A stretch of 64,000 nt of DNA. Origin: Capillimicrobium parvum (lineage in GTDB: Bacteria > Actinomycetota > Thermoleophilia > Solirubrobacterales > Solirubrobacteraceae). Of this stretch, positions 1-64,000 are shown one piece after another. Below the pieces are notes generated by a model. The model made no database searches, was not told the DNA's origin, and saw only the letters and a program-made list of their open reading frames with translations. The stretch lies in NCBI RefSeq assembly GCF_021172045.1, contig NZ_CP087164.1, positions 1,116,001-1,180,000 on the forward strand, written 5' to 3'. Both the position numbers and the translations under genes were made by a program. Positions within the stretch are counted from its first letter, which is position 1. Every line of letters begins with the position of its first letter.

Positions 1-2
1 CC

Positions 3-383
3 GAGGCCCGGATGGCCCTGAACCTCGCACGGCGACGGTGGCGAGCGGGCGAGGTCCTCTCGCCGGCAGATCTCGGGTTCTACGGGCTGGTGGGCCGCGC
101 CTCGACGCGGCAGTCGCTCGAGTCGATGGTGGCGAGCGCGCTCGGGCCACTGCTCGAGGCGGATGCCGCCGGGGCGTCGGCGTACGTCAAGACGCTCGAT
201 GTGTACCTCGCCAGCGACCGGCGCCTCGAGAGGACTGCGAACGACCTGCACGTGCACCCCAACACGGTCCGCTACCGCCTGACGAAGATCCAGGAGATGC
301 TCGGCGTGAGCCTACGCGACGTCGAGGAGCGCTTCCTGCTCGAGCTCGCCCTCCGTGTCCGCGCTGCGCTCGATCAGCAATAG
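3..383 (+). CDS. PucR/CdaR-type regulator, C-terminal part (cut by window edge)
   Basis: The reading frame is already open at the left edge, so the start lies outside the window. About 125 residues remain. The last 60 or so form the C-terminal helix-turn-helix of the PucR/CdaR family, with the family signature HPNTVRYRL followed by a KIQEMLG recognition stretch. Members of this family usually control purine, ureide, sugar-acid or amide catabolism. It converges on the LacI gene, so it is probably not part of that unit. Its target cannot be told from the fragment. Confidence 0.85.
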   Translation, partial: EARMALNLARRRWRAGEVLSPADLGFYGLVGRASTRQSLESMVASALGPLLEADAAGASAYVKTLDVYLASDRRLERTANDLHVHPNTVRYRLTKIQEMLGVSLRDVEERFLLELALRVRAALDQQ

Positions 384-424
384 CTCAGCCCTTGGTCCGC
401 CACGGTCAATCGGTGGATCCGGGT

Positions 425-1459
425 CTAGGCACCGATGAAGGCGCTGCTCTCTCGCACCCGCAGCACCGCCGGGATGGTCACCGGCGCCTCGGCATCCTCG
501 CCACGGATGCGGCTCAAGAGGAGCTCCACGGCGGCGCGGCCGACCTCAGCCGGATCGAGATCGAGCGCCGTCACCGGTGGGTGGCCCTGGCGTGCATCGA
601 TGCTGTCGATCCCGGTCGCGACGAGCAGGTCGCCGGGCACCGAGAGCCCACGCGCCCTGGCCGCCCGCATGACCTCGCCCGCGTAACGCTCCGGTAGGCC
701 GATGATCGCGTCGGGGGCGCGCGGGCCATCGAGCAGCACGCCGGCTCGCTCGCAGGCAGTCAGCTCTGCGGCCGTCCCGTTGGCCGCATCGACGATCGGT
801 TCGAGGCCGTGCTCCTGAGTCCAGGCGAGGTAGCCGCGAAGAGAGTCGACCGTCCAGGCGTTGCCCCAGCCCGAGGTCAGCAGGGCGATCCGCCGCGCGC
901 CCGACGCGTGCAGGTGGTCGAGCAACACGCGCATGCATTGGGCGTTGTCGGAGTTGACGTGCCAGCGGTGGTCCGGGTGGTCGGGATCGCGCTCGATCGT
1001 CACGACCGGCTTGTCCAAGCGCCGGCAGAACTCGAGCTGCCCATCGCCGGGGACCGTGTCGCACAGGATGGCGCCGTCCACCGCGAGGTCCTCGAGGTCC
1101 TGGTACGAGCGCAGCGGCGGTGAGATCAGCAGCCGGTGGTCGTTGTGCAGGGCGGTCGCGGTTGCGGCGCGGATGACGTGCATGTAGGCGTCGAAGCTGA
1201 GCTCCTCGGGGCGGTCGCTCGCCGCCTCAACGCTCGAGAGCACCAGCGCCAGCGTGCCGGTGCGCGACGTGCGCAGCGCCCGGGCGATCCGGCTCGCCCG
1301 GTAACCGAGCTCCTCGGCCGCGGCCGCCACGCGCTCCGCGGTCTCCGGCTTCACGGTGCCCCGGCCGTTGAGGGCGAGCGACACCGTCGCGGGCGAGACG
1401 CCCGCGGCGGCGGCGACGTCCCGGATCGTCGCGCGAGGCTCCATGGACGAGGCGCCCAT
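425..1459 (-). CDS. LacI family transcriptional regulator
   Basis: This 344-residue protein has an N-terminal LacI helix-turn-helix (TIRDVAAAAGVSPATVSLAL, about residues 10-30), then a hinge and a periplasmic-binding-protein-like sensor domain. Length is normal for the family. The ATG at 1459 is chosen because a TAGCGT box sits 9 nt upstream, as expected for a leaderless or nearly leaderless mRNA; an in-frame ATG five codons later is possible. It is divergent from the MMPL exporter gene, so it may control that gene or itself. The effector sugar or small molecule is unknown. Confidence 0.93.
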   Translation of the reverse strand: MGASSMEPRATIRDVAAAAGVSPATVSLALNGRGTVKPETAERVAAAAEELGYRASRIARALRTSRTGTLALVLSSVEAASDRPEELSFDAYMHVIRAATATALHNDHRLLISPPLRSYQDLEDLAVDGAILCDTVPGDGQLEFCRRLDKPVVTIERDPDHPDHRWHVNSDNAQCMRVLLDHLHASGARRIALLTSGWGNAWTVDSLRGYLAWTQEHGLEPIVDAANGTAAELTACERAGVLLDGPRAPDAIIGLPERYAGEVMRAARARGLSVPGDLLVATGIDSIDARQGHPPVTALDLDPAEVGRAAVELLLSRIRGEDAEAPVTIPAVLRVRESSAFIGA

Positions 1460-1468
1460 CGCAAGGCC

Positions 1469-1474
1469 ACGCTA
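1469..1474 (-). promoter_or_regulatory. -10 box of the LacI gene
   Basis: Reads TAGCGT on the minus strand, 9 nt before the ATG at 1459. This matches the actinobacterial TANNNT -10 and would put the transcript start at or next to the start codon. No convincing -35 box was seen. Confidence 0.5.
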
Positions 1475-1577
1475 CCAGTCGCCGTTCGCGCCCACCGACC
1501 GTCGGTCGCGGGCGCAACCACACGACCGGCTCCAGGCGGCAGCCTGCGCCGGGAAGCTTTTGGGAAGCCGGCGGGCC

Positions 1578-1583
1578 TAGCGT
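1578..1583 (+). promoter_or_regulatory. -10 box of the MMPL exporter gene
   Basis: TAGCGT, 10 nt before the ATG at 1594. The same hexamer serves the divergent LacI gene about 105 bp away, so both promoters lie in one short control region. Confidence 0.5.
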
Positions 1584-1593
1584 CGCGCCGGTC

Positions 1594-3762
1594 ATGAACG
1601 AACGGCACACACCCACATCGCGCCGGGCGCTCGGGCTCTTCGGACGCCTGGGCCGCTGGTCGGCGCACCACCGCCGCGCGGTCTTCGTCGCGTGGGCGGT
1701 GCTCATCCTCGCTCTCGGCGCCTTCGCCCCGCGGGCCGAGCACGCCCTCTCCGGCGGCGGCTGGCAGGCGGACGGCTCGGAGTCCGTTGCCGCCCGCAGC
1801 CTGATCGACCGGCACTTCGGTGGCGAGGGCAGCTACGCGTTGGCCGTCGTCGTCAGCTCCCGCGCGCACGCAGCGGGCGATCCGGTGTTTCGTCACGCAG
1901 TGGCAGCCGCGGCGCGGGTGCTGCGCGACGAGCCGGCGGTGGCGGCGGTGACGTTGCCGCAGCCGGGCCGGTCGGTCTCGCGTGACGGGCACGTGGCGGT
2001 CGTGCGCGGCGGCGCGGGCGCCGGCACGGCGGAGATGGTGCGGGCGGCGAGCCGTGTCGAGCGGCGCCTCGCGGTCGCCGGGTCACCCGGCGTCCAGTTG
2101 GCGCTCACCGGGTCGCCCGCGTTGTGGTCGCAGTTCAACGACGAGAACAAGACGGCGATGCTGCGGTCCGAGGTCATGTCGTGGCCGCTCACGATGGTCG
2201 TGCTCCTGATCGCGTTCGGCTCACTCGCGGCGGCGGGCATCCCGCTGCTGCTCGCGATCTCCGGCCTCGTGGCGACGGCGGGCGCGCTCTGGCTCGGCAC
2301 CCGGGTGACCGGGATCACGATCTGGGCCATGAACTTCGCCCTCATGTTCGCCCTCGCGGTGGGGATCGACTACGCCCTGTTCGTCGTCGTGCGCTTCCGG
2401 TCCGCCCTCCGCTCGGGACTCCAGCCGATCGACGCGGTGGGGGAGACGATGGACACGGCCGGCAAGGCGGTGGTCGTCAGCGGGCTGGCCGTCCTGGCCT
2501 CCCTGTCCGCGGTGATCCTCGTGCCGAGCCAGCCGTTCCGGACCAGCGTGTTCGGCATCCTGCTGGCCGTCGGGCTCGTGCTTGCCATGTCGCTCACGCT
2601 CCTGCCCGCGGTGCTGGCGACGCTCGGTTCGCGCATCGACCGCTTCGCCCTGCCATGGGCCGGTGCGGTCCAGCACCGTAGCGAGCGCTTCGCCCGCTGG
2701 GGCCGCCTCGTGGCCCGCCGGCCCGTGCTCGTGGGCGCGCTCGCGGCCGGGGTGCTGGTCGCTCTCGCGCTGCCCGTGCTGCACCTGCACACCGCCATGC
2801 CGAATGCCGGCGTCCTGACCCGCCACGCGAGCGCGCGCGTCGCGTCCGAGCGCCTCCAGCAGGGCTTCGGGCCCGGGGCGCCCGCCGAGCTGCAGGTCGT
2901 CGCGCCCCGCGCCGCCGCCGGCCGGGTCCAGCACGCGCTCGAACGCGGTCCGGGAGTCGCGGCGGTCCTGCCGCCGCAGCAGGCCGGACGCTTCGCGCTG
3001 CTTCGCGTGCAGCCGTCGAGCGACGACCCCGGGGCGCTCATCGAGCGCATGCGCCAGCAGCTCCCCGCGGGCGCGCTCACCGGCGGAGCCGCCGCGGAGG
3101 CCCACGACCTCGAGCGCGTGCTGCGGGGCCGGACGCCGCTCGTCTTCGCCCTCGTGTCGGCGATCGGCTTCCTGCTCCTGCTGACCATCGTCCGTGCGCC
3201 GCTCGCCGCCGCGTTCGCGGTGTTGCTGAACCTCCTCGCGACGGCGGCGACGTTCGGCGTCGCCACGCTGATCTTCCAGGACGGTGGCGGCGAGGGCCTG
3301 CTGGGCTTCCATTCACAGGGCTTCGTCGACGCGTGGGCGCCGGTGTTCTTCTTCTGCCTGAGCTTCGCCCTCGCCATGGACTACACGGTGTTCCTGCTGA
3401 TCTCCGTGCGCGAGGAGCTCGAGCGCACCGGCGACGCGCGCGCCGCGCTCGTCGAAGGTCTGGCCCGCTCCGGGCGCGTCATCAACGCCGCGGGCGCGGT
3501 GATGGTCGTGGTCTTCTTCACGTTCGCCATGTCGGGCCCGCTTCCGCCGAAGGAGATGGGCGTGATCCTCGGTGTCGCCGTGCTGCTCGACACGGTGCTG
3601 GTGCGCCTGGCGCTGCTGCCCGCGGTGCTGCGGCTGCTCGGCGACCGCGCCTGGTGGGTCCCCACCTTCGTCGAACGGTGGCTTCCCCATCTTCGCCTCC
3701 GCGACGCCCAGCCGGAGCCGGCGGGTTCGGTGGCCGTGGAGCACGGGGGCGCTCCCTGTTGA
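1594..3762 (+). CDS. MMPL/RND family exporter
   Basis: This is a 722-residue polytopic membrane protein. It has one N-terminal transmembrane helix (about residues 30-45), an extracytoplasmic loop, a bundle of helices (about 190-350), a second loop and a second helix bundle (about 510-690). The repeated architecture with GIDYALFVVVRFR in the first half and AMDYTVFLLISVREE in the second is that of MMPL proteins, which export lipids or hydrophobic compounds using the proton gradient. It stands alone between divergent LacI and a strong hairpin, so the substrate cannot be inferred. Length is typical for single MMPL proteins. Confidence 0.93.
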   Translation: MNERHTPTSRRALGLFGRLGRWSAHHRRAVFVAWAVLILALGAFAPRAEHALSGGGWQADGSESVAARSLIDRHFGGEGSYALAVVVSSRAHAAGDPVFRHAVAAAARVLRDEPAVAAVTLPQPGRSVSRDGHVAVVRGGAGAGTAEMVRAASRVERRLAVAGSPGVQLALTGSPALWSQFNDENKTAMLRSEVMSWPLTMVVLLIAFGSLAAAGIPLLLAISGLVATAGALWLGTRVTGITIWAMNFALMFALAVGIDYALFVVVRFRSALRSGLQPIDAVGETMDTAGKAVVVSGLAVLASLSAVILVPSQPFRTSVFGILLAVGLVLAMSLTLLPAVLATLGSRIDRFALPWAGAVQHRSERFARWGRLVARRPVLVGALAAGVLVALALPVLHLHTAMPNAGVLTRHASARVASERLQQGFGPGAPAELQVVAPRAAAGRVQHALERGPGVAAVLPPQQAGRFALLRVQPSSDDPGALIERMRQQLPAGALTGGAAAEAHDLERVLRGRTPLVFALVSAIGFLLLLTIVRAPLAAAFAVLLNLLATAATFGVATLIFQDGGGEGLLGFHSQGFVDAWAPVFFFCLSFALAMDYTVFLLISVREELERTGDARAALVEGLARSGRVINAAGAVMVVVFFTFAMSGPLPPKEMGVILGVAVLLDTVLVRLALLPAVLRLLGDRAWWVPTFVERWLPHLRLRDAQPEPAGSVAVEHGGAPC

Positions 3763-3774
3763 CGATGTCTGTCC

Positions 3775-3803
3775 GGGCCGGCCGGGAAGAGCCCGGCCGG
3801 CCC
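3775..3803 (+). terminator. Strong hairpin after the MMPL gene
   Basis: Perfect 12-bp inverted repeat (arms 3775-3786 and 3792-3803, all G and C) with the 5-nt loop AAGAG. It begins 13 nt after the MMPL stop codon. There is no T run, as is common for actinobacterial terminators. Confidence 0.7.
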
Positions 3804-3870
3804 CGCCACGCGCCCTCGCGCGCCCTCATGCAGCGACATCGCTCCTTACACCGGACCGCGACCTCAGATT

Positions 3871-3888
3871 GACCAGACCAATCTGGTC
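3871..3888. promoter_or_regulatory. Palindromic operator of the toxin-antitoxin pair
   Basis: GACCAGA-CCAA-TCTGGTC, perfect 7-bp arms. It lies 11 nt upstream of a TACGAT -10 box (3900-3905), where a bound repressor would block RNA polymerase. Phd/YefM and VapB antitoxins typically autorepress through such sites (family knowledge); binding here is inferred. Confidence 0.6.
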
Positions 3889-3899
3889 GACCAACTCGG

Positions 3900-3905
3900 T
3901 ACGAT
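3900..3905 (+). promoter_or_regulatory. -10 box of the toxin-antitoxin operon
   Basis: TACGAT, 6 nt before ATG 3912 (3 nt before an in-frame GTG at 3909). The spacing favours a leaderless transcript beginning at ATG 3912. Confidence 0.5.
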
Positions 3906-3911
3906 CTCGTG

Positions 3912-4130
3912 ATGGAAGTGACGGTCCAAGAAGCCAAGACGCAGCTCTCGCGCCTGCTGCGCCGGGTCGAGGCCGGCGAGGAGATCGTCATCCGCCGGGG
4001 CCGCGAACCGGTCGCGATGCTCGTTCGCGTGCCGACGAGGCCGGGCAAGCGCCAGATCTGGGGCGACCTCGAGGGGGCGATGGCCGCCGACTTCGACGAG
4101 ACCCCGGCGGACTTCGATCCCTACGCGTGA
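3912..4130 (+). CDS. Phd/YefM-type antitoxin (VapB role)
   Basis: A 72-residue protein. Residues 1-45 match the Phd/YefM fold (VTVQEAKTQLSRLLRRVEAGEEI, then a RRGREPVAMLV strand), which binds DNA and dimerises; the acidic C-terminal tail (DFDETPADFDPYA) is the usual toxin-neutralising arm. An in-frame GTG one codon upstream is possible, but the -10 spacing favours this ATG. The stop overlaps the toxin start (GTGA), so the two are translationally coupled. It is expected to be labile and to repress its own operator just upstream. Confidence 0.9.
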   Translation: MEVTVQEAKTQLSRLLRRVEAGEEIVIRRGREPVAMLVRVPTRPGKRQIWGDLEGAMAADFDETPADFDPYA

Positions 4131-4507
4131 AGCGGCTGCTGCTCGACACGAACGTCGCGGTCTGGCTGCTGCTCGGCGACCGGGAGCGGGTGTCGGCCAC
4201 TGCGGTCGAGTTGCTCGAGGATGAGCACAACCAGGTCGCCCTCAGCGCCATCAGCGTATGGGAGATCGCGATCAAGCAGTCGCTGGGCAAGCTGACGATC
4301 GCCGACGGCTGGGCGGCAGCGCTCGGACGGCTCGGGTTCGATCCGCTGCCCGTCACCGCGCTGCACGCGGAGGCCGTGGAGCGCCTTCCGTGGCACCATC
4401 GCGACCCCTTCGACCGGCTGCTCGTCGCCCAGGCGTCGGTCGACGGCCACGCGCTCGTCAGCGCGGATCGGCGGCTCGCCGCCTACCACGTCGACGTCGT
4501 GTGGTGA
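4127..4507 (+). CDS. PIN-domain ribonuclease toxin (VapC-like)
   Basis: A 126-residue PIN-domain protein starting at a GTG that overlaps the antitoxin stop. It shows the four-acid PIN plan: LLLDTN near the N-terminus, SVWEIAIK near residue 45, the HRDPFDRLLVAQA block near residue 90, then VSADRRLAAY. PIN toxins are Mg-dependent endoribonucleases that cleave tRNA or rRNA. The HRDPFDR sub-motif is typical of VapC partners of Phd-type antitoxins. Nothing looks broken, so the module is probably functional. Confidence 0.93.
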   Translation: MKRLLLDTNVAVWLLLGDRERVSATAVELLEDEHNQVALSAISVWEIAIKQSLGKLTIADGWAAALGRLGFDPLPVTALHAEAVERLPWHHRDPFDRLLVAQASVDGHALVSADRRLAAYHVDVVW

Positions 4508-4608
4508 GCCGGCCGCGGTGCGGGCGAGCGGCGCGCGCCGTGGGCTTCGACAACGGCCGTCGGTCACCCGCCACCCGGACGGTCGGCGAGCAGGCATGAT
4601 GGCGCGCG

Positions 4609-6069
4609 ATGGCGCACGTCGAGATCGTCGACCAGACCATCCGCGACGGCCCGCAGAGCCTCTGGGGCATGCGGATCCGCGCGGGCATGGTGACGAAGGT
4701 CGCCCCGCAGCTGCGGGCGGCCGGCTTCCACACGCTCGACGTCCCCGGCGGCTCGTTCTTCACGGTCATGCTGCGCCACCTGCGCGAGGACCCGGTCGCG
4801 TCGTTCGCGCACATCCGCCGGCTGCTGCGCGGGCAGACCCTGCGCTGTGGCACCCGGCCCTCGTCGACCGGCCGCTACGGGATCGCGTCCTACGCGAGCA
4901 TGGACTTCTACACGCGGTTCATGGTCCAGCGGCTCGGGATCGACGCGTTCTGGATCTACGACTGCCTGTACGACATGCCGGAGATGGAGCGCCGTGCCCG
5001 GTCCGTCCACGAGGCCGGCGGCGAGGTGGTGCCCGCGGTCATGTACGGCATCTCGCCGGTGCACACCGACGCGTGGTACGCCGAGCGCGTGCGCGAGATG
5101 GTCGGCTGGGGGATCACGTCGTCCATCTACGTGGAGGACGCGCCCGGCATCCTCACCCCGGAGCGCTGCCGGACGCTCATCCCCGCGCTCGTCGAGGCCG
5201 CCGGCGACGTTCCGGTCGAGCTGCACTGCCACAACACGACCGGCCTGGCCCCGCTGAACTACCTCATCGGCATCGAGCACGGCATCCGGCGCATCCACAC
5301 CTGTAGCCGCCCGGTGGCCAACGGGCCGTCGCTGCCGTCGACGGAGATGATGCTCGTCAACCTCGAGTCCGCCGGCCACACGCACCCGATCGACGCCTCG
5401 ACGCTGGCGCCGGTGGCCGAGCACTTCGAGCGCGTCGCGCTCCAGGAGGGCCACCCGCTCGGGGCGGTCACCGAGTACGACCGCCGCATCTACGACCACC
5501 AGCTTCCCGGCGGGATGACCGGCACGTTCAAGGCCCAGCTCGTCGAGCACGGCATGGAGGACCGCTTCGACGCCGTGCTCGAGGAGATCCCGCGGGTGCG
5601 TGAGGAGCTCGGCTACCCGGTGTCCGCGACGCCGTTCAGCCAGCTCATCGGCACCCAGGCGCTGCTGAACGTCGTCTCCGGCGACCGCTACTCGATCACC
5701 ACCGACGAGGTCGTGCTCTACACGATGGAGGCCTACGGCAAGCCTCCCGCGCCGATCGATCCCGACGTGAAGGACCGCCTGCTCTCCAGCCCGGCGGGCA
5801 AGCGCCTCGCCGGCTTCCGCCGGCCCGACCTGACGCTCGAGGAGCTGCGCATCCAGTCCGGCGGCCCGCACGTCTCCGACGAGGACCTCTTCCGGCTGAT
5901 CTTCACGCCCCAGGAGGATCTCGACGCGACCGCTGCCGCCGGGCCGCTGCGCACGGACTACGCCTTTCGGGAGAAGCCGGCGGACCTGCTGGCGCGCGCG
6001 ATGGACGCCAAGCATGCGCGGCGCGTGTCGCTGCACTCGCCGGGCGTGTCGATCGACCTGGCGCGCTGA
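4609..6069 (+). CDS. Carboxyltransferase-like HMGL-family enzyme (PycB/OadA-like) with altered metal ligand
   Basis: 486 residues. The first 320 or so follow the DRE-TIM-barrel carboxyltransferase of pyruvate carboxylase, oxaloacetate decarboxylase alpha and transcarboxylase 5S (DQTIRDGPQSL, LLRGQT, SPVHT, ELHCHNTTGLAPLNY). Metal ligands D8, H206 and H208 are kept. The lysine that is carbamylated and binds metal in this family (in IKDMAG) is here glutamate 176 (YVEDAPG). There is no biotin-carrier domain and no biotin carboxylase gene nearby. It could be a decarboxylase or lyase for an oxo-acid of the ureide locus rather than a biotin enzyme. The true substrate is unknown. Confidence 0.85.
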   Translation: MAHVEIVDQTIRDGPQSLWGMRIRAGMVTKVAPQLRAAGFHTLDVPGGSFFTVMLRHLREDPVASFAHIRRLLRGQTLRCGTRPSSTGRYGIASYASMDFYTRFMVQRLGIDAFWIYDCLYDMPEMERRARSVHEAGGEVVPAVMYGISPVHTDAWYAERVREMVGWGITSSIYVEDAPGILTPERCRTLIPALVEAAGDVPVELHCHNTTGLAPLNYLIGIEHGIRRIHTCSRPVANGPSLPSTEMMLVNLESAGHTHPIDASTLAPVAEHFERVALQEGHPLGAVTEYDRRIYDHQLPGGMTGTFKAQLVEHGMEDRFDAVLEEIPRVREELGYPVSATPFSQLIGTQALLNVVSGDRYSITTDEVVLYTMEAYGKPPAPIDPDVKDRLLSSPAGKRLAGFRRPDLTLEELRIQSGGPHVSDEDLFRLIFTPQEDLDATAAAGPLRTDYAFREKPADLLARAMDAKHARRVSLHSPGVSIDLAR

Positions 6070-6112
6070 GCGCAGTAGGAAGCCCGAATCCGGGCGCCCA
6101 GCTTAGGACTTT

Positions 6113-6124
6113 CTCCCATGGGAG
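6113..6124. repeat. Palindrome upstream of the aminotransferase gene
   Basis: CTCCCATGGGAG, a perfect 12-bp palindrome about 30 bp upstream of the start chosen at 6154, and a weaker GCCCG-AATC-CGGGC repeat at 6082-6095. They could be operators for one of the PucR regulators; this is inference. Confidence 0.35.
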
Positions 6125-6153
6125 CGTCCCGGGCACGGCCGGATACTCCGTTC

Positions 6154-7398
6154 ATGGGTCCGCGCACGCAGGACACCCGCCTCTGGCATCCGTTCAGCGA
6201 CATGGCCACGGTCCGCGACCGCGAGCTGGTCATCACCCGCGGCGAGGACGTCTGGCTGTGGGACGAGGACGGCAACCGGTACCTCGACGCCTTCGCCAGC
6301 CTCTGGTACACGAACATCGGGCACGGGCGAAGCGAGATCGCCGACGCGGTCGCCGCGCAGATGCGTGAGCTCGAGGCGTTCACGATCTTCTTCGACTACG
6401 CCAACCGCCCGGCGCTCGAGCTCGCCGAGCTGCTGGCCGAGCTGTCGCCGATGCCCGGCTCGCGGGTGATGCTCACGCCCGGCGGCGGCAGCGAGGCGAT
6501 CGACACGGCGGTGAAGATGGCGCGCCGCTACTGGTTCGAGATGGGCCAGCCCGACCGCCGCCATGTCGTCTCGCGCGCTCACGCCTACCACGGCTCCAAC
6601 GGGATCGGCACGGGCATCGGCGGCATCGACGCCAACCGGGACGGCTGGGGCGCCGCGCTGCCGGAGACCTCGCGCGTCGGCCACGACTCGGTCGAGGCGC
6701 TCGAGGGCGAGATCGCCCGCGTGGGGGCCGACCGCATCGCGGCGTTCGTCTGCGAGCCGGTCATGGGCGCCGGCGGCGTGCACCCGCCGCCGCCCGGCTA
6801 CATCGAGGGCGTCGCCGCGCTGTGCCGGGCGCACGACATCCTCTTCGTCTGCGACAGCGTCATCTGCGGCTTCGGGCGCCTCGGCACCTGGTTCGGCATC
6901 GAGCGCTGGAACGTCGAGCCGGACGTCATCACCTTCGCCAAGGGCGTCACCAGCGGCTACCTGCCCCTCGGCGGCGTGCTGTTCGGCGCGCGCGTGTGCG
7001 AGCCGTTCTGGTCGGAGCCCGGCAGGATGGTCCGCCACGGCTACACGTTCGCCGGCCACCCCGCGTGCTGCACGGCGGCGCTGGCGAACATCGCCGTGAT
7101 CGACCGCGAGGGGCTGCTGGACCGGGCGCTGGAGATCGAGCGCGACCTCACCGCGGTGCTGCGTCCGCTCGAGGACCATCCCGCGGTCGCCGAGGTGCGG
7201 TCCGGTACCGGGGCGATGGCCGCGGTCGAGCTCGTGGAGGAGGGCGGCGCGCCGGGGCTCATGATGCGGATGCGCGCCGCCGGGGTCCTCGTACGCGCCT
7301 CGAGCCCCACGGCGGTCGCGGTCTGCCCGCCCCTGACGATCACCCGCGAGCAGGTCGACACCATCGGCGAGGCGTTCGCGCACAGCCTGGGCGCGTGA
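6154..7398 (+). CDS. Class III (omega-type) aminotransferase
   Basis: 414 residues from the ATG at 6154, which lies 6 nt after a GATACT -10-like box; an ATG 12 codons upstream is also open but falls inside a palindrome. It is a PLP fold-type I class III enzyme: LTPGGGSEAIDTAVKMAR, RAHAYHGS, DSVICGFGRLG and the PLP lysine in FAKGVTSGY. Relatives move amino groups from beta-alanine, alanine or other omega-amino acids to pyruvate or glyoxylate. Its stop overlaps the next start (GTGA). In this locus an alanine-glyoxylate or beta-amino-acid role is attractive but unproven. Confidence 0.95.
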   Translation: MGPRTQDTRLWHPFSDMATVRDRELVITRGEDVWLWDEDGNRYLDAFASLWYTNIGHGRSEIADAVAAQMRELEAFTIFFDYANRPALELAELLAELSPMPGSRVMLTPGGGSEAIDTAVKMARRYWFEMGQPDRRHVVSRAHAYHGSNGIGTGIGGIDANRDGWGAALPETSRVGHDSVEALEGEIARVGADRIAAFVCEPVMGAGGVHPPPPGYIEGVAALCRAHDILFVCDSVICGFGRLGTWFGIERWNVEPDVITFAKGVTSGYLPLGGVLFGARVCEPFWSEPGRMVRHGYTFAGHPACCTAALANIAVIDREGLLDRALEIERDLTAVLRPLEDHPAVAEVRSGTGAMAAVELVEEGGAPGLMMRMRAAGVLVRASSPTAVAVCPPLTITREQVDTIGEAFAHSLGA

Positions 7399-8756
7399 TC
7401 GCCCAGCTGCGGCGGATCGCGGGCGATGACGCCGTCATCGAGGGGGCGCCGGCGCCCTATGCGTCGGACGCCACGCAGGAGACGCTCGGTCTGCGCGGCA
7501 GCGCGCGGGCGACCGTACGCCCGCCGGACGCCGAACGGGTCCGCCGGGTCGTCGCCTGGTGCTACGACCACGACGTGCCGATCGTGCCGCGCGGCGGCGG
7601 CACGGGCTTCGCGGGCGGCGCGGTGCCGAGCGAGGACGCCGTCGTGCTGTCGCTCGAGCGGCTCGATCGGTTCCGCGAGCTGGAGCCGGCAGCGTGGCGC
7701 GCCCACGTGGAGGCCGGCGTGTCGACCGCCACGGTCACGCGCCGCGCGCGCGAGTCCGGCCTCCTGTTCCCGCCGAACCCGGGCGCCGCCGAGCAGTCGC
7801 AGATCGGCGGCAACGTCGCGACGAACGCCGGCGGTCCGCGCGCGTTCAAGTACGGCGTCACGCGCCGGTGGGTGACCGGCCTGGAGGCGGTCGTCGCTCC
7901 CGGCGAGGTGCTGCGCACCGGCGGCGCGGTCCGCAAGGACGTCACCGGCTACGACCTCACCGGCCTGCTGTGCGGCTCCGAGGGGACGCTCGGGGTCGTC
8001 ACGTCGGTGTGGCTGCGCTTCGTCCCGCTGCCCGAGCGCAGCGCCCAGGTGGCCGGCTTCTACGAGTCGGCCGCGGACGGCTGCGCCGCGATCGCCGCGG
8101 TCTTCGCCAGCGGCGGGCAGCCCGCGGCGCTCGAGTACGTCGACGCCGGCGCGCTCGCCGCCACGGCCGCCGCCTTCCCGGCCGCCGTGCCCGCCGGCGC
8201 GCGCTTCCTCGTGCTCGCCGAGGCCGACGGCCGCGACGCCGAGGTCGCGTCCGACGCCGCGGAGCTGGGCGAGGCGCTCGCCGCCGGCGCCCTGCTGACG
8301 CATGTCGCGACCACGCGCGGCGACCTCGACGCGCTCGCCCGCTGGCGCGAAGGCGTGTCCGGGGCGGTCACCGGCCTGCTCGGCGCGAAGGTGTCGGACG
8401 ACGTCGCGGTCCCGGTCGAGCGCCTGGCCGAGATGCTCGAGCGCGCCGACGCGATCGGCGCGCGCCACGGCCTGCGGACCTGCAGCTGGGGCCACGCGGG
8501 CGACGGCAACCTGCACGTCAGCTTCCTCCTGCCGCCGGGCGACCTGCCGCTGCGCGCTGCGGCCATGCGCGCCAGCCACGAGCTCCACGCCGCGGCCGTC
8601 GAGCTCGGCGGCGCGATCTCCGGCGAGCACGGCATCGGCAGCGTCAAGCGCGGAGAGCTCGGCCTCCAGCTCGGCGACGTCGGCCTGCGCCTGCACGCCG
8701 CCGTCAAGCAGGCGCTCGACCCCAAGGGCCTCTTCAACCCGGGCAAGAAGCAATGA
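7395..8756 (+). CDS. FAD-linked 2-hydroxyacid dehydrogenase (GlcD-like)
   Basis: 453 residues from a GTG overlapping the previous stop. The N-terminal half is an FAD_binding_4 (VAO/PCMH-type) domain with PRGGGTGFAGG and GGNVATNAGGPRAFKYGVT; the C-terminal half is the FAD-linked oxidase C domain, with GHAGDGNLH and the GEHGIGSVKR signature near the end. Such enzymes oxidise glycolate, D-lactate or D-2-hydroxyglutarate in the cytoplasm or at the membrane. GlcE and GlcF partners are absent, so it may pass electrons to another acceptor. It is coupled to the ThDP enzyme by an ATGA overlap. Confidence 0.93.
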   Translation: MIAQLRRIAGDDAVIEGAPAPYASDATQETLGLRGSARATVRPPDAERVRRVVAWCYDHDVPIVPRGGGTGFAGGAVPSEDAVVLSLERLDRFRELEPAAWRAHVEAGVSTATVTRRARESGLLFPPNPGAAEQSQIGGNVATNAGGPRAFKYGVTRRWVTGLEAVVAPGEVLRTGGAVRKDVTGYDLTGLLCGSEGTLGVVTSVWLRFVPLPERSAQVAGFYESAADGCAAIAAVFASGGQPAALEYVDAGALAATAAAFPAAVPAGARFLVLAEADGRDAEVASDAAELGEALAAGALLTHVATTRGDLDALARWREGVSGAVTGLLGAKVSDDVAVPVERLAEMLERADAIGARHGLRTCSWGHAGDGNLHVSFLLPPGDLPLRAAAMRASHELHAAAVELGGAISGEHGIGSVKRGELGLQLGDVGLRLHAAVKQALDPKGLFNPGKKQ

Positions 8757-10420
8757 CGGTGGCGGACGGGATCGTCGCGGCGCTCGCGGAGCGCGCCGTG
8801 GACACCGTGTTCGGGATCCCGGGCGTGCACAACCTCGCGCTGTTCGCGGCGCTCGAGGCGGGCGGCGTGCGCACCATCGTCGTACGCCACGAGGCGACCG
8901 CCGCGTACGCCGCCGACGTCCACGGCCGCCTGACGGGCCGGCCCGGCGTCTGCGTGACGACCTCCGGCCCCGGGGCGGCCAACGCGGTCGCGGCGATGGG
9001 CGAGGCGCAGGCGTCGTGCTCGCCGCTGCTGCACGTCACCACCACCGTCGCGCGCCGCCACCTCGACGCCGGCGTCTCGCGCGGCGTGCTGCACGAGCAC
9101 CCCCGCCAGCGCGACATCTTCGCCCCGGTGTCGAAGCTCGCCGTCCGTGCCGACGACCCGGCGACGGTCGCCGCGATCGTCGGGCACGCGTTCGACACCG
9201 CCGCGCTCGCGCCGTGCGGGCCCGCCTACGTGGAGATCCCGACCGACGTGCTCGCGGAAGCGGCGCCCGGTCCGACCGGCCTGCCCGGGGCCACGCCGCC
9301 CGAGCGGACGCCGGCGCCCACGCGCCCGGTCCTGCGCGAGCTCGCCCAGCGCCTCGAGCGCGCGGAGCGGCCGCTGATCTGGGTCGGGTCCGGCGGGGCG
9401 CCCCACGCCCCGGAGGTGCTCGAGCTCGCGGAGCGCCTCGGCGCGCCCGTCGTGCTGACCCACAGCGCCAAGCGCGCGTGGAGCGGGGGCGGGCCGCCGC
9501 TCGTCGTCCGCCATCCGCCGCACGAGCCGGCGATCGGCGACCTCTGCGCCGCCGCGGACGCCGTCCTCGTCCTGGGCAGCGACCTCGACGGGATGATGAC
9601 CCAGGAGTTCCGGCTGCCGCTGGCCGGCGTCCTGCGCGTGGACGTCGACCCGCGGCGCATGGACCTCTCCTACCCGAGCGAGCTCGCGGTGCCGGGCGAG
9701 GTGGAGGGCGTCGTGCGCGGCCTGCTCGCGCTCGTCGGCCCGCGCGCGGGCGGAGGATGGGGCGCCGGCGCGGTCGCCCGAGCCGATGCCGCCGCAGCGA
9801 GCGCGCTCGACGGCGACGGCGACGCGGCGGCCGGGCTGACCTACGTCTCGGCGCTGGACCGCGCCATCGGCGACGCGCAGGTCGTCGTCGCCTGCGACAT
9901 GGCGATCTCCGGCTACTGGACCGCGGCGTACCTGCCGCTGGGCGCGTCGCGCCGGATCGTCTACCCGGTGGGCTGGGGCACGCTCGGATTCGCGCTGCCG
10001 GGAGCGATCGGCGCGGCGCGCGCGGGCGCCGGCCGGGCGATCGTCGTCTGCGGCGACGGCGGCGTGCTGTTCGCGATCGGCGAGCTGGCGACCATCGCCC
10101 AGGAGGAGCTGCCGGTGACCATCGTCGTCCAGACGGACGGCGGATACGGGATGCTGCGCTACGACGAGGAGCGCATGTACGACCGGACGTTCGCGGTCGA
10201 CCTCCGCGCGCCGGACTTCCCGGCGCTGGCCGGCGCCTTCGGCCTGCCGGCCGAGCGCGTCGACTGCCTCGACCCCGGCCTCCCGGACGTTCTCGCGCGC
10301 GCTGTGCAGGGCCGGGGCCCGAACCTCGTCGACGTCATCGGCCGGCTGACCCCGCCGCGCACCACCTCGCCGCGTTGGCCGCTGGTCGCCCACCCCTCAG
10401 GGCCTCCCGGTAGGCCCTGA
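8753..10420 (+). CDS. Thiamine-diphosphate enzyme (acetolactate synthase-like fold)
   Basis: 555 residues with the three-domain ThDP plan: an N-terminal PYR domain (FGIPGVHNLALF and the catalytic glutamate in VRHEATAAYAA), a central domain (about 190-320) and the C-terminal PP domain, where GDGG about residue 430 starts the Mg-ThDP motif ending at QTDGGYGM. The usual NN of that motif is TD here. Substrate cannot be assigned; glyoxylate carboligase, 2-oxoacid decarboxylase or a synthase are options. With a glycolate-type dehydrogenase upstream and ureide hydrolases downstream, glyoxylate is my preferred guess. Confidence 0.9.
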   Translation: MTVADGIVAALAERAVDTVFGIPGVHNLALFAALEAGGVRTIVVRHEATAAYAADVHGRLTGRPGVCVTTSGPGAANAVAAMGEAQASCSPLLHVTTTVARRHLDAGVSRGVLHEHPRQRDIFAPVSKLAVRADDPATVAAIVGHAFDTAALAPCGPAYVEIPTDVLAEAAPGPTGLPGATPPERTPAPTRPVLRELAQRLERAERPLIWVGSGGAPHAPEVLELAERLGAPVVLTHSAKRAWSGGGPPLVVRHPPHEPAIGDLCAAADAVLVLGSDLDGMMTQEFRLPLAGVLRVDVDPRRMDLSYPSELAVPGEVEGVVRGLLALVGPRAGGGWGAGAVARADAAAASALDGDGDAAAGLTYVSALDRAIGDAQVVVACDMAISGYWTAAYLPLGASRRIVYPVGWGTLGFALPGAIGAARAGAGRAIVVCGDGGVLFAIGELATIAQEELPVTIVVQTDGGYGMLRYDEERMYDRTFAVDLRAPDFPALAGAFGLPAERVDCLDPGLPDVLARAVQGRGPNLVDVIGRLTPPRTTSPRWPLVAHPSGPPGRP

Positions 10421-10421
10421 G
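10396..10421 (+). terminator. Hairpin spanning the ThDP gene stop codon
   Basis: Perfect 10-bp arms (10396-10405 and 10412-10421) with a 6-nt loop, overlapping the final codons and the TGA. It lies just before the PucR promoter and has no T tract. It may end the aminotransferase-ThDP transcript or act as an operator. Confidence 0.5.
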
Positions 10422-10433
10422 CGCCGCGCCGGT

Positions 10434-10439
10434 TAGCCT
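10434..10439 (+). promoter_or_regulatory. -10 box of the PucR regulator gene
   Basis: TAGCCT, 10 nt before the ATG at 10450, matching the TANNNT leaderless pattern seen elsewhere in the window. Confidence 0.5.
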
Positions 10440-10449
10440 CCGCCGGGCG

Positions 10450-11946
10450 ATGCAGCGATTCACGCTGGCCGACGTCCTCGCCCAGGAGTCGCTCGGCCTG
10501 CGCCTCATGACGAGCGAACGCGGCGCGCTCGACCGGCTCGTCATGGGCGCCCACGGCACCGAGGCGCTGCACCCGATGCCGTGGATGCAGCACGACTGGG
10601 TGCTGCTGATCACCGGCGTGCGGCTCGTCGACCGTCCCGACCTGCAGCGCCACCTCGTCGAGGAGCTCGCCGACGGCGGGCTCGCCGCCCTCGGCTTCGG
10701 CGTCGGCATCGACTTCGACGAGGTGCCGGGCGAGCTCACCCGTGCCGCGGAGGAGCGCGGCTTCCCGGTCTTCGAGATCCCGCTGCGCACGCCGTTCCGG
10801 GAGATCATCACGTTCGTCAACCGGTCGCTGCTGAGCACCGAGGTGCACCAGATGCGGCGGCTGACCTCGATGCGGGAGTTCCTCCTCGACGCGCTGCAGG
10901 ATGCCGAGCCGCAGCAGCGCGTCGTCCAGCGCCTGGCCTCGCTGCTGTCGTGCACCGTCGCGCTGTTCGGCGTCGACGGCCGGCTGCTGCACGCCTCGGG
11001 CCCGGTGCCCCCGGACGAGCTGTGGGACGCGGTCGCGCTGCACGCGAAGGGCGGGGCGCCCGAGGTCCGCGGCACGCCGCCGGCGATCGCCGCCGTGCGC
11101 GACCGCGAGCTGGTCGCCGGCTGGCTCATCGTCGTGCGGCGCTCGCTCGACTCAGACGTCTACGCGCGGCCGCTCGTCGAGATGACCGCGGCCCTGCTGA
11201 GCACGCTCGCCGGCGTCCAGCGCATCTCGGCGGGGCGCCGGCGCGCGGAGCACGCCGCGTTCGTCAGCGACCTGCTGGCGGGCACGCGCGAGGACGAGGT
11301 CTGGCGCCACCGCGCCGCGGAGCTCGGGCTCGAGCTGGGCGGGCCGGTGGCGCTGCGCGCGATCGCGGCGGCGGGCGGCCCGCCGGACGCGCTCGCCGGC
11401 CGGCTCGACGCGGCGCTGGCGGCGCCGCCGGCGCTGTCGCGCCTGACGGCGCGGCGCGGGGAGGCGGCCGTCGCGGTCGTCCAGGCCCCGGACGCCGAGC
11501 TGCGCGGCCGGCTCGACGAGCTGTACCGCCGGCTCGGCGACGCCGCGATCGCCGTCGGCCGCCGTGCGGCGACCGTCCACGAACTGCGCGACTCGATCGC
11601 CGACGCGCTGCGGTCGGTCACCGGCGAGGCGGGCCGGGGCGCCGAGGTCGTCTGGTACGAGGACCTCGATCTCCTCAGCTGGCTGCTGCGCTGCGGCGAC
11701 GACGACGGCCTGGCCCGCAAGGCGCGCGCCGTCCTCGAGCCGCTGGCCGGGGACGCGGTCCTGCTGGAGACCCTCGACCGCTATTTCGCCTGCGGCCTGC
11801 ACGTCGTCCGCACCGCGAGGTCGCTGGGCCTGCACCCGAACTCGCTGCGCTACCGCCTCAGCCGCATCGAGGAGCGCCTCGGCCGCTCGCTGCAGGACCC
11901 GGAGACGATCGCCGCGCTGCACCTCGCGCGCCGGGCGTCGCGCTGA
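10450..11946 (+). CDS. PucR family transcriptional regulator
   Basis: 498 residues, full length for the family. Residues 1-125 form the purine-catabolism PucR N-terminal domain (FTLADVLAQESLGLRLMTS), the middle is a GAF-like sensor and GGDEF-like CdaR region, and the C-terminus holds the helix-turn-helix (LGLHPNSLRYRLSRIEERLG). Named relatives activate purine and ureide degradation. It sits between the ThDP unit and the urease/hydantoinase unit, on the same strand, with its own -10 box. I infer that it controls one or both units. Confidence 0.95.
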   Translation: MQRFTLADVLAQESLGLRLMTSERGALDRLVMGAHGTEALHPMPWMQHDWVLLITGVRLVDRPDLQRHLVEELADGGLAALGFGVGIDFDEVPGELTRAAEERGFPVFEIPLRTPFREIITFVNRSLLSTEVHQMRRLTSMREFLLDALQDAEPQQRVVQRLASLLSCTVALFGVDGRLLHASGPVPPDELWDAVALHAKGGAPEVRGTPPAIAAVRDRELVAGWLIVVRRSLDSDVYARPLVEMTAALLSTLAGVQRISAGRRRAEHAAFVSDLLAGTREDEVWRHRAAELGLELGGPVALRAIAAAGGPPDALAGRLDAALAAPPALSRLTARRGEAAVAVVQAPDAELRGRLDELYRRLGDAAIAVGRRAATVHELRDSIADALRSVTGEAGRGAEVVWYEDLDLLSWLLRCGDDDGLARKARAVLEPLAGDAVLLETLDRYFACGLHVVRTARSLGLHPNSLRYRLSRIEERLGRSLQDPETIAALHLARRASR

Positions 11947-11996
11947 CGGTTCGCACATCGTCTGAAGTCGAACGGGCCCCTTTGGACGATCTCCAG

Positions 11997-12015
11997 TGTC
12001 GGTGTCCGACATAGG
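11997..12015. promoter_or_regulatory. Inverted repeat upstream of the ureide operon, motif shared with the 20.47 kb gap
   Basis: TGTCGG-TGT-CCGACA (11997-12011) overlaps GTCCGACATAGG (12004-12015). The same 12 bases recur at 20471-20482, before the oxidase gene. Two copies in front of two segments of one catabolic locus suggest a shared regulator site; binding is inferred. Confidence 0.5.
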
Positions 12016-12035
12016 CCCGACAGAATGGGGGCGGA

Positions 12036-13022
12036 GTGAGGAGCGCTGAGGACAGCCCGGCTGCGCCGGTCGTCGCCGTCGTCGACTGCGGTCCCGACGA
12101 CCGCCCGCGGCTCGAGCGCCTCGAGGCGGCGGTTCCCACGCGCGTCTGCGACGGTCCCGCCGAGGGCGGCGCACTGGTCGAGCGGGCCGCCGGGTGCGCG
12201 GTCCTCGCCACGCTCTACACGTACACGCCGGTCACGGAGGCGGTCCTCGACGGCCTGCCCGGCCTGCGGCTCGTGATCACGCGGACCGCGGGCTCGTCGC
12301 ACATCGACCTCGGCGCCGCGCAGCGGCGCGGGATCGCGGTCGCCACGGTGCCCGAGGGCCCGACCCAGGCCGTCGCCGAGTACACGATCGCCGCGGCGAT
12401 CGCCCTCAGCCGCGGCCTGCCCGCCGCGGTCGCGTCCACCGCGCGCGGAGAGTGGGACTTCACCGGCTTCCGCGGCCATGACCTCGGCGGCCGCACGCTC
12501 GGCGTGGTCGGGCTGGGCCACATCGGCGCGCGGGTCGCGCAGCTGGGGCAGGCCTTCGGCATGCGCGTCGTGGGGTGGAGCCGCTCGGAGAAGGGCCTCG
12601 ACGGCGTCGAGCAGGTGCCGCTGCCGGCGCTGCTGCAGCGCGCGCACGTCGTGTCGGTCAACGTCGCGCTGGCGGCGGAGACGCACCGCCTGCTCGACGC
12701 GGCCGCCCTGGCCCGGATGCGCCCGGACGCGGTGCTGGTCAACACGTCGCGCGGCGAGACGATCGACCTCGACGCGCTGTGCGACCTGCTGCGCGCCGGG
12801 CGCCTGGGCGGCGCGTGGCTCGACGTGGTGGAGGGCGAGCCGGGGCTCCCGGCCGAGCGCCTCGAGGCGCTCGCGGCGGTCCCGAACCTCTTCGTCACTC
12901 CGCACATCTCCTGGCACACGCACGAGACGCTCGACCGTCAGTTCGACGGGATGATCGACCGCATCCTCGCGTTCTGCGCGCAGGACCACCGAACGGAGGA
13001 GCCGCACCATGCCAGCCCATGA
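12036..13022 (+). CDS. NAD(P)-dependent D-2-hydroxyacid dehydrogenase
   Basis: 328 residues from a GTG. It has the Rossmann motif GVVGLGHIGARVA (about residue 155) and the catalytic trio of the family: arginine in NTSRGE, glutamate in DVVEGEP and histidine in TPHISWHTH. Glyoxylate/hydroxypyruvate reductases and D-lactate or phosphoglycerate dehydrogenases share this plan. First gene of the urease/hydantoinase unit, it overlaps the amidohydrolase by 14 bp. Reduction of glyoxylate or an oxo-acid left after ureide cleavage would fit, but substrate is not shown by sequence. Confidence 0.93.
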   Translation: MRSAEDSPAAPVVAVVDCGPDDRPRLERLEAAVPTRVCDGPAEGGALVERAAGCAVLATLYTYTPVTEAVLDGLPGLRLVITRTAGSSHIDLGAAQRRGIAVATVPEGPTQAVAEYTIAAAIALSRGLPAAVASTARGEWDFTGFRGHDLGGRTLGVVGLGHIGARVAQLGQAFGMRVVGWSRSEKGLDGVEQVPLPALLQRAHVVSVNVALAAETHRLLDAAALARMRPDAVLVNTSRGETIDLDALCDLLRAGRLGGAWLDVVEGEPGLPAERLEALAAVPNLFVTPHISWHTHETLDRQFDGMIDRILAFCAQDHRTEEPHHASP

Positions 13023-14367
13023 CCTCGCCGTCGTCGGCGGCGACGTCGTCCTCGACGGCGGGTCCGTCGAGCGCGTGAACATCGGCATCAGCGACGGCCG
13101 CATCGTCACGCTGACCGACGGCCCGCTCGACGCGCGCGAGACGCTCGACGCCACGCGCCTGACCGTCCTGCCCGGCGCCGTCGACCAGCACTTCCACGTC
13201 TTCTGGAACTACGAGTGGGAGACGTACGAGAACGCCACGCGCGCGGCGGCCAAGGGCGGCGTCACCACGGTCGTCGACATGCCGCTCGACAACCCGCCGA
13301 CCCTGACCGCCGAGGCGCTGCGCGGCAAGCTCGCCGCGATCGCCGGCGCCTGCCACGTGGACTACGCGTCGTTCGGCGGCTACCTCGCCGACGACCCCTC
13401 CGAGATGGAGCGGATGGCCGAGGCGGGCGCGAGCTGCTTCAAGCTGTTCACCGGCGGCGTCGCCCCGCCCGGGATGTATCCGGGCGTCGACGACGGCCAG
13501 TTGCTCGATGCGCTGCGGCGGGCGGCGGCGATCGGGCTGCCGGTCACCGTGCACGCCGAGAACGCCTACATCGTCGACTTCGAGACGAACCGCCTCATGG
13601 GCGACGGCCGCACGGACATGGCCGCGTGGGACGACGCGCGCCCGTGGTACAGCGAGCTGGCCGCCGCGCACACGGTCGCGCTGCTGGCCGAGGTCACCGG
13701 CGCCCGCGTGATCCTTGCGCACGTCAGCTCGCCGCAGACCATGGAGGCGTTGGCCGGCTTTCGCGAGCGTGGCGTCGACGTGTGGACCGAGACCGGCCAC
13801 CACTACGTCTGCTCGACGAAGGAGCAGGCGCTCGAGGATCCGCGGCTGAAGTGGAACCCGCCGACGAGGGCGGCCGCCGAGGTCGAGCGGATGTGGGACC
13901 TGATCGCCGCGGGCGACGTGAACTCGGTCGGCAGCGACCACGCGCCGCTGCCGAAGGCCGAGGGTGCCGACGTGTGGAGCCAGTCGCCCGGGCCGGGCAA
14001 CAACGTGCAGACGATCCTGACGATCTTCGCGACGCAGGCGCGGCAGCGCGGCCTGTCGCTCGGGCGCATCGTCGATCTCGTGTCGACGCGCCCCGCGAAG
14101 CTGTTCGGGCTGTACCCGCGCAAGGGCGCGATCCGGCTCGGCTCGGACGCCGACCTGGCGATCGTCGACACGAACGCCGCGCGGACGCTGGACCCGGAGG
14201 AGCTCGAGTACATCGAGGGCCAGGCCAAGTGGTCGCCGTTCGAGGGGATGGACGTCACGGTCGACCCGATGCACACCGTGCTGCGCGGCAAGGTGATCTG
14301 CTCGCGCGGCGAGATCCTCGGCAGTCCGGGAGACGGGACCCACCTGGTCGGGGCGCGCATCAACTGA
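13009..14367 (+). CDS. Allantoinase/dihydroorotase-like amidohydrolase
   Basis: 452 residues with a complete binuclear metal set for cyclic amidohydrolases: HFH in AVDQHFHVF (about residue 60), the lysine expected to be carbamylated in CFKLFTGG (about 145), HAEN (about 184), LAHVSS (about 240) and the aspartate of GSDHAP (about 310). The protein resembles allantoinases and hydantoinases, which open cyclic ureides. It overlaps the dehydrogenase before it, and its stop shares one base with the ureA-like start (TGATG), so it is co-translated with the urease-like subunits. The exact ring substrate is not known. Confidence 0.93.
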   Translation: MPAHDLAVVGGDVVLDGGSVERVNIGISDGRIVTLTDGPLDARETLDATRLTVLPGAVDQHFHVFWNYEWETYENATRAAAKGGVTTVVDMPLDNPPTLTAEALRGKLAAIAGACHVDYASFGGYLADDPSEMERMAEAGASCFKLFTGGVAPPGMYPGVDDGQLLDALRRAAAIGLPVTVHAENAYIVDFETNRLMGDGRTDMAAWDDARPWYSELAAAHTVALLAEVTGARVILAHVSSPQTMEALAGFRERGVDVWTETGHHYVCSTKEQALEDPRLKWNPPTRAAAEVERMWDLIAAGDVNSVGSDHAPLPKAEGADVWSQSPGPGNNVQTILTIFATQARQRGLSLGRIVDLVSTRPAKLFGLYPRKGAIRLGSDADLAIVDTNAARTLDPEELEYIEGQAKWSPFEGMDVTVDPMHTVLRGKVICSRGEILGSPGDGTHLVGARIN

Positions 14368-14675
14368 TGCAGCTGACCGGCCGCGAGACCGAGCGCCTGC
14401 TGATCTTCGCCGCCGCGGAGCTGGCCCGGCGGCGGATGCGCGAGGGCATCCTGCTCAGCCATCCGGACTGCGTCGCGCTCGCGAGCGACGTGGCGATGGA
14501 GGCCGCGCGGGCCGGGCGCAGCTACGAGGAGGTCCAGGACAGCGCGGCCGGGATCGTCGGGCGCGAGCAGCTGCTGTCCGGCGTGGCGGAGCTGCTCGAG
14601 CAGCCGCTGCAGGTGGAGGCGACGTTCGGCGACGGCAGCCGCCTCGTCGCGCTGCGCGGGCTGGTGCGGGCGTGA
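14367..14675 (+). CDS. ureA: Urease gamma subunit homologue
   Basis: 102 residues, normal length. It matches UreA along its length: LTGRETERLLIFAAAELARRR at the start, then LLSHPDCVALASD, a REQLLSGVAELL stretch and VEATFGDGSRLV near the end. In true ureases this subunit packs on UreC and does not carry the metal site. The start shares one base with the previous stop and the end overlaps ureB by 4 bp. Together with the next two genes it forms an ABC subunit set, but no UreD, E, F, G or nickel transporter gene is in the window. Confidence 0.9.
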   Translation: MQLTGRETERLLIFAAAELARRRMREGILLSHPDCVALASDVAMEAARAGRSYEEVQDSAAGIVGREQLLSGVAELLEQPLQVEATFGDGSRLVALRGLVRA

Positions 14676-14926
14676 GGCCGGGCGAGATCATCCTGGCCGA
14701 TGCGCCTGCGCCCGCGGCCGATCACGCCCGGACCGCCACCGTCGCGGTGACGAACGCCGGCCGCTTCGACGCCTACCTGACATCGCACTTCCCCGTGGCG
14801 CGCGCGTCGGCGGCGCTGCGGTTCGACCGCGACGGGCTCGACGGCGCGCGCCCGCTGCTGCCGTCGGGCGCGAGCGTCCTCATCCCCGCCGGCGCGACCG
14901 TGGACGTGGAGGTCACGTGGAGCTGA
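14672..14926 (+). CDS. ureB: Urease beta subunit homologue, shortened
   Basis: 84 residues from a GTG. It begins with the UreB hallmark RPGEIILAD and keeps the VTNAGRFDAYLTSHF and LRFDRDG blocks, but lacks the C-terminal 15-20 residues (the GFNG-type tail) found in usual UreB, which is about 100 residues long. The SHFHF motif is SHFPV here. The frame is intact and overlaps both neighbours, so the shortening looks natural rather than a break. It supports the idea of a divergent urease-like enzyme. Confidence 0.85.
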   Translation: MRPGEIILADAPAPAADHARTATVAVTNAGRFDAYLTSHFPVARASAALRFDRDGLDGARPLLPSGASVLIPAGATVDVEVTWS

Positions 14927-16587
14927 GCCGCGCCGAGTACGCGGCGCTCTACGGACCGGCGACCGGCGACCGGGTGCGCCTCGCCGACACGAACCTGCTC
15001 GTGCGCGTCGAGGCCGACGACAACGCGCCCGGGCACGAGCCGGTCGTCGGCTTCGGCAAGGCGATCCGCGACGGCCAGCTCGCGGGCGGCGGGCGGCCGC
15101 TCGAGGAGGCGATGGACGTCGTCGTCACGAACGTCCTGGTGCTCGACCCGGTCCTCGGCATCCGCAAGACGTGCCTCGGCATCCGCGACGGGCGCATCGC
15201 CGCCATGGGCCGCGCCGGCGACCCGGACCGCGACGACCAGGTGCGCGTCCCCATCAGCTCCGCCACCGGCATCGTCGCCGCCGAGGGCCTGATCGCCACG
15301 CCGGGGGCGGTCGACTCGCACGTGCACCTCATCGGCCCGCAGCTCGTGCCGGCCGCGCTCGAGGGCGGCACGACCACCGTCGTGGCGATGAGCTACAGCG
15401 GCGCCTTCGACGTCGGGATCAACCCGCGCGCCAACTTCGACCGGTTGCTCGACGCGTGGTCGGCGGTGCCGCTGAACCTCGTCCCGATGGTGCGCGGATC
15501 GACGGCGAACGCCGGCTTCCTCGAGGCGCTGCTGGAGATGGGCGGCGGCGCGTTCAAGATCCACGAGGACGTCGGCGCGTACCCCGACGTCGTCGACGCC
15601 GTCCTCGCCTGCGCCGACCGCCACGACGTCGGCGTCGCGCTGCACGCCGACGGCCTCGGCGAGTCGGCCACGCTCGGCGAGACCCTCGACGCGATCGCCG
15701 GGCGCGCGGTCCACGCCTACCACGTCGAGGGCTGCGGCGGCGGGCCCACCGACGTGCTCGAGCTGGTCTCGCAGCCGCACGTGCTGCCCTCCTCGACGAC
15801 GCCGACCGTCCCCTTCGGCGTCAACGTCGCCGCCGAGCACGAGGAGATGATCGCGACCGTCCACCGCCTGCACCCGGCGCTGCCCAACGACGCGCGCGCA
15901 GCCCGCGGCCGCATCCGCCCGTGGACCGTCGCGGCCGAGTCGGTGCTGCACGACCTCGGCGCCATCAGCGTCATGAGCTCGGACTCGATGGGCATGGGCC
16001 GCATGAGCGAGGTGACGCGGCGCACGTGGCAGCTCGCGCACGTCATGCGCGAGGCGGCCGGCGAGACCGGCGACGATGCCAACGAACGAGTCCTGCGCTA
16101 TCTCGCCAAGCTCACGATCAACCCGGCGCTGATCCACGGCATCGCCCACGACGTCGGCTCGCTGGAGACCGGCAAGCTCGCCGACGTGGTCCTGTGGCGC
16201 CCCGCGTTCTTCGGCATCGTGCCGCATCTGGTGCTGAAGGCCGGGTTCCCGGTCTGGGGCGCGCGCGGGTCCGCGTACGCCTCGACGCGTCACGGCGAGC
16301 CGGTGATCCAGGGCGAGCTGTGGGGCAGTCTGGGCGCCGCGCCCGCGCAGCTCGCGACCGTCTACGCGAGCGCCGCCGGCGAGGCCCGCGTCCGCGCCCG
16401 CCGGTCCGGCCGCGTCGGGGTCGTGCGCGCCACGCGTTCCGTGCGCAAGGCCGACCTCGTGCGCAACGCCGCGACGCCCCGCGTCGAGGTCGACGGCGAG
16501 CGGCGCGAGGTGCGCGTCGAGGGCGCCGCGATCGACCTGCAACCCGTGACCGACCTGCCCATGAACGCCGCGTACACGCTGGCCTGA
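14917..16587 (+). CDS. ureC: Urease alpha subunit homologue (divergent)
   Basis: 556 residues from a GTG preceded by a GTGGAGGT ribosome site. All nickel ligands of UreC are present: H135 and H137 (DSHVHL), K214 (AFKIHEDVG, the carbamylated lysine), H243 (ALHADG), H269 (AYHVEG) and D356 (SSDSMGMG); H216 and H316 are also kept. The mobile-flap cysteine position of classical ureases is V315 (MIATVHRL), and the GGGHAPD motif is reduced to GGGPTDV. It may hydrolyse urea or another ureido compound made by the neighbouring cyclic amidohydrolases. Missing accessory genes leave nickel loading open. Confidence 0.9.
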   Translation: MELSRAEYAALYGPATGDRVRLADTNLLVRVEADDNAPGHEPVVGFGKAIRDGQLAGGGRPLEEAMDVVVTNVLVLDPVLGIRKTCLGIRDGRIAAMGRAGDPDRDDQVRVPISSATGIVAAEGLIATPGAVDSHVHLIGPQLVPAALEGGTTTVVAMSYSGAFDVGINPRANFDRLLDAWSAVPLNLVPMVRGSTANAGFLEALLEMGGGAFKIHEDVGAYPDVVDAVLACADRHDVGVALHADGLGESATLGETLDAIAGRAVHAYHVEGCGGGPTDVLELVSQPHVLPSSTTPTVPFGVNVAAEHEEMIATVHRLHPALPNDARAARGRIRPWTVAAESVLHDLGAISVMSSDSMGMGRMSEVTRRTWQLAHVMREAAGETGDDANERVLRYLAKLTINPALIHGIAHDVGSLETGKLADVVLWRPAFFGIVPHLVLKAGFPVWGARGSAYASTRHGEPVIQGELWGSLGAAPAQLATVYASAAGEARVRARRSGRVGVVRATRSVRKADLVRNAATPRVEVDGERREVRVEGAAIDLQPVTDLPMNAAYTLA

Positions 16588-16596
16588 GGAGATGCG

Positions 16597-18651
16597 ATGA
16601 CGACCCGCCGCCTGGGAATCGACGTGGGAGGGACGTTCACCGACGTCCTGCTCCACGACGCCGCCGACGGCAGCGTCCGCCTGCTCAAGACGGCGACGAC
16701 CACCGGGGACCAGTCGCGCGGCGTCGTGTCCGGCCTGTCGGAGATCTGCCGGCGGGCGGGCATCGGCCCCGAGCAGCTCGGCGCGATCATGCACGGCACG
16801 ACGGCGGCGACGAACGCGGTGCTCGAGGGGCGCGGCGCGAAGGTCGGCGTCATCGTCAACGAGGGCTTCCGCCACCTCTTCCACCTCGCCGAGGCGTGGA
16901 CGCCGGGGCCGCTGTTCGGCTTCATGGTCTACGACCGCCCGGCGCCGCTGGTGGGCGTCGAGCTCATGGCCGAGGTGCGCGGCCGGATGGGCGCGGGCGG
17001 CGAGGAGGTCGAGCCGCTCGACGAGGCGAGCGTCGAGGCCGCGGTCGCCCAACTGGTCGCGGCGGGGGCCGAGGCGGTCACCGTCTGCCTGCTGAGCTCG
17101 TACGCCAACCCGGACCACGAGCGCGCGGTGGGCGCGATCGTCGCGCGTGTCGCGCCCGGGCTGCCGGTCTCCCTGTCCGCCGACGTGCTCGCCGAGTTCC
17201 GCGAGTACGAGCGGGCGGTCACCACCACGATGAACGCGTACGTGGCGCCCGAGATGGACCGCTACCTGCGCGGCCTGCGCGACGGCCTCGACGCCGTCCG
17301 CGCGGGCGCGGAGCTGCAGGTCGTCCGGTCCGACGGCGGCCTGATGAGCCTCGACGCGGCGCGCGCGACGCCGGTGCACACGATGCTCTCCGGACCGGCC
17401 GGCGGCGTCAGCGGCGCCGCGCACGTCGCCCGGCTGGCCGGCCATGAGCGCATCATCACCTTCGACATGGGGGGCACGTCGACCGACGTGTCGGCGAGCC
17501 TCGACGGCCGGCCGCAGATCACGCGCGAGACGAAGGTCGGGGCGTTCCCGATGCGCGTCCCGTCGGTCGCGGTCGAGACGATCGGGGCGGGCGGCGGCTC
17601 CATCGCCAGCGTGTCCGAGGTCACCGGCGGCCTGCGGGTCGGGCCGGAGAGCGCGGGCGCGGTCCCGGGGCCCGCGTGCTACGGCAACGGCGGCACCGAG
17701 GCGACCGTCACCGACGCCAACGTCGTGCTCGGCCACCTCCCGCCGCGGCTGCTAGGCGGAGCGATGACCCTCGACGTCGACGCCGCGCACGCCGCGGTCG
17801 CCCGGGTCGGCGAGCAGCTCGGCCTCGGCGTCCCGGAGACGGCGCAGGCGATCGTCCGGCTCGTCGACGAGAACATGCTCGGCGCGCTGCGCCTGGTGAC
17901 CGTGCAGCGCGGCATGTCCGCCGACACGTTCGCGCTCGTCCCGTTCGGCGGTGCGGGCGCGCTGCACGCCAACGCGCTGGCGGCCACGCTCGGCTGCTTC
18001 CCGGTCATCGTGCCGCTCGAGCCGGGCGTGCTGTCCGCGCTCGGCTTCCTGGTCTCCGACGTGCGCAGCGAGTTCAGCCGGACGTTCATCCGCGCGGTCG
18101 CCGACGTCGCGCCGGGCGAGATCGCCGACCGGCTGCGCGCCCTGGGCGAGGAGGCGGCGGCGTTCCTGGACCGTGAGGGCGTGGCCGCCGCCGACCGCGA
18201 GGTGCGCTACGCGGCCGACATGCGCTACCACCGCCAGGGCTACGAGCTGCCGATCGCGATCGACGACCTCGAGGAGCTCACACTCGCGCAGCTCGGCGAC
18301 GCCTTCACGGCGACCCACGAGCAGCTCTACGGCTTCGGCCTGCCGGGCGGCGCGGAGCTCGTCACGCTGCGGGCGGTCGGCATCGGGCGGGTGCCCGCGA
18401 TCGAGATGCCGGCCCGGCCGCTCGGTCCGCCCGACGCCGCCGCGGCCAGGACGGGCACCCACCCCGTCTGGGACGGCAGTGGGTTTCGCGACGTCCCCAC
18501 CTACGACCGGGACCGCCTGGCGCCCGGCATGGTCCTCGACGGGCCGGCGATCGTCGAGCAGTACGACGCGACGACGCTCGTGCTCGCCGGCCACGTCGCC
18601 GCCGTCGACCAGCACGCCAACCTGCTCATCACCCCGGGGGGCACCGCATGA
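16597..18651 (+). CDS. hyuA: Hydantoinase A / 5-oxoprolinase subunit homologue
   Basis: 684 residues with the N-terminal hydantoinase/oxoprolinase signature GIDVGGTFTDVLLHD, MHGTTAATNAVLEG near residue 70, the ATPase-type TFDMGGTSTDVS (about 290) and VPFGGAGALHA (about 450). Family members use ATP to open hydantoin, N-methylhydantoin or 5-oxoproline rings with the HyuB partner. It follows the urease-like alpha gene by 9 bp with a GAGGAG ribosome site, and its stop overlaps the hyuB start (ATGA). Substrate unknown. Confidence 0.93.
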   Translation: MTTRRLGIDVGGTFTDVLLHDAADGSVRLLKTATTTGDQSRGVVSGLSEICRRAGIGPEQLGAIMHGTTAATNAVLEGRGAKVGVIVNEGFRHLFHLAEAWTPGPLFGFMVYDRPAPLVGVELMAEVRGRMGAGGEEVEPLDEASVEAAVAQLVAAGAEAVTVCLLSSYANPDHERAVGAIVARVAPGLPVSLSADVLAEFREYERAVTTTMNAYVAPEMDRYLRGLRDGLDAVRAGAELQVVRSDGGLMSLDAARATPVHTMLSGPAGGVSGAAHVARLAGHERIITFDMGGTSTDVSASLDGRPQITRETKVGAFPMRVPSVAVETIGAGGGSIASVSEVTGGLRVGPESAGAVPGPACYGNGGTEATVTDANVVLGHLPPRLLGGAMTLDVDAAHAAVARVGEQLGLGVPETAQAIVRLVDENMLGALRLVTVQRGMSADTFALVPFGGAGALHANALAATLGCFPVIVPLEPGVLSALGFLVSDVRSEFSRTFIRAVADVAPGEIADRLRALGEEAAAFLDREGVAAADREVRYAADMRYHRQGYELPIAIDDLEELTLAQLGDAFTATHEQLYGFGLPGGAELVTLRAVGIGRVPAIEMPARPLGPPDAAAARTGTHPVWDGSGFRDVPTYDRDRLAPGMVLDGPAIVEQYDATTLVLAGHVAAVDQHANLLITPGGTA

Positions 18652-20432
18652 CCATCGACGGACCCACGCTCGACCTCATCGAGAACGCGCTGCTCAACGT
18701 CCGCTTCGAGATGGACGAGGTCGTCCGCCGCGCCGCGATGTCGCCCATGATCCGCGAGCAGCACGACGAGTTCCCGATGGTGTGCGACCGCCACGGGCGG
18801 ATGGTCGTCGGCCAGTTCGGCTCCTACATCCCCGGCATCGTCGAGCGCCTGCGCGGCGACGTCCGCCGGGGCGACGTCATCCTGTTCAACGATCCGTACC
18901 TCAGCCAGGGGTCGATCACGCACTGCAACGACTGGTGCGTCGTCATGCCGATCTTCTTCGAGGACCGCCACATCGGCTTCTCGTCGATGTTCGGGCACAT
19001 GATGGACGTCGGCGGCAAGGTCGCGGGCAGCCAGGTCAACGACGCGACGTCGATCTGGGAGGAGGGGCTGCGCATCCCGCCGATCAAGATCGTGGAGGGC
19101 GGCGTGCTCAACCGCACCGCGCTCGACGTCATCCTCAACAACAGCCGCACGCCGGACATGAACGAGAGCGACCTCATGGCGCTCATCGCCGGCTGCCGGA
19201 CCGCCGAGACGCGCGTGATCGAGCTGTGCACCCGCTTCGGCGCCGATCCGTACGAGGCGGCGTGCGCGGCGCTCATCGAGCGCACCCGCGTGGCGCTGGG
19301 CGCGCTCGTGCGCCGCTACATCCCCGAGGAGCCGGTCACCTTCACCGACTGGGTCGACGACGACGGGATGGGCAACGGCCCGTTCCGGATCGTGCTCACG
19401 GTCTGGCGCGAGGGCGACGTCTGCCACGTCGACTGGACCGGCACCGACGCGCAGGCGCCGGGCACGATCAACTTCCGCATCAACGACGGGCTGTGCAAGC
19501 TGTTCTTCGGGATCTACCTGATCATGGCCTTCGACCCTTCGATCCTGTTCAACGACGGGGTGCGCGACGTGTTCGACGTGACGCTCCCGGAGGGGTCGCT
19601 GCTGAACCCGCGCTTCCCGGCCGCCGTGTCGAACCGGCTCAACGTCCACGTCCGGTTCTTCGACTGCATGAGCGGTGCGATGGGCCAGCGCGCGCCTGAC
19701 CTGGCGATGGCCGCGGGCTACGGCGCCAGCCCGTACTTCGTGTTCTCCGGCACCGACGACCACGACCGCTACTTCCAGTTCGTCGAGCTGCTGTTCGGCG
19801 GGCTGCCGGGCCGGCAGCGCGGCGACGGCCTCGACGGGCACTCGTGGTGGCCGCTGTTTCGCACGACGCCGGTCGAGTACACCGAAGCGCACTACCCGGT
19901 GCGGGTGACGCGCTACGTGCCGGTGGCGGACTCCGGCGGGGCCGGCCTGCATCGCGGGGGCACCGGCGTCGAGAAGACGTACGAGTTCCTCTCCGCCGGC
20001 GTGTTCACGATCAACGACGACCGCGCGATCACGAACCCGTGGGGGGTGGCCGGGGGCCGGGCCGGCGGCCGCGGCTCGAAGCTGCTCGTCCGGGCCGACG
20101 GGCGCGAGGTGCCGCTGCCGTCGAAGGTCGACAACCTGGCGGTGGAGCCGGGCGACCGGTTCGTCTTCCGCACCGCGGGCGCGGGCGGCTGGGGCGACCC
20201 GCTCGAGCGTCCCGCCGAGCGCGTCGCGGCGGACGTGCGCTCGCTGATCGTCACGCCGGACGGCGCGCGCGACGACTACGGGGTGGTCGTCGACGCCGGC
20301 GGCGCGGTCGACGACGAGCAGACCGCGGCCCTGCGGACCCGGCTGCGGGAGCGGCGCGGCGGCCTGGCGCCGTTCGACTTCGGCGACCCGCCCGGGCGCC
20401 CGGAGCGCTTCGACGCTTCCGTCGTGGCCTGA
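18648..20432 (+). CDS. hyuB: Hydantoinase B / 5-oxoprolinase subunit homologue
   Basis: 594 residues, standard for HyuB. Landmarks are the opening ENALLNVRFEMDEVVRR, FNDPYLSQGSITHCND (about 82-97), VDWTGTDAQAPGTINF (about 265) and GGAGLHRGGTGVEKTY (about 428). It forms the catalytic partner of HyuA in ATP-dependent ring opening. After its stop comes a 59-bp gap holding an inverted repeat and the 12-bp motif shared with 12.0 kb, so a second transcript may start there. Confidence 0.93.
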   Translation: MTIDGPTLDLIENALLNVRFEMDEVVRRAAMSPMIREQHDEFPMVCDRHGRMVVGQFGSYIPGIVERLRGDVRRGDVILFNDPYLSQGSITHCNDWCVVMPIFFEDRHIGFSSMFGHMMDVGGKVAGSQVNDATSIWEEGLRIPPIKIVEGGVLNRTALDVILNNSRTPDMNESDLMALIAGCRTAETRVIELCTRFGADPYEAACAALIERTRVALGALVRRYIPEEPVTFTDWVDDDGMGNGPFRIVLTVWREGDVCHVDWTGTDAQAPGTINFRINDGLCKLFFGIYLIMAFDPSILFNDGVRDVFDVTLPEGSLLNPRFPAAVSNRLNVHVRFFDCMSGAMGQRAPDLAMAAGYGASPYFVFSGTDDHDRYFQFVELLFGGLPGRQRGDGLDGHSWWPLFRTTPVEYTEAHYPVRVTRYVPVADSGGAGLHRGGTGVEKTYEFLSAGVFTINDDRAITNPWGVAGGRAGGRGSKLLVRADGREVPLPSKVDNLAVEPGDRFVFRTAGAGGWGDPLERPAERVAADVRSLIVTPDGARDDYGVVVDAGGAVDDEQTAALRTRLRERRGGLAPFDFGDPPGRPERFDASVVA

Positions 20433-20442
20433 CATGTGGGAT

Positions 20443-20482
20443 CGTTGGCGCAACGTCGTGGCGGGCCGAAGTCCGACATAGG
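20443..20482. promoter_or_regulatory. Inverted repeat and shared motif before the DadA-like gene
   Basis: CGTTG-GCG-CAACG at 20443-20455, then GTCCGACATAGG at 20471-20482, identical to the sequence at 12004-12015. A GGAGG ribosome site follows at 20481-20485. The gap is the only break in the downstream half of the locus. Confidence 0.45.
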
Positions 20483-20491
20483 AGGACGGCA

Positions 20492-21631
20492 GTGGCGAGG
20501 GTGTGCGTCGTCGGGGCAGGCGTCGTCGGCGCGTGCGCTGCGCTGCGCCTCACGCAGGCCGGGGCCGACGTCACGGTGATCGACGCGGGGCCGCCCGCGG
20601 GCGGCACGAGCGCCACGAGCTTCGCGTGGGGCGGGGCCAGCCACCACGGCCTGCGCGACTACCTCGAGCTGCACGTCGACGGGCTGCGCGCCTACCGCCG
20701 GCTCGAGCTCGAGATGGACGCGCGGGCGTGGTACGGGCGCACCGGCTGCCTGACCTGGCGCAGCGATCCGGCGGCGGCGGGCTCGCTCGCCGCGCATCTC
20801 GAGGACCTCGGCCGCCGCGGCTACCCGGCGAGCTGGCTCACGCCGGCGGCGGTGACCCGCGACCTCGAGCCGGACCTGCGCTTCGCGGCCGGCGTCGGCG
20901 AGGTCGCGTTCCTGCCCGACGAGGCGCACGTCGCCGCGGTGCCGATGGTGCGCGACGTGCTCGGCGCCGCCCGCGCCGGCGGGGCCGTCGTGCGCACGGG
21001 TGCGCGCGTGCGGGAGATCGCGCTCCGCGGCGACGCGGTGGCGGGCGTGACGCTCGCCGGCGGCGAGACGATCGCCGCCGATCGCGTCGTCGTCTGCGGC
21101 GGCCGCGGGTCGAGCGAGGTCGTGGCCACCGCGGGCGGCCATCTGCCGCTGCTGGATCCCGACACGCCGGGATCGCCGGCGCTCGGCCTGCTCGTCGTCA
21201 CCGCACCGCTGCCGGCGCGCGTGCGGCGGGTCCTCTACGCCGACGAGCTCATGGTGCGCCCGGACGGCGGCGCGCGGCTCATGCTCCACAGCGACCCGCA
21301 CGACGCCGAGCTGGCGGCCGCCCCGGGAACCGATCCGGCGCCGCTCGCCGGCGCGGTGCTCGGCGAGCTGCGCCGCCACCTCGACGGCGCCGAGCACGCG
21401 AGCGTCGAGGCGACCCGCATCGGCCGCCGCGTCCTGACGCCCGACCACCTGCCCGCGGTCGGGTGGATCGGCGACGCCGCCGGCCTGTACGTCGCCGCGA
21501 CGCACAGCGGCGTGAGCCTCGCGCCCGTCCTCGGCGAGCTGATCGCCGACGAGGTCGCGCGCGAACGCCCGTCGCCGGCACTCGACCGCTTCCGCCCCAC
21601 GCGCTTTGCGAAGGAGCTCTCCAATGCATGA
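20492..21631 (+). CDS. FAD-dependent oxidoreductase (DAO/DadA-like)
   Basis: 379 residues from a GTG with ribosome site GGAGG 7-11 nt upstream. The N-terminus is a dinucleotide-binding fold (VCVVGAGVVGACAALRLTQAG) and the C-terminus has GLYVAATHSGVSLAP, typical of the D-amino acid oxidase/glycine oxidase/sarcosine oxidase superfamily. These remove hydrogen from amines or amino acids, giving imines and then oxo-acids plus ammonia. It overlaps the dihydropyrimidinase-like gene by 8 bp. D-amino acids from hydantoin hydrolysis would be a sensible substrate; this is inferred from context. Confidence 0.9.
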   Translation: MARVCVVGAGVVGACAALRLTQAGADVTVIDAGPPAGGTSATSFAWGGASHHGLRDYLELHVDGLRAYRRLELEMDARAWYGRTGCLTWRSDPAAAGSLAAHLEDLGRRGYPASWLTPAAVTRDLEPDLRFAAGVGEVAFLPDEAHVAAVPMVRDVLGAARAGGAVVRTGARVREIALRGDAVAGVTLAGGETIAADRVVVCGGRGSSEVVATAGGHLPLLDPDTPGSPALGLLVVTAPLPARVRRVLYADELMVRPDGGARLMLHSDPHDAELAAAPGTDPAPLAGAVLGELRRHLDGAEHASVEATRIGRRVLTPDHLPAVGWIGDAAGLYVAATHSGVSLAPVLGELIADEVARERPSPALDRFRPTRFAKELSNA

Positions 21632-23102
21632 CCTGCTGATCGCCGGCGGCACCGTCGTCACGCCCGCCGGGAGCGAGCCGCTCGACGTCGCCGTCGACGG
21701 CGAGCGCATCGCCGTGCTCGCGCCTCACGGCGAACTGGGCCGCGATGCGCGCCGCGTCATCGACGCCGCCGGGTGCCTCGTGATCCCGGGGGCGATCGAC
21801 CCGCACGTCCACTACGCGATGAACTTCGAGGGCATACTCACGACCGAGGGCCCCGAGTACTCGGCGGCCGCCGCGTACGGAGGCAACACCACCGTCGTCG
21901 ACTTCGCCTTCCAGGCGCCGCCCCAGAGCCTGCACGACGCGATCGCCGCCAAGCAGGCCGTGCTCGGGGGCGCGATGGCCGTCGACTACGGCCTGCACGC
22001 GATCCTCACCAAGGACTTCTCGTTCGACGTCGTCGAGGAGATCGGCGACGTGATCCGCGCCGGCATCCCGACGATCAAGACGATGCTGACCTACGGGTAC
22101 ATGTCCGACGACGGGCAGCGCTGGGGGACGATGAACGCCGTCGCGCAGAACGGCGGCATGAGCGTCGTGCACGCCGAGGACGACGCGATCGCCCGCTGGC
22201 TCACCGCGCAGTACGTGCGCGAGGGCAAGACTCACGGCGCCTACATCTGCGAGGTCCGCGGCCCGATCGTCGAGGAGGCCGCGATCCGCCGGGCGATGTT
22301 CCTCGCCGAGCGCTCCGGGTCGCCGCTGTACGTCCTGCACATGGCGGCCGGCAGCGGCGTCGCCGCGCTCGCCGAGGGAAGGGCGCGCGGGCTGCCGTTC
22401 TACGGCGAGACGCTCAGCGCGTACCTGAGCTTCACGCAGGACGACCTGTGGGACGAGTCGCCGGTCGACGTCGACGGGACCATCTACCCCCAGCGCGGCC
22501 TGCTGTTCAACAACTACCCGACGCCGAAGTTCGGGCCCGACCGCGACGCCTGCTGGGCGGCGCTGGTCTCCGGCGACCTGCAGGCGGTGGCCACCGACCA
22601 CTGCCTCGTGAGCCTGAAGGACCGCTTCGAGACGATGGGAACGACCGTCGACAGCATGCAGGCGGGCCAGGCGGCGGTCGAGCTGCGGGTGCCGCTGCTC
22701 TACGACGGCGGGGTCAACGGCGGGCGCTTCAGCGTCGAGCGCTGGGTCGAGCTCATCTCGGTCAACCCGGCCAAGCTCATGGGCCTGTGGCCGCGCAAGG
22801 GCCGCCTCGCGCCGGGCGCCGACGCGGACGTCGTGGTCTTCGACCCGCAGAAGCGCTGGACCGTCCGTTGGGAGGATCTGCACATGAAGGAGCGCTACAG
22901 CTGCTGGGACGGCTGGGAGCTGACCGGCAAGGTGCGCGACACCATCCTGCGCGGGACCGCGATCGTCGACGGCGGGCGGTTCGTGGGCGACAGCGGCGGC
23001 GGGCGGTACGTCCCCCGGCGGATGCTGCCGGAGGTGCTGCGCGGCGACTTCGCGTTCACGGCGCAGGCGCTCGGCGCCCCGCAGCCGGAGCCGGCGGCAT
23101 GA
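21624..23102 (+). CDS. Dihydropyrimidinase/D-hydantoinase-like amidohydrolase
   Basis: 492 residues, start at ATG 21624 with AAGGAG 7 nt upstream. It shows the dihydropyrimidinase metal set: HVH in AIDPHVHYAM (about residue 59), the lysine of TIKTMLTYG (about 152), HAED (about 185), LHMAAGSG (about 238) and the aspartate of ATDHCLVS (about 330). NPAKLMGLWPRKG is the normal C-terminal block. It is the second cyclic amidohydrolase of this locus, besides the allantoinase-like gene at 13.0 kb, suggesting two ring substrates or two steps. It overlaps the acetamidase-like gene by 4 bp. Confidence 0.93.
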   Translation: MHDLLIAGGTVVTPAGSEPLDVAVDGERIAVLAPHGELGRDARRVIDAAGCLVIPGAIDPHVHYAMNFEGILTTEGPEYSAAAAYGGNTTVVDFAFQAPPQSLHDAIAAKQAVLGGAMAVDYGLHAILTKDFSFDVVEEIGDVIRAGIPTIKTMLTYGYMSDDGQRWGTMNAVAQNGGMSVVHAEDDAIARWLTAQYVREGKTHGAYICEVRGPIVEEAAIRRAMFLAERSGSPLYVLHMAAGSGVAALAEGRARGLPFYGETLSAYLSFTQDDLWDESPVDVDGTIYPQRGLLFNNYPTPKFGPDRDACWAALVSGDLQAVATDHCLVSLKDRFETMGTTVDSMQAGQAAVELRVPLLYDGGVNGGRFSVERWVELISVNPAKLMGLWPRKGRLAPGADADVVVFDPQKRWTVRWEDLHMKERYSCWDGWELTGKVRDTILRGTAIVDGGRFVGDSGGGRYVPRRMLPEVLRGDFAFTAQALGAPQPEPAA

Positions 23103-24061
23103 GCCTCGCCGAGACCGCCCGGGAGATCCGGACCGAGAACTACAGCTACGCCTTCAGCCCGTACCCCGAGCCCATCGCGCGCGTGGCGTCCGGCGAGCTG
23201 CTGGACATCTTCACCGACGACGCGTTCGAGTCGCGCGTGCAGAGCGTGGACGACCTGCCGTCGAAGGTGCTCACCGACCCGTACCTGAACCCGCAGACCG
23301 GCCCGATCTTCGTCGAGGGCGCCGAGCCCGGCGACACGCTGTGCGTCGAGATCCTCGAGATCGCGCCGGAGCGCGACTTCGTCGCCAGCGCGCACATCCC
23401 GTACTTCGGCGGGCTGACCGGGACGGCGGCGACGGCGATGCTCAACGAGCCGCTGCCCGAGCGCGTGTTCATCTACCCGCTGCGCGACGGCTTCGTGGAG
23501 ATGCCCCACGGCGTGCGGATCCCGTATGCGCCGTTCCTGGGGACGATCGGGACGGCGCCGCTGTTCGAGGCGATCAGCTCGCTGACGCCGGGGCCGTTCG
23601 GCGGCAACATGGACGTCGCCGACGTCTGCGCCGGCAACGTCGTGCGCCTGCCGGTCCGCGTCGAGGGCGCGTACTTCTACACCGGCGACGCGCACGCGGC
23701 CCAGGGCGACGGCGAGCTGTGCGGCGTCGCGTGCGAGATGACCGCGCGGGTGCGGCTGCGCCTCACCGTCGAGAAGGGCACGGCGGCGCCGTGGCCGCGG
23801 ATCGTCTCACCCGGGCAGCTCATGAGCGTCGGCAGCGCCCGGCCGATGGAGGACGCGGCGCGCATCGCCTATCACGACCTGCTCACGTGGCTCGAGGCCG
23901 ACTACGGCTGGGACCGCTGGGAGGCCTACCAGCTGCTGACCCAGGCCGGGCGCGTGCGGCTGGGCAACATGGTGGACCCGCAGTACTCGGTCGTCGCGAA
24001 GATCGACCGTGAGCTGGCCGAGGCGGCCAGGTCAGGTCGAGGAGGAGACGGAGTCCGCTGA
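23099..24061 (+). CDS. Acetamidase/formamidase family protein
   Basis: 320 residues with FmdA/AmdA family features: GPIFVEGAEPGDTLCVEILEI (split across about residues 62-85), GPFGGNMDVADVC (about 161-173) and the GDAHAAQGDGELCG metal/active region (about 195-208). Family members cleave formamide, acetamide and similar small amides. It is shorter than the formamidase at 51.0 kb (417 residues), so it belongs to another subgroup. Last gene of the ureide locus; its 3' end overlaps the end of the convergent receiver gene by 30 bp. Confidence 0.9.
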   Translation: MSLAETAREIRTENYSYAFSPYPEPIARVASGELLDIFTDDAFESRVQSVDDLPSKVLTDPYLNPQTGPIFVEGAEPGDTLCVEILEIAPERDFVASAHIPYFGGLTGTAATAMLNEPLPERVFIYPLRDGFVEMPHGVRIPYAPFLGTIGTAPLFEAISSLTPGPFGGNMDVADVCAGNVVRLPVRVEGAYFYTGDAHAAQGDGELCGVACEMTARVRLRLTVEKGTAAPWPRIVSPGQLMSVGSARPMEDAARIAYHDLLTWLEADYGWDRWEAYQLLTQAGRVRLGNMVDPQYSVVAKIDRELAEAARSGRGGDGVR

Positions 24062-24364
24062 GGACAGCACGTGGTCGATCGCCTCGGCCAGCCGGGCCCC
24101 GCTGACGGGCTTCTCGACATGGCGCGACGCGCGCACCGCGGCGAGGGCGGGACCGGGCGGGAGGATCGACACCGTGATGACGGGCAGGTCGGGGCGGCCG
24201 GCGCGCAGGGTGCGGACGGTCTCGACGGCGTCCGGGCTCGCCGGCTCGACGATCAGGAGGTCGGGCGGGGCACCCGGGTCGAGCTCGTGCCCGAGGCGGA
24301 CGACGAGGACCTCGAGCAGTGTCCGGGTCTCCGCGTCCCCTTCCACGATCCCGATGTTGGCCAC
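24032..24364 (-). CDS. Degenerate receiver-domain protein
   Basis: 110 residues from a GTG at 24364. It keeps the response-regulator receiver fold: acidic pair near the start (IGIVEGDAETR), a central strand LLIVEPAS and lysine 85 in VEKPVS. The aspartate that accepts phosphate in DLVLLD-type motifs is glutamate 40 here, so it probably cannot be phosphorylated in the usual way. It lies 65 bp downstream of the response regulator and kinase on the same strand and may act as a constitutively active or scaffold-type partner. Start choice is moderately sure. Confidence 0.7.
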   Translation of the reverse strand: MANIGIVEGDAETRTLLEVLVVRLGHELDPGAPPDLLIVEPASPDAVETVRTLRAGRPDLPVITVSILPPGPALAAVRASRHVEKPVSGARLAEAIDHVLSSADSVSSST

Positions 24365-24429
24365 GCGCGGGAGTGTTCTGCCCGACGGTAGGAAACCAGT
24401 CGGATTCCGGTAGGGAGGGCTGCGGGCGG

Positions 24430-24807
24430 CTACGCGCCGGGTTCGGTGAACTCGCGCACACGGGCGATGAGCGCGGCGAGCGAGAACGGCTTCGACAGGT
24501 AGGCCGTCGCCCCGGCCTGGAAGCCCTCCTCCACGTCGGCCGACTGCGCCCGGGCGGTGAGCAGGATGATCGGGATGTCGCGGGTGGACGCCTGCGCACG
24601 CAGCCGGCGCGTGACCTCCAGGCCGTCGAGCTTCGGCATCGAGACGTCGAGCAGGACCAGCGAGGGGAGGCGCTCCTGGGCGATGGCGAGTGCGGTCGCC
24701 CCGTCGCGGGCCTCGATGAACTCGACTCCGGCGCGGCTGAGCGCGAGCCCGACGAGCGTGAGGATGTCCTCGTCGTCGTCGGCCACGAGGACGAGGCGGC
24801 TGCTCAT
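24430..24807 (-). CDS. Single-domain response regulator
   Basis: 125 residues, only a CheY-like receiver: acidic pair DDDED near residue 10, phospho-acceptor aspartate 54 in LVLLDVSMP, threonine in ILLTARAQ and lysine 106 in YLSKPF. No output domain follows. Its ATG overlaps the histidine kinase stop (ATGA), so it is surely the cognate partner and works through protein contact or phosphorelay rather than DNA binding. Confidence 0.93.
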   Translation of the reverse strand: MSSRLVLVADDDEDILTLVGLALSRAGVEFIEARDGATALAIAQERLPSLVLLDVSMPKLDGLEVTRRLRAQASTRDIPIILLTARAQSADVEEGFQAGATAYLSKPFSLAALIARVREFTEPGA

Positions 24808-26465
24808 CCGCTCGCCGCCGGGAGCAGGATGGTGAAACGGGTCCCGCGCTGCTGTTCGCTGTCGACCGTGATGGTCCCACCGTGGCCGTGCGTGATCTCC
24901 CGTGCGATGTAGAGCCCCAGGCCGGTCCCCGGGATCTGGGCGTCGACGGCGTTCGAGGCCCGGAAGAAGCGCCCGAACAGCTGCTGCTGGTCCTCGGCCG
25001 AGATGCCGATCCCGGTGTCCGCGACGACGAGCTCGGCGGTCTCGCCGCGGCGGTCGACCGACACGGTCACGGCGCCGTCGTCCGGCGTGAACTTGATCGC
25101 GTTGGAGAGCAGGTTGTCCAGCAGCTGGAACATGCGGCCCTTGTCGGCCGCGACGAGCACCGGCGGTGAGGACGGCTGGTCGAAGCGGATGTCGATGTGC
25201 TTGGCCGACGCCCGCGCACGCGCCTCGCGAACCGACTGCTCGGCGATCGCCGCGAGGTCCTGCTCGGCGAGGTCGAGCTCGAGCACGCCCGCCTGCAGGC
25301 GCGCGACGAACAGCAGGTCGTTGATGATGACCAGCAGCCGCTGTGCGTTGCGCTCCACCACCTGGAGGTAGCTGCGCTGGTCGTCGGTGAGCGGACCGCT
25401 CAGCGGATCGGCGGCGAGCTCGAGGTATCCGAGGATCGACGTCAGAGGGGTGCGCAGATCGTGCGAGATGAGCGCGACGAACTCGTCCTTGAGCCGCGAG
25501 GCCCGCACGAGCTCCTCGTTCCGCGCGGCCTGTTCGGCGCGCAGCCGCTCGACGGAGCGGACGATCAGCGCGAATCGGGTGACGACGAGCACCGCCATGA
25601 GGGCACCGGCGAACGCGACGGCGACGGCGTGAAGCGGCGCGTCGCGAGCGTTCTGCACGAGCATGACCGCGGGCGAGGTGAGGAGCGCCGCGCCGAGGAG
25701 AAGCGGGCGCACGAACCCTGCCGGACGGCCCGGCTGCCGGGTGGGCTGGGAGAGCTCGCGCATCGACGGGTGCAACCCCGCGGCGCCCCAGGCGACGTAC
25801 GAGAGCAGCCAGAGAGCGTCGAGCCACGAACCGCTCGAGTAGGAGCTGCTCACCGCCACGACCTCGTCGGCCACCAGCATCGCCAGCACCCCCGCCCCGA
25901 GCAGCTGGAAGGAGCGCAAGCGCCACGACGATCCGAGGAAGAACGCGGTGAGCGCGGCCAGGAGGAGCACGTCCATCGCGGGGTAGAGCACGCCGCTGAC
26001 GACCTGATCGCCGGTCGTCCACGAGGGATCGTTGACCGCGCCCTCGATCAGGTAGACCCACTGCAGCAGCCCGAAGGCGACGGCGACGATCGCGGCGTCG
26101 AGGGCGCTCGAGACCCGCTCGGCCGAAGGCAGCGCCGCGATGAGCAGGACGAGGCCCGCCGCCATCAGCGGGTAGCCGGCGAGGTAGAACGCGTCCGCGA
26201 CCGACGGGGAGCTGTCCGCGATCGAGGACAGCGCATCGCCGACCGAGAAGCTGAGCACCGCCGCGGCGATGAGCAGCCATGGCCATGGGCGCTCCGGACG
26301 GTTGCGCGCCGTGCCGGCGAGGATCGCCGCCACGCCGCCGAGCCCGATCGCGACGTAGACCACCGACTGCGCGGTCCCCGCCCGCGGCAGAACGAAGTAC
26401 ACCGCCACGAGACCCGCTCCCACGGCGAACCATGCAGCCGCGAGTCGCGACGCCGTCATTGCCAC
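24804..26465 (-). CDS. Membrane-bound sensor histidine kinase
   Basis: 553 residues. The N-terminal 300 hold about eight transmembrane helices with little outside the membrane, followed by a HisKA domain with the phosphorylated histidine in LISHDLRTPLTSILGYLE and a full HATPase: NAIKFTPD (N box), VADTGIGIS (G1) and GTGLGLYIA (G2). The signal is probably sensed within the membrane. The GTG at 26465 lies 6 nt after TAAGGT, matching a leaderless start; an ATG two codons later is possible. It is coupled to the single-domain regulator. Confidence 0.93.
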   Translation of the reverse strand: MAMTASRLAAAWFAVGAGLVAVYFVLPRAGTAQSVVYVAIGLGGVAAILAGTARNRPERPWPWLLIAAAVLSFSVGDALSSIADSSPSVADAFYLAGYPLMAAGLVLLIAALPSAERVSSALDAAIVAVAFGLLQWVYLIEGAVNDPSWTTGDQVVSGVLYPAMDVLLLAALTAFFLGSSWRLRSFQLLGAGVLAMLVADEVVAVSSSYSSGSWLDALWLLSYVAWGAAGLHPSMRELSQPTRQPGRPAGFVRPLLLGAALLTSPAVMLVQNARDAPLHAVAVAFAGALMAVLVVTRFALIVRSVERLRAEQAARNEELVRASRLKDEFVALISHDLRTPLTSILGYLELAADPLSGPLTDDQRSYLQVVERNAQRLLVIINDLLFVARLQAGVLELDLAEQDLAAIAEQSVREARARASAKHIDIRFDQPSSPPVLVAADKGRMFQLLDNLLSNAIKFTPDDGAVTVSVDRRGETAELVVADTGIGISAEDQQQLFGRFFRASNAVDAQIPGTGLGLYIAREITHGHGGTITVDSEQQRGTRFTILLPAASG

Positions 26466-26471
26466 CGGGCG

Positions 26472-26477
26472 ACCTTA
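26472..26477 (-). promoter_or_regulatory. -10 box of the histidine kinase gene
   Basis: TAAGGT on the minus strand with a 6-nt gap to GTG 26465, the leaderless spacing. Confidence 0.5.
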
Positions 26478-26595
26478 CCGGCGCTTCTCACACCTGAATC
26501 CGGTCCGAGTGCCAGGTCCACGCACCCAAGGCGCTCATGGTCGACCGGGAAACCAGATCGCTGCGCCCGGCGACCGTGCGCGACGCGGTCTGGGC

Positions 26596-26601
26596 TAGGT
26601 T
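26596..26601 (+). promoter_or_regulatory. -10 box before a small ORF
   Basis: TAGGTT, 7 nt upstream of ATG 26609. It would give a leaderless transcript reading the 39-residue ORF into the hydrolase gene. Confidence 0.45.
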
Positions 26602-26608
26602 CGCGGCC

Positions 26609-26728
26609 ATGCACGACGACGCGTCGCAGCAGATCGGCCTTCTGCTCGTCCCGGCCTCCGCGCCCGCGGCCGGCCGGCGCACCGTTCGCGTGTCGTTCGA
26701 ACGGGTACAGCGCGCCCGATGCGGGTGA
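26609..26728 (+). CDS. Possible 39-residue leader protein
   Basis: Begins MHDDASQQIG, ends with VQRARCG. No known domain. Support is positional: a TANNNT box 7 nt upstream, and an overlap of 10 bp with the start of the downstream hydrolase, which has no clear ribosome site of its own. It may serve to couple translation. It could equally be a chance frame. Confidence 0.35.
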   Translation: MHDDASQQIGLLLVPASAPAAGRRTVRVSFERVQRARCG

Positions 26729-27603
26729 AGACCGTCACCGTCCACGGACGCCGCGTCGCCTACCTGCAGGCGGGCGAGGGGCCGGTCCTGCTGCTCGTCC
26801 ACGGCATCGCCGGGACGTGCGAGAACTGGGAAGCGGTCATCGAGCCGCTCGCGCGCAAGCACACCGTCATCGCCCCGGACCTGCCCGGCCACGGGGCGTC
26901 GGGCGGCGGGGCGGGCGACTACTCGCTCGGCGCGCTGGCCAGCGGCCTGCGCGACCTGCTGCTGGTCCTTGGCCACGAGCGCGCGACGCTGGTCGGCCAT
27001 TCGCTCGGAGGCGGCGTCGCGATGCAGTTCAGCTACCAGTTCCCGGAGCTCATGGAGCGTCTCGTCCTCGTCTCCAGCGGCGGGCTCGGCCCCGAGGTCA
27101 GCCCCGTGCTGCGCGCCGCCGCGCTCCCGGGCGCCGACCTCTTCATCGCCGCGACGGCGGGCGCCGGCCGGGTTCTCGGGACGACCATCGGCCGCGGTCT
27201 GGGCATCGTCGGGATGCGGCCCAGCGCGGACGTCGCCGAGGTCGCTCGCGGCTACGCGTCCCTCGCCGACGGCGAGCGGCGCGCTGCGTTCCTCTCCGCG
27301 CTACGCGCGGTGGTCGCCGTCGGCGGCCAGCGCGTGCAGGCGATCGACCGGCTCTACCTGGCCGCCGCGATTCCGGTGCTGATCGTGTGGGGCGCGCGGG
27401 ACCGCATCCTCCCCGCGCGGCACGCCGCGGACGCCCACGCCGCGATCCCCGGAAGCCGCCTCGAGGTCTTCGAGGATGTGGGCCACATGCCGCAGATCGA
27501 GGCGCCCCAGAGGTTCGTCGCGGTGCTCGAGCGCTTCCTCTCAGACACCGAGCCGGCGCACTTCGATCGGCAGGACTGGCGCAAACGCTTCCTGGGCGGC
27601 TAG
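26719..27603 (+). CDS. Alpha/beta-fold hydrolase
   Basis: 294 residues with a complete hydrolase triad: nucleophile serine in VGHSLGGG (about residue 95), aspartate in WGARDRILP (about 222) and histidine in [10 protein letters not shown] (about 255), plus the oxyanion loop [13 protein letters not shown]. No signal peptide, so cytoplasmic. The family includes esterases, epoxide hydrolases and C-C hydrolases; the substrate is not visible from sequence. Its stop codon is part of the -10 box of the cold-shock gene. Confidence 0.9.
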
Positions 27604-27606
27604 ACT
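27601..27606 (+). promoter_or_regulatory. -10 box of the cold-shock gene
   Basis: TAGACT, of which TAG is also the hydrolase stop codon. It predicts a transcript with an untranslated leader of roughly 110 nt before ATG 27722. Long leaders are usual in cold-shock genes, where RNA folding controls translation. Confidence 0.45.
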
Positions 27607-27721
27607 GTCCTCGTTCAGGCCGGGCGAACGATCGTCCGGCACCCGCGTGTTCCGCGCCGCAGTTGTTGCACCAGCACCCTCCGCGCTCGCAGTTCACATC
27701 AACGCCGTGGAGGTAAACAAC

Positions 27722-27928
27722 ATGGCTACAGGAACCGTCAAGTGGTTCAACGACGACAAGGGCTTCGGCTTCATCAGCCCTGACGAGGATGGCGGCAAGG
27801 ACCTCTTCGTCCACCACACCGCGATCAACTCGCAGGGCTTCGCCTCGCTCGCCGAGGGCGCCAAGGTGAGCTACACCGCTCAGGCCGGCGACAAGGGCCC
27901 GAAGGCCGTCGACGTCACCCAGCTCTAG
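27722..27928 (+). CDS. Cold-shock protein (CspA family)
   Basis: 68 residues, all cold-shock domain. RNP1 is KGFGFIS and RNP2 is DLFVHHTA; the opening [15 protein letters not shown] is near-invariant in the family. It binds single-stranded RNA or DNA and acts as an RNA chaperone. A GGAGGT ribosome site lies 8-13 nt upstream. Two strong hairpins follow, so it is monocistronic. Confidence 0.97.
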
Positions 27929-27932
27929 TTCC

Positions 27933-27956
27933 CACGGCCGGCTTGCGCCGGCCGTG
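27933..27956 (+). terminator. First hairpin after the cold-shock gene
   Basis: Perfect 10-bp arms CACGGCCGGC / GCCGGCCGTG with a TTGC loop, 5 nt after the stop codon. Confidence 0.7.
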
Positions 27957-27968
27957 ATCGTCGTACGC

Positions 27969-27993
27969 GGAGGGCCCCCCAGTGGGGCCCTCC
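27969..27993 (+). terminator. Second hairpin after the cold-shock gene
   Basis: Perfect 10-bp arms GGAGGGCCCC / GGGGCCCTCC with a 5-nt loop, followed by GTCGTTTCG. This is the more classical intrinsic terminator of the tandem pair. Confidence 0.8.
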
Positions 27994-28072
27994 GTCGTTT
28001 CGTGGGTTTCCACAGCGGCGGCGACGCGGGCGAGTCGCGGTGCGGCCCGGTCGTACCTACCGTCGCGAGCTC

Positions 28073-28807
28073 ATGACAATCTGTGTGACCGGCGGCTCCA
28101 GCGGCCTCGGCCGGGCGATCGCCGAGCGCTTCGCCGCCGAGGGCGGCGACGTCTTCATCAACTACCACGCCGACGACGACGCCGCGCAGGCGGCGGCGGC
28201 CGCGGTGGAGGCGGCGGGCGGCCGTCCGCACGTCGTCAAGGCCGACATGGGCACGACCGAGGGCGTCGAGACGCTCATCGGCGCGGTCCGCGAGCGCACG
28301 GACCGCCTCGACCAGCTCGTCCACTGCGCCGCCATGGCGGTGACCGGATCGCTGCTGGAGACCGATCCCGAGACGCTCACCCGCTCGATCACGGTCAACG
28401 GCCTCGCGCTCGTCGCGCTCGTCCGCGCGGCGCTGCCGCTCATGGGGCCCGGCAGCAACGTCGTCTACCTGACCAGCCGCGGCGCCCGCTTCGCGATCCC
28501 GAACTACGGCACGCTCGGCACGGCGAAGGCGCTCGGGGAGCACATCGTGCGCTACCTGGCGGTCGAGTGCGCGCCGCACGGCATCCGCGTCAACAGCGTG
28601 TCGCCCGGTCCGGTCGAGACGGCCGCGTTCCGGGCGATGTTCCCGGGCAACTACCGCGACCGGCTCGACGCCGCCGCGAAGGCGAACCCGTCGGGCCGCG
28701 GGATCGAGCTCGAGGATGCCGCCGAGCTGGTGTGGGCGCTGACGCGGCCGGAGCTGGCGATGGTGCAGGGGCAGACGGTCACCGTCGACGGCGGCCTCTC
28801 GTTGTGA
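28073..28807 (+). CDS. Short-chain dehydrogenase/reductase
   Basis: 244 residues. NAD(P)-binding TGGSSGLGRAIAERF at the start, the NNAG-type position reads VHCAAMAV, and the active-site tyrosine-lysine pair is in NYGTLGTAKALGEH. A PGPVETAAF loop and VDGGLSL C-terminus are family-typical. It reduces or oxidises an alcohol/ketone on a small substrate or CoA thioester. It is the first gene of a five-gene coupled operon ending in a P450. Start at ATG 28073 fits the fold; an upstream in-frame start is open but would add an unusual tail. Confidence 0.93.
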   Translation: MTICVTGGSSGLGRAIAERFAAEGGDVFINYHADDDAAQAAAAAVEAAGGRPHVVKADMGTTEGVETLIGAVRERTDRLDQLVHCAAMAVTGSLLETDPETLTRSITVNGLALVALVRAALPLMGPGSNVVYLTSRGARFAIPNYGTLGTAKALGEHIVRYLAVECAPHGIRVNSVSPGPVETAAFRAMFPGNYRDRLDAAAKANPSGRGIELEDAAELVWALTRPELAMVQGQTVTVDGGLSL

Positions 28808-30159
28808 GCGCCGGCGCGCGCGGCGGCCTGTACGAGCCCGAGCGCGAGGCGGCCGATCCCGCGCAGCGCGACGCCGGCTCGCTCGCCCAGCTGCAGGTGC
28901 AGCTCGCCCGCTGCTACGAGCGCATCCCGTTCTACCGCCGCCACTGGGACGCCGCGCGCTTCCATCCCGATCAGGTGCGCACGTGGGACGACTTCACGCA
29001 GCGCTGCCCGACGATCGACAAGAAGCAGCTGGTCGCCGACCAGGCCGAGCATCCGCCGTTCGGCAGCTACCTGGGGATCGACCCCTCGGAGGTCGTGCGC
29101 ATCCAGGCCTCGACCGGGACCTCGGGCGTCCCGACGCTCTACGGCGTCGGCGCCGAGGACTGGGCGCGCGCCGGCCGCGCCTTCGCCATGACTCAGTGGG
29201 CGATGGGCGTGCGGCCGGACGACGTCGTGCACTTCGCGTTTCCGTTCAGCCTGTTCTTCGGAGGCTGGGGCGTCCTCTACGGCGCGGAGACGATCGGCGC
29301 GACGTGCCTGCCGATCGGGGCCAACGACACGCAGCGCCACGTCGAGCTGCTGTTCCGGGTCGGCTCGACCGTGCTCGAGGCGACGCCCTCGTACGTGCTG
29401 CACATGGCCGAGGTCGCCCGTGAGCTCGGCCACGACCCGGCGCGCTCGCCGCTGCGGCGCGCGATCGTGGGCGGCGAGGCCGGCGGCGCGATCGGGCCCA
29501 CGCGGGCGCGGATCATGGAGGCGTGGGGCCTCGAGTCCGTGTGCGACTCGGGCTCGACGTCGGAGATGTTCCCGTTCTGCACGAACACCGAGTGCACGGC
29601 GATGCAGGGGCCGCACCTGTGGAGCGACGAGGTCTGGACGGAGGTCGTGGCGGGCGACGACCCGCACCGGCGGCTGCCCGAGGGCGAGCGCGGGGCCGTC
29701 GTCTACACGCACCTGTGGCGCACGTCGCAGCCGATGATCCGCTTCGCGCCGGGCGACGCGGCGGTGATGACGACCGAGCCCTGCCCGTGCGGCCGCACGT
29801 ACCCGCGTCTGGCCGGCGGCATCCTCGGCCGCCTCGACGACATGCTCGTCGTGCGCGGCGTCAACGTGTACCCGTCGGCGATCGAGCACGCGCTGCGGTC
29901 GATCGGCGGCCTCGGCCTGGAGTTCCGCGTCTTCGTCGACCGGCGCGAGGCGATGGACGAGATCACCGTGCAGGCCGAGCTCGCCGACGACACGCCCGGC
30001 GAGGACGAGCGGGCGCAGCTGCAGCGGCGCGCCGCCGAGGCGCTGCGCTACCACTGCCAGGTGCGCATCGGCTGCGAGCTCGTGGCGCCCGGGACCTTCG
30101 AGCGCGCGACGCTGAAGGCGCGCCGCGTCATCGACCGGCGCGCCGCGGCCGGGGTGTGA
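28804..30159 (+). CDS. Phenylacetate-CoA ligase-like AMP-forming enzyme
   Basis: 451 residues from GTG 28804, overlapping the SDR stop. Motifs include YERIPFYRRHWD, the AMP-binding loop QASTGTSGVPTLYG (about 97-110), DSGSTSEM, and the C-terminal hinge GRLDDMLVVRGVNVYPSAIE. This is the PaaK-type branch of adenylating enzymes. A CPCGRTYPR cysteine pair near residue 325 is also seen in many PaaK proteins. It would activate a carboxylic acid to its CoA ester for the thiolase later in the operon. Confidence 0.9.
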   Translation: MSAGARGGLYEPEREAADPAQRDAGSLAQLQVQLARCYERIPFYRRHWDAARFHPDQVRTWDDFTQRCPTIDKKQLVADQAEHPPFGSYLGIDPSEVVRIQASTGTSGVPTLYGVGAEDWARAGRAFAMTQWAMGVRPDDVVHFAFPFSLFFGGWGVLYGAETIGATCLPIGANDTQRHVELLFRVGSTVLEATPSYVLHMAEVARELGHDPARSPLRRAIVGGEAGGAIGPTRARIMEAWGLESVCDSGSTSEMFPFCTNTECTAMQGPHLWSDEVWTEVVAGDDPHRRLPEGERGAVVYTHLWRTSQPMIRFAPGDAAVMTTEPCPCGRTYPRLAGGILGRLDDMLVVRGVNVYPSAIEHALRSIGGLGLEFRVFVDRREAMDEITVQAELADDTPGEDERAQLQRRAAEALRYHCQVRIGCELVAPGTFERATLKARRVIDRRAAAGV

Positions 30160-30527
30160 CGGTGGCGAGCGCGGGACCGCCCGATCCGCGGCCGGCGGTG
30201 CGCGAGGCCGGCGGCGCCGTCGTGCTGGCCGGTGTGCGCTGCGAGCGCTGCGGGCACGTCGCCGCGGGCCCGCGCCCGCGCTGCGCCGTGTGCGGCGGCC
30301 CGGTCGCCGAGGCGCAGTTCGGGCCGGACGGAACGGTGTGGGCGGCGACCGTCGTGCGCGTCGCGGTGCCCGGACGCACGCCGCCGTACGGGCTGGCCTA
30401 CGTCGACCTCGACCACGGCCCGCGGATCCTCGCCCACGCCCCCGGGGACGCGGCGCTCGCGGTCGGCAGCCGCGTGCGCCTCGCGGCGAAGACCGCCGAC
30501 GGCGACCTGGCGGTGACGCCGGCGTGA
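30156..30527 (+). CDS. Zn-ribbon and OB-fold protein (DUF35 family)
   Basis: 123 residues. An N-terminal rubredoxin-like zinc ribbon (CERCGHVAAGPRPRCAVCGG, about 25-44) is followed by an OB-fold (GTVWAATVVRVAVPGRTPPYGLAYVDLD split over about 52-80). DUF35 proteins pair with SCP-x/thiolase-like enzymes and bring acyl-CoA to them. The neighbouring thiolase matches that rule. GTG at 30156 overlaps the ligase stop; a second GTG two codons on is possible. Confidence 0.9.
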   Translation: MTVASAGPPDPRPAVREAGGAVVLAGVRCERCGHVAAGPRPRCAVCGGPVAEAQFGPDGTVWAATVVRVAVPGRTPPYGLAYVDLDHGPRILAHAPGDAALAVGSRVRLAAKTADGDLAVTPA

Positions 30528-31660
30528 GCGAGACGGTCTGCATCCACGGCGCGGGGAGCTCGCGCTTCGCCAAGCAGCCGGAGCGATCGCTCGCGGAGCT
30601 CGTCTGGGACGCGGTCATCGAGGCGCTCGACGACGCCGGGCCCGATGGGGCCGACGGGATCGACGCGGTGTACGTCGGCACGTGCTTCGGTGCGCCGGGC
30701 ACGGCCCAGCGGGCGCTGCACACGCTCGGGATCGTCGGGGTGCCGATCGTGACGATCGAGAACGCGTGCGCGAGCGGCACCACCGCGTTCCACGAGGCGC
30801 GCGCGGCGATCCTCGACGGCCGCGCCCGCCGCGCGCTGGTGCTCGGCGTCGAGCAGATGAGCACGGCGTTCGCGGGGGCGATCCATCCCGAGCTCGGCGA
30901 CGCCGAGGGCGCGAGCGGGATGGCGCTGCCGAGCCTGTACGCGATGTCGGCGAGCCGCTACCTGGCGAACGGGTGGGTCACGGAGCGCCAGCTCGCGCAG
31001 GTCTCGGTGAAGAACCACCGGCATGCCGAAGGCAACCCGCGCGCCCAGTACTCGGGGCGCTACACGGTCGAGGAGGTGCTCGCCTCGCGGCCGATCGCCG
31101 ACCCGCTGACGCTGCTGCAGTGCTGCCCGACGTCGGACGCGGCGGCGGCGGTCGTGCTCGGGCCGGCGCGGGGCGCGGCGCGCGACGTGCCGGTGCGCGC
31201 GAGCCGGCTCGCGTCGGGCGGGCTGTGGGACCACCGCACCGACCATGTGTGGGGCTTTGCGCTGGTGCGCGATGTGGCGGCGGCCGCGTACGAGGAGGCC
31301 GGCATCGGGCCGCAGGACGCCGACCTCTTCGAGGTCCACGACGCGTTCACGATCGGCGAGATCGTCACGACCGAGGCGCTCGGGCTCGCCGCCGAGGGCG
31401 AAGGGGGCGCGCTCGTCGACAGCGGCCGCACCACGCTCGGGGGCCGCCAGCCCGTCAACCCCTCGGGCGGCCTCCTGTCGCGCGGGCATCCGCTGGGCGC
31501 GACGGGCGTGGCGCAGCTCTGCGAGGCGGTCTGGCAGCTGCGCGGCGACGCCGGCGCGCGGCAGGTGGACGGCGCGCGGATCGCGGTGGTGGAGACGATG
31601 GGCGGCGGCGTGTCGGGCATCGACGGCAACGGCGCCGTCGTGGCGGTCCTCGGTGGCTGA
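30524..31660 (+). CDS. Thiolase-like protein (SCP-x type)
   Basis: 378 residues from GTG 30524. The nucleophile cysteine is in ENACASGTTAFHEA (about residue 82) and the histidine in SRGHPLGATGVAQL (about 325). The second cysteine of classical biosynthetic thiolases, in a C-x-G-x-G tail motif, is absent: the tail reads METMGGGVSGIDG-like (ETMGGGVSG). SCP-x type lipid or sterol thiolases share this lack. With DUF35 protein next door it probably cleaves or forms C-C bonds on branched or bulky acyl-CoA. Confidence 0.9.
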   Translation: MSETVCIHGAGSSRFAKQPERSLAELVWDAVIEALDDAGPDGADGIDAVYVGTCFGAPGTAQRALHTLGIVGVPIVTIENACASGTTAFHEARAAILDGRARRALVLGVEQMSTAFAGAIHPELGDAEGASGMALPSLYAMSASRYLANGWVTERQLAQVSVKNHRHAEGNPRAQYSGRYTVEEVLASRPIADPLTLLQCCPTSDAAAAVVLGPARGAARDVPVRASRLASGGLWDHRTDHVWGFALVRDVAAAAYEEAGIGPQDADLFEVHDAFTIGEIVTTEALGLAAEGEGGALVDSGRTTLGGRQPVNPSGGLLSRGHPLGATGVAQLCEAVWQLRGDAGARQVDGARIAVVETMGGGVSGIDGNGAVVAVLGG

Positions 31661-32906
31661 GCCCCGGCTCGACGACGACCTGCTGGCGCCGGCGTCGCTC
31701 GTCGACCCGTTCCCGCAGCTCGCCGTCCTGCGCGAGCGCGACCCGGTGCGCTGGAGCGAGCGCTACCGCGCGTGGCTGCTGACGCGCTACGACGACTGCG
31801 CGGCGGCGCACACGGACCCCCACTTCAGCTCGGACCGCATGACCCCGCTGCTGCGCCGCGCCGAGGAGCACGGCGCGCCCGACGCGCTGCTCGCCGCGCT
31901 GCGGGTGCTCGCGGGGTGGATGACCTTCAAGGACGGCCCGCCGCACCGGCGGCTGCGGGGCCTTGTCCTGCGCGCGTTCACACCGCGGACGGTGGCCCGG
32001 ATGCGCGAGGGGATCGCGGCGGTCGCCGACGAGCTGCTCGACGACCTGGACGACGACGCCCGCGGTGAGGCCGACCTGGTCGCGCAGCTCGCCTACCCGC
32101 TGCCGGCGATCGTCATCGCCGAGATGCTGGGCGTCCCGCCGGCCGACCGCGACCGCTTCAAGGCGTGGTCGCGCGACGTCGCGGCGCTCGTGTTCGGCGC
32201 GGTCGACGATCCCGATCGCTACGAGCGCGCCCAGGCCGGGATGGGGGAGCTCATCGCGTACTTCGAGGAGCTGATCGACCAGGCCCGGGAGCGCGAGGAC
32301 GACGTCCTGCTGTGCCACCTCGTGCGCGCGCAGACGCCGGAGGGCGACGCGCTGACCCGGACCGAGCTGCTGGCGATGTGCACGCTGCTGCTCTTCGGCG
32401 GCCACGAGACGACGACGAACCTCCTCAGCAGCGGGTTGCTCGCGCTGCTGCGCCATCCCGATCAGCTCGCGCTGCTCGCCGGCGACGACGCGCTCGCGCA
32501 GAGCGCCGTCGAGGAGTTCCTGCGCTATGACGGGCCGACGCGGCTGAGCGTGCGCGTGATGGCCGAGCCGCTGGAGCTGCGGGACCGCTCGCTGCGGGCG
32601 GGCGACCGCGTCTTCCTCGTGCTCGCGGCGGCGAACCGCGACCCGGAGCGCTTCGAGCGCCCGGACGAGCTCGACATCACGCGCGACCCGAACGCCCAGA
32701 TCGGCTTCGGTCTGGGCCCGCACTACTGCCTCGGCGCGCCCCTGGCCCGCCTGGAGGCGCAGCTCACGATCCCGCGGGCCATCCGCCGGCTGCGCGAGCT
32801 CGAGCTGGCGGTCGACGCGGCGCAGCTGCGCTGGCAGCCGACGCTCCTGTCACGGTCGCTGCGTTCGCTGCCGGTGCGGTTCAGCGGCGTGACGAGCGCG
32901 TCGTAG
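31653..32906 (+). CDS. Cytochrome P450
   Basis: 417 residues from GTG 31653, overlapping the thiolase by 8 bp. The heme cysteine is in FGLGPHYCLGAPLAR (about residue 355), the I-helix oxygen motif is LFGGHETTTN and the K-helix glutamate-arginine pair is in EEFLRYDG. Bacterial soluble class-I type without signal peptide; ferredoxin and reductase are not in the window. It likely hydroxylates the substrate entering the CoA operon. The 3' end overlaps the convergent hydrolase by 26 bp. Confidence 0.95.
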   Translation: MAEPRLDDDLLAPASLVDPFPQLAVLRERDPVRWSERYRAWLLTRYDDCAAAHTDPHFSSDRMTPLLRRAEEHGAPDALLAALRVLAGWMTFKDGPPHRRLRGLVLRAFTPRTVARMREGIAAVADELLDDLDDDARGEADLVAQLAYPLPAIVIAEMLGVPPADRDRFKAWSRDVAALVFGAVDDPDRYERAQAGMGELIAYFEELIDQAREREDDVLLCHLVRAQTPEGDALTRTELLAMCTLLLFGGHETTTNLLSSGLLALLRHPDQLALLAGDDALAQSAVEEFLRYDGPTRLSVRVMAEPLELRDRSLRAGDRVFLVLAAANRDPERFERPDELDITRDPNAQIGFGLGPHYCLGAPLARLEAQLTIPRAIRRLRELELAVDAAQLRWQPTLLSRSLRSLPVRFSGVTSAS

Positions 32907-34596
32907 CGCGCGCTCCGAACCGCAGCGTCCCGCTCCCGCGGGGCCAGCGCACGTGCAGACTGCCCCGCGGTTCGTTGGGCGCTCCTCGCACCCACCCGCT
33001 CACACGGAGCCTCGGGAGGTACCGGACGCGGTGCAGCCGGAGGCGGATGCGCCCCGTGGCGGCGTCGCGCCGCCCGGTCATCCACCCTCCACGCAGGCCC
33101 CTGACCCGTAGGGCCCCGCCGTTCGGCGCGGCCACCGCGGCGATCGCGATGGCATCGCTCACCGTGTCGGTCGTCGCCACGAGCAACGCGGGGTCCTGGT
33201 TCACCGGGACCGGCTTGCGCCGGGCAGGGGGCATACGGCGCGGCGCAACCGGCTGAATCTCGAGCAGCGGCTTCGTGTCCGCGCACGGGTTGCCCACCGG
33301 CCGGTCGTCGACGAACGCCAGCAGCGCCTGCTGCCCGCACGCGACGTCGGTGCGCAGGACGCCGTGCGCGCGGTTGGGCACCTCCATGAGCTGGGCGGCT
33401 GGGAAGAAGCTCGCCATTGCGCGCGCGTCCGCCGGCGGGGTGCGCAGGTCGAGCAGGCCGGATAGCACGAGGACCGGCACGGTGGGCGGGCCGGGCGCGC
33501 CGGTCACGGCCCGCGCCAGCGACGTCTGCGGCCAGCCGACGCACGACCAGCCGGGCGCCATGTCGCCGAGAGCCTGCCTCGTCAGCGGGCGGGCCGCGTC
33601 GCGCGGCAGGGCGTTGATCGCGCGCACCATCGAGGCGTGCCGCTGCGCCGGGCTCTGGCCGCGCTGCCAGGGCAGCCGCATGTCCGTGCAGTTCGTCGGA
33701 ACCCAGATCGACGGGTTCAGCATGCGCTTCGTATAGCGCTGGCGCCCCAGCGCGGCGAGGCGCCTGAGCGGGGCGCCGTCGCCACGGAGCGCGGAGCGGA
33801 CGGCGGACGGGTAGAACGCGCGCAGCGCGACGTTCTCGTCCGCCGCCAGCAGCACGTCGTAGATCGCGCCTGCGCCGATCCGGCGGGCGGCCGCGGCGGT
33901 GTCCGCCACGGGATGGCGCGTCACCGCGTCGCACGCGCCGTTCGCGCAGAGCGAGGAGAGCATCGGCGCGATCGCCGCGAAGGTCGCTCGCCCGCGCGGG
34001 TCGACGCCCGCGGGCTCCACCGGCGAGTCGAGCACCACGCGCTCCGTGCGGTCCGGGTGCGTGCGCGCGTACTGGCTGGCCACGAACGTGCCGTACGACG
34101 TTCCGTAGAGGAACAACTGCGGCGCACCGAGCGCCTCGCGGGCGGACTCGAGGTCGGCGACGCTGTCGGCGGTCGTGTAGAAGGCCGCGCGCCGGCCGAG
34201 GGCGCGCGCACAGCGTGCGGCGGCGTCCGGACAGCGCAGGTACGGGCGCGAGGCGCCGACGCCGCGCGGGTCGACGAGCACGAGCTGGTAGCGGCCGCGC
34301 AGCGGGGCGAACAGCCGCGCCGACTGCTGCGAGCGCCAGGTCGCCGACCCGCCCGGACCGCCCTCGATGTTGACGAGCGTTCGCGTCGGCTGCGGCGACT
34401 GAATGAGACGCTCGACCCGCAATCGCACCGTGCCCGGCACCGCCCCGCTGCGGTCCAGCGGCACGCGCAGCGTCGCGCACTCGAAGCCCTCCTGGCCCGC
34501 CTCCGTGCACGGCGTGAACCGCAGCTCGGCATGCGCGGCGGCCGCGGTCGCGAGCATCGCGACGGCCGCCAGGACGACTGCGAGCGTGCTCCTCAT
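32881..34596 (-). CDS. Secreted alpha/beta hydrolase (tripeptidyl-aminopeptidase type)
   Basis: 571 residues with a signal peptide (MRSTLAVVLAAVAMLATAAA, then AHA before the mature end). The hydrolase part has the oxyanion motif EGGPGGSA, the nucleophile serine in YGTSYGTF, aspartate in SGLLDLRTP and histidine in NRAHGVLR, as in exported proline-iminopeptidase/tripeptidyl-peptidase relatives. The last 110 residues, rich in arginine, form an extra beta-type tail. Its ATG overlaps the ThDP gene stop (ATGA), so the two are co-translated. An upstream ATG nine codons before is open, but the signal peptide favours 34596. Confidence 0.9.
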   Translation of the reverse strand: MRSTLAVVLAAVAMLATAAAAHAELRFTPCTEAGQEGFECATLRVPLDRSGAVPGTVRLRVERLIQSPQPTRTLVNIEGGPGGSATWRSQQSARLFAPLRGRYQLVLVDPRGVGASRPYLRCPDAAARCARALGRRAAFYTTADSVADLESAREALGAPQLFLYGTSYGTFVASQYARTHPDRTERVVLDSPVEPAGVDPRGRATFAAIAPMLSSLCANGACDAVTRHPVADTAAAARRIGAGAIYDVLLAADENVALRAFYPSAVRSALRGDGAPLRRLAALGRQRYTKRMLNPSIWVPTNCTDMRLPWQRGQSPAQRHASMVRAINALPRDAARPLTRQALGDMAPGWSCVGWPQTSLARAVTGAPGPPTVPVLVLSGLLDLRTPPADARAMASFFPAAQLMEVPNRAHGVLRTDVACGQQALLAFVDDRPVGNPCADTKPLLEIQPVAPRRMPPARRKPVPVNQDPALLVATTDTVSDAIAIAAVAAPNGGALRVRGLRGGWMTGRRDAATGRIRLRLHRVRYLPRLRVSGWVRGAPNEPRGSLHVRWPRGSGTLRFGARATTRSSRR

Positions 34597-36247
34597 CCGG
34601 CGCGCGGCATGAGCAGCGGCCACGGCGACACCTCGGTCGCCGGGTCGACCGGGACGACGATGAGCTCCGGCTCGTCACGCTCGAGCGCCCCGGCGAGCGC
34701 ATCGCGCAGCGCGTCCGGCGTCTGCGCCCGCGTCGCGCGCACCCCGCAGACCTCGGCGAGCGCGGCGAAGTCCGGGTTGCGCAGCCGCGACGCGACCTCG
34801 CGGCCCTCGTAGAGCCGGTGCTGGTCGCGCAGCACGTTGCCGTAGGCGCCGTTGTCGACACGATCGCCGCGACGCCGATCCCGTAGGTCGCCGCGGTGAT
34901 CAGCTCCTGCAGCCCGAACCCGAACCCGCCGTCGCCGTTGATGGAGACGACGGCCCGGTCCGGGCAGGCGACCTTCACGCCCAGCGCGGTCGCGTAGCCG
35001 AAGCCGAGCGTTCCCTGATAGCCGCAGGTCACGAACGTGCGCGGCTCGTGGACCGGCAGGGCGAAGTACGAGGTGAAGCCGGCCTGACAGATCTCCTCGA
35101 CGAAGAAGCCGTCGCGGGGCAGGACGTCGCGGATCGCGCGCAGGTGGTCGGCGTGCGGCTGGATCGCGCGCACGCGCTCGCCGACGCGGGCCTTGATCGC
35201 GAGCATCTCCTCGTCGCGCGCCGTCCGCGGATCGGGCGCCACCGCGCGGACCGCGCCGGTCAGCGCCGCGGTGCCCTGCGCGGCGTCGGCGACGATCGGC
35301 ACGGCGGGGCGCAGCCGCGCGTGCTGGCGGGGATCGACGTCGACCAGGATCGTCTTCAGGCCCGCGGGCGCCGGCCCCCACCGGAACCACTGCAGCTCCA
35401 GCCGGGAGCCGATCCCCAGCACGACGTCGGTGCCGTCCCACAGCTCGAACGCCTCGGCGCACGTCAATCCGAGCGGGTGGTCGTTCGAGACGATGCCGCG
35501 GCCGCCGCGAAACGCGACGACCGGCGCCTGCAGGTGCTCGGCGAGCTCGAGTACCTCCGCCGGGGCGTGCTGCGCCCCGCCGCCGACCATGATCATCGGC
35601 TGCCGCGCCGCCGCGAGCAGCTCGGCGGCGCGGTCGAGCGCATCGCCGTCGGGCGGTGGCGGCGCCACCGGCCACGGGTCGCCGTCGTCCGCGATGGGGG
35701 CGCGCTGGTCGAAGACCTCCCACGGCATGGAGAGCGCCACGGGCTGCGGCCGTCCGCTGCACATGTGCGCGAACGCCTCGGCCACCACCCGCGGCGCCTG
35801 CGCCGGGTGGTCGATGCGCTGCGCCCACTTCGTGACCGTCCGCATCGTCGCCAGCTGGTCGGGCAGCTCGTGCAGGTGGCCGAGCCCCTTGCCGAGGTAC
35901 GCCGACGGCACCTCGCCCGTGAGGCACAGCACCGGGGCGCTCGCGCCGTAGGCCGTGGCGATCGCCGCCGAGGCGTTGAGGAAGCCGACGCCCGGCACGA
36001 CGGAGCAGACGCCGGGCCGGCCCGTCGCCCGCGCGTAGCCGAGCGCCATGTACGCGGTCGCCTGCTCGTGGCGCGGCGCGACGACCTTCAGGCGGTCGGC
36101 CGCGGCGTGGAACGCGTCGAAGAGCCCGTAGGTCTGCACGCCCGGGATGCCGAACACCGTGTCGACCCCGTGGGCGAGCAGGCCGTCGACGATGGCCTGT
36201 CCGCCGCTGCGCTCGCGGACGGGGGGTGGGCTGGTGCGACCGCTCAA
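34593..36247 (-). pseudogene. Thiamine-diphosphate enzyme with a one-base frameshift
   Basis: The region encodes a full ThDP enzyme in two frames. The first frame carries the PYR domain (FGIPGVQTYGLF, catalytic glutamate in PRHEQATAYMAL), middle domain and GDGGFGFGLQELI. Near 34855-34864 it leaves frame just before the DNGAYGN part of the ThDP motif, which continues in another frame to the stop at 34593. The span is 1655 nt, one short of a multiple of three, so one base is missing. An acetolactate synthase-like or oxo-acid enzyme is likely. It may be a real mutation or a sequencing error. Start is TTG 36247. Confidence 0.8.
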
Positions 36248-36257
36248 GCGCCGTCCA

Positions 36258-36734
36258 TCATGACGCCGGCGGCGGCGGCGCGATGAAGTTCGCGTGGGAG
36301 ATGAGCCGCCACGTCCTGCCGTGACGGACGTAGGTCGACAGGCGTGACACGGGGTCCGCGGTGACCTTCTGCCCGTTGATGATCTGGTCGGTGACCACCG
36401 TGTAGCGGACGACGCGCACGTTGGCGCGGCGCGTGCCGAACACGTTGGAGACCGTGTAGTCGTTGACGACCGCCGGGTTCTGCAGGTACTGCGCCTTCGT
36501 CAGGTAGGAGCCGTCGGCGCGCTGCAGCAGGAACGCCGGATCGAGGAACCGCGCCAGCCCTCGCATGTCCTTGGCCTTCAGGAGCTGCAGGAACTCGTTG
36601 GCCAGCTGGCCGTCCGTCGCGTGCAGGCCGACCTTCGCGCCGGCGGGGGCCGCGGGCGCGGCGATCGTGAGGGCGCACCCGAGGGTGAGGGTGAGCAGGC
36701 CGGCGACCAGCGTCCGGCGAACAGCCAGGGACAT
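36258..36734 (-). CDS. Secreted NTF2-like (SnoaL/DUF4440-type) protein
   Basis: 158 residues. A signal peptide (VRRTLVAGLLTLTLGCALTI with an APAGA cleavage region) is followed by one NTF2-like cone: FLQLLKAKDMRGLARFLDPAF and a C-terminal WRLISHANF strand. Such domains bind small ligands or act as enzymes without a clear signature. A GAAGGAGT ribosome site stands before the ATG. It lies 10 bp upstream of the ThDP gene, same strand. Confidence 0.85.
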   Translation of the reverse strand: MSLAVRRTLVAGLLTLTLGCALTIAAPAAPAGAKVGLHATDGQLANEFLQLLKAKDMRGLARFLDPAFLLQRADGSYLTKAQYLQNPAVVNDYTVSNVFGTRRANVRVVRYTVVTDQIINGQKVTADPVSRLSTYVRHGRTWRLISHANFIAPPPPAS

Positions 36735-37255
36735 CCGTGCGACTCCTTCGTAGGGCTTCCGTGCACGGCAACTTTACGGGGTGGGGCGGCCGCGCTTGCC
36801 ATCGCGCCGCCGCGTGTAGCGCCAACCGAGCACCACGCCGACGGATCGGTGAGCGTCGGCGGCGAGAAGTTCGATAGCCCCGGGGCCCTTCAAGTGAGCC
36901 GGGCTGGATTCGACGGAGACCATGCTCTGACCCTGATTCGGTGGAGTCGGGTTTCTGGAATCGGAGCGTGGACGCGCCGGCGGTGCTGCGCAGCGACGAC
37001 CATGACGGCTCCGCCGATGGCCGCATCGCCCCAGTCGAAGTCGCCCGACGCCGACGTCGAGGCCGCGGCGGCGAGCGTCGGATCGCGTGCATCGGGCGAG
37101 CGGAGGTCCGCGGGCGCGGGCTGGCTCAAGCCGGCGTGGGCCGCGGCGGGGAAAGCTGCGGCGGAGATGACGGACAGCGGCACGCTCCGGGCGACTGGAC
37201 GACAGGTACCCTGCCCATCAACAGCTCTGGGTGACGCAGCACGGACCACCTCGCG
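36735..37255. other. Intergenic region between the NTF2-like and HEPN-like genes
   Basis: About 520 bp. It holds a possible small minus-strand gene (36890-37183) and a TACCCT -10-like box at 37207-37212, about 43 nt before ATG 37256. No tandem repeats, mobile-element ends or RNA gene were recognised in the rest. Confidence 0.5.
36890..37183 (-). CDS. Possible small secreted membrane protein
   Basis: 97 residues from a GTG. It opens with a signal-like stretch (VPLSVISAAAFPAAAHA) and has GDFDWGDAAIGGAVMVVAA near residue 55. A WGDAAIG-type motif followed by a hydrophobic helix and basic tail is common in small surface proteins of this kind of actinobacterium (recollection, not searched). The hydrophobic part looks short, so the gene may be decayed. 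Start and reality are uncertain. Confidence 0.35.
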   Translation of the reverse strand: MPLSVISAAAFPAAAHAGLSQPAPADLRSPDARDPTLAAAASTSASGDFDWGDAAIGGAVMVVAAQHRRRVHAPIPETRLHRIRVRAWSPSNPARLT

Positions 37256-37963
37256 ATGCCTGATTCGGATCTCTGGAGGGTGTATCTCGCCGTACCCGCG
37301 GAGCACGTCGACGCGATCCGCGACGGCGCCCCGAAGGTCGTCCCGGCTGATCGCCACAGCGTGCTCACCGACGATCGGTACGACGGGATGGACGCCGCGA
37401 CCGAACTCGCGGTCGACGTCGCCGCCGCCACGCACGAGGAGGCTCTCGAGGCTGCCAGGCGCATCTATGTGAAAGTGGCGATCGCCGGAGGCGTTGACTA
37501 CCGCGAGGTCGCCGCGGATGACGTCGGCGTGATCGGCTTCCACGACCCGGGCGTCCGTGACCCGGTGATCGCCCTCGTCGCCGAGGCAAAGGCGCTGCTC
37601 GATCGCGGGTGTCACGACTGGGCGATCGTCCGGGCGACCACTGCATGCGAGTTGTGCGCGAAGGCTGCCTTGCGGAGCATCTTCCATGCCCGGTTCGATG
37701 AGGAGCGGGCTGAGGCCGCAGAGCGGGCGTGTCGGGATCTGAACGACAAACGGCACCGTGACGTCTTGTTTGCCGCCACGGGTTCGACACCCACGACCGA
37801 GACTTGGTGGGAGGAGTACGCCGCATTGATCGAGCGCCGCAACGCGGTGGTCCATGAGGGGCTCAGCGTCATGCCAGAGCATGCGGCCAGGTCCGTCGAT
37901 GCCGCCGAGCAGTTCGTTGCGTGGCTTCACCGGCTGCGAACCGGCTTGGACCTCGGGGACTGA
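37256..37963 (+). CDS. HEPN-like protein of unknown function
   Basis: 235 residues with no signal peptide. Residues 1-100 are an unrecognised alpha/beta part. The C-terminal helical part (about 105-230) has a conserved-looking RNAVVH (R195-H200), which fits the R-x4-6-H motif of HEPN ribonucleases, after a WWEEYAALIERR helix. HEPN proteins cut RNA in toxin-antitoxin and defence systems or sit in nucleotide-transferase pairs. No obvious antitoxin partner is adjacent. The call rests on this motif and the helical pattern. Confidence 0.55.
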   Translation: MPDSDLWRVYLAVPAEHVDAIRDGAPKVVPADRHSVLTDDRYDGMDAATELAVDVAAATHEEALEAARRIYVKVAIAGGVDYREVAADDVGVIGFHDPGVRDPVIALVAEAKALLDRGCHDWAIVRATTACELCAKAALRSIFHARFDEERAEAAERACRDLNDKRHRDVLFAATGSTPTTETWWEEYAALIERRNAVVHEGLSVMPEHAARSVDAAEQFVAWLHRLRTGLDLGD

Positions 37964-38070
37964 GGCACGCCGGCGGGCCGGCATCGCGCTTGATCTCATG
38001 CCCACCGCTTCAAGGGCCCCCACGGTCGGGGATGTGGTTGCACCCTCCTGGCCGGCGGTTCGCTGCCCCG

Positions 38071-38110
38071 CGCGCTTCCGCGCAGGTCTCGCACCGTCCA
38101 CGGAAGCGCG
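38071..38110. repeat. Perfect inverted repeat upstream of the W/Mo cluster
   Basis: Arms CGCGCTTCCG (38071-38080) and CGGAAGCGCG (38101-38110) with a 20-nt spacer. It lies 40 bp upstream of the -10 box of the first cluster gene, a suitable operator position, but could also end the HEPN transcript. Confidence 0.5.
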
Positions 38111-38149
38111 TAGTCCTCGTGATTGCGCTCGGGCGGTCACGGAGCGGGG

Positions 38150-38155
38150 TAGGGT
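38150..38155 (+). promoter_or_regulatory. -10 box of the first W/Mo cluster gene
   Basis: TAGGGT, 6 nt before ATG 38162: the ideal spacing for a leaderless transcript. Confidence 0.6.
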
Positions 38156-38161
38156 CCCCCT

Positions 38162-38383
38162 ATGGGGAAGCTTGTGCGAAGGACGCTGGGCGGCGACAAG
38201 ATCGTTGCCGAGTGGGCGCCCGAGGACCCTGAATCGCTCCGGGCTGCAAGCGACGCTCTGCGCCGCGAGGTCGACGCCGGATATGTGGCGATGCATGGAG
38301 GGGAAGGTCGCAACGAGCCGGTGGACGAGCTGCCCGCCGACGCGGAGGTCGTGATCCTCACCATGCCGATGGGCGGAGGCTGA
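38162..38383 (+). CDS. 73-residue protein ending in Gly-Gly-Gly (possible beta-grasp carrier)
   Basis: Small acidic protein with strand-helix-strand pattern: KIVAEW, a helix ESLRAASDALRREVDAGY, then ELPADAEVVILTMPMGGG to the end. The tail resembles that of MoaD/ThiS sulphur carriers (hydrophobic strand, then GG), and the next gene ends with a MoaD-like domain. So it may be a ubiquitin-like carrier for the molybdopterin or tungstopterin made here. No family was recognised, so this is inference. It has a clear leaderless promoter. Confidence 0.65.
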   Translation: MGKLVRRTLGGDKIVAEWAPEDPESLRAASDALRREVDAGYVAMHGGEGRNEPVDELPADAEVVILTMPMGGG

Positions 38384-38394
38384 GCACTCGCGCG

Positions 38395-39246
38395 ATGACG
38401 ACGGCCGCAGGGATCGTGCTCGCGGGCGGGCGCTCTTCGCGCATGGGAACGCCGAAAGCTTGTCTGGAGTGGCACGGTTCGACGCTGCTGCGCCGGATCG
38501 TCAGCCTCGTGGGCCGCGCGGTGACCGGTCCCATGATCGTCGTCCGCGCCCCTGGCCAGGAGCTTCCAGAGGTCCCCGCGGATGTCGAAGTCGTCGAGGA
38601 CCTCCACGAGGGGCGCGGACCGCTCGAAGGGCTGGCGGCGGGCCTGCGCGCGGTCCGCGACCGGGCCGACGCCGCCTACGTGTCCTCCACCGATGTTCCG
38701 CTGCTGCACCCGCGGTTCATCCGCCGTGTTCTGGAGGGCCTTGAAGACGACGTCGACGTCGTCCTTCCTCACGTGGGCGGCTTTCCCCACCCACTCGCCG
38801 CCGCATACCGAGTAGAGCTCGTTGCCACCGTCGAGCAGCTGATCGCGGAAGATCGGATGCGTCCTGCGTTCCTCTTCGAGATGACCCGGGTTCGACGCCT
38901 CGACGCGGCTGCGTTGCTCGCCGATGCGGCGCTGGCGGTGCTGGACCCCCAGCTCGACTCCGTACTGAACCTCAACGAGCCCGAGGACTATGAGGCTGCG
39001 CGCAGGCGGCCCGCCCCGGAGGTCACGGTCCGGCGCTTCGGCGTGCTGCGCCGGATCGGTGCCGGGGTGCCGGACCCGGCGATCGTGCGCGCGGCGACGC
39101 TCGCCGAAGCCGCCACCGCGGTCGGCCTGACGCTCGACGAGCACGTCGTTGCGGCGCTCAACGGCGACAAGATCACCCGCGATCCCGCGACGCCCTTGGT
39201 CGCGGGCGACAGCGTCGCCTTCCTGTCGGCCGACGCGGGCGGCTGA
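38395..39246 (+). CDS. MobA-MoaD fusion: cofactor nucleotidyltransferase with a ThiS/MoaD tail
   Basis: 283 residues. Residues 1-200 are a MobA-type nucleotidyltransferase (GIVLAGGRSSRMGTPKACLE at the start, STDVPLLHP near 98, LNLNEPEDY near 193), which joins GMP to molybdopterin. Residues 208-283 form a MoaD/ThiS-like beta-grasp domain ending in SADAGG, with the free Gly-Gly C-terminus needed for thiocarboxylation. Such a fusion puts sulphur carrier and guanylyltransferase in one chain. It starts 11 bp after the small protein and precedes a tungstopterin-type enzyme, so it serves that cofactor. Confidence 0.9.
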   Translation: MTTAAGIVLAGGRSSRMGTPKACLEWHGSTLLRRIVSLVGRAVTGPMIVVRAPGQELPEVPADVEVVEDLHEGRGPLEGLAAGLRAVRDRADAAYVSSTDVPLLHPRFIRRVLEGLEDDVDVVLPHVGGFPHPLAAAYRVELVATVEQLIAEDRMRPAFLFEMTRVRRLDAAALLADAALAVLDPQLDSVLNLNEPEDYEAARRRPAPEVTVRRFGVLRRIGAGVPDPAIVRAATLAEAATAVGLTLDEHVVAALNGDKITRDPATPLVAGDSVAFLSADAGG

Positions 39247-39261
39247 ACGCCCCGAGGCGCC

Positions 39262-39267
39262 TATCCT
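39262..39267 (+). promoter_or_regulatory. -10 box of the aldehyde oxidoreductase gene
   Basis: TATCCT, 7 nt before ATG 39275, giving a leaderless transcript of the oxidoreductase separate from the upstream genes. Confidence 0.55.
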
Positions 39268-39274
39268 CTGACCC

Positions 39275-41086
39275 ATGGAGTCGGGCCGCCCAGCCGGCGG
39301 GTATTTCGGCAGGGGCCTCGTCGTCGACCTGACGGACGGCAGCGCCGAGCACCTGCACCTGCCCGATGCGGTGCTGCGCGCATACATCGGCGGTGCCGGC
39401 CTGGGAGCGTGGCTCATGCACCGGCTCGCCCCGGCAAACGTGGACCCGCTCGGACCCGACGCGCCAGTCTTGTTCTGCTTCTCGCCGCTCGTCGGGACGC
39501 CTCTCACGACGAGCGCCAAGTTCGCGGTCGTCGCCAAGTCGCCGCTCACGGGCATGCTCAACGATGCGCTCGCGTCGAGTCACTTCGCGATCGCCGGCAA
39601 GCTGACCGGTCACGACGCGATCGCCGTGCGCGGGGCGTGCGAGGAGCCATCGGTGCTCCTGGTCGACGCGGACGGTGCCCGCCTGGAGGCGGCCGGCGAC
39701 CTCTGGGGGCTCCCCGCCGGCGAGGCGGAGGCGAGGCTGCGCGAACGGCTCGGCAAGGCGTGGCGCATCGTCGCCATCGGCCCGGCCGGCGAGCGCCTGG
39801 TGAAGTACGCGACCGCGTCACACGACGGCCGGCACGCCGGTCGCGGCGGCCTCGGCGCCGTGCTCGGGGCGAAGCTCCTCAAGGCGGTCGCGGTGCGACC
39901 GGCGACGAAGGTCGCGCCCGCCGACCCGCAGGCGGTCCTCGCCGCCGCCCGAGAGCTGCGAGCGCGGTCACTCGGCGCCGCGACGGCGAAGTACCGCGAG
40001 CTCGGCACGCTGGCCAACCTCCTCGCGTTCAACGCCATCTCGACTCTGCCGACCCGGAACTTCCAGGCGGCGACGTTCTCGGACGCGCCGCTCCTGGCCG
40101 CCGAGAACCTCGCCGAAGCACGCGCTGTGACGCGGCACAGCTGCGCCTCGTGCTCGATCGGCTGTGAGCACATCTATCGAGGGTCCGGCGGTACCACGGC
40201 GCGCGTCGAGTACGAGAACGTCTTCGCGCTGGGCCCGATGTGTGGCGTCTCCGATCCGGACGCCGTCCTGGAGGCGAGCAGGCGTTGCGACGATCTGGGG
40301 CTCGACACGATCTCCGCCGGCGGGACGATCGCGTGGGCGATGGAGTGCGCGGAGCGCGGGCTGATCGATGCACCGTGGCTGCGCTTCGGCGATGCGCGCG
40401 CGCTGCTGCGCGCCATCGAGGAGATCGGCGAGCGCGAGGGGCTCGGCGCGCTGCTCGGCGAGGGCTCGCGCGCGGCCGCGCGCGTCGTCGGCCAGGGCTC
40501 GGCAGCGTTCGCGCCGCAGGTCAAGGGGCTCGAGCTGCCCGGCTACGAGCCGCGCACATTGCAGGCCATGGCCCTCGGGCTGGCGGTCAACGCTCGGGGT
40601 GCCGACCACAACCGCTCGGGCGCCTACGAAGCCGACCTCTCCGGGCGCCACGATCGCCTCGAAGGCGGGGAGCCACACGTTGCCGCCGCGATCGAGACCG
40701 AGGACCGCGCGGCGATCATGGACTCGCTCATCCTCTGCAAGTTCCTGCGCGGTGTCTTCGCGGATCCCTACAGGGAGTGGGCGCACCTGCTCGGCACCGT
40801 CACGGGCTGGGACATCGGACCCGAAGAACTCGAGGCGACGGCCCGACGGATCGTGCTCGCCAAGAGGGCGTTCAACGCCCGGGAGGGCTGGACGCGTGCG
40901 GACGACGGGCTGCCCGAACGCCTGCTATCGGAGCCGGTGCACCTCGCATCCGGGCGGGACGCGGTAATGACGCGCGAACGCCTCGACCACATGATCTCTC
41001 GCTACTACGAAGCCCGCGGGCTCGATGCGTCCGGCCGGCTCAGTCCCGCGCAGATCGAGGACCTCGGACTTGCGGCCCTCGTGTAG
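39275..41086 (+). CDS. Aldehyde:ferredoxin oxidoreductase, tungsten type
   Basis: 603 residues, normal for the AOR family. The three domains are present: an N-terminal tungstopterin-binding part (YIGGAGLGAWLMH, TTSAKFAVVAKSPLTGM), then helical domains with the 4Fe-4S ligands C290, C293 and C297 (SCASCSIGCEH) and a fourth cysteine in LILCKFLRG near 492. Relatives oxidise aldehydes, or reduce acids, and carry W-bis-pterin in the cytoplasm. No ferredoxin gene is adjacent; the NAD-linked formate dehydrogenase subunits follow directly and might accept its electrons. Confidence 0.94.
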   Translation: MESGRPAGGYFGRGLVVDLTDGSAEHLHLPDAVLRAYIGGAGLGAWLMHRLAPANVDPLGPDAPVLFCFSPLVGTPLTTSAKFAVVAKSPLTGMLNDALASSHFAIAGKLTGHDAIAVRGACEEPSVLLVDADGARLEAAGDLWGLPAGEAEARLRERLGKAWRIVAIGPAGERLVKYATASHDGRHAGRGGLGAVLGAKLLKAVAVRPATKVAPADPQAVLAAARELRARSLGAATAKYRELGTLANLLAFNAISTLPTRNFQAATFSDAPLLAAENLAEARAVTRHSCASCSIGCEHIYRGSGGTTARVEYENVFALGPMCGVSDPDAVLEASRRCDDLGLDTISAGGTIAWAMECAERGLIDAPWLRFGDARALLRAIEEIGEREGLGALLGEGSRAAARVVGQGSAAFAPQVKGLELPGYEPRTLQAMALGLAVNARGADHNRSGAYEADLSGRHDRLEGGEPHVAAAIETEDRAAIMDSLILCKFLRGVFADPYREWAHLLGTVTGWDIGPEELEATARRIVLAKRAFNAREGWTRADDGLPERLLSEPVHLASGRDAVMTRERLDHMISRYYEARGLDASGRLSPAQIEDLGLAALV

Positions 41087-41155
41087 GAAAGCGCAATACT
41101 CCACGTGGCCGGCAGAGTCGACCAGGTCCCCGATCGAGGACGCGCGACGCGCACC

Positions 41156-44035
41156 ATGGCCATCTCGACACGCGAACCCACCCAGATCCGTACAGTCAGT
41201 CTGACGATCGACGGGCAGGCGATCACCGTGCCCGAAGGCACCGTGATCTGGGCGGCGGCCAAGGACGCGGGCATCGACATCCCGGTGCTGTGCCACGACG
41301 AGCGCTATGACCCCGTCGGGGTGTGTCGCATGTGCGTCGTCGACGTCGGCGCGCGCGTCTACGCCGCCTCGTGCGTGCGCCCGTGCGAGGACGGGATGGA
41401 GGTGAAGACCGCCACCCCGGATCTCGAGCGTCACCGCGCCCAGCTCATCGAGCTCCTGCTCGTCGACCAGCCCCCCGTGGCCGAGGACCCCAAGGAGACC
41501 ACCACGGCCGACAACGAGCTGCTCGTGCTGGTGCGCCGCTACGGGATCAAACAGGACGACGCGCCGATTCCGCGCGGTCACGGCCGCGGCGAGGATCTGT
41601 CCAATCCGGTCATCGCGGTCAACCACGACGCCTGCATCCTGTGCGACCGCTGCGTGCGCGCCTGCGACGACATCCAGGGCAACGATGTCATCGGCCGCTC
41701 CGGAAAGGGCTACGAGACGCGCATCGCGTTCGATCTCGCCGATCCGATGGGCGAGTCGTCGTGCGTCACGTGCGGGGAGTGCGTCGCTGCGTGCCCCACG
41801 GGCGCGCTGACGAACAAGCCGATCAACAACGTCCGGATCCGGCCGCGCGCGGAGCTGCGCCAGGTGGACACGGTCTGTCCGTACTGCGGCGTCGGCTGTG
41901 CCCTGACCTTCAACGTCGACGACGAGCGCCAGGCGATCGCCTACGCCGACGGCCGGCCACAACCGGGCTCGCACAGCCGCCTCTGCGTGAAGGGACGTTA
42001 CGGCTGGGACTACTCGTTCTCCGAACAGCGGCTCGCCACGCCGCTGATCCGGCGCGAGTCGAGCTACCCGAAGGGCCCGCTGAGCTCCGACGTGCGCGGG
42101 GACGAGGGCCGTCGGCGCAAGCCGGGCGGCCTCGTCGACTACGACGAGGTCATGCCCCACTTCCGCGAGGCGACGTGGGACGAAGCGCTGGACCTCGTCG
42201 CGACCCGGCTCAAGGAGATCCACGCCGCGAGCGGCCCTGGCTCCATCGCCGGGTTCGGCTCCGCGAAGTGCTCCAACGAGGAGGCCTACCTCTTCCAGAA
42301 GCTGATCCGCGCGGGCTTCAGGACGAACAACGTCGACCACTGCACGCGCCTGTGCCACGCGTCGAGCGTGGCGGCCCTGTTCGAGGGCGTGGGCTCCGGT
42401 GCGGTGTCGACGACGTACGGGGACGTCATCAACGCCGACCTCGCGATCCTGGCCGGCACGAACACCACCGCGAACCACCCCGTTGCGTCCTCGTTCTTCA
42501 AGCAGGCACGCAGGCGCGGCACCAAGCTGATCGTCGTCGATCCCCGTCGCGAGCGGATCGCCGACCACGCGGACGTCTACTGCCAGATCAAGCCCGGCAC
42601 CGACGTCGCGTTCTACAACGGCGTCATGCACGAGGTGATCCGGCTCGGCCTCGTGGACCGCGAGTTCATCGCGTCGCGCACCAGCAACTACGGCGAACTG
42701 GCGAAGGTGCTGCGCGAGTACACGCCCGAGCGTGTCGCGCAGATCACCGGCATCGACGCCGACACCATCCGGCTCGTGGCCCGCCTGTGGGGCGAGGCGA
42801 ACGCCGGGGTCATCTACTGGGGCATGGGCATCTCGCAGCACACGACCGGCACCGACAATGCACGGTGCCTGATCGCCATGTGCGCGATCACCGGCAACGT
42901 CGGCAGGCACGGCACCGGCCTGCATCCGCTGCGCGGCCAGAACAACGTGCAGGGCGCCTCCGACGCCGGCCTGATCCCGATGTTCTACCCCGACTACCAG
43001 CCGGTCGATGCCGACGGCGTGCGCGAGCGCTTCGAGGCGGCGTGGGGTCGCGAGCTGGACGCCAACCCGGGCCTGACGGTGACCGAGATCGTCGCCTCGG
43101 CGCTTCAGGGCGGCGTGCGCGGCATGTACATGATGGGCGAGAACCCGTTCCTGTCAGACCCGAACATCAACAAGGTGCGCAAGGCGCTGAGCGCCCTGAA
43201 CTTCCTGGTTGTGCAGGACGTGTTCCTCACCGAGACAGCCGAGTTCGCGGATGTGATCCTGCCCGCCACGACCTTCATGGAGAAGGACGGCACCTACACG
43301 AACACCGACCGGCGCGTGCAGCTGGGGCGCAAGGTGCTCGAGCCACGCGGCGACGCCCGTCCGGACTGGCAGATCATCCAGGACATCGCGAACCGGATCG
43401 GGCTGCCGATGGACTACTCGCACCCGAGCGAGGTGTTCGACGAGCTCGTCTCGGTCATGCCGAACTATGGCGGGCTGCACTATGACAACCTCGGTCTCAC
43501 CGGCAAGCTCTACCCGAACGCTGATCCGCTGCACAGCGATGGCACGGTCGTCCTCTTCGACGAGCGATTCGGCACCGACGACGGGCTCGCGCATCTCGTG
43601 CCCGCGGAGTGGCTTCCGGCCAAGGAGCTGCCGTCCGATGACTATCCGTTCATCCTCAACACGGGTCGTCTGCTCGAGCACTGGCACACCGGCTCGATGA
43701 CGCGGCGCTCGTTTGCGCTGGATGCGATCCAGCCCGAGCCGCACGTGTTCATGAACCCCGGCGACGCCGAGGAGATGGGCATCGGGGACGGCGACTTCGT
43801 CCGCGTCAGCTCACGGCGCGGGACGATCGAGCTGCGCGTCAGGGTGTCTCATCGCGACACACCGGGCACGTGCTTCATCCCGTTCCACTTCCGGGAGGCG
43901 GCGGCCAACCTGCTCACGATCGACGAGATCGACCCGATGGGGAAGATCCCGGAGTTCAAGTTCTGCGCGGTGCGGATCGAGCGGGCGGGAGGAGCCGCGC
44001 TCCACGAGCCGATGACCGCCCGCGAAGGCGCCTGA
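41156..44035 (+). CDS. fdhA: Formate dehydrogenase alpha subunit (Mo/W, NAD-linked type)
   Basis: 959 residues. Order: 2Fe-2S ferredoxin domain (about 10-85, CHDERYDPVGVCRMCVVD), a 4Fe-4S pair (CILCDRCVRAC and CVTCGECVAACP, about 160-220), the molybdopterin 4Fe-4S domain (CPYCGVGC), the catalytic domain with active-site cysteine in DHCTRLCHAS in place of selenocysteine, and the C-terminal cofactor-binding domain. This is the soluble, NAD-reducing FdsA type, converting formate to CO2. A GTG 17 codons upstream (41105) is also open. Its stop shares one base with the next start (TGATG), so the two are coupled. Confidence 0.93.
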   Translation: MAISTREPTQIRTVSLTIDGQAITVPEGTVIWAAAKDAGIDIPVLCHDERYDPVGVCRMCVVDVGARVYAASCVRPCEDGMEVKTATPDLERHRAQLIELLLVDQPPVAEDPKETTTADNELLVLVRRYGIKQDDAPIPRGHGRGEDLSNPVIAVNHDACILCDRCVRACDDIQGNDVIGRSGKGYETRIAFDLADPMGESSCVTCGECVAACPTGALTNKPINNVRIRPRAELRQVDTVCPYCGVGCALTFNVDDERQAIAYADGRPQPGSHSRLCVKGRYGWDYSFSEQRLATPLIRRESSYPKGPLSSDVRGDEGRRRKPGGLVDYDEVMPHFREATWDEALDLVATRLKEIHAASGPGSIAGFGSAKCSNEEAYLFQKLIRAGFRTNNVDHCTRLCHASSVAALFEGVGSGAVSTTYGDVINADLAILAGTNTTANHPVASSFFKQARRRGTKLIVVDPRRERIADHADVYCQIKPGTDVAFYNGVMHEVIRLGLVDREFIASRTSNYGELAKVLREYTPERVAQITGIDADTIRLVARLWGEANAGVIYWGMGISQHTTGTDNARCLIAMCAITGNVGRHGTGLHPLRGQNNVQGASDAGLIPMFYPDYQPVDADGVRERFEAAWGRELDANPGLTVTEIVASALQGGVRGMYMMGENPFLSDPNINKVRKALSALNFLVVQDVFLTETAEFADVILPATTFMEKDGTYTNTDRRVQLGRKVLEPRGDARPDWQIIQDIANRIGLPMDYSHPSEVFDELVSVMPNYGGLHYDNLGLTGKLYPNADPLHSDGTVVLFDERFGTDDGLAHLVPAEWLPAKELPSDDYPFILNTGRLLEHWHTGSMTRRSFALDAIQPEPHVFMNPGDAEEMGIGDGDFVRVSSRRGTIELRVRVSHRDTPGTCFIPFHFREAAANLLTIDEIDPMGKIPEFKFCAVRIERAGGAALHEPMTAREGA

Positions 44036-45777
44036 TGACGGTCGAGACAACGACCACCGGCGACGACGACAGCCGGCCCGGCCTGCGCGTGCAGCACAAG
44101 CATCCGGGCACGGAGGCGCGGGCAGGCAAGTTTCCGGGCCCGAGCCTCATTCCGGCGCTGACCGCCATCCAGCGTCGCCACGGCTGGCTGCCGCGCGACG
44201 AGCTCGTCGCCCTGTCGCGAGACGTGCGGCGTCCGCTGTACGAGATCGGCGGCCTGATCTCCTTCTATCCGCACTTCCGCACCACGCCGCCGACGTCGGT
44301 GCAGCTCGCGGTCTGCCATGACCTCACCTGCTGGCTGCACGACGCCGACACGCGCATCGGCGAGGTCAAGGCGCGGTACGGCGACGATGTCGAGATTGAG
44401 GTCGTCGAGGTCTCCTGCCTGGGGCGCTGCGAGATCGCCCCCGCCGCGGCGGTCAACGAGCGTCCCGTCGCCCTCGACGACGCCGGCGAGGTCGTCTCGG
44501 CGGCGCTGCGCGGCGAGCGCGGTGAGAGCCAGGCGCTGCGTGGCAGCGAACCTCGCCCGAACGATCCATACGCCCCCGGGCAGGAGCGCTACCGCGTGCT
44601 CCGTCGTGCCTTGGCGGGCGAACTCGGCGCGCCGGAGATCATCGCGGCGCTCAAGGACGCGGGGCTGCGCGGGATGGGCGGTGCGGGCTTCCCCACCGGG
44701 CAGAAATGGGAGATTGTCGCCTCCCAGGACCCAGAGCCCAAGTACACGATCTGCAACGCTGACGAGTCCGAGCCCGGCACGTTCAAGGACCGTCAGATCC
44801 TGGCCGAGCAGCCGCACCTCGTGCTCGAGGGCATGCTCCTCGGGATGCTCGTCACGGGCTGCGAGGAAGGCTGGGTCTTCATCCGCCACGAGTACGGCCC
44901 CGAGGAGGAGGTGCTGCGCGCGGAGATCGACTCGCTCCGTGCCGGCGGCCTGCTCGGTGAGGACGTCAACGGCTCGGGCCGGCGCCTCCAGGTCGAGATC
45001 TTCACCTCACCCGGCGGCTACATCCTCGGAGAGGAGTCGGCGCTGCTGGAATGCATGGAGGGCCACCGCGGCGAGCCGCGCAACAAGCCGCCGTTCCCCG
45101 GCCTCTACGGGCTGTGGGGCAAGCCGACCCTGATGAACTCGGTCGAGACCTTCGCCGACGTGCCGGTGATCCTCGAGCGCGGCGCCGACTGGTGGAAGGC
45201 GCAGGGCGTCAACGGCGCCACCGGCCTGAAGTTCTTCGCGGTCTCCGGTCACGTCGAGGGTCCCGACGTCTATTGCGTGCCGGCGGGCTCCACCGCGCGT
45301 GACCTCATCGAACTGGCCGGCGGGGTCACCGATGGCCGGGAGGTCGGCGCGATCCAGCCGGGCGGCGCTTCGTCGAACTTCCTCGGGCCCGAGCACCTGG
45401 ACGTGCCACTTGACTGGAAGCCACTGCAGGACGCCGGCTCCATGCTCGGCTCCGGCGCACTGATCGTGATGGCCGAGGGCACGAACCTGCTCGCCGCCGG
45501 GACGAACGTCCTGCGCTTCTTTCGCAACGAGTCCTGCGGAAAGTGCGTCCCGTGCCGGGTCGGTTCCAACAAGGCGCACGCCATCCTCAGCGACCTCGTC
45601 GCGCACGACAAGGGCGTCGGCGACGTCCCCGCGAACATCGTCCAGCTGGAGGAGACGCTGCGCATGACCTCGATCTGCGGGCTCGGCCAGGTCGCGCTCG
45701 GACCGGTGCTCAGCGTCCTGGGCATGGACCGGGGCGCGACAGCGGCGCGAGCCCACCCCAAGAACCCCGACACGTAG
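44035..45777 (+). CDS. Fused NuoE-NuoF (FdsG-FdsB) diaphorase subunit of formate dehydrogenase
   Basis: 580 residues. The first 150 are a NuoE/thioredoxin-like 2Fe-2S domain with cysteines in AVCHDLTC and VSCLGRCEIAP. From about 180 it is NuoF: the FMN/NAD part GMGGAGFPTGQKWE and CNADESEPGTFKDR, the SLBB domain and the 4Fe-4S site ESCGKCVPCRVG, then ICGLGQ. It passes electrons from the alpha subunit to NAD. In Cupriavidus-type enzymes these are two proteins; here they are fused. Start at ATG 44035 shares one base with the alpha stop. Confidence 0.93.
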   Translation: MTVETTTTGDDDSRPGLRVQHKHPGTEARAGKFPGPSLIPALTAIQRRHGWLPRDELVALSRDVRRPLYEIGGLISFYPHFRTTPPTSVQLAVCHDLTCWLHDADTRIGEVKARYGDDVEIEVVEVSCLGRCEIAPAAAVNERPVALDDAGEVVSAALRGERGESQALRGSEPRPNDPYAPGQERYRVLRRALAGELGAPEIIAALKDAGLRGMGGAGFPTGQKWEIVASQDPEPKYTICNADESEPGTFKDRQILAEQPHLVLEGMLLGMLVTGCEEGWVFIRHEYGPEEEVLRAEIDSLRAGGLLGEDVNGSGRRLQVEIFTSPGGYILGEESALLECMEGHRGEPRNKPPFPGLYGLWGKPTLMNSVETFADVPVILERGADWWKAQGVNGATGLKFFAVSGHVEGPDVYCVPAGSTARDLIELAGGVTDGREVGAIQPGGASSNFLGPEHLDVPLDWKPLQDAGSMLGSGALIVMAEGTNLLAAGTNVLRFFRNESCGKCVPCRVGSNKAHAILSDLVAHDKGVGDVPANIVQLEETLRMTSICGLGQVALGPVLSVLGMDRGATAARAHPKNPDT

Positions 45778-45788
45778 GGCGCCCGGTC

Positions 45789-47024
45789 GTGGCACGCCCG
45801 ACGCATCGGGAGTTCTTCGCGGTGCGCACCGTCAGTCAAGCGCTGGCGGGCTTCCGACCGCAGCGGCGAACGAGCGTCGAGATGGTGGCGCTCGAGCGAG
45901 CGCACAGACGTGTGCCTGCTACCGCCGTACGGGCGCCGCACGACCTTCCCGGCTTCGCCCGGTCGACCGTCGACGGCTTCGCGGTGCGCGCGGCCGACAC
46001 CTACGGCGCCTCCGAGGGCCTGCCGAGCTACCTGGAGATCACCGGTGCGGTGGCGATGGGCCGCCCACCCGAGATTGCGGTGGAGGCGGGCACGGCGGCG
46101 TCCATACCGACCGGGGCAGCGATCCCCGACGGGGCTGATGCGGTCGTCATGGTCGAGTACACGCAGGAGGCGATGCCGGGCACGATCGAGGTGGTCCGGC
46201 CGGTGGCCCCCGGCGACGGACTGGTCCGCGGCGACGAGGACGCGAGCGCCGGGGCCGAGCTGCTGCCGGCCGGGCGCCCGCTTCGCGCGCAGGATCTCGG
46301 CCTGCTCGCCGCGACGGGGCTGACCGAGGTGGGCGTCCGCGCCCGTCCTCGGGTCGCCATCGTCTCCACCGGTGATGAGGTCGTGCCGCCGTCGACGCCG
46401 GAGCCGGCGTTCGGGCAGGTCCGCGACGCCACCGCGGTGGCCCTCGCCGCACTGGTCTGCGACGCGGGGGGAGAGCCGGATGTGCGCGGCATCGTGCCCG
46501 ACGATTACGACGCGCTCGACCATGCGCTGCGCGAGGCCGTCGGCAGCTGCGACGTGATCGTCGTGTCCGCCGGCTCATCGGTCGGCAGCCGCGACGAGAC
46601 CGCCGCGGTGGTCGCCGGTCTCGGCAGGCCCGGGATCTGGACGCATGGGATCGCGGTGCGCCCCGGCAAGCCGACGCTGCTCGCCGACTGCGACGGCGTG
46701 CCCGTCATCGGCCTGCCGGGCAACCCGCGCTCGGCGCTTGTCGTGTTCCGGCTCATCGGGATGCCGATCGTGCGGCTCGTCGGAGGCGCGACCCATCCGG
46801 TCCAAGAGCCCGGGGTGCGCGCCCGGCTGGACCGTGACGTGCCCTCATCGGCAGGTCGGCTCGACGTCGTGCAGGTCGTCCTGCGCGGCGGCGTCGCCTC
46901 ACCGCTGTTCGGCGCGTCCGCGCTGCTCACGGTCCTCACCCGGGCGGACGGATACATCATCGTGGACGAGGACGCCACCGGATTGCCGAGCGGCAGCGAC
47001 GTCGACGTCACCCTGTATCGATAG
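45789..47024 (+). CDS. moeA: Molybdopterin molybdotransferase MoeA
   Basis: 411 residues from GTG 45789. MoeA plan: RSTVDGFAVRAAD in domain I, PTGAAIPDGADAVVMVE, the domain III motif VSTGDEVVPPS and VSAGSSVGSRDET, the loop PGKPTLLA and GLPGNPRSALV. It inserts molybdate or tungstate into the pterin. Together with the next gene this makes two tandem MoeA copies, which may serve molybdenum and tungsten separately. Confidence 0.94.
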   Translation: MARPTHREFFAVRTVSQALAGFRPQRRTSVEMVALERAHRRVPATAVRAPHDLPGFARSTVDGFAVRAADTYGASEGLPSYLEITGAVAMGRPPEIAVEAGTAASIPTGAAIPDGADAVVMVEYTQEAMPGTIEVVRPVAPGDGLVRGDEDASAGAELLPAGRPLRAQDLGLLAATGLTEVGVRARPRVAIVSTGDEVVPPSTPEPAFGQVRDATAVALAALVCDAGGEPDVRGIVPDDYDALDHALREAVGSCDVIVVSAGSSVGSRDETAAVVAGLGRPGIWTHGIAVRPGKPTLLADCDGVPVIGLPGNPRSALVVFRLIGMPIVRLVGGATHPVQEPGVRARLDRDVPSSAGRLDVVQVVLRGGVASPLFGASALLTVLTRADGYIIVDEDATGLPSGSDVDVTLYR

Positions 47025-48938
47025 ATGGCGACGACGCCGTTCATCCATGACGTGCCCGCCGCCGAGGCGTTGGCGGCCTGGCGGGCCGCGTGCGAAGCCG
47101 CCGGCTGCCCCCGCCGCGTCGAGGCGGTACGGCTCGGCCTCCAGGAGGCGGTCGGCCGCGTGACGGCCGAACCGGTCTGGGCGACGCGCTCCTCGCCGTC
47201 CTTCGACGCGGCGGCGATGGACGGCATCGCCATACGAGCTGCGCACACCATCGGCGCGAGCGAGAGCACGCCGGTGCTGCTCGATCCGGCCGACTACGTC
47301 GTCGTGGACACCGGCGACCCGTTGCCCGAGGGCTTCGACGCGGTCGTCATGCGCGAGGACGTCCACTACGACGACCGGCGCCGGGCCGAACTGCGCGGGG
47401 CCGTCGTGCCCTATCAGCATGTGCGCCTGATCGGCGAGGACGTCAGTGCCAACGAGCTGCTGCTGCCCGAGGGCCATCGCCTCCGCCCCGTCGACGTCGC
47501 GGCCGCGGCGGCCGCCGGCGCCGTCGACGTCCTCGTGCGCCGCCGGCCCGTCGTCGCGGTCCTGCCGACCGGCGACGAGATCCGCCCGGTCGGGACCGAG
47601 CCCGCTCCGGGGGTCATCCTGGACACGAACTCGCTGATGCTCGCCGCGCAGGCCGAGGCCGCAGGCTGCCAGGCCTGGCGCAGCGACATCCTCCCCGACG
47701 ATCCGGAGACGATCGCGGCGGCGGTCCGCGACGCAGCGGCTCGGGCCGATCTCGTGATCATCGGTGCGGGCTCGAGCGCCGGACGCGACGACCACACCGC
47801 TGGCGTCGTCGAGCGGCTGGGGACGCTCGCCGTTCACGGGGTGGCCGTCCGGCCCGGCCATCCGGTCGTGCTCGGCGCAGTCGACGGCACTCCCGTGCTC
47901 GGAGCGCCCGGCTATCCGGTCTCGGCCGCGCTGACGTTCGACATCTTCGCGGCGCCGCTCGTCGCCGCCCTCGAAGGCGCGGCGCCGGCCGAGCCGCCGC
48001 GCGTGCGGGCGCGGCTGGCGCGCAAGCTCGCGTCGCGCATGGGCATGGACGACTGGATCCGTGTCCGGCTCGGCCGGGTCGGCGGCGACCTCGTCGCCAC
48101 GCCGCTGCCCCGCGGCGCAGGGGTGCTCACGTCACTCGTGCGCGCCGACGGGCTGCTCGTCGTGCCCGCCGCGCTCGAGGGCCATCACGCCGGCGAGGAG
48201 GTCGAAATCGGGCTGCTGCGCGGCGTCGGCGAGATCGACCGCACGATCCTCGCCGTCGGCTCGCATGACCTGGTGCTCGACCTCGCCGCCTCCCAGATAC
48301 GCGCAGCGGACCCGGGCGCGACGCTGGCCTCCTCGAACGTCGGCTCGCTCGGTGGCCTCGTCGCGCTGCGCGACGGCCTGTGCCATGTGGCCGGCTCGCA
48401 TCTGCTCGACCCGGAGAGCGGCGAGTACACGCTGCCCTACATCGACCGCGTGCTCACCGGGCGCGACATCGCTGTCGTGCGCCTCGTCCACCGCGAGCAG
48501 GGCCTGATCGTCGCCGCCGGCAATCCGGTCGGGATCACCGGCATCGAGGACCTCACCCGACCGGGCGTGCGCTACGTCAATCGACAGCGCGGCGCCGGCA
48601 CCCGCGTCCTCCTCGATCACGAGCTGTGCCGGCGTGGCATCGCCCCCGAGAGCCTGTCCGGCTACACACGCGAGGAACACACCCACCTCGCCGTTGCGGC
48701 AGCCATCGCCGCGGACCGAGTGGACGCGGGCCTCGGCGTCCTGGCCGCCGCGCGTGCCTTCGGACTCGACTTCGTACCCGTCACCCGCGAGCCCTACGAC
48801 CTCGTGCTGGCCGCCGAAACGCTCGACGACCCCATCACTGCCCCACTCTGGCCGCTCCTCGCGGACCCCACATTCCGAAGCGCCGTGGAAGCGCTCGGCG
48901 GCTACGGCACCGAGGATATGGGGCGCCGGATTCGCTGA
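47025..48938 (+). CDS. MoeA with a C-terminal substrate-binding-protein-like domain
   Basis: 637 residues, start directly after the preceding stop. Residues 1-400 are MoeA (FDAAAMDGIAI, PTGDEIRPVG, GAGSSAGRDDHTAG, GAPGYPVSA). Residues 415-637 form a PBP-like domain (VGSHDLVLDLAASQIR, NRQRGAGTRVLLDHEL, VDAGLGVLAAARAFGLDF), related to the molybdate/tungstate sensing domain of ModE-like and TupA-like proteins. Such fusions are known in bacteria and archaea. I propose that the tail senses or delivers the oxyanion for this copy. Last gene of the W/Mo cluster. Confidence 0.92.
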   Translation: MATTPFIHDVPAAEALAAWRAACEAAGCPRRVEAVRLGLQEAVGRVTAEPVWATRSSPSFDAAAMDGIAIRAAHTIGASESTPVLLDPADYVVVDTGDPLPEGFDAVVMREDVHYDDRRRAELRGAVVPYQHVRLIGEDVSANELLLPEGHRLRPVDVAAAAAAGAVDVLVRRRPVVAVLPTGDEIRPVGTEPAPGVILDTNSLMLAAQAEAAGCQAWRSDILPDDPETIAAAVRDAAARADLVIIGAGSSAGRDDHTAGVVERLGTLAVHGVAVRPGHPVVLGAVDGTPVLGAPGYPVSAALTFDIFAAPLVAALEGAAPAEPPRVRARLARKLASRMGMDDWIRVRLGRVGGDLVATPLPRGAGVLTSLVRADGLLVVPAALEGHHAGEEVEIGLLRGVGEIDRTILAVGSHDLVLDLAASQIRAADPGATLASSNVGSLGGLVALRDGLCHVAGSHLLDPESGEYTLPYIDRVLTGRDIAVVRLVHREQGLIVAAGNPVGITGIEDLTRPGVRYVNRQRGAGTRVLLDHELCRRGIAPESLSGYTREEHTHLAVAAAIAADRVDAGLGVLAAARAFGLDFVPVTREPYDLVLAAETLDDPITAPLWPLLADPTFRSAVEALGGYGTEDMGRRIR

Positions 48939-49205
48939 GTCATACAAAGTCGTCGTGCCCACCCCGTCCGCGGGCGCCAAGATGCTGGGGCTTGTCAATC
49001 GGGACACCGGCAACGGCCGCGCCGTGATGGACGCTGTCGGTCGAGGGAGTCGGTGCCGGATGGTGCGTTCGATACACGATGATCGATCTGTACCGGCCGC
49101 CGGCGTTGGGGGCGGGCAACCGGCCGGCCGGCGTGCGCGGCCCGGGCGAGGCGAGGAGGCGCGCGCGGGGCAGCTCAGTGCGCTGTCAGCGCATGGCCCG
49201 GCCAC

Positions 49206-50432
49206 CTACGCTCCGCCTTCAGGCGTCCCAGCCCGCCGTCCCAGCGCCCCGCGCAGCTTCAGCGCGACATGGATCGCCAGCCGACCGTCGGGGTCGTCCG
49301 GCGCGTCGCCGAGGACGTGTCTGGCGAGGCGCAGGCGATGGCGGAACGTGTTGCGGTGCATATAGCAGCGGCGCGCGGCCTGGTCGTGGCGCGGGAAGTC
49401 GAGCGCCGCCTCGAGAACGCGCAGCAGGTCCGAGTGGTGCTGGCGATCCCAGGCGATGAGGGGGCCGAGCCGGTCCTCGACGAAGCGCTGTGCCTCGGCA
49501 GTGCCGCAGACTCGGCGCAGGAGGCGGTCGAGCGCGTACTGCCGTTCCGAGACGACGAGCCGGTCGGTCTCCGGGCGGGGCCCGAGCCCGCACAGACCGT
49601 CGAGCTTGATGACCTCGGAGCTGAGCTCGGCGAGCGCGACGGCCTGCTCGGCGGCGATCGCGTGAGCGCCGGAGGCCGGCGCCACGCCGCGCACCCGCCC
49701 GACCACGCGCTCGAACCAGGGAAACGGGTCGCCCTCGGGATGCAGGAGAACCATGCGCGTGACGAACGTCGCCGTCAGCCCGCCGTTCACCAACCGCGTC
49801 GCCTCACGGTGGATGCGGTCCACCACCGGCGCCGGCGTGCCGGCGATGTCCCAGCGGAGCACGGCGGGCCAGTAGGCGTCCGCGAGCGTGAGGCCCAGCG
49901 CCCCAGCGTCGTGTCGCGCCCGCCTGGCTGCGAACTCCGGATCGCTGACCAGGCGGTCCAGGAGAGCGCTGGTCTGGGCCCGCAGCAGCCCCGCCCGCTT
50001 GAGCTGCTCGGCGAACAGCGTGGCAACCAGATCGAGCAGCGGCGCCTCCGCCTCGGCCGTCCGATCGGTCTTGACTGCGAGCGCGCCGGGCGGAGCGGCC
50101 GAATCGCGGATCCGCACGACCTGCCATCCCGCCGGCACGGTGGCGGACGTCGAGACCGCGGCGGCGACCGCCAGTGCGCGCCGCCCGTCTGCGTCGTCGG
50201 GCGCATAGCCGACGATCTCATCGACTCCGCCCACAAGCCCCACCGGCCCGCCGAGTGCCCGCGCGGCGGCAGCGGCGAACCGGCGCGGGTCCTCGCTCTC
50301 GACGGCTGCGTGGACGAGATCCCCCCAGCAGCCGGGCCAGTCCTGGCCGGGGTCCGCTCGGCTGAAGCGTCCGGACGCATTCCGGACGCGCCCGCGTGTC
50401 GCGGTGGTGCCTGCCGGCATTGTGGAGTCCAA
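49206..50432 (-). CDS. PucR/CdaR-like helix-turn-helix regulator
   Basis: 408 residues. The C-terminal domain has the family fold with HRNTFRHRLRLARHVLG; the middle resembles the GGDEF-like CdaR region. Compared with usual PucR the N-terminal part is unlike the classic purine domain. It lies downstream, same strand, of a decayed binding-protein gene and back-to-back with formamidase FmdA, so it is probably the regulator of this amide locus. Confidence 0.88.
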   Translation of the reverse strand: MDSTMPAGTTATRGRVRNASGRFSRADPGQDWPGCWGDLVHAAVESEDPRRFAAAAARALGGPVGLVGGVDEIVGYAPDDADGRRALAVAAAVSTSATVPAGWQVVRIRDSAAPPGALAVKTDRTAEAEAPLLDLVATLFAEQLKRAGLLRAQTSALLDRLVSDPEFAARRARHDAGALGLTLADAYWPAVLRWDIAGTPAPVVDRIHREATRLVNGGLTATFVTRMVLLHPEGDPFPWFERVVGRVRGVAPASGAHAIAAEQAVALAELSSEVIKLDGLCGLGPRPETDRLVVSERQYALDRLLRRVCGTAEAQRFVEDRLGPLIAWDRQHHSDLLRVLEAALDFPRHDQAARRCYMHRNTFRHRLRLARHVLGDAPDDPDGRLAIHVALKLRGALGRRAGTPEGGA

Positions 50433-51008
50433 GTGTCCGGCTGCGCCGGGTCGATCCCGGTCGCCATAACCGTTTCCAAATGAAACTGACGGCGCGCGGG
50501 GTTGTCAACCGGGCACGCCGCGCCGCAGCTCGGCGACGACACCGAATTCCAGTGCGTCGGCCTCGGCGATGTACACGCTTGGTCGAGGTGCTGCCGGCGC
50601 ATCTGCACCTCGCCGCGGGGGCCGGCGTACGAGACGCTGTCGGCGACGGCGCACAGCGCCCGCACCTCGAGCGTCTGTGCCCGGCGGGCGAGAGCGGCGA
50701 GAAGGAGGATCCCCTCGTAGCACGACTCCGCCGGGCTGTTGAGCGAGCGCCGCCTCGTTCGGCGCTCCCCCTGGTCCGGGCCCACAGCCCGCTGGTGCGC
50801 ACTCCTGCATTCCAGCACGGAACCGTCGGCGGCGCGACGCGCACGCCGCGGGTGCACCGCGAACTCATTCCGGCCCGGCTGAGCGGTCTTCGCGTGCGTC
50901 GCGCACCGGGCCTGCGGAGATCCTTGACTTGCGAGAGCGCAGCGAGCTATCACCATGCTGAGGGTCCACCGTGGCGGCTGAGTGTCGAGTGCAGGAAGGA
51001 GCACACAA
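50433..51008. other. Gap between the regulator and formamidase
   Basis: About 575 bp. It contains the remnant at 50505-50752 and the promoter side of the formamidase gene, whose AGGAAGGAG ribosome site is at 50992-51000. No other gene is supported. Confidence 0.5.
50505..50752 (-). pseudogene. Remnant of an amide/urea substrate-binding protein (AmiC/UrtA-like)
   Basis: Two overlapping frames carry the C-terminal end of a type I periplasmic-binding protein: the first reads SPAESCYEGILLLAALARR and SYAGPRGEVQMRRQHLDQ, then at about 50579 the rest moves to another frame with VYIAEADALEFGVVAELR to the stop. A single base is missing at the switch and no N-terminal part is recognisable upstream. 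AmiC/UrtA-type proteins sense or take up short amides and urea, and FmdA-type amidase is next door. So this looks like a decayed sensor or uptake gene. Confidence 0.6.
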
Positions 51009-52262
51009 GTGCCCGAGGTCGTCTTCAGCGTCGATCAGTCGAAGTCCATGCGCGACCAGGCGGTGCCCGGCCATAACCGCTGGCACCCGGACGTCCCCCC
51101 GGCAGCGTCGGTAGCGCCCGGCAGCGAGTTCCGCGTCGAGTGCCGGGAGTGGACCGACGCGCAGCTCGGCAACAACGACTCCTCCAACGACGTCCGCGAC
51201 GTTGACCTCAGTGTCGCGCACATGCTCAGCGGGCCGATCGAGATCCAGGGGGCCGAGCCCGGCGACCTGCTGGTGGTCGACATCCTCGATCTCGGGCCGT
51301 GCCAGCCGCCGCAGGAGTACGGCGAGGCGCCCGGTCAGGGCTGGGGGTACACCGGCATCTTCGCCAAGGTCAACGGCGGCGGTTTCCTGACGGACTACTT
51401 CCCCGAGGCCTACAAGGCGATCTGGGATTTCCACGGCCAGGACGCCACGTCCCGACACGTCCCCGGTGTGCGCTACACCGGCATCACACACCCGGGGTTG
51501 TTCGGGACGGCGCCTTCCGCCGATCTGCTCGCCGAGTGGAACCGGCGCGAGCAGGCCTTGATCGACACGGATCCCCAGCGCGTCCCGCCGCTCGCCCTGC
51601 CGCCGCTGGAGGATGGCGTCCTCGCCGGCACGCTCAGCGGACAGGAACTCGACCGGGTCGGCCGCGAGGGGGCCCGCACGGTCCCGGCACGCGAGAACGG
51701 CGGCAATCACGACATCAAGAACTTCACCCGCGGCAGCCGGGTGTACTACCCGGTGCACGTCCCCGGAGCGAAGCTCTCGGGCGGGGATCTCCACTTCTCG
51801 CAGGGCGACGGGGAGATCACGTTCTGCGGCGCGATCGAGATGGGCGGCTTCATCGACTTCGGCGTCGATCTCATCAAGGATGGGATGAACAAGTACGGCG
51901 TCAGCACGAACCCCATCCTCATCCCGGGCCGCGTGGAGCCGCGGTACAGCGAGTTCATCACGTTCATCGGCGTCTCGGTCGACCACGACACCGGAGAGAA
52001 CCGCTACCTCGACGCCACGCTGGCGTACCGGCGGGCGTGCCTGAACGCGATCGAGTACCTGAAGAAGTTCGGTTACTCGGGCGAGCAGGCCTACCTGCTC
52101 CTGGGGTCGGCGCCGATCGAAGGACGGGTGTCGGGCGTGGTCGACATCCCCAACGCCTGCTGCTCGCTGTACCTCCCCACGGCGATGTTCGACTTCGACA
52201 TCCGCCCCAACAAGTCCGGCCCGCAGAGCAGCGACCGCGGATCCGCGGCCAAGTCGAGTTAG
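51009..52262 (+). CDS. fmdA: Formamidase/acetamidase
   Basis: 417 residues. The GTG at 51009 has an ideal AGGAAGGAG ribosome site 8 nt upstream; earlier in-frame starts lack one. Full-length match to FmdA: HNRWHPDVP, WTDAQLGNNDSSNDVRD, GAEPGDLLVVDILDLG, VPARENGGNHDIKN, HFSQGDGEITFCGAIEM and GVVDIPNACCSL. It hydrolyses formamide to formate and ammonia. The formate could feed the NAD-linked dehydrogenase at 41.2 kb. FmdB follows 8 bp later. Confidence 0.95.
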   Translation: MPEVVFSVDQSKSMRDQAVPGHNRWHPDVPPAASVAPGSEFRVECREWTDAQLGNNDSSNDVRDVDLSVAHMLSGPIEIQGAEPGDLLVVDILDLGPCQPPQEYGEAPGQGWGYTGIFAKVNGGGFLTDYFPEAYKAIWDFHGQDATSRHVPGVRYTGITHPGLFGTAPSADLLAEWNRREQALIDTDPQRVPPLALPPLEDGVLAGTLSGQELDRVGREGARTVPARENGGNHDIKNFTRGSRVYYPVHVPGAKLSGGDLHFSQGDGEITFCGAIEMGGFIDFGVDLIKDGMNKYGVSTNPILIPGRVEPRYSEFITFIGVSVDHDTGENRYLDATLAYRRACLNAIEYLKKFGYSGEQAYLLLGSAPIEGRVSGVVDIPNACCSLYLPTAMFDFDIRPNKSGPQSSDRGSAAKSS

Positions 52263-52270
52263 GCGGCGTT

Positions 52271-52552
52271 GTGCCGATCTACGCATTCAGGTGCGAGGGC
52301 TGCGGGACTTTCGACCTGGCACGCGAGGTCGCCGCGGCCGGCGCATCGGCCGACTGCCCGCACTGCGGAGAGCCGGCCCGGCGGGTGTTCACGCCGCCGG
52401 GGCTGGTGCGCCTCACCAAGCCGGTCCGGGGCCTGCTCGATCTCGAGGAGAAGAGCGCCGACGTGCCGGACGTCGTCACCCAGATGCGCGGCCGGCCGAT
52501 GCCGCAGGCGCACGCGCACGGACCGACGCCGCCGTGGGTGCTCGCACACTGA
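52271..52552 (+). CDS. fmdB: FmdB-family zinc-ribbon protein
   Basis: 93 residues from GTG 52271. The N-terminus is a zinc ribbon: PIYAFRCEGCGTFD and CPHCGEPARRVFTPPG. FmdB proteins occur beside amidases and were proposed as regulators; true action is unknown. The tail is low in structure and rich in proline and histidine (PMPQAHAHGPTPPW). Operon partner of FmdA. Confidence 0.9.
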   Translation: MPIYAFRCEGCGTFDLAREVAAAGASADCPHCGEPARRVFTPPGLVRLTKPVRGLLDLEEKSADVPDVVTQMRGRPMPQAHAHGPTPPWVLAH

Positions 52553-52612
52553 CCGCCGAAACAGAGGAATCAGCGAGATCACCCCCTTGTGGGCGGACGG
52601 TTCGGGCACCGG

Positions 52613-53935
52613 TCAGGGGCGTCGACGACCCAGCGGCGGCAGCTGGAGAGCTACGGCCGCCGACCCCAGCGCCGCTCCGCCGGCGAGCACCAGCGACAAC
52701 CGGTAACCGCCGGTCATGTCGAAGAGGGCGCTCGCCATCAGCGGCGCGCAGAGGCCGGCAATGCCCCAGGCGGTGAAGACACGGCCGTAGACGACGGCGA
52801 GGTTCGCGGCGCCGTACAACTGCGCGGTGGCGACCGGATACAGGCTCGACATGGCGCCGTACGCGAGGCCGACGACGGTCAGCGCCGCGAGCGTGACCGC
52901 GACCGCGGGTAGCGCGGCGGCGGCCAGCAGCGCCGCACCCTCGGCGACGGCGGCGATGGCGAGCAACTTGCGGCCGTCGACGAGGTCCGCCAGCGAGCCG
53001 CCGGCGAGGCGGCCGAGCGCGTTGCCCCCGGCGATGAGCGCGACACCCAGCGTGGCGAGCGACGCGCCGCCTCCGAAGTCATCGATCAGCGGGGCAGCGT
53101 GCGCAAGCGCGATCAGGCCAGCCGCGGCGCCCAGCAGGAAGCCGCCCCACAGCACCCACAGCGCGCGCGGCGCGGCGTGCGGACCGTCGCGACCTCGGAC
53201 GACAGCCTCGCGCCGGCCGCCGTCCCGGCCCGCCAGCAGCGGAACCTGGACGGCCGCTGCCGCAAGGGTGAAGATGGACGCTGCCAGGAGGGTCGCCAGC
53301 ACCCCGATGGCGCGGATGCCGAGCTCGATCACTGCCGCGAGCAGCGCCGGCCCGAGCGCATAGGCCGTCACGACGAGGCTCGTGGCCAGACCGCGGCGGT
53401 CTGGCAGCGCGACGCCGGCAGTCTGCAGCGCGACGCTGTAGCCGAGCCCGTTCGCGACGCCGAACAGGACGCCGTAGCCCACCCACAACGCCAACGCCGA
53501 TCCGGTTGCCGCGACCGCCAACCCCACGGCGGCCAGCAGGCCGGCCGCCGTGGCTACCGCGGCCGGCGCAAGCAGGCGCAGCAGCCGATGCGCGCCCAGC
53601 ATGGCGAGGGTGAAGCTCGCCGTGGCCAGCGAGTAGACCCCGGTGAGCGCGGTACGCGAGAGGCCGAGCCTCTCCTCCAACGGAACGACGAAGATGCTCC
53701 ACGCGTGGAACAGCCCCAACGCGACCATGAGGAGGCCGAGTGCGGCGAGGACCTTGATCGCCTGGGCGCGTCCAGGGACCCCGCGCGTCGCGGTGCGAGA
53801 GTCGCCGGCGATCAGGTAAGTGTCGCGGAACGCAGGATCCGTTCCAGGTCCGGCAACAGGCCAGTCGCGTGTGACCTCGTCGCGTCGGCCGGTGAGTCTC
53901 GTTCGCCGCTGCGCCCAGCGACCTGATCGGGGCAC
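52613..53935 (-). CDS. MFS transporter (oxalate/formate antiporter-like)
   Basis: 440 residues from GTG 53935, twelve transmembrane helices. The first helix begins about residue 60 (ALGLLMVALGLFHAWSIFVVPL), so the annotated 5' part may be too long, though no better start is clear. The SRTALTGVYSLATASFTLAML and GWLAD-like GSLADLVDGRKLL loops suit the OFA/formate-type branch of MFS. It converges on FmdB. Uptake or export of a small carboxylate such as formate fits the locus; the substrate is not provable here. Confidence 0.8.
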   Translation of the reverse strand: MPRSGRWAQRRTRLTGRRDEVTRDWPVAGPGTDPAFRDTYLIAGDSRTATRGVPGRAQAIKVLAALGLLMVALGLFHAWSIFVVPLEERLGLSRTALTGVYSLATASFTLAMLGAHRLLRLLAPAAVATAAGLLAAVGLAVAATGSALALWVGYGVLFGVANGLGYSVALQTAGVALPDRRGLATSLVVTAYALGPALLAAVIELGIRAIGVLATLLAASIFTLAAAAVQVPLLAGRDGGRREAVVRGRDGPHAAPRALWVLWGGFLLGAAAGLIALAHAAPLIDDFGGGASLATLGVALIAGGNALGRLAGGSLADLVDGRKLLAIAAVAEGAALLAAAALPAVAVTLAALTVVGLAYGAMSSLYPVATAQLYGAANLAVVYGRVFTAWGIAGLCAPLMASALFDMTGGYRLSLVLAGGAALGSAAVALQLPPLGRRRP

Positions 53936-54635
53936 GACGCGGCGCGCTGCGGCTGGCGCTCGGCGTCACCGCGGACGTGCTCGAGATGGGGATGCCGGAG
54001 AGCGCGACAGGATCGTTCGGGACTCCACCGGGATGGAGCGGCTGGCTCTGCGGAACCGCGCGTGTGGACGGCGTCGCTCGTCACGAGCGACAGGCTACAC
54101 GAACATGTGTTCGCGTACTGGCCTGCGGCCATGTACACGGAACGCTTACGTTCTGGACCACGAGCGACGCGAACGCACGCGCGGCACAGGGCGGTGGCGA
54201 CGATGAAGTTCAGCCGCATGGCGAGTGTGGGTTGCGAGGGATCGATGCGCAGTTGCTCCTCGAAGGTCCGAAACCCGGAGTAGCCGCCGACGGAGGCGCG
54301 AAGATCCCCGAGGCGCGGACGTGCCCGCGGCGCGCGAGAACGATCAGCAGCGCGGCGAGCGCGAGTCTCGGACCGACGCGAGAGCTCATCCGACGAGTCG
54401 ACGGCCTTGCCGGGCGCGTGCCCATGCGCTGGCGCGTCGCTCCAGCCTTCGGTCACGGCCAGATCGCGCTGCGATTTGCGTATCGGGGGCGGATCCCGGT
54501 CGCCGTCGCGGGCGCTGACGCCTTGGCGGTCTGCTCGTGGGACGCGGGCGAGCCGCAGATCGACGGATCGGCGGTCTGCGGGCGCTTCACGTAAGAACCC
54601 CACAACGCGGAACGCTGGGGACGTGTGAGCAAGAC
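53936..54635. other. Region with no confident gene; decayed frame and palindromes
   Basis: About 700 bp. A minus-strand frame (54210-54425) begins with a signal-like helix (RLALAALLIVLARR); a neighbouring frame carries DLRASVGGYSGFRTFEEQL and a cysteine-rich stretch, which looks like one secreted protein split by a frameshift. Two palindromes at 54073-54113 lie in it. No gene is claimed. Confidence 0.4.
54073..54113. repeat. Pair of adjacent palindromes
   Basis: GTCGCTCGT-C-ACGAGCGAC (54073-54091) and CGAACA-TG-TGTTCG (54100-54113), only 8 bp apart. Operator-like in form, in a gap without a confident gene. Purpose unknown. Confidence 0.4.
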
Positions 54636-55139
54636 ATGCAGCACACCGTCGCCCGGTGGTTGGCCACGCCGCGGCGCCGGATCCGCCCAGGCAGGATTCT
54701 CGTGAGCTGGCCCGCACTGTGGTTTCGCGAGTTGATGACGGGTGTGCCCAACCGGCGCTGGTCGGGCACGCGTCGCGCCTTCCATGCTGGGCGCCGGCCC
54801 GAGAGGACTGAAGTTTACGTCGTCACTGCCGGTGATGCTCAGCGCCTCTGGTCCCGGGGGGAAGGAGGCGACGCGTTTGGCTGGGGGCCGGCCGCAGACC
54901 GGGGCGGTGCCAGGCGCGCCGTCGCGATCCTCGACCACGCTACTCGCCGGCAGTCGCCTGAGGACGTCTGCACACGGTTCCACGCCAACGGTATCGCATC
55001 GCTGCTACGGCCCGGGTGCGTGTTGGACATCGACGACATCGACCTGTGGCTGGCCGCCGAAGAGTGCGATCCACAGCGATGGCGCCCAGCTGCGGCAGTC
55101 GACGTGAACGTGGTCACTGAAGAGAGGCTGAAGCCGTGA
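54636..55139 (+). CDS. DUF6166-like hypothetical protein
   Basis: 167 residues from ATG 54636. The last 100 residues resemble DUF6166: FGWG, then ARRAVAILDHATRRQSPEDVC and CVLDIDDIDLWLAAEE. The first 50 residues are arginine-rich and unlike any family, so the true start may be further in. The stop overlaps the aquaporin start (GTGA), which supports real translation and coupling. No function is known for the domain. Confidence 0.55.
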   Translation: MQHTVARWLATPRRRIRPGRILVSWPALWFRELMTGVPNRRWSGTRRAFHAGRRPERTEVYVVTAGDAQRLWSRGEGGDAFGWGPAADRGGARRAVAILDHATRRQSPEDVCTRFHANGIASLLRPGCVLDIDDIDLWLAAEECDPQRWRPAAAVDVNVVTEERLKP

Positions 55140-55927
55140 ACGCCGCCCTGGGACGCCGTCTGCTCGCCGAGACGATCGGCACCGCGCTGCTGGTCGTGTT
55201 CGGCGCCGGCGCTGTCGTCGCCGCGCTGACCTCCGGTCAAGGCAAGCTCGACTACGCCGGGCTGGGCATCGTGGGGTTCTCGTTCGCGTTCGTGATCGCC
55301 GCGGTGGTCTACATGTTCGGCACCACATCAGGGGCGCACATCAACCCGGCGGTCACGGTCTCGCTCGCCGTCGTCCGGCGCTTTCCGTGGGCCGAAGTCG
55401 TCCCCTACATCGCGGCCCAGTTGCTCGGGGCCGTCATTGGGGCAGTACTAGTCAACGCGATCTTCGGTAGTCGTGTGAGCGATCTCTACGTGTCTGGTGG
55501 GACCGTCGTCGGAGCCGGGTTCACCCAACTCCAGGCCGTGGTTGCGGAGGCGCTCGGCACGTTCCTGCTGATGGCAACGATCATGGCGCTGGCGGTCGAC
55601 CGGCGCGCACCGGCAGGATTCGGGGGCCTGGTGATCGGGCTCGTGGTGGCGTGCGAGATCATGGTCATCGGACCGATCAGTGGCGGCTCGGTGAACCCCG
55701 CTCGCACGCTGGGACCCGACGTCGCGACCAGCATCTTCGGTGGCTCGGTGCCATGGCAGGAGCTCTGGATCTACTTCGCCGGCCCCGTCGCGGGAGCCGT
55801 CATAGCCGTTCTGGCGTACGTCCTGATCGCGCAGCCGGGTCGCGACGAAGCCGACGCGCGCGAGGCCCAAGGCACGGCAGGGCGCGTCGCGGCTCGCCGC
55901 GTGATTCCTGGCGAGGAGACGGCGTGA
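55136..55927 (+). CDS. Aquaporin / MIP-family channel
   Basis: 263 residues, six transmembrane helices and the two half-helices with NPA: SGAHINPAVTVSLA (about residue 65) and SGGSVNPARTLGP (about 186). The second NPA-arginine and the small residues around it suit an aquaporin- or small-solute-type channel. It starts with GTG overlapping the preceding stop and is 33 bp before a formaldehyde dehydrogenase gene, so passage of a small neutral molecule such as methanol, glycerol or formaldehyde hydrate may be its job (inference). Confidence 0.94.
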   Translation: MNAALGRRLLAETIGTALLVVFGAGAVVAALTSGQGKLDYAGLGIVGFSFAFVIAAVVYMFGTTSGAHINPAVTVSLAVVRRFPWAEVVPYIAAQLLGAVIGAVLVNAIFGSRVSDLYVSGGTVVGAGFTQLQAVVAEALGTFLLMATIMALAVDRRAPAGFGGLVIGLVVACEIMVIGPISGGSVNPARTLGPDVATSIFGGSVPWQELWIYFAGPVAGAVIAVLAYVLIAQPGRDEADAREAQGTAGRVAARRVIPGEETA

Positions 55928-55960
55928 AGCAACGAACATCCACCACGACAGGAGCGCCTC

Positions 55961-57196
55961 ATGGCCGGTAACAAGGCAGTCGCTTACATCGAGCCGGGCA
56001 AGGTCGAACTGCAGACGATCGACTACCCGAAGCTCGAGGTCCATGACGGGCCGGGCGTGCACCCGGACAACGTCGGACGCAAGACGCCGCACGGGGTGAT
56101 CCTCAAGGTTGTGGCGACGAACATCTGCGGTTCCGACCAGCACATGGTGCGCGGCCGCACGACTGCTCCGGCCGGGTTGATCCTTGGCCACGAGATCACC
56201 GGTGAGGTAATCGAGGTCGGCCCGGGCGTCGAGTTCATCAAGAAGGGCGACCTCGTTTCCGCCCCGTTCAACATCGCCTGCGGCCGCTGCAGAATGTGCA
56301 AAGAAGGCAACACCGGTGTCTGCTTGAACGTGAACCCCGCCGGCTACGGTTCGGCGTACGGCTACGTCGACATGGGCGGCTGGGTCGGCGGCCAGGCGGA
56401 GTACGTCATGGTCCCCTACGCGGACTGGAACCTGCTGAGGTTTCCCGACAAAGACCAGGCGCTCGAGAAGATCCTCGACCTGACGATGCTGTCGGACATC
56501 TTCCCGACCGGTTACCACGGCTGCGTGTCGGCTGGCGTGACGACCGGCTCAACGGTCTACATCGCCGGTGCCGGCCCGGTCGGATTGGCGGCCGCCCACG
56601 CCGCTCAGCTACTGGGTGCCGCCGTGGTCATCGTCGGCGACATGAACAAACGGCGCCTCGCACAGGCGCGCAGCTTCGGCTGTGAGACTGTCGACCTCGG
56701 CCAGGACGCGCCGCTGCCCGACCAGATTGCACAGATCGTGGGCGAGCCAATGGTCGACGCGGCCGTCGACGCGGTCGGCTTCGAGGCCAAGGGCCACGGC
56801 CACGGTGGCCACGAGGCGCCTGCCACGGTGCTCAACTCCATCATGGAGGTCACCCGGCAGGCGGGCAAGCTCGGCATTCCGGGCCTGTACGTCACTGGCG
56901 ATCCCGGTGCCAGCGACGAGGCCGCCAAGCACGGAAGCCTGTCGATCCGAATCGGGTTGGGATGGGCCAAGTCGCACTCCTTCACGACCGGCCAGTGCCC
57001 CGTGATGCGCTACCACCGCAAGCTCATGAACGCCATCCTCAACGAGCGATGCCAGATTGCCAAGGCCGTGAACGCCACCGTGATCTCGCTCGACGACGCG
57101 CCCCAGGGCTACCAGGACTTCGACCAGGGAGCGGCCACGAAGTTCGTCCTGGATCCCCACGGGATGTTGGGCGACAAGCAGCGCATCGGCGCGTAG
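55961..57196 (+). CDS. fdhA: Glutathione-independent formaldehyde dehydrogenase (zinc alcohol-dehydrogenase family)
   Basis: 411 residues. Catalytic zinc cysteine in TNICGSDQHMVRG and histidine-glutamate in LGHEITGEVIEVG; structural-zinc cysteines in ACGRCRMCKEGNTGVC; Rossmann motif GAGPVGLAAAHAAQLLGA. The long insert and the GGWVGGQAEYVMVPY block match Pseudomonas-type formaldehyde dismutase/dehydrogenase, which binds NAD tightly and makes formate. It would feed formate to the NAD-linked formate dehydrogenase. A hairpin ends the unit. Confidence 0.94.
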   Translation: MAGNKAVAYIEPGKVELQTIDYPKLEVHDGPGVHPDNVGRKTPHGVILKVVATNICGSDQHMVRGRTTAPAGLILGHEITGEVIEVGPGVEFIKKGDLVSAPFNIACGRCRMCKEGNTGVCLNVNPAGYGSAYGYVDMGGWVGGQAEYVMVPYADWNLLRFPDKDQALEKILDLTMLSDIFPTGYHGCVSAGVTTGSTVYIAGAGPVGLAAAHAAQLLGAAVVIVGDMNKRRLAQARSFGCETVDLGQDAPLPDQIAQIVGEPMVDAAVDAVGFEAKGHGHGGHEAPATVLNSIMEVTRQAGKLGIPGLYVTGDPGASDEAAKHGSLSIRIGLGWAKSHSFTTGQCPVMRYHRKLMNAILNERCQIAKAVNATVISLDDAPQGYQDFDQGAATKFVLDPHGMLGDKQRIGA

Positions 57197-57226
57197 AACA
57201 GCAACCCATTTGCACGCCACGCAGGA

Positions 57227-57251
57227 CGGAGGGCGACCCCGACGCCCTCCG
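57227..57251 (+). terminator. Hairpin after formaldehyde dehydrogenase
   Basis: Perfect 9-bp arms CGGAGGGCG / CGCCCTCCG with a 7-nt loop, 31 nt after the stop. Weak T content follows. Confidence 0.65.
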
Positions 57252-57335
57252 GCCTCGTGCCCTTTGCGAACCTCCCTCGGATCAGCTCACGGTCGACACG
57301 TGTAAGACCTTGTCGGTCCGCGACGCTGAGGAGAC

Positions 57336-58133
57336 ATGAGCCGGCCGACCACCAGACAGGAGGCAGAGGTCGAGGACATCGTCCGCGCCCTCGCCATGTA
57401 CGGAGTGTTGACTCGCGCGCGGCTGGTGGATATCTGCGGAGCGGCGCATTGGTCCGATCCTGGATTTCGGCTAGCGATCGCGCGCGCCATCTCCAGCGGT
57501 CGGATCCGCCAACTCGGCGATGAGCTCTACGAGATCTGCGAGCCGATCGGCGTGACCAGCCGCGCTGCGCAGAGCGACGACCCTTCGCACACCCACAGCG
57601 AGCTGACCTCGAGAACTACGCGAGCCCCAACTCGCCGGAGCGAGACGATGAGCCACTTGGACACCGAGGCGCCCGACCGCCCCAGCAGGAGCGGGTCGGC
57701 GATTCAACGACTTCTCTTCGTGGTCGACGCCGCCGTCGCAGACACGGCGGAGCTGCCGGCCGCAGCACGCGCCATGATCGATTCGGCCACGGAGGTCTAC
57801 GTCCTCACGCCGACCTTGCCTGGCCGCCTCGCGTGGCTGGCCGACGACATCGATCGATGTCGGCACATCGCGGACGAGCGCCTCGACACTGTCGTGGGTC
57901 ACATGCGCTCGATCGGCGTCGATGCGAATGGTGCAGCGGGCCGCGGCAGCGTCCTCACGGTTGTCGCGGACGCCGTTGCGGACTTCACGCCCGACCACAT
58001 CCTCATCGCGCTGCGCGACTCGGAGCACGCCAACTGGCAGGAGCGGCGGCTGATCGAGCACATCCAAGAGCGCTTCGGCGTGGCAGTCACCACCTACGCC
58101 GTGGACGTCGACGGGCACCCGACGAGCGCGTGA
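57336..58133 (+). CDS. Winged-helix plus UspA-like protein
   Basis: 265 residues. The first 70 form a winged-helix-like part (VRALAMYGVLTRARLVDICG, then ARAISSGRIRQLGDELYEI). From about residue 120 there is a universal-stress-like fold (LLFVVDAAV, DHILIALRDSEHANWQERRLIEH). A linker rich in serine and threonine joins them. It may be a stress regulator, or the C-terminal half may start separately at ATG 57642 (MSHLDTEAP). Upstream GAGGAG fits the long version. Confidence 0.7.
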   Translation: MSRPTTRQEAEVEDIVRALAMYGVLTRARLVDICGAAHWSDPGFRLAIARAISSGRIRQLGDELYEICEPIGVTSRAAQSDDPSHTHSELTSRTTRAPTRRSETMSHLDTEAPDRPSRSGSAIQRLLFVVDAAVADTAELPAAARAMIDSATEVYVLTPTLPGRLAWLADDIDRCRHIADERLDTVVGHMRSIGVDANGAAGRGSVLTVVADAVADFTPDHILIALRDSEHANWQERRLIEHIQERFGVAVTTYAVDVDGHPTSA

Positions 58134-58163
58134 CCGACGACCGACCAGGGTCGCCCGCTCTTC

Positions 58164-58529
58164 CTATTGCCAGTCCGCGGGCAGTGCCCGTCGCAGGACG
58201 TCCGCGAGCACGACAGCGTCGTTGTACTCGGTGTCGTGCGCGGCGTAGACGAGTGTGAGAGTGCCATCTCGAGCATGACGACGGAGCGCCGTAAGACGTG
58301 GACGCTGATTGCGCAGCTCGTCGATGTAGCACCGGCGGAATTCTTCGAAGCGCGACGGATCATGCCCAAACCACTGTCGTAGCTCCCTGCTGGGTGCGAG
58401 CTGTGGGAGCCAATCGTCGAGCTTGGCGCGCTCGCGAGAGACGCCGCGCGGCCACAACCGGTCAATGAGCACACGGCAGCCGTCATCAGGTGCCGCGCGC
58501 GCGTAGGCCCGCTTCATTCGGATGTCCAT
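58164..58529 (-). CDS. DUF488 family protein
   Basis: 121 residues from ATG 58529 (MDIRMKRAYARAAPDDG); an upstream start adds eight basic residues. The family core is DRLWPRGVSRERAKLDDWLPQL, WFGHDPSRFEEFRRCY and LTLVYAAHDTEYNDAVVLAD. DUF488 proteins are small and often sit near stress genes; biochemical role is not established. Confidence 0.9.
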   Translation of the reverse strand: MDIRMKRAYARAAPDDGCRVLIDRLWPRGVSRERAKLDDWLPQLAPSRELRQWFGHDPSRFEEFRRCYIDELRNQRPRLTALRRHARDGTLTLVYAAHDTEYNDAVVLADVLRRALPADWQ

Positions 58530-58704
58530 CAACTTGCTTCTGCGTCGATCCACATGGATCTCTTACCGGCAGACGATCAACCGGCCAACCCACGCGTAGA
58601 ACGTAAGACCGCCGAAGACGCGGACGCTGATGGTGACAGAACCAACGTCCCACAAGTGCCCGATACTCCTGTCGGGCGCCAGCACCGAGAAGGAGATCGT
58701 CACC

Positions 58705-59202
58705 ATGGCGTCCACCCAGATCCGACTTCCGCATCGGGCGAAGGCGGCCACGAACGGTCGCACTTGGGAGGCGCCTCCCGGACGCGATGTCAGCATCGCC
58801 GCCCACCAGGCGTTCTGGTTGCTGCGGATCACGTTCACGATCGCGCCGATCCTCTTCGGGGTTGACAAGTTCGTCAACTGGTCCGTGCACTGGCCCGACT
58901 ACCTGGCCGGATGGGTCAACAACATCATCCCCGGCACCGGCCAGGAGTTCATGTATGTCGTCGGTGGTGTGGAGATCGCTGCCGGCGTGCTTGTCGCAAT
59001 CGCTCCGCGGATCGGCGCCTTCGTCGTCGCCGGCTGGCTGTTCGGCATCGTCATCAACCTGCTGACGAAGAACGCTCCCCAGTACTACGACATCGCCCTG
59101 CGCGACTTCGGGCTCATGCTCGCAGCCCTGACCTTCGGCCGCCTCGCACTGGCCATCGTTCCAGCCCGCAAGTCCGGCGACCTGCCCGGCCGCCCCTGGT
59201 GA
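58705..59202 (+). CDS. DoxX-like membrane protein
   Basis: 165 residues from ATG 58705 with AAGGAGAT upstream; an in-frame ATG at 58630 lacks a ribosome site. After a 35-residue soluble head there are four transmembrane helices (FWLLRITFTIAPILFGVDKF, VVGGVEIAAGVLVAIAP, FVVAGWLFGIVINLL, GLMLAALTFGRLALAI). DoxX relatives occur in oxidative-stress and thiosulphate complexes. It is 55 bp upstream of an AhpD-like gene, so a shared redox role is plausible. Confidence 0.85.
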   Translation: MASTQIRLPHRAKAATNGRTWEAPPGRDVSIAAHQAFWLLRITFTIAPILFGVDKFVNWSVHWPDYLAGWVNNIIPGTGQEFMYVVGGVEIAAGVLVAIAPRIGAFVVAGWLFGIVINLLTKNAPQYYDIALRDFGLMLAALTFGRLALAIVPARKSGDLPGRPW

Positions 59203-59257
59203 CCGCGCTCGAGGCCGGCCGCATGGAGCGGCGCTTTGACCCCGACCGGAGGGAACC

Positions 59258-59596
59258 ATGTCACCGCCCGTCTATCCGCCCGCCAGTGCTGACATCGCTC
59301 AGTCGCGCAAGAACCTGGCGCCGGACACCCACGACGCCTTCCAGCGGTTCAGCCAGGCTGTGTTCGCCGCCGGCGCACTGGACCCGAAGGTCAAGCAGCT
59401 GATCGCTGTCGCGGTCGCGCATGTCACCCAATGCCCGTACTGCATCACCGGCCACACGAAGGCCGCCATGCGCAAGGGCGCCACCGAGCAGGAAGTGATG
59501 GAGGCGATCTGGGTGGCGGCCGAGATGCGCGCCGGAGGCGCCTACGCCCACGCCGCGCTGGCCATCACGGCGATGCACCAGCACGCCGCCGGCTGA
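59258..59596 (+). CDS. AhpD/carboxymuconolactone decarboxylase-like protein
   Basis: 112 residues with the C-x-x-C and histidine of alkylhydroperoxidase-like proteins: VTQCPYCITGHTKAA (about 64-78). GGAGGG ribosome site before the ATG. The two cysteines can pass electrons to peroxiredoxins or reduce hydroperoxides. Neighbour to the DoxX-like protein; a small hairpin follows. Confidence 0.93.
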   Translation: MSPPVYPPASADIAQSRKNLAPDTHDAFQRFSQAVFAAGALDPKVKQLIAVAVAHVTQCPYCITGHTKAAMRKGATEQEVMEAIWVAAEMRAGGAYAHAALAITAMHQHAAG

Positions 59597-59651
59597 GGAC
59601 CGCCCCGCACCGAGATCACACCAATGATGCGCCAACCCTCTGAAGGCGACA

Positions 59652-59667
59652 CCCCGCTCACGCGGGG
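59652..59667 (+). terminator. Hairpin after the AhpD-like gene
   Basis: CCCCGC-TCAC-GCGGGG, 6-bp arms, 55 nt after the stop, then a mildly T-rich run. Confidence 0.5.
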
Positions 59668-59834
59668 CATTACCGTCTAGGTGTTCTGTTTCGTATGGGA
59701 TCGTCTGATCGGAATGGGCCAGCCGCTGCGCCACGCTACCGCTGTGGCGGGGCGGTCTGGCTCGGAGCCGCCCTCCTGGGCGCATGCATCCGGATGGGAA
59801 CAAGCGGGCGGTTCGGAGAAGCGGTCCAGAGAGC

Positions 59835-59840
59835 TAGGAT
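59835..59840 (+). promoter_or_regulatory. -10 box of the GAF kinase gene
   Basis: TAGGAT, 36 nt before GTG 59877, so the leader would be about 30 nt. The rest of the 280-bp gap shows no gene. Confidence 0.4.
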
Positions 59841-59876
59841 CGCCTCCCTGTCAATGCGTGTCTGAGGTGGTCGTGT

Positions 59877-62582
59877 GTGCCGGAGCGATCGGATCACTCG
59901 GGTGTCTCGTCCAAGAGCAGCGGCGCAAAGCGCCGCGACAGGACCGAGGGCTTGCTGACCCACGCAAGCCGCCTGCTGGCGATCGACCTGGACTACGACG
60001 AAACCGTCTCCAGGGTCGCGTTTCTGCTGTCAGGCCTCGCCGACTGGTGCGTCGTCGAGACGGTTGACACGGACGGGTCGTGCGCCCAGCTGGCGGTCGC
60101 GCATGATGATCCGCGCAAGCGCGCACTCGCGGAGCAGATGTGGCAGCTCTATCCGCCCACCGCCGACCGTCCGGATCTATCGCGACGTCTGCTCAAGACC
60201 GGCAGGCCGGAGCTGGTGTCCGATGTCTCGGAAGGGTTCCTGCAGAGCGTCGCTCAGACCGCGGATCATCTGCGCATGCTGCACGAGCTTGGGCTTCGGT
60301 CGCTGCTGGCCGTGCCGTTGCGGACACGAGGACGAGTGTTGGGAACGATCCTGCTCGCAAACGCTGAGTCAAGCAAGCGGTTCACCGAGGAAGACCTCGA
60401 GATCGCCGAGGATCTGGCGCGGCGCGCGGCGCTGGCGATCGATAACGCTGCACTGCACAAGTCCGAACAGGAGGCCCGACGCCGCGCCGAGCGAGCGGCC
60501 GAGCGCATTGGCCGCCTCCAAGCTCTCACCGCGGCACTGTCGCGAGCGCTGACGCCCACGGTGGTTGCGGAGGTGATGCTCGGCCAGGGTGCTGTGGCGG
60601 TCGGCGCCGACGGCGGCTTCGTGCGGCTCCTGACGGCTGACGCAAGCCATCTCCGTCTTGTCGCGACAGCAGGCACGTCAGAACGCTTTGCGCGTTCGTA
60701 CTCGCTTGTTCCGATTATGAGCCAGCTTCCCGACGCCGTGGTCTTTCGCTCCGGCGTGGAGGGGTATTTCGAGTCGGCCGCCGAGCTGCGGGCGGCGTCG
60801 TCGGAGTTCGCGTCACTGCACGAGGAGTCCGGGCATCAGGCGGTCGTGTTCGTCCCGCTGCATGGGTTTGATGGGCCGATCGGGGTGATGGCGCTGACCT
60901 TCGCGGACGCTCGGACGTTCGACGGTGAGGATCGTGAGCTTCTGACCGCCCTCGCGGATCCATGTGACCAGGCGCTCGAGCGCGCACGGCTCTACGAGGC
61001 CGAGCGGCAGGCCCGGGCAGCCGCCGAGCTGGCGATCGAGCAAACGACGCGCCTGCAGCGCCTCGCGGCCGAACTGGCGGCCGCGCTGACGTGCGCGGAG
61101 GTGGCCGAGGTCGTCGTGACCGAGGGGATCGCGAGCATCGACGCCGACGCCAGCGCGCTTCAGTTGCTCAGCGCCGACGGCACGATGCTCGAGGTCGTCT
61201 GTGGAAAAGGCTCGGACCGGGCACTGATCGAAGCCGGGTGGCGCCGGTTCCCCAGTGATCTGAGGGTGCCGAGCGGCGACGCGCTGCGCACGCTCGAGCC
61301 GGTGTTCATCGAGTCGAACGAGGACATTCGCGAGCACTACCCCGACCTGGACGGCTACCCCCACATGCGCGACGCGGGAGCTGGCACGCGCGCCAGGGCC
61401 GGGGCGCACATTCCGCTCATCGTGTCGGGGCAGCCCCTGGGGGTGCTGTTCCTCGGCTTCTCCCGGGCGCGCAGGTTCTCGGAGCCGCAGCGGTCGTTCG
61501 TCGTCGCGCTCGGCCGTCAATGCGCGCAGGCATTGAAGCGGGCCCAGCTCTACGAGACGGAGCTCGAAGGGCGGGGCAGGCTCAGCCGACTCGTCGAGCG
61601 GCTGCACGAAGGCGTGGTCAGCGTCGACGCACGCGGCCACGTCGAGTTCGCCAGCTCGACGGCGAAGCAGATGTTGTGCGCGGCGTCGCTCAAGGAAGGA
61701 CGGCCGGTGCCAGAAACCTGGTTGGGCTTCCCGCTGGCAGACTTCGTCGCCGCCCTGTCCGACGCCGACCAACGTGTCGTGGAGGCCCAGGTGGCCAGCC
61801 CCGACCGAGCGCGTGTGTTCAGCCTGATGGGGATCCCTGCGGCTGGCTCTGAGGCGGTGCTTCTTGTGGTGACCGACGTGTCGGCGAGCGAACAGCGCCG
61901 GCGCGTCGAGCGCGAGTTCATCGACAACGCCGCGCACGAGCTGCGGACTCCGCTGGCGGCGATCACGAGCGCGATCGAGCGTCTCCAGGCCGGGGCCCGC
62001 GAGGACCCGGAGAGGCGTGACCGGTTCCTCGGCCACATCCAGCACGAATCGGCGCGCCTGAACCGGCTGGCGTCTTCGTTGCTCGTGCTCGCGCGGGCGC
62101 AGACGCGGGAGGCGGAACCGCAACGTGAGGAGATCCCCGTGTGCGGGCTGCTCGAGGAGCTGGTCAGCGGACTAACGCTCAATCCAGGCATCGAGCTGCG
62201 GCTCGACTGTCCGGCTGACCTGGTGGTCCACAGCAACCGAGACCTCCTGGAGCACGCAGTGCTCAACCTGGCCAGCAACGCCGCTCGCCACACCACCAGT
62301 GGCGCGATCGGCGTGAGCGCCCGTCTCCTCGACGACGACTCCGTGATGCTCGAGGTCAGCGATACAGGCTCCGGTATCGCACCCGAGGAGTTCGACAGGC
62401 TCTTCGATCGCTTCTATCGCGGCCCGAGGGAGGTACGGCGCGCCGGTTTCGGGCTCGGACTTCCGATCACCAAGGAGGCCGTCGAGGCGATCGGCGGCCG
62501 GATCGAGATCGATTCGATTCACGGCGAGGGCACGACTGCTCGCATCGTCCTCCCGGCTGTCGACGTCACGATGGAGGCATGA
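59877..62582 (+). CDS. Soluble histidine kinase with three GAF domains
   Basis: 901 residues from GTG 59877, with no transmembrane helix. Three GAF sensor domains (about 30-195, 210-375, 390-555), a PAS-like segment (about 565-660), then HisKA with the histidine in NAAHELRTPLAAITSAIE and HATPase with NLASNAARHT, VSDTGSGIAPEEF and GFGLGLPITKEAVE. Several GAFs suggest cytoplasmic ligand, redox or light sensing; no chromophore cysteine is obvious. Its stop overlaps the regulator ATG (ATGA). The partner is the OmpR-type regulator. Confidence 0.93.
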   Translation: MPERSDHSGVSSKSSGAKRRDRTEGLLTHASRLLAIDLDYDETVSRVAFLLSGLADWCVVETVDTDGSCAQLAVAHDDPRKRALAEQMWQLYPPTADRPDLSRRLLKTGRPELVSDVSEGFLQSVAQTADHLRMLHELGLRSLLAVPLRTRGRVLGTILLANAESSKRFTEEDLEIAEDLARRAALAIDNAALHKSEQEARRRAERAAERIGRLQALTAALSRALTPTVVAEVMLGQGAVAVGADGGFVRLLTADASHLRLVATAGTSERFARSYSLVPIMSQLPDAVVFRSGVEGYFESAAELRAASSEFASLHEESGHQAVVFVPLHGFDGPIGVMALTFADARTFDGEDRELLTALADPCDQALERARLYEAERQARAAAELAIEQTTRLQRLAAELAAALTCAEVAEVVVTEGIASIDADASALQLLSADGTMLEVVCGKGSDRALIEAGWRRFPSDLRVPSGDALRTLEPVFIESNEDIREHYPDLDGYPHMRDAGAGTRARAGAHIPLIVSGQPLGVLFLGFSRARRFSEPQRSFVVALGRQCAQALKRAQLYETELEGRGRLSRLVERLHEGVVSVDARGHVEFASSTAKQMLCAASLKEGRPVPETWLGFPLADFVAALSDADQRVVEAQVASPDRARVFSLMGIPAAGSEAVLLVVTDVSASEQRRRVEREFIDNAAHELRTPLAAITSAIERLQAGAREDPERRDRFLGHIQHESARLNRLASSLLVLARAQTREAEPQREEIPVCGLLEELVSGLTLNPGIELRLDCPADLVVHSNRDLLEHAVLNLASNAARHTTSGAIGVSARLLDDDSVMLEVSDTGSGIAPEEFDRLFDRFYRGPREVRRAGFGLGLPITKEAVEAIGGRIEIDSIHGEGTTARIVLPAVDVTMEA

Positions 62583-63265
62583 ACGAGCGCATCCTCATCG
62601 TCGAGGACACCGAGGCGATCCTCGACGCCGTCACCGATGCCCTCGCCGCAGAGGGATTCGACGTGCAGGGCGCCTGCGATGGCACGGCCGCGCTTGCGGT
62701 CGCCGAAGCCGAGCCATTCGATCTGGTGATCCTCGACGTCATGCTGCCGGGACTCTCGGGCACCGAGATCTGTCGTCGGCTGCGCGCCACAAGCGCGGTA
62801 CCGATCATCATGCTCACCGCCCGCGACGCCGAAGCCGACCGCGTTCTCGGCCTCGAGATCGGCGCCGACGACTACATCACCAAGCCGTTCTCGGAGGTGG
62901 AACTGCTCAGCCGTGTTCGTGCGATCCTGCGTCGGCGGCGGCTCGACCGCACTGGAGACTCGGGTCTGCGACGACTCGGCGGGCTGAGTATCGATGGTGT
63001 CAAGCACGAGGTCGTGGCCGACGGAAGACCGGTCGCGCTCACTCCCTCGGAGTACAAGCTGCTCGCGCTGCTCGCCGAGGAGCCGGGCCGGTTGTTCACG
63101 CGCCGCGAAATCATGCAGCATCTCTGGCAGAGCACCTACGTCGGCGATGAGCGGGCTTGCGACGCGCACGTCTCGACGCTGCGCAGCAAGATCGAGCGCG
63201 ACCGCGCGCACCCCGAGCGGATCATCACGGTGCCCGGCTTCGGCTACAAGCTGGTCGCTGCCTGA
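62579..63265 (+). CDS. OmpR/PhoB-family response regulator
   Basis: 228 residues. Receiver with acidic ILIVEDTE, phospho-acceptor aspartate 53 in LVILDVMLPG, threonine in IMLTARDA and lysine in YITKPFSE; then a winged-helix DNA-binding domain (LTPSEYKLLALLAEEPGRLF, TVPGFGYKLV end). It is the output of the three-GAF kinase. Target genes unknown; an inverted repeat lies 48 bp after it. Confidence 0.95.
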   Translation: MNERILIVEDTEAILDAVTDALAAEGFDVQGACDGTAALAVAEAEPFDLVILDVMLPGLSGTEICRRLRATSAVPIIMLTARDAEADRVLGLEIGADDYITKPFSEVELLSRVRAILRRRRLDRTGDSGLRRLGGLSIDGVKHEVVADGRPVALTPSEYKLLALLAEEPGRLFTRREIMQHLWQSTYVGDERACDAHVSTLRSKIERDRAHPERIITVPGFGYKLVAA

Positions 63266-63312
63266 GCTCAACCGCCTGCCGGTCGCGCTCACGGCCGCGC
63301 CGGCGCTGACCA

Positions 63313-63330
63313 TGTGAGGGAACCCTCACA
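63313..63330. repeat. Perfect inverted repeat after the two-component genes
   Basis: TGTGAGGG-AA-CCCTCACA, 8-bp arms with a 2-nt centre. Such a short centre suits an operator better than a terminator. It may bind the response regulator and act on the downstream sigma-factor unit. Confidence 0.5.
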
Positions 63331-63428
63331 GCATCTGCACTGCATCGGCAGCGCGGTAGCTGGATCGCCCATGTGACCCCGCTTAGCGTGGCAGACAGCT
63401 GCCAATGTCGCCAAGCGAAGGAGCCTCG

Positions 63429-63500
63429 ATGCTGGGACAGCAACATGGCGTAATCCTCTTAAGCGTGAGATCGTGCCGCACGACGCGGTCCCGCCGATGA
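63429..63500 (+). CDS. Possible 23-residue leader peptide
   Basis: MLGQQHGVILLSV then a basic tail, TGA at 63498-63500. AAGGAG lies 5 nt before the ATG, a clear ribosome site. The stop overlaps ATG 63497 of the zinc-ribbon protein (ATGA), so it may couple or regulate its translation. Confidence 0.45.
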   Translation: MLGQQHGVILLSVRSCRTTRSRR

Positions 63501-63676
63501 TCGTTCTCGGTTGTCGCCATTGCGGATTCTCGATGCGTCCTCGCGCAGCGTTCTTGTCGATGGAGCACTGCCCGCGCTGTCTGGCGCGCCGGCGGGCGGT
63601 GGAGCGCCTGGTCGAAGTGCAGAGCAGGCCGGTGGCACCCCAGCTCGAAGGTTCGTCGGCTTCGAGAGGGTCGTGA
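63497..63676 (+). CDS. Small zinc-ribbon protein
   Basis: 59 residues from ATG 63497 (MIVLGCRHCGFSM); a GTG at 63473 is also open. Two C-x-x-C knuckles, CRHCG and CPRCLARR, form a zinc ribbon. Its coding ends 2 bp before the sigma-factor ATG, so the two are one operon. It may bind nucleic acid or the sigma factor. Unknown otherwise. Confidence 0.7.
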   Translation: MIVLGCRHCGFSMRPRAAFLSMEHCPRCLARRRAVERLVEVQSRPVAPQLEGSSASRGS

Positions 63677-63678
63677 CC

Positions 63679-64000
63679 ATGGCCTCGGCATCGATCGCCC
63701 CGAGCGCGCCGGCGGGCCTGGACACGGTACAGGCGCCGGCTGAATGCAGGCTGCGCTTCCCGGGTGGGGGGGTCGCATACCGCCCGCAGCTTGATGGCGA
63801 GTCGCTGTGGTGGTGGCAGCGGCTGCACGGGACCGAGCCGCTGCGCCGCGAGGCGATCGCCCTTCTGCATGAGCGGCTGCGGCGCGAGGCCGCGTTTCAC
63901 ATTCGCCTGCGGGTGCGCGCGCTGTCAGCGTTTCCGCGCAGCGACATCGACGACCTTGCCGTTGAGGCGGCCGACGATGCGCTGATGGCGCTGCTGCGAA
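63679..64000 (+). CDS. Sigma-70 family factor, N-terminal part (cut by window edge)
   Basis: The frame is open to the window end (107 codons). After a 45-residue head it reads WWQRLHGTEPLRREAIALLH, a basic helix and DDLAVEAADDALMALLR, the layout of region 1.2/2 in sigma-70 family factors of this group. A GAGAGGG site stands upstream. Family is likely; the diagnostic later regions lie outside. Confidence 0.7.
   Translation, partial: MASASIAPSAPAGLDTVQAPAECRLRFPGGGVAYRPQLDGESLWWWQRLHGTEPLRREAIALLHERLRREAAFHIRLRVRALSAFPRSDIDDLAVEAADDALMALLR

Follow-up and report, generated by a model that had tools for sequence, protein, structure and literature searches.

Hydantoin utilisation operons are exemplified by the Arthrobacter HyuH-HyuC pair, and the nickel ureases, e.g., that of Klebsiella aerogenes, are accompanied by the accessory proteins UreDEFG. 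In Streptomyces, the ure(AB)C cluster SCO5525-5526 has been noted to lack accessory genes (PMC2492869, PMC3293853), and two papers citing Kim 2005 report that in B. subtilis some active urease is formed although such genes are missing (PMC8600894, PMC2770081). Unusual carbamoyl-removing enzymes have also been disclosed through their gene neighbourhood, i.e., those of the AguA-AguY pathway (PMC12283126) and the Rubrobacter UGTCase (PMC4016543), which belong to the amidase and carbamoyltransferase families and not to the urease one.

The locus analysed here lies in a window of 64,000 nucleotides (the whole stretch of DNA under study) from the genome of Capillimicrobium parvum, a soil-type actinobacterium. 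Its urease-like genes show the same three-subunit order as the nickel ureases, with all metal and catalytic residues kept and an alpha subunit 44-48% identical; unlike them, they occur in a genome without UreD and UreG, have lost the flap Cys, carry a changed substrate loop and GGGHAP motif, encode UreC and UreB proteins scoring below the urease equivalogs, and are linked to a cyclic amidohydrolase (AH1) and to HyuAB. The Streptomyces cluster is likewise accessory-free, but there UreA and UreB are fused and a deiminase gene is the neighbour, whereas here the two subunits are separate and the neighbour is hydantoinase-like. The B. subtilis system, compared by description and not by sequence, shares the absence of accessory genes and differs in that urea hydrolysis is reported for it in the two papers mentioned above. 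As for the Arthrobacter operon, AH1 resembles the L-hydantoinase 1gkr, but UreABC occupies the place where the HyuC carbamoylase would be expected. The new part of the locus is this urease-like trio (14367-16587), an overlooked urease branch without the usual nickel-loading helper proteins; no urease-like enzyme for hydantoin or agmatine was found in the literature searched, and the titles and passages retrieved from it contain no described urease-hydantoinase operon.

Organization and conservation of the gene cluster

The locus is a run of 15 tightly packed genes on the + strand (4609-24061). Nine of the junctions show overlaps of 1-14 bp, and the remaining ones leave gaps of 9-89 bp. Chance is excluded on the basis of the Pfam E-values, ranging from 5e-9 (UreB) to 5e-140 (HyuB), and of the G+C content at codon position 3, which is 0.92-0.98 in most of the genes. 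The run starts with a pyruvate carboxylase B/oxaloacetate decarboxylase alpha-like gene (4609-6069; PYC_OADA 97 bits and HMGL-like in Pfam), a class-III (omega) aminotransferase (6118-7398, with a possible start at 6154; Aminotran_3 282 bits), a GlcD-like FAD-linked 2-hydroxyacid oxidase/dehydrogenase (7395-8756; FAD-oxidase_C 178 bits, FAD_binding_4) and a ThDP enzyme of the acetolactate synthase/2-oxoacid decarboxylase group (8753-10420). These are followed by a PucR-type transcription regulator (10450-11946; PucR, GGDEF_2, and HTH_30 domains), a D-2-hydroxyacid dehydrogenase (2HADH, 12036-13022; 2-Hacid_dh_C 163 bits) and AH1, which is L-hydantoinase/allantoinase-like (13009-14367; Amidohydro_1 90 bits). 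The urease-like subunits then comprise UreA (gamma-like, 14367-14675; Urease_gamma 94 bits), a short UreB of 84 aa (beta-like, 14672-14926; Urease_beta 36 bits) and UreC (alpha-like, 14917-16587), which falls in a non-canonical, accessory-free clade. The ATP-dependent hydantoinase/oxoprolinase subunits HyuA (16597-18651; Hydantoinase_A 318 bits) and HyuB (18648-20432; Hydantoinase_B 468 bits), a DadA/ThiO-like FAD amino-acid oxidase (DAO, 20492-21631; DAO 144 bits), the dihydropyrimidinase/D-hydantoinase-like AH2 (21624-23102) and an FmdA/acetamidase-like amidase (23099-24061; FmdA_AmdA 110 bits) complete the run. An initial annotation had already described tightly overlapping genes in one direction with a PucR regulator in the middle; every gene that it named was recovered on one strand, its outer coordinates were exact, and the overlaps and the position of the regulator were confirmed, while the first gene had been left unnamed.

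The analysis of related genomes disclosed a conserved core. In G145, the best-conserved relative, which belongs to another genus, 11 genes are arranged in identical order, with identities of 67% for the aminotransferase, 69% for the ThDP enzyme, and 80% for HyuB. The order 2HADH-AH1-UreABC, in which 2HADH is the first gene of the core, is also kept in L058, L059, and L061, so that AH1 lies directly upstream of UreA in five of the six relatives, counting the window. Orthologues of AH1 (at least 54% identity) were found in only 5 of 399 genomes of the class, each of which also has a core UreC; beyond the class, no additional core UreC turned up in a search across the phylum. The first gene, DAO, AH2, and the FmdA-like gene are absent at the G145 locus, and the first three of these are lineage-specific here. 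The initial annotation had asked whether the gene order is scattered in relatives: it is retained for the core and not for the outer genes, and the 19-kb locus is not supported as a unit, since four of its genes are missing from the G145 locus.

The remaining relative, G110, lacks AH1 beside UreABC. Its UreABC-HyuAB locus harbors an ABC transporter, a DAO different from that of the window, a ThDP enzyme 42% identical to the one described above, an amino-acid dehydrogenase, and a dihydropyrimidinase-like protein, and its HyuA and HyuB are fused into a protein of 1286 aa, approximately the size of N-methylhydantoinase. A HyuC-type carbamoylase of the M20 family is located about 10 kb from UreABC, which means that in this organism UreABC is no simple replacement for that enzyme.

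The urease-like subunits and the accessory genes

UreA, UreB, and UreC are encoded together, and a urease fold is already fixed for the predicted UreC protein by its identity of about 45% to solved ureases (44-48% to the standard ureases of the order). The metal ligands (HxH, Lys217, His246, His272, and Asp360) and the catalytic His219, His320, and Arg336 are kept; nine metal and catalytic residues are retained in all of the 50 UreC sequences compared, canonical or not. The flap reads TVHRLH versus VCHHLD of the standard enzymes, with the loss of Cys319, a residue that occurs in no non-canonical UreC checked and is kept by 20 of 21 standard ones. Moreover, the substrate loop is replaced by an FDVGINP loop, and GGGP stands where standard urease has GGGHAP. 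Against the NCBIfam urease equivalogs, UreC (534 bits, cut-off 680) and UreB (39 bits, cut-off 90; TIGR00192) remain below threshold, while UreA reaches it (84 bits, cut-off 82). UreC belongs to the urease family and not to the M20, nitrilase, or amidase families of the known N-carbamoyl amidohydrolases, so that a likeness to these enzymes could only be functional and not at the family level.

UreC is the sole urease alpha in the 5.95-Mb one-contig genome. A search of this whole genome found no UreD, and the best match to UreG scored 24 bits versus a cut-off of 204; in the Bacillus subtilis control, PF00449 matches and UreD does not. The possibility that UreABC is a standard urease with accessory genes located elsewhere is ruled out by these genome-wide searches. 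Of 48 genomes, half also have a standard UreC, and all of these carry both UreD and UreG; the other 24, whose UreC is exclusively non-canonical, carry neither. A contig scan with the UreC alignment, which found four loci only because it used two short peptide patterns, was less useful than the genome searches. Both the non-canonical nature of the trio and the absence of maturation genes had been overlooked in the initial annotation. At least five HyuC/AllC-type carbamoylase matches above the cut-off are present elsewhere in the same genome, those at 918385, 665207, 3730115, and 1937433 being clearly over it and the others split or weaker, which rules out UreABC as the sole carbamoylase of the cell.

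Sister classes of urease-like proteins

A sister class of accessory-free UreABC adjoins a gene of the agmatine-deiminase family in 9 of 13 loci, with varying order and strand; such a neighbour occurs in all six Streptomyces-like loci versus none of seven standard urease loci. The product of agmatine deiminase is N-carbamoylputrescine. Both types of UreABC neighbour, the AH1-like and the agmatine deiminase one, yield N-carbamoyl products. In an intermediate class, the UreC gene overlaps that of glycerate kinase, which is not an N-carbamoyl-producing enzyme. AguB was not found at the cut-off in 22 genomes; this threshold is strict, and other nitrilases exist.

It might tentatively be proposed that a broad Actinomycetota branch of the urease family, maturing without UreD and UreG, consists of N-carbamoyl (ureido) hydrolases, one class acting in ureide catabolism after a hydantoinase-like enzyme and another after agmatine deiminase, as a so far unrecognised hydrolase of N-carbamoylputrescine. 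If this were true, the annotation of ureases (which many genes may carry on sequence alone), nitrogen models, and estimates of nickel demand for soil actinobacteria would change, and the gap between N-carbamoylputrescine and putrescine would be filled in those genomes where a gene of the agmatine-deiminase family is accompanied by no AguB above the cut-off. A testable question is raised as well, namely how a urease-type binuclear centre forms without UreDEFG and what that centre cuts.

Candidate pathway and alternative explanations

The binuclear metal site of AH1 is complete (D59xH61xH63, K145, H182, H238, and D310). Among solved structures, AH1 matches L-hydantoinase 1gkr with 258 bits and allantoinase with 215, and its best NCBIfam family is allantoinase (307 bits, cut-off 358); AH2 matches D-hydantoinase structures with 274 bits and the dihydropyrimidinase model TIGR02033 with 334 (cut-off 393). 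Neither protein, then, reaches the NCBIfam equivalog cut-off for one named activity (allantoinase or dihydropyrimidinase). HyuAB has a complete Pfam domain set (Hydant_A_N and Hydantoinase_A, Hydantoinase_B), and the solved structure nearest to HyuA is N-methylhydantoinase 7hk5 (440 bits). The genome contains many sites with HyuA paralogues.

Concerning the oxoacid side, the structure nearest to the aminotransferase is 6gwi, annotated as putrescine aminotransferase, and the GlcD-like protein scores 334 bits on the glcD model, under the cut-off of 568. In glyoxylate carboligase, a Val replaces the conserved ThDP-activating Glu; the ThDP enzyme of the locus retains this catalytic Glu (RHEATAA), which rules it out as a glyoxylate carboligase. 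Enzymes that might handle glyoxylate-type products, as listed in the initial annotation, are present, and this hallmark one is absent.

Ureide-to-oxoacid catabolism stands as the best general reading, given that AH1, AH2, and HyuA are all nearest to hydantoinases and given the G110 locus; with no fixed substrate and no hallmark carboligase, the claim of a complete route is not supported. More specifically, we consider it nearly an even chance that the genes form a PucR-controlled operon for a hydantoin- or allantoin-like cyclic ureide, with the UreABC-like complex as a putative carbamoyl remover. AH1 would open the ureide ring to give an N-carbamoyl (ureido) acid, whose terminal carbamoyl group would be removed as CO2 and NH3 by the UreABC-like complex, whose binuclear, urease-type metal centre would be loaded with the help of neither UreD nor UreG. 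The complex would substitute for a HyuC/AllC-type carbamoylase, and HyuAB might represent a second, ATP-dependent system opening a ring or amide. The freed amino acid might be converted into a 2-oxoacid by the aminotransferase, and also by DAO where present, and then be processed by the ThDP enzyme, the 2-hydroxyacid dehydrogenase, and the GlcD-like enzyme. Judging from its gene neighbours, UreABC would probably be a urease-fold N-carbamoyl (ureido) hydrolase cutting larger molecules rather than urea.

It is unlikely, if by no means negligible, that UreABC is a true urease maturing without UreDEFG, perhaps with another metal, in an operon that pools nitrogen-scavenging enzymes for different substrates. 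The conserved metal ligands, His219, His320, and Arg336, and the identity to standard ureases are in keeping with this, and the B. subtilis precedent, as reported in PMC8600894 and PMC2770081, implies that the lack of accessory genes alone does not rule it out. However, the flap Cys and the substrate loop are replaced, UreC and UreB fall under the equivalog cut-offs, no gene releasing urea is present in the locus, and the genes linked to UreABC belong to two distinct families of enzymes that yield N-carbamoyl products. An allantoin-to-glyoxylate route, a special case of the cyclic-ureide reading, appears rather improbable; AH1 would be an allantoinase, UreABC would act on allantoate or ureidoglycolate, and the glyoxylate would be used by the products of three genes, i.e., the aminotransferase, the GlcD-like enzyme, and the 2-hydroxyacid dehydrogenase. 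PucR is a regulator type of purine catabolism, allantoinase is the top NCBIfam family for AH1, UreC and glycerate kinase are encoded by overlapping genes in the intermediate class, and Rubrobacter has a carbamoyltransferase, linked to allantoinase, in place of allantoate amidohydrolase (PMC4016543). Against such a route, AH1 is closer to L-hydantoinase among solved structures, the ThDP enzyme has kept its Glu, and uricase, allantoicase, and a ureidoglycolate enzyme are all absent from the locus.

There is little probability that the locus serves creatinine or N-methylhydantoin, with HyuAB as ATP-dependent N-methylhydantoinase and DAO as sarcosine oxidase, even though 7hk5 is nearest to HyuA, the fused G110 protein has about the right size, and monomeric sarcosine oxidase belongs to the DAO family. 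Indeed, creatinine deaminase and creatininase are absent from the run, DAO scores only 28 bits on the monomeric sarcosine oxidase model and is missing at the G145 locus, and two ATP-independent hydantoinases would be superfluous. The overlapping stops and starts, the 11-gene order retained in another genus, and the co-occurrence of AH1 and UreC make it very unlikely that several unrelated catabolic units became adjacent by accident, a view to which the unconserved outer genes and the abundance of HyuA paralogue sites would lend themselves.

The first gene of the run was also considered as a biotin-dependent carboxyltransferase. In the alignment with 5ks8, IKDMA is changed to VEDAP, the carboxylated Lys of the metal site being a Glu, and the 486-aa product has no Pfam match to a biotinyl domain; both features rule out this function. 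At the other end, the FmdA-like product matches 5ubu, a putative acetamidase/formamidase, with 302 bits. In G145, the GlcD, HyuA, and PucR genes carry frameshifts, which may reflect either assembly error or decay.

Operon structure and its conservation in relatives

The 15 consecutive genes at 4609-24061 (forward strand) are arranged in a compact operon, with overlaps of 1-14 bp at nine junctions and a widest intergenic gap of 89 bp, located 5' of the D-2-hydroxyacid dehydrogenase gene (2HADH). All the gene functions named in the initial annotation were upheld by Pfam and NCBIfam. The first gene, which had been omitted, encodes a pyruvate carboxylase subunit B-like protein with a glutamate in place of the carboxylated metal-site lysine and no detectable biotin domain; these two features make a biotin carboxyltransferase function unlikely. 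Immediately upstream (3912-4507) lies a Phd/YefM-type antitoxin and PIN-domain toxin pair.

Conservation of the exact gene order in relatives, initially suggested as a check, holds only in part. In G145, belonging to a different genus of the same family, the 11 genes from the class-III aminotransferase (AT3) to HyuB maintain the order AT3-GlcD-ThDP enzyme-PucR-2HADH-AH1-UreA-UreB-UreC-HyuA-HyuB (identity about 60-83%), AH1 being a hydantoinase/allantoinase-like cyclic amidohydrolase (13009-14367), whereas the carboxyltransferase-like gene, the DadA/ThiO-like oxidase (DAO), the dihydropyrimidinase/D-hydantoinase-like AH2 (21624-23102) and FmdA are missing from the locus. GlcD, PucR and HyuA are split over two frames or interrupted in this locus (L041; 7613-8973, 10673-12192 and 17036-19032), reflecting either assembly error or gene decay. 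The 2HADH-AH1-UreABC block is retained in L058 (G329), L059 (G282) and L061, with HyuAB (50-54%) close by on the opposite strand in L058 and L061. In G110, UreABC is followed by a fused HyuAB and surrounded by genes for an ABC transporter, DAO, a ThDP enzyme, an amino-acid dehydrogenase, and ornithine-cyclodeaminase-like, dihydropyrimidinase-like and M20 carbamoylase proteins. Neither UreC nor AH1 was detected at the thresholds used in three sampled congeners, so the locus is patchily distributed. On the basis of this pattern, the supported unit is 2HADH-AH1-UreABC, usually with HyuAB, plus the upstream wing common to G145; the first gene and the downstream trio DAO-AH2-FmdA were added in this lineage.

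The urease-like proteins and their linkage with AH1

AH1 is located immediately 5' of UreA in five of the six loci with the window-type ("core") UreC, and the reverse search disclosed AH1 orthologs (at least 54%) in exactly 5 of 399 genomes of the class, each harboring a core UreC (hypergeometric 7e-11, ignoring shared ancestry, the loci counted not all being phylogenetically independent). The nearest solved structure to AH1 is an L-hydantoinase, but its best NCBIfam model is allantoinase.

UreC can be aligned along its entire length with solved ureases (E 4e-136); both it and the short UreB fall under the NCBIfam equivalog cut-off. The nine metal-binding and catalytic residues are all conserved in 50/50 UreC examined; by contrast, 20/21 standard UreC (canonical urease alpha) have the flap cysteine and no non-canonical UreC does. 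The window UreC has an FDLGINP-like substrate-facing loop, and the remaining non-canonical classes have WNLGxNP at this site; since one standard subtype accompanied by UreD/UreG also varies there, this change is not decisive by itself. In the UreC tree, the standard, core and agmatine-linked groups are separated at full support.

A genome-wide search of the window genome revealed no second urease alpha, UreD or UreG over cut-off. Among 48 genomes, in some of which the UreC class was assigned from score and flap residue only, UreD and UreG occur in 24/24 with standard UreC (four of which, G282, G329, G148 and G013, harbor both kinds) and in 0/24 with only non-canonical UreC. B. subtilis shows, according to PMC8600894 and PMC2770081, that a genuine urease can do without accessory genes.

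Agmatine deiminase and glycerate kinase neighbors

Of 13 loci of the agmatine-linked class, 9 have a gene of the agmatine-deiminase family next to UreABC or one gene away, in variable position (upstream, downstream or divergent). Such a gene directly adjoins UreABC in 6/6 Streptomyces-like loci versus 0/7 standard urease loci (Fisher p 5e-4, uncorrected for ancestry). Eight of the nine deiminases of this class carry a GGGxHCITQQ-type active-site motif, the remaining one GGGGIGCITQ. The product scores 346 bits with PAD_porph and 258 with TIGR03380 (cut-off 382), and is thus not a confirmed AguA; no AguB (N-carbamoylputrescine amidohydrolase) reached cut-off among 22 genomes. Accessory-free UreABC adjoining such a gene was seen in Streptomyces-like and other actinobacterial genomes (L117-L122, L045, L047-L051, L097, L102, L108).

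In a third, intermediate UreC class, a glycerate kinase gene overlaps or abuts the urease-like genes. L092-L096 and L105-L107 show this arrangement with fused UreAB plus UreC, and in genus g98 the pair adjoins apparent housekeeping genes.

A putative N-carbamoyl hydrolase

Hydantoinase-type enzymes yield ureido acids, such as N-carbamoyl amino acids, and agmatine deiminase yields N-carbamoylputrescine. Since UreABC is tied to both, the accessory-free urease-fold enzyme would most simply be an N-carbamoyl hydrolase, a proposal that leaves the glycerate kinase link unaccounted for. AH1 might open a cyclic ureide to a ureido acid, which UreABC would convert to an amino acid, CO2 and NH3; the aminotransferase or DAO might then form a 2-oxoacid, with the ThDP, 2HADH and GlcD-like enzymes acting downstream and HyuAB as a possible parallel ATP-dependent opener. 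HyuC/AllC-type carbamoylases are encoded elsewhere in the window genome, and near UreABC in G110.

A 2008 paper (PMC2492869) pointed out Streptomyces ure(AB)C genes without accessory genes (SCO5525-5526), and one from 2012 (PMC3293853) lists them as urea-utilising, with SCO5527 among its ADC-pathway homologues; the main text of a 2025 paper on N-carbamoylputrescine hydrolysis (PMC12283126) does not mention urease. In the open-licence literature searched, neither a proposal of an N-carbamoyl role for accessory-free urease-like proteins nor a description of an AH1-UreABC-HyuAB operon was found.

Concerning other genes, DNA-level matches place HyuA (ATP-dependent hydantoinase/oxoprolinase) at about 20 separate sites in the window genome, an unusual paralogue number for a single genome of 5.95 Mb. 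A second, full-length formamidase/acetamidase gene (51009-52552; FmdA_AmdA 582 bits), distinct from the operon FmdA, precedes a small FmdB-like gene of the zinc-ribbon type. At 39275-48938, an aldehyde ferredoxin oxidoreductase adjoins a formate-dehydrogenase-like molybdopterin protein, a NuoE/F-like protein and two MoeA genes, one carrying a PBP_like domain, and at 28804-32906 PaaK-like ligase, DUF35-like, thiolase-like and cytochrome P450 genes are consecutive.

Follow-up and report, generated by a model that had tools for sequence, protein, structure and literature searches.

Urease is the textbook example of an enzyme that has a single physiological substrate and its own nickel-delivery system, and nickel-loading helper genes are needed by nearly all ureases. 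What, then, does a urease-like trio hydrolyse when it is encoded without such helpers, among genes for hydantoinase-type enzymes? This trio was found in the 64-kb window (the whole stretch of DNA analysed here), in a conserved operon, and its occurrence is far beyond chance. Because gene calls made from GC frame were unreliable in places, the argument was built on BLAST- or HMM-backed genes only; a DNA motif search within the window yielded nothing useful. The genes concerned are as follows.

6118-7398, + strand: class-III aminotransferase; kept in locus L161
7395-8756, + strand: GlcD-like FAD-linked oxidase (PF02913/PF01565; TIGR00387 333.8 bits, below cut-off); kept in L161
8753-10420, + strand: ThDP-dependent enzyme, 2-oxoacid decarboxylase/acetolactate synthase-like (PF02776/PF02775/PF00205; all NCBIfam scores below cut-off); kept in L161
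10450-11946, + strand: PucR-family regulator (PF07905 and PF13556); kept in L161
12036-13022, + strand: D-2-hydroxyacid dehydrogenase (PF02826); beside the hydantoinase in L161-L163
13009-14367, + strand: allantoinase/L-hydantoinase-like cyclic amidohydrolase (TIGR03178 306.6 bits, below the cut-off of 357.85; best PDB match 1gkr, an L-selective hydantoinase); adjoins ureABC in L161-L163
14367-14675, + strand: UreA (gamma)-like subunit, 102 aa
14672-14926, + strand: UreB (beta)-like subunit, 84 aa, C-terminal tail missing
14917-16587, + strand: UreC (alpha)-like catalytic subunit (P0003), 556 aa
16597-18651, + strand: HyuA-like, ATP-dependent hydantoinase/oxoprolinase A (PF01968; best PDB match N-methylhydantoinase); kept in L161 and L164
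18648-20432, + strand: HyuB-like, hydantoinase/oxoprolinase B (PF02538); kept in L161 and L164
20471-21631, + strand: FAD-dependent amino-acid-oxidase-type enzyme, DAO (PF01266); not seen in L161
21606-23102, + strand: second cyclic amidohydrolase, D-hydantoinase/dihydropyrimidinase-like (TIGR02033 334 bits, below the cut-off of 393); not seen in L161
23099-24061, + strand: acetamidase/formamidase-family protein (PF03069, E 1.2e-31)

The Pfam matches and coordinates bear out the initial annotation, which had described three overlapping UreA, UreB and UreC homologues between an allantoinase-like gene and HyuA/HyuB. The ATG of the UreA-like gene overlaps the stop of the upstream hydantoinase, and the trio overlaps head to tail, with GTG as the start codon of both the UreB-like and UreC-like genes. 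Urease_gamma (PF00547, E 8.5e-27), Urease_beta (PF00699, 5.5e-9) and Urease_alpha (PF00449, 8.5e-35; PF01979 also matches) all score above the Pfam gathering scores. As for the stricter family models, the UreA-like subunit reaches 84.0 bits with TIGR00193 (cut-off 82.3), the UreB-like subunit only 37.8 bits with TIGR00192 (cut-off 90.3) and the UreC-like subunit 534 bits with TIGR01792, below the urease-alpha equivalog cut-off of 680; the broad subfamily model PRK13207 is the only one of this kind that the latter passes. Urease and amidohydrolase domains alone were found in the trio by Pfam, with no CN_hydrolase domain, and the UreC-like protein scores far below the cut-offs of the allantoinase (about 22 bits) and dihydroorotase (at most 23.3 bits) models.

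The active site is that of a urease. H135, H137, K214, H243, H269 and D356 align with the metal ligands of Klebsiella urease, as had been claimed, and H216, D218, H316 and R332 align as well, among them the counterparts of the catalytic His (Klebsiella H320, here H316), the substrate His (H219, here H216) and the flap Arg (R336, here R332). Of 141 homologues, 140 retain every ligand and catalytic residue. All residues known to matter for urea hydrolysis are present, an observation that speaks against a substituted urea as the substrate. The alignment likewise confirms that the flap Cys (Klebsiella C319) has become V315 and that the loop GGGHAPD has shrunk to GGGPTD. The Val was indeed met in related UreC proteins, but it is not peculiar to this gene, since Val, Ala or Ile at the flap position is the rule across the whole branch to which it belongs; the position of Klebsiella A363 is usually Gly there. 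Klebsiella urease stays active when its flap Cys is replaced, which likewise counts against a substituted-urea substrate. The AF2 model of the UreC-like protein (pLDDT 82.5) matches ureases with Z ~52 at 43% identity, and the next best folds are dihydroorotase and hydantoinase, with Z ~25.

The UreB-like protein continues for 47 residues past the start of its SHF motif, compared with about 85-109 in most relatives, so the loss of the usual C-terminal tail stands. Because a 71%-identical orthologue terminates at the same residue, the short form is not a frameshift; an assembly error was also rejected, as the end in genome G669 is identical and related subclades are short too. The Klebsiella UreA/UreB row in this alignment serves as illustration only.

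The trio is a member of a separate, overlooked branch of the urease family that lacks chaperone genes. In a tree built without the UreC proteins of B. subtilis and H. mustelae, canonical UreC (26 rows) forms a clade with 100/100 support, and the window protein falls outside it with a large and diverse set of UreC-like proteins from Actinomycetota and Thermomicrobiota. Of the 25 genomes that have canonical UreC, 24 contain UreD, versus none above cut-off among the 27 that carry branch UreC only; in genomes with both types, the accessory genes adjoin the canonical copy. The genome is a single 5.95-Mb contig and the window UreC is its only UreC; hence the search suggested earlier for a second canonical ureABC-DEFG gave none. 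Profile searches of the complete genome found no UreD, no UreE and no UreG above cut-off, the only UreG match being a weak HypB-like one beside a hydrogenase. UreF is represented by an N-terminally truncated remnant, 2.4 Mb from the trio, which covers model positions 44-150 and has a permease-like sequence beside it on the opposite strand. That distant accessory genes load the metal, the alternative proposed initially, is therefore excluded for the known chaperones. The statement that no UreDEFG or nickel-transport gene is present holds for UreDEFG; nickel transport is absent from the window only, as four NicO-family matches lie elsewhere in the genome.

A search for the same neighbourhood had been suggested, and it was found within the window's own subclade, not across the branch. 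There, the 2-hydroxyacid dehydrogenase-hydantoinase-ureABC block recurs in relatives with a UreC identity of 64-79%. In G669 and G738, ureABC is followed by hyuAB. The hydantoinase was thus rejected as a mark of the whole branch. The commonest partner is different: in 64 of the 106 long branch loci, the trio has a gene for agmatine deiminase no more than 1.5 kb away, and these loci include a distant subclade whose gene order differs. Against a ureido substrate, the neighbours in some subclades show no such link (glycerate kinase, citrate synthase-like). A comparison with a relative, G669, shows a syntenic replacement. The window's genome has the order deiminase ... nitrilase-amidase_2 ... Fpg, whereas G669 has deiminase ... 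ureABC-amidase_2 ... Fpg, with ureABC in the slot of the nitrilase. The sole NCBIfam match of this nitrilase is N-carbamoylputrescine amidase (210 bits, below the cut-off of 410), and no nitrilase carbamoylase occurs in the window or in any branch locus. Because the hydantoinase-linked and deiminase-linked subclades are distinct, the substrate inference passes between them by analogy.

Taken together, the neighbour genes suggest release of NH3 and CO2 from urea groups on larger molecules rather than from urea itself. Phylogeny, conserved operon context and syntenic replacement strengthen the early suggestion of a urease-derived enzyme for a non-urea ureido compound, of which we infer the identity. 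On balance, and by a modest preference, we regard the trio as a hydrolase of N-substituted ureas that has the urease fold but needs no accessory proteins, the window member probably acting on a ureido acid from the hydantoinase. The three subunits would assemble as in urease, and the UreC-like protein would carry a carbamylated-lysine dinuclear metal site with its catalytic histidine. UreDEFG genes are absent, and the metal, whichever it is, would enter without their products. A monosubstituted urea, R-NH-CO-NH2, would be converted to R-NH2, CO2 and NH3, a carbamoylase role. In the window, R would probably be an amino or oxo acid freed by ring opening of a cyclic ureide, the work of the neighbouring hydantoinase/allantoinase-like enzyme; for the deiminase-linked relatives, operon partner and syntenic replacement point to N-carbamoylputrescine as the probable substrate. 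More tentatively, we put it at not quite even odds that the whole branch now annotated as urease subunits is a non-urease carbamoylase family with a chaperone-free metal site, replacing nitrilase-type carbamoylases for N-carbamoylputrescine and ureido acids.

The main rival to a substituted-urea substrate is a chaperone-free true urease, an ordinary, perhaps low-activity enzyme that loads its own metal and destroys urea from a ureide pathway (e.g. from allantoate or ureidoglycolate). We consider it unlikely, yet serious: its active site is complete, its fold is a urease fold, B. subtilis ureABC and H. mustelae UreAB2 are precedents without accessory genes or proteins, and the PucR regulator and allantoinase-like neighbour fit purine/ureide breakdown. 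What weighs against it is the separation of the branch from canonical UreC (in a tree lacking those two precedents), the agmatine deiminase, which yields a substituted urea and not urea, and the G669 trio, which replaces a nitrilase carbamoylase and not a urease. Moreover, a second urease would be superfluous in those genomes, 13 of the 25 with this branch that were checked first, which also retain a canonical urease and its chaperones. Decay of a urease after loss of its accessory genes, with all activity gone, could account for the truncated UreB and the UreF remnant, but the catalytic residues are all kept, the branch is large and diverse, the UreB end is shared with G669, and UreC, at 78% identity to that of G669, is among the most conserved operon proteins (dN/dS ~0.34, dS being probably saturated); we regard decay as very improbable.

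Two further explanations appear improbable. The hydrogenase cluster with its HypB-like GTPase and the NicO-type transporters would allow a nickel enzyme, for urea or another substrate, loaded by HypA/HypB instead of UreEFGD; however, eight branch genomes (G208, G022, G245, G037, G117, G397, G401 and G405) lack any TIGR00101 UreG/HypB-like match, TIGR00101 being a weak detector of HypB. It is just as doubtful that the UreC-like protein opens rings or partners HyuAB rather than acting as a carbamoylase, as its second-best folds and the hyuAB genes of the operon might imply, since two dedicated ring-opening enzymes are already encoded there and no cyclic substrate is evident for the relatives next to agmatine deiminase. 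In addition, in the stretch of G540 that was read, ureABC and hydantoinase occur together but hyuAB does not, and in G632 hyuAB is encoded on the opposite strand.

If the substituted-urea assignment is true, the same active site, without chaperones and probably with another substrate, would mean that the urease fold can be repurposed, and the branch would let one ask which sequence features tie urease to UreDFG. Many Streptomyces genomes, in which ure(AB)C is counted as ureolysis, would also need re-annotation, and streptomycetes would gain a candidate enzyme for processing N-carbamoylputrescine during agmatine use.

A bare ure(AB)C pair is already known in Streptomyces. A search of open-licence papers found no report of a distinct function for it, of urease-like enzymes of this kind or of a functional test of the S. 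coelicolor pair. SCO5525-5526 carries no accessory genes (PMC2492869) and is listed as urea-utilising. By gene order, via SCO5527, it matches the deiminase-linked Streptomyces branch members; unlike in the window, UreA and UreB are fused and the neighbour is agmatine deiminase, not hydantoinase, and UreC identity is ~48% for the Streptomyces members. SCO5527 and SCO6414 are given as homologues of the arginine-decarboxylase/agmatine pathway (PMC3293853), and in Streptomyces genomes an AguB-like nitrilase lies far from the ure(AB)C locus. In PMC4991794, SCO5526-SCO5524 are cited as nrdABS, at odds with two other papers; a misprint is the probable cause.

Accessory genes are not universal among ureases, as they are absent in B. 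subtilis, whose ureABC gives very low urease activity (PMC8600894); it works without ureDEFG as the trio would, but it hydrolyses urea. H. mustelae UreAB2, an iron urease (3QGA) independent of nickel and accessory proteins (PMC2846917), has the same fold as the UreC model; it differs from the trio as proposed here in being a true urease, and its genome encodes another urease besides. The carbamoylases AguB and HyuC/beta-ureidopropionase catalyse the reaction proposed here, and the nitrilase type shares a genomic slot with ureABC (G000, the window's genome, versus G669), but their folds (nitrilase or M20 families) are unrelated, so this is analogy, not homology. The proposed step could instead fall to HyuAB or to carbamoylases encoded far away, which counts against a substituted-urea substrate. 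Compared with canonical nickel urease (Klebsiella aerogenes 1FWJ/2KAU, Sporosarcina pasteurii), the trio lies outside the clade, in a genome without UreDEFG, with alpha and beta subunits below the equivalog cut-offs, a Val for the flap Cys, a short loop and no UreB tail; it shares with that enzyme the same three subunits, fold and metal ligands, the catalytic His, and the substrate His and Arg.

The initial annotation had described a urease-like trio with every nickel ligand kept, a changed flap residue and a shortened loop, and these points were borne out by domain searches and alignment. All three products were recognised by Pfam as urease subunits, and the mutually overlapping genes (14367-16587) compare with the NCBIfam models as follows.

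Urease-like genes of the window, with NCBIfam scores
14367-14675, UreA-like, gamma subunit, 84.0 bits (cut-off 82.3)
14672-14926, UreB-like, beta subunit, 37.8 bits (cut-off 90.3)
14917-16587, UreC-like, alpha subunit, 534 bits (cut-off 680)

In the UreC alignment, the metal ligands H135, H137, K214, H243, H269 and D356 are all retained, as are H216, D218, H316 and R332, while V315 replaces the flap cysteine and GGGPTD replaces GGGHAPD. The AF2 model (pLDDT 82.5, pTM 0.89) matched ureases with Z of 47-53 across about 520-552 residues, and the next folds down were dihydroorotase and hydantoinase at Z of about 25.

The trio lies in a tight operon: a hydantoinase/allantoinase-like gene (13009-14367) ends on the ureA start, ureC and hyuA are spaced by 10 bases, and hyuB overlaps hyuA. 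The closest solved structure to this hydantoinase is L-hydantoinase 1GKR, in whose known pathway a carbamoylase acts next. After hyuB the operon is looser: genes for an FAD amino-acid oxidase, a second hydantoinase and a formamidase follow (20471-24061), and none of these was seen in the corresponding locus of the relative G669.

Genomes of the phylum (396) and of the class (399), GTDB contigs and plasmids supplied the homologues; many relatives' genomes are drafts. The six ligands were complete in 140 of 141 distinct UreC proteins. In a 71-row tree, 26 canonical sequences, including those of Proteobacteria, Archaea and Deinococcus, formed one clade (100/100); the window UreC and all remaining rows lay opposite it, and as the tree was midpoint-rooted, this branch denotes the other side of a split rather than a proven clade. 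At the flap, branch members have V, or else A or I, and their motif is mostly GMGR, where canonical ureases have C and mostly AMGR. Two flap exceptions were seen: the branch-type L064 (Nonomuraea) has C, and L014 in the canonical clade has V. A Deinococcus aetherius plasmid carries a canonical-type UreC (L182:5001-6722) in which Thr takes the place of the carbamylated Lys, and its ureF is split; this is probably either a urease that no longer works or a sequencing artefact.

A second, canonical urease was sought throughout the single-contig 5.95 Mb genome, G000, in which the window spans C1:1116001-1180000, and the window copy proved to be its only UreC. The absence of UreDEFG and nickel transport noted for the window held genome-wide for the accessory genes: UreD (Pfam) and UreE gave no match, UreG gave only a 23.6-bit HypB-like match inside a hydrogenase cluster, and UreF gave one 66.8-bit match covering model positions 44-150. 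This fragment (G000:C1:3567989-3568312; L124:9990-10313) lacks the first 43 positions and has permease-like sequence on the opposite strand; it appears to be what is left of a urease cluster since lost. The nickel half did not hold, as NicO transporters occur outside the window; the metal may thus be nickel.

Across genomes, the accessory genes go with the canonical copy. By Pfam search, UreD exceeded its cut-off in none of 27 checked genomes with branch-type UreC only (12 and 15 in two search rounds), several of them complete or nearly so: the window's genome and G669 are each a single contig, and G171 is in five. In G171, a 23-bit UreD remnant, below the threshold, lies next to a broken canonical ureC. 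UreD was found in 24 of 25 checked genomes with canonical UreC, the remaining one (G404) having UreF and UreG. Where both types coexist, UreF and UreD adjoin the canonical gene (e.g. G399:C29, G400:C2, G402:C9, G406:C5, G540:C56).

G669 (79% UreC identity) repeats the window's order, aminotransferase-GlcD-ThDP enzyme-PucR-2-hydroxyacid dehydrogenase-hydantoinase-ureABC-hyuA-hyuB; G632 and G540 (64-65%) retain dehydrogenase-hydantoinase-ureABC, and in G738 (61%) ureABC-hyuA-hyuB is accompanied by a sugar-type ABC transporter. No nitrilase-type carbamoylase was found in any of these window-subclade loci. In the sister subclade (L035-L045), Amidohydrolase_3 and an MFS transporter lie alongside.

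An agmatine-deiminase-like gene lies within 1.5 kb of ureABC in 64 of 106 long loci. These are mostly from Streptomyces and not independent (others are from Kitasatospora, Streptacidiphilus, Thermoactinospora and Thermocatellispora), although they include independent loci from a distant subclade of the window's own class (L126, L174, L173). Because the deiminase-like gene scores 284 bits against a strict AguA cut-off of 382, agmatine is its likely rather than proven substrate. Many Streptomyces loci contain an NCS1 (cytosine/purine/allantoin) permease, and polyamine-type ABC transporters adjoin L129 and L165. At L054, L073, L077, L080, L092 and L110, two to four deiminase-like genes, some apparently with secretion signals, surround the ureABC-like genes, in some cases with an ABC transporter or NCS1 permease. 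Bare branch-type ure(AB)C also occurs within NRPS clusters with several phosphotransferases on Streptomyces/Embleya plasmids (L177:6282-8647, L178:6294-8680), possibly tailoring a ureido group. In one MAG genus (L166-L168, L172 and L039/L176), a glycerate kinase gene follows ureABC.

A syntenic replacement between the deiminase locus of the window's genome (L203) and that of G669 (L173) is the best single piece of evidence that the branch may perform a carbamoylase step.

Gene order in L203 and L173 (in L203 other genes intervene before the nitrilase and before the Fpg-like gene; percentages are identities to L203)
L203, start: acyl-CoA dehydrogenase, then a small conserved protein
L203, 6320-7273: agmatine deiminase
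L203, 11868-12788: nitrilase
L203, 12791-13369: Amidase_2 gene
L203, 15440-16219: Fpg-like gene
L173, start: acyl-CoA dehydrogenase (79%), small protein (64%), agmatine deiminase (55%, other strand)
L173, next: B12-binding protein, ureAB, ureC (end 10915)
L173, from 10916: Amidase_2 gene (68%), then Fpg-like gene (77%)

In these gene orders, Amidase_2 is coupled to a nitrilase in the window's genome and to ureC in G669. N-carbamoylputrescine amidase is the nitrilase's sole NCBIfam match, at 210 bits against a cut-off of 410.

We infer that the branch probably acts as a carbamoylase on substituted ureas. The sequence shows a urease fold and an intact dinuclear site, no accompanying chaperones, and changes at the flap and at the edge of the pocket (V315, G359 and the short loop). 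Metal would enter without help, as it does in hydantoinases that share this type of ligand set. R-NH-CO-NH2 would fit the pocket, and the products would be R-NH2, NH3 and CO2. The window subclade has lost the UreB tail, as has the one sister-subclade member checked; tying this loss to chaperone independence is only speculation, since other chaperone-free members retain a long tail. The window trio is not classed as a urease, because some defining urease features were tested for and not found.

A 2008 paper (PMC2492869) described the bare ure(AB)C cluster of S. coelicolor, which a 2012 paper (PMC3293853) lists as urea-utilising, and in 2017 ure(AB)C was included in a count of functional urease clusters (PMC5489568); no functional test of the S. 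coelicolor cluster was found in the open-licence literature. That a separate branch lacks chaperones and sits in carbamoylase-type contexts appears not to have been recognised before. A true urease working without chaperones, the main alternative to the carbamoylase, has precedents in B. subtilis (PMC8600894) and H. mustelae (PMC2846917).
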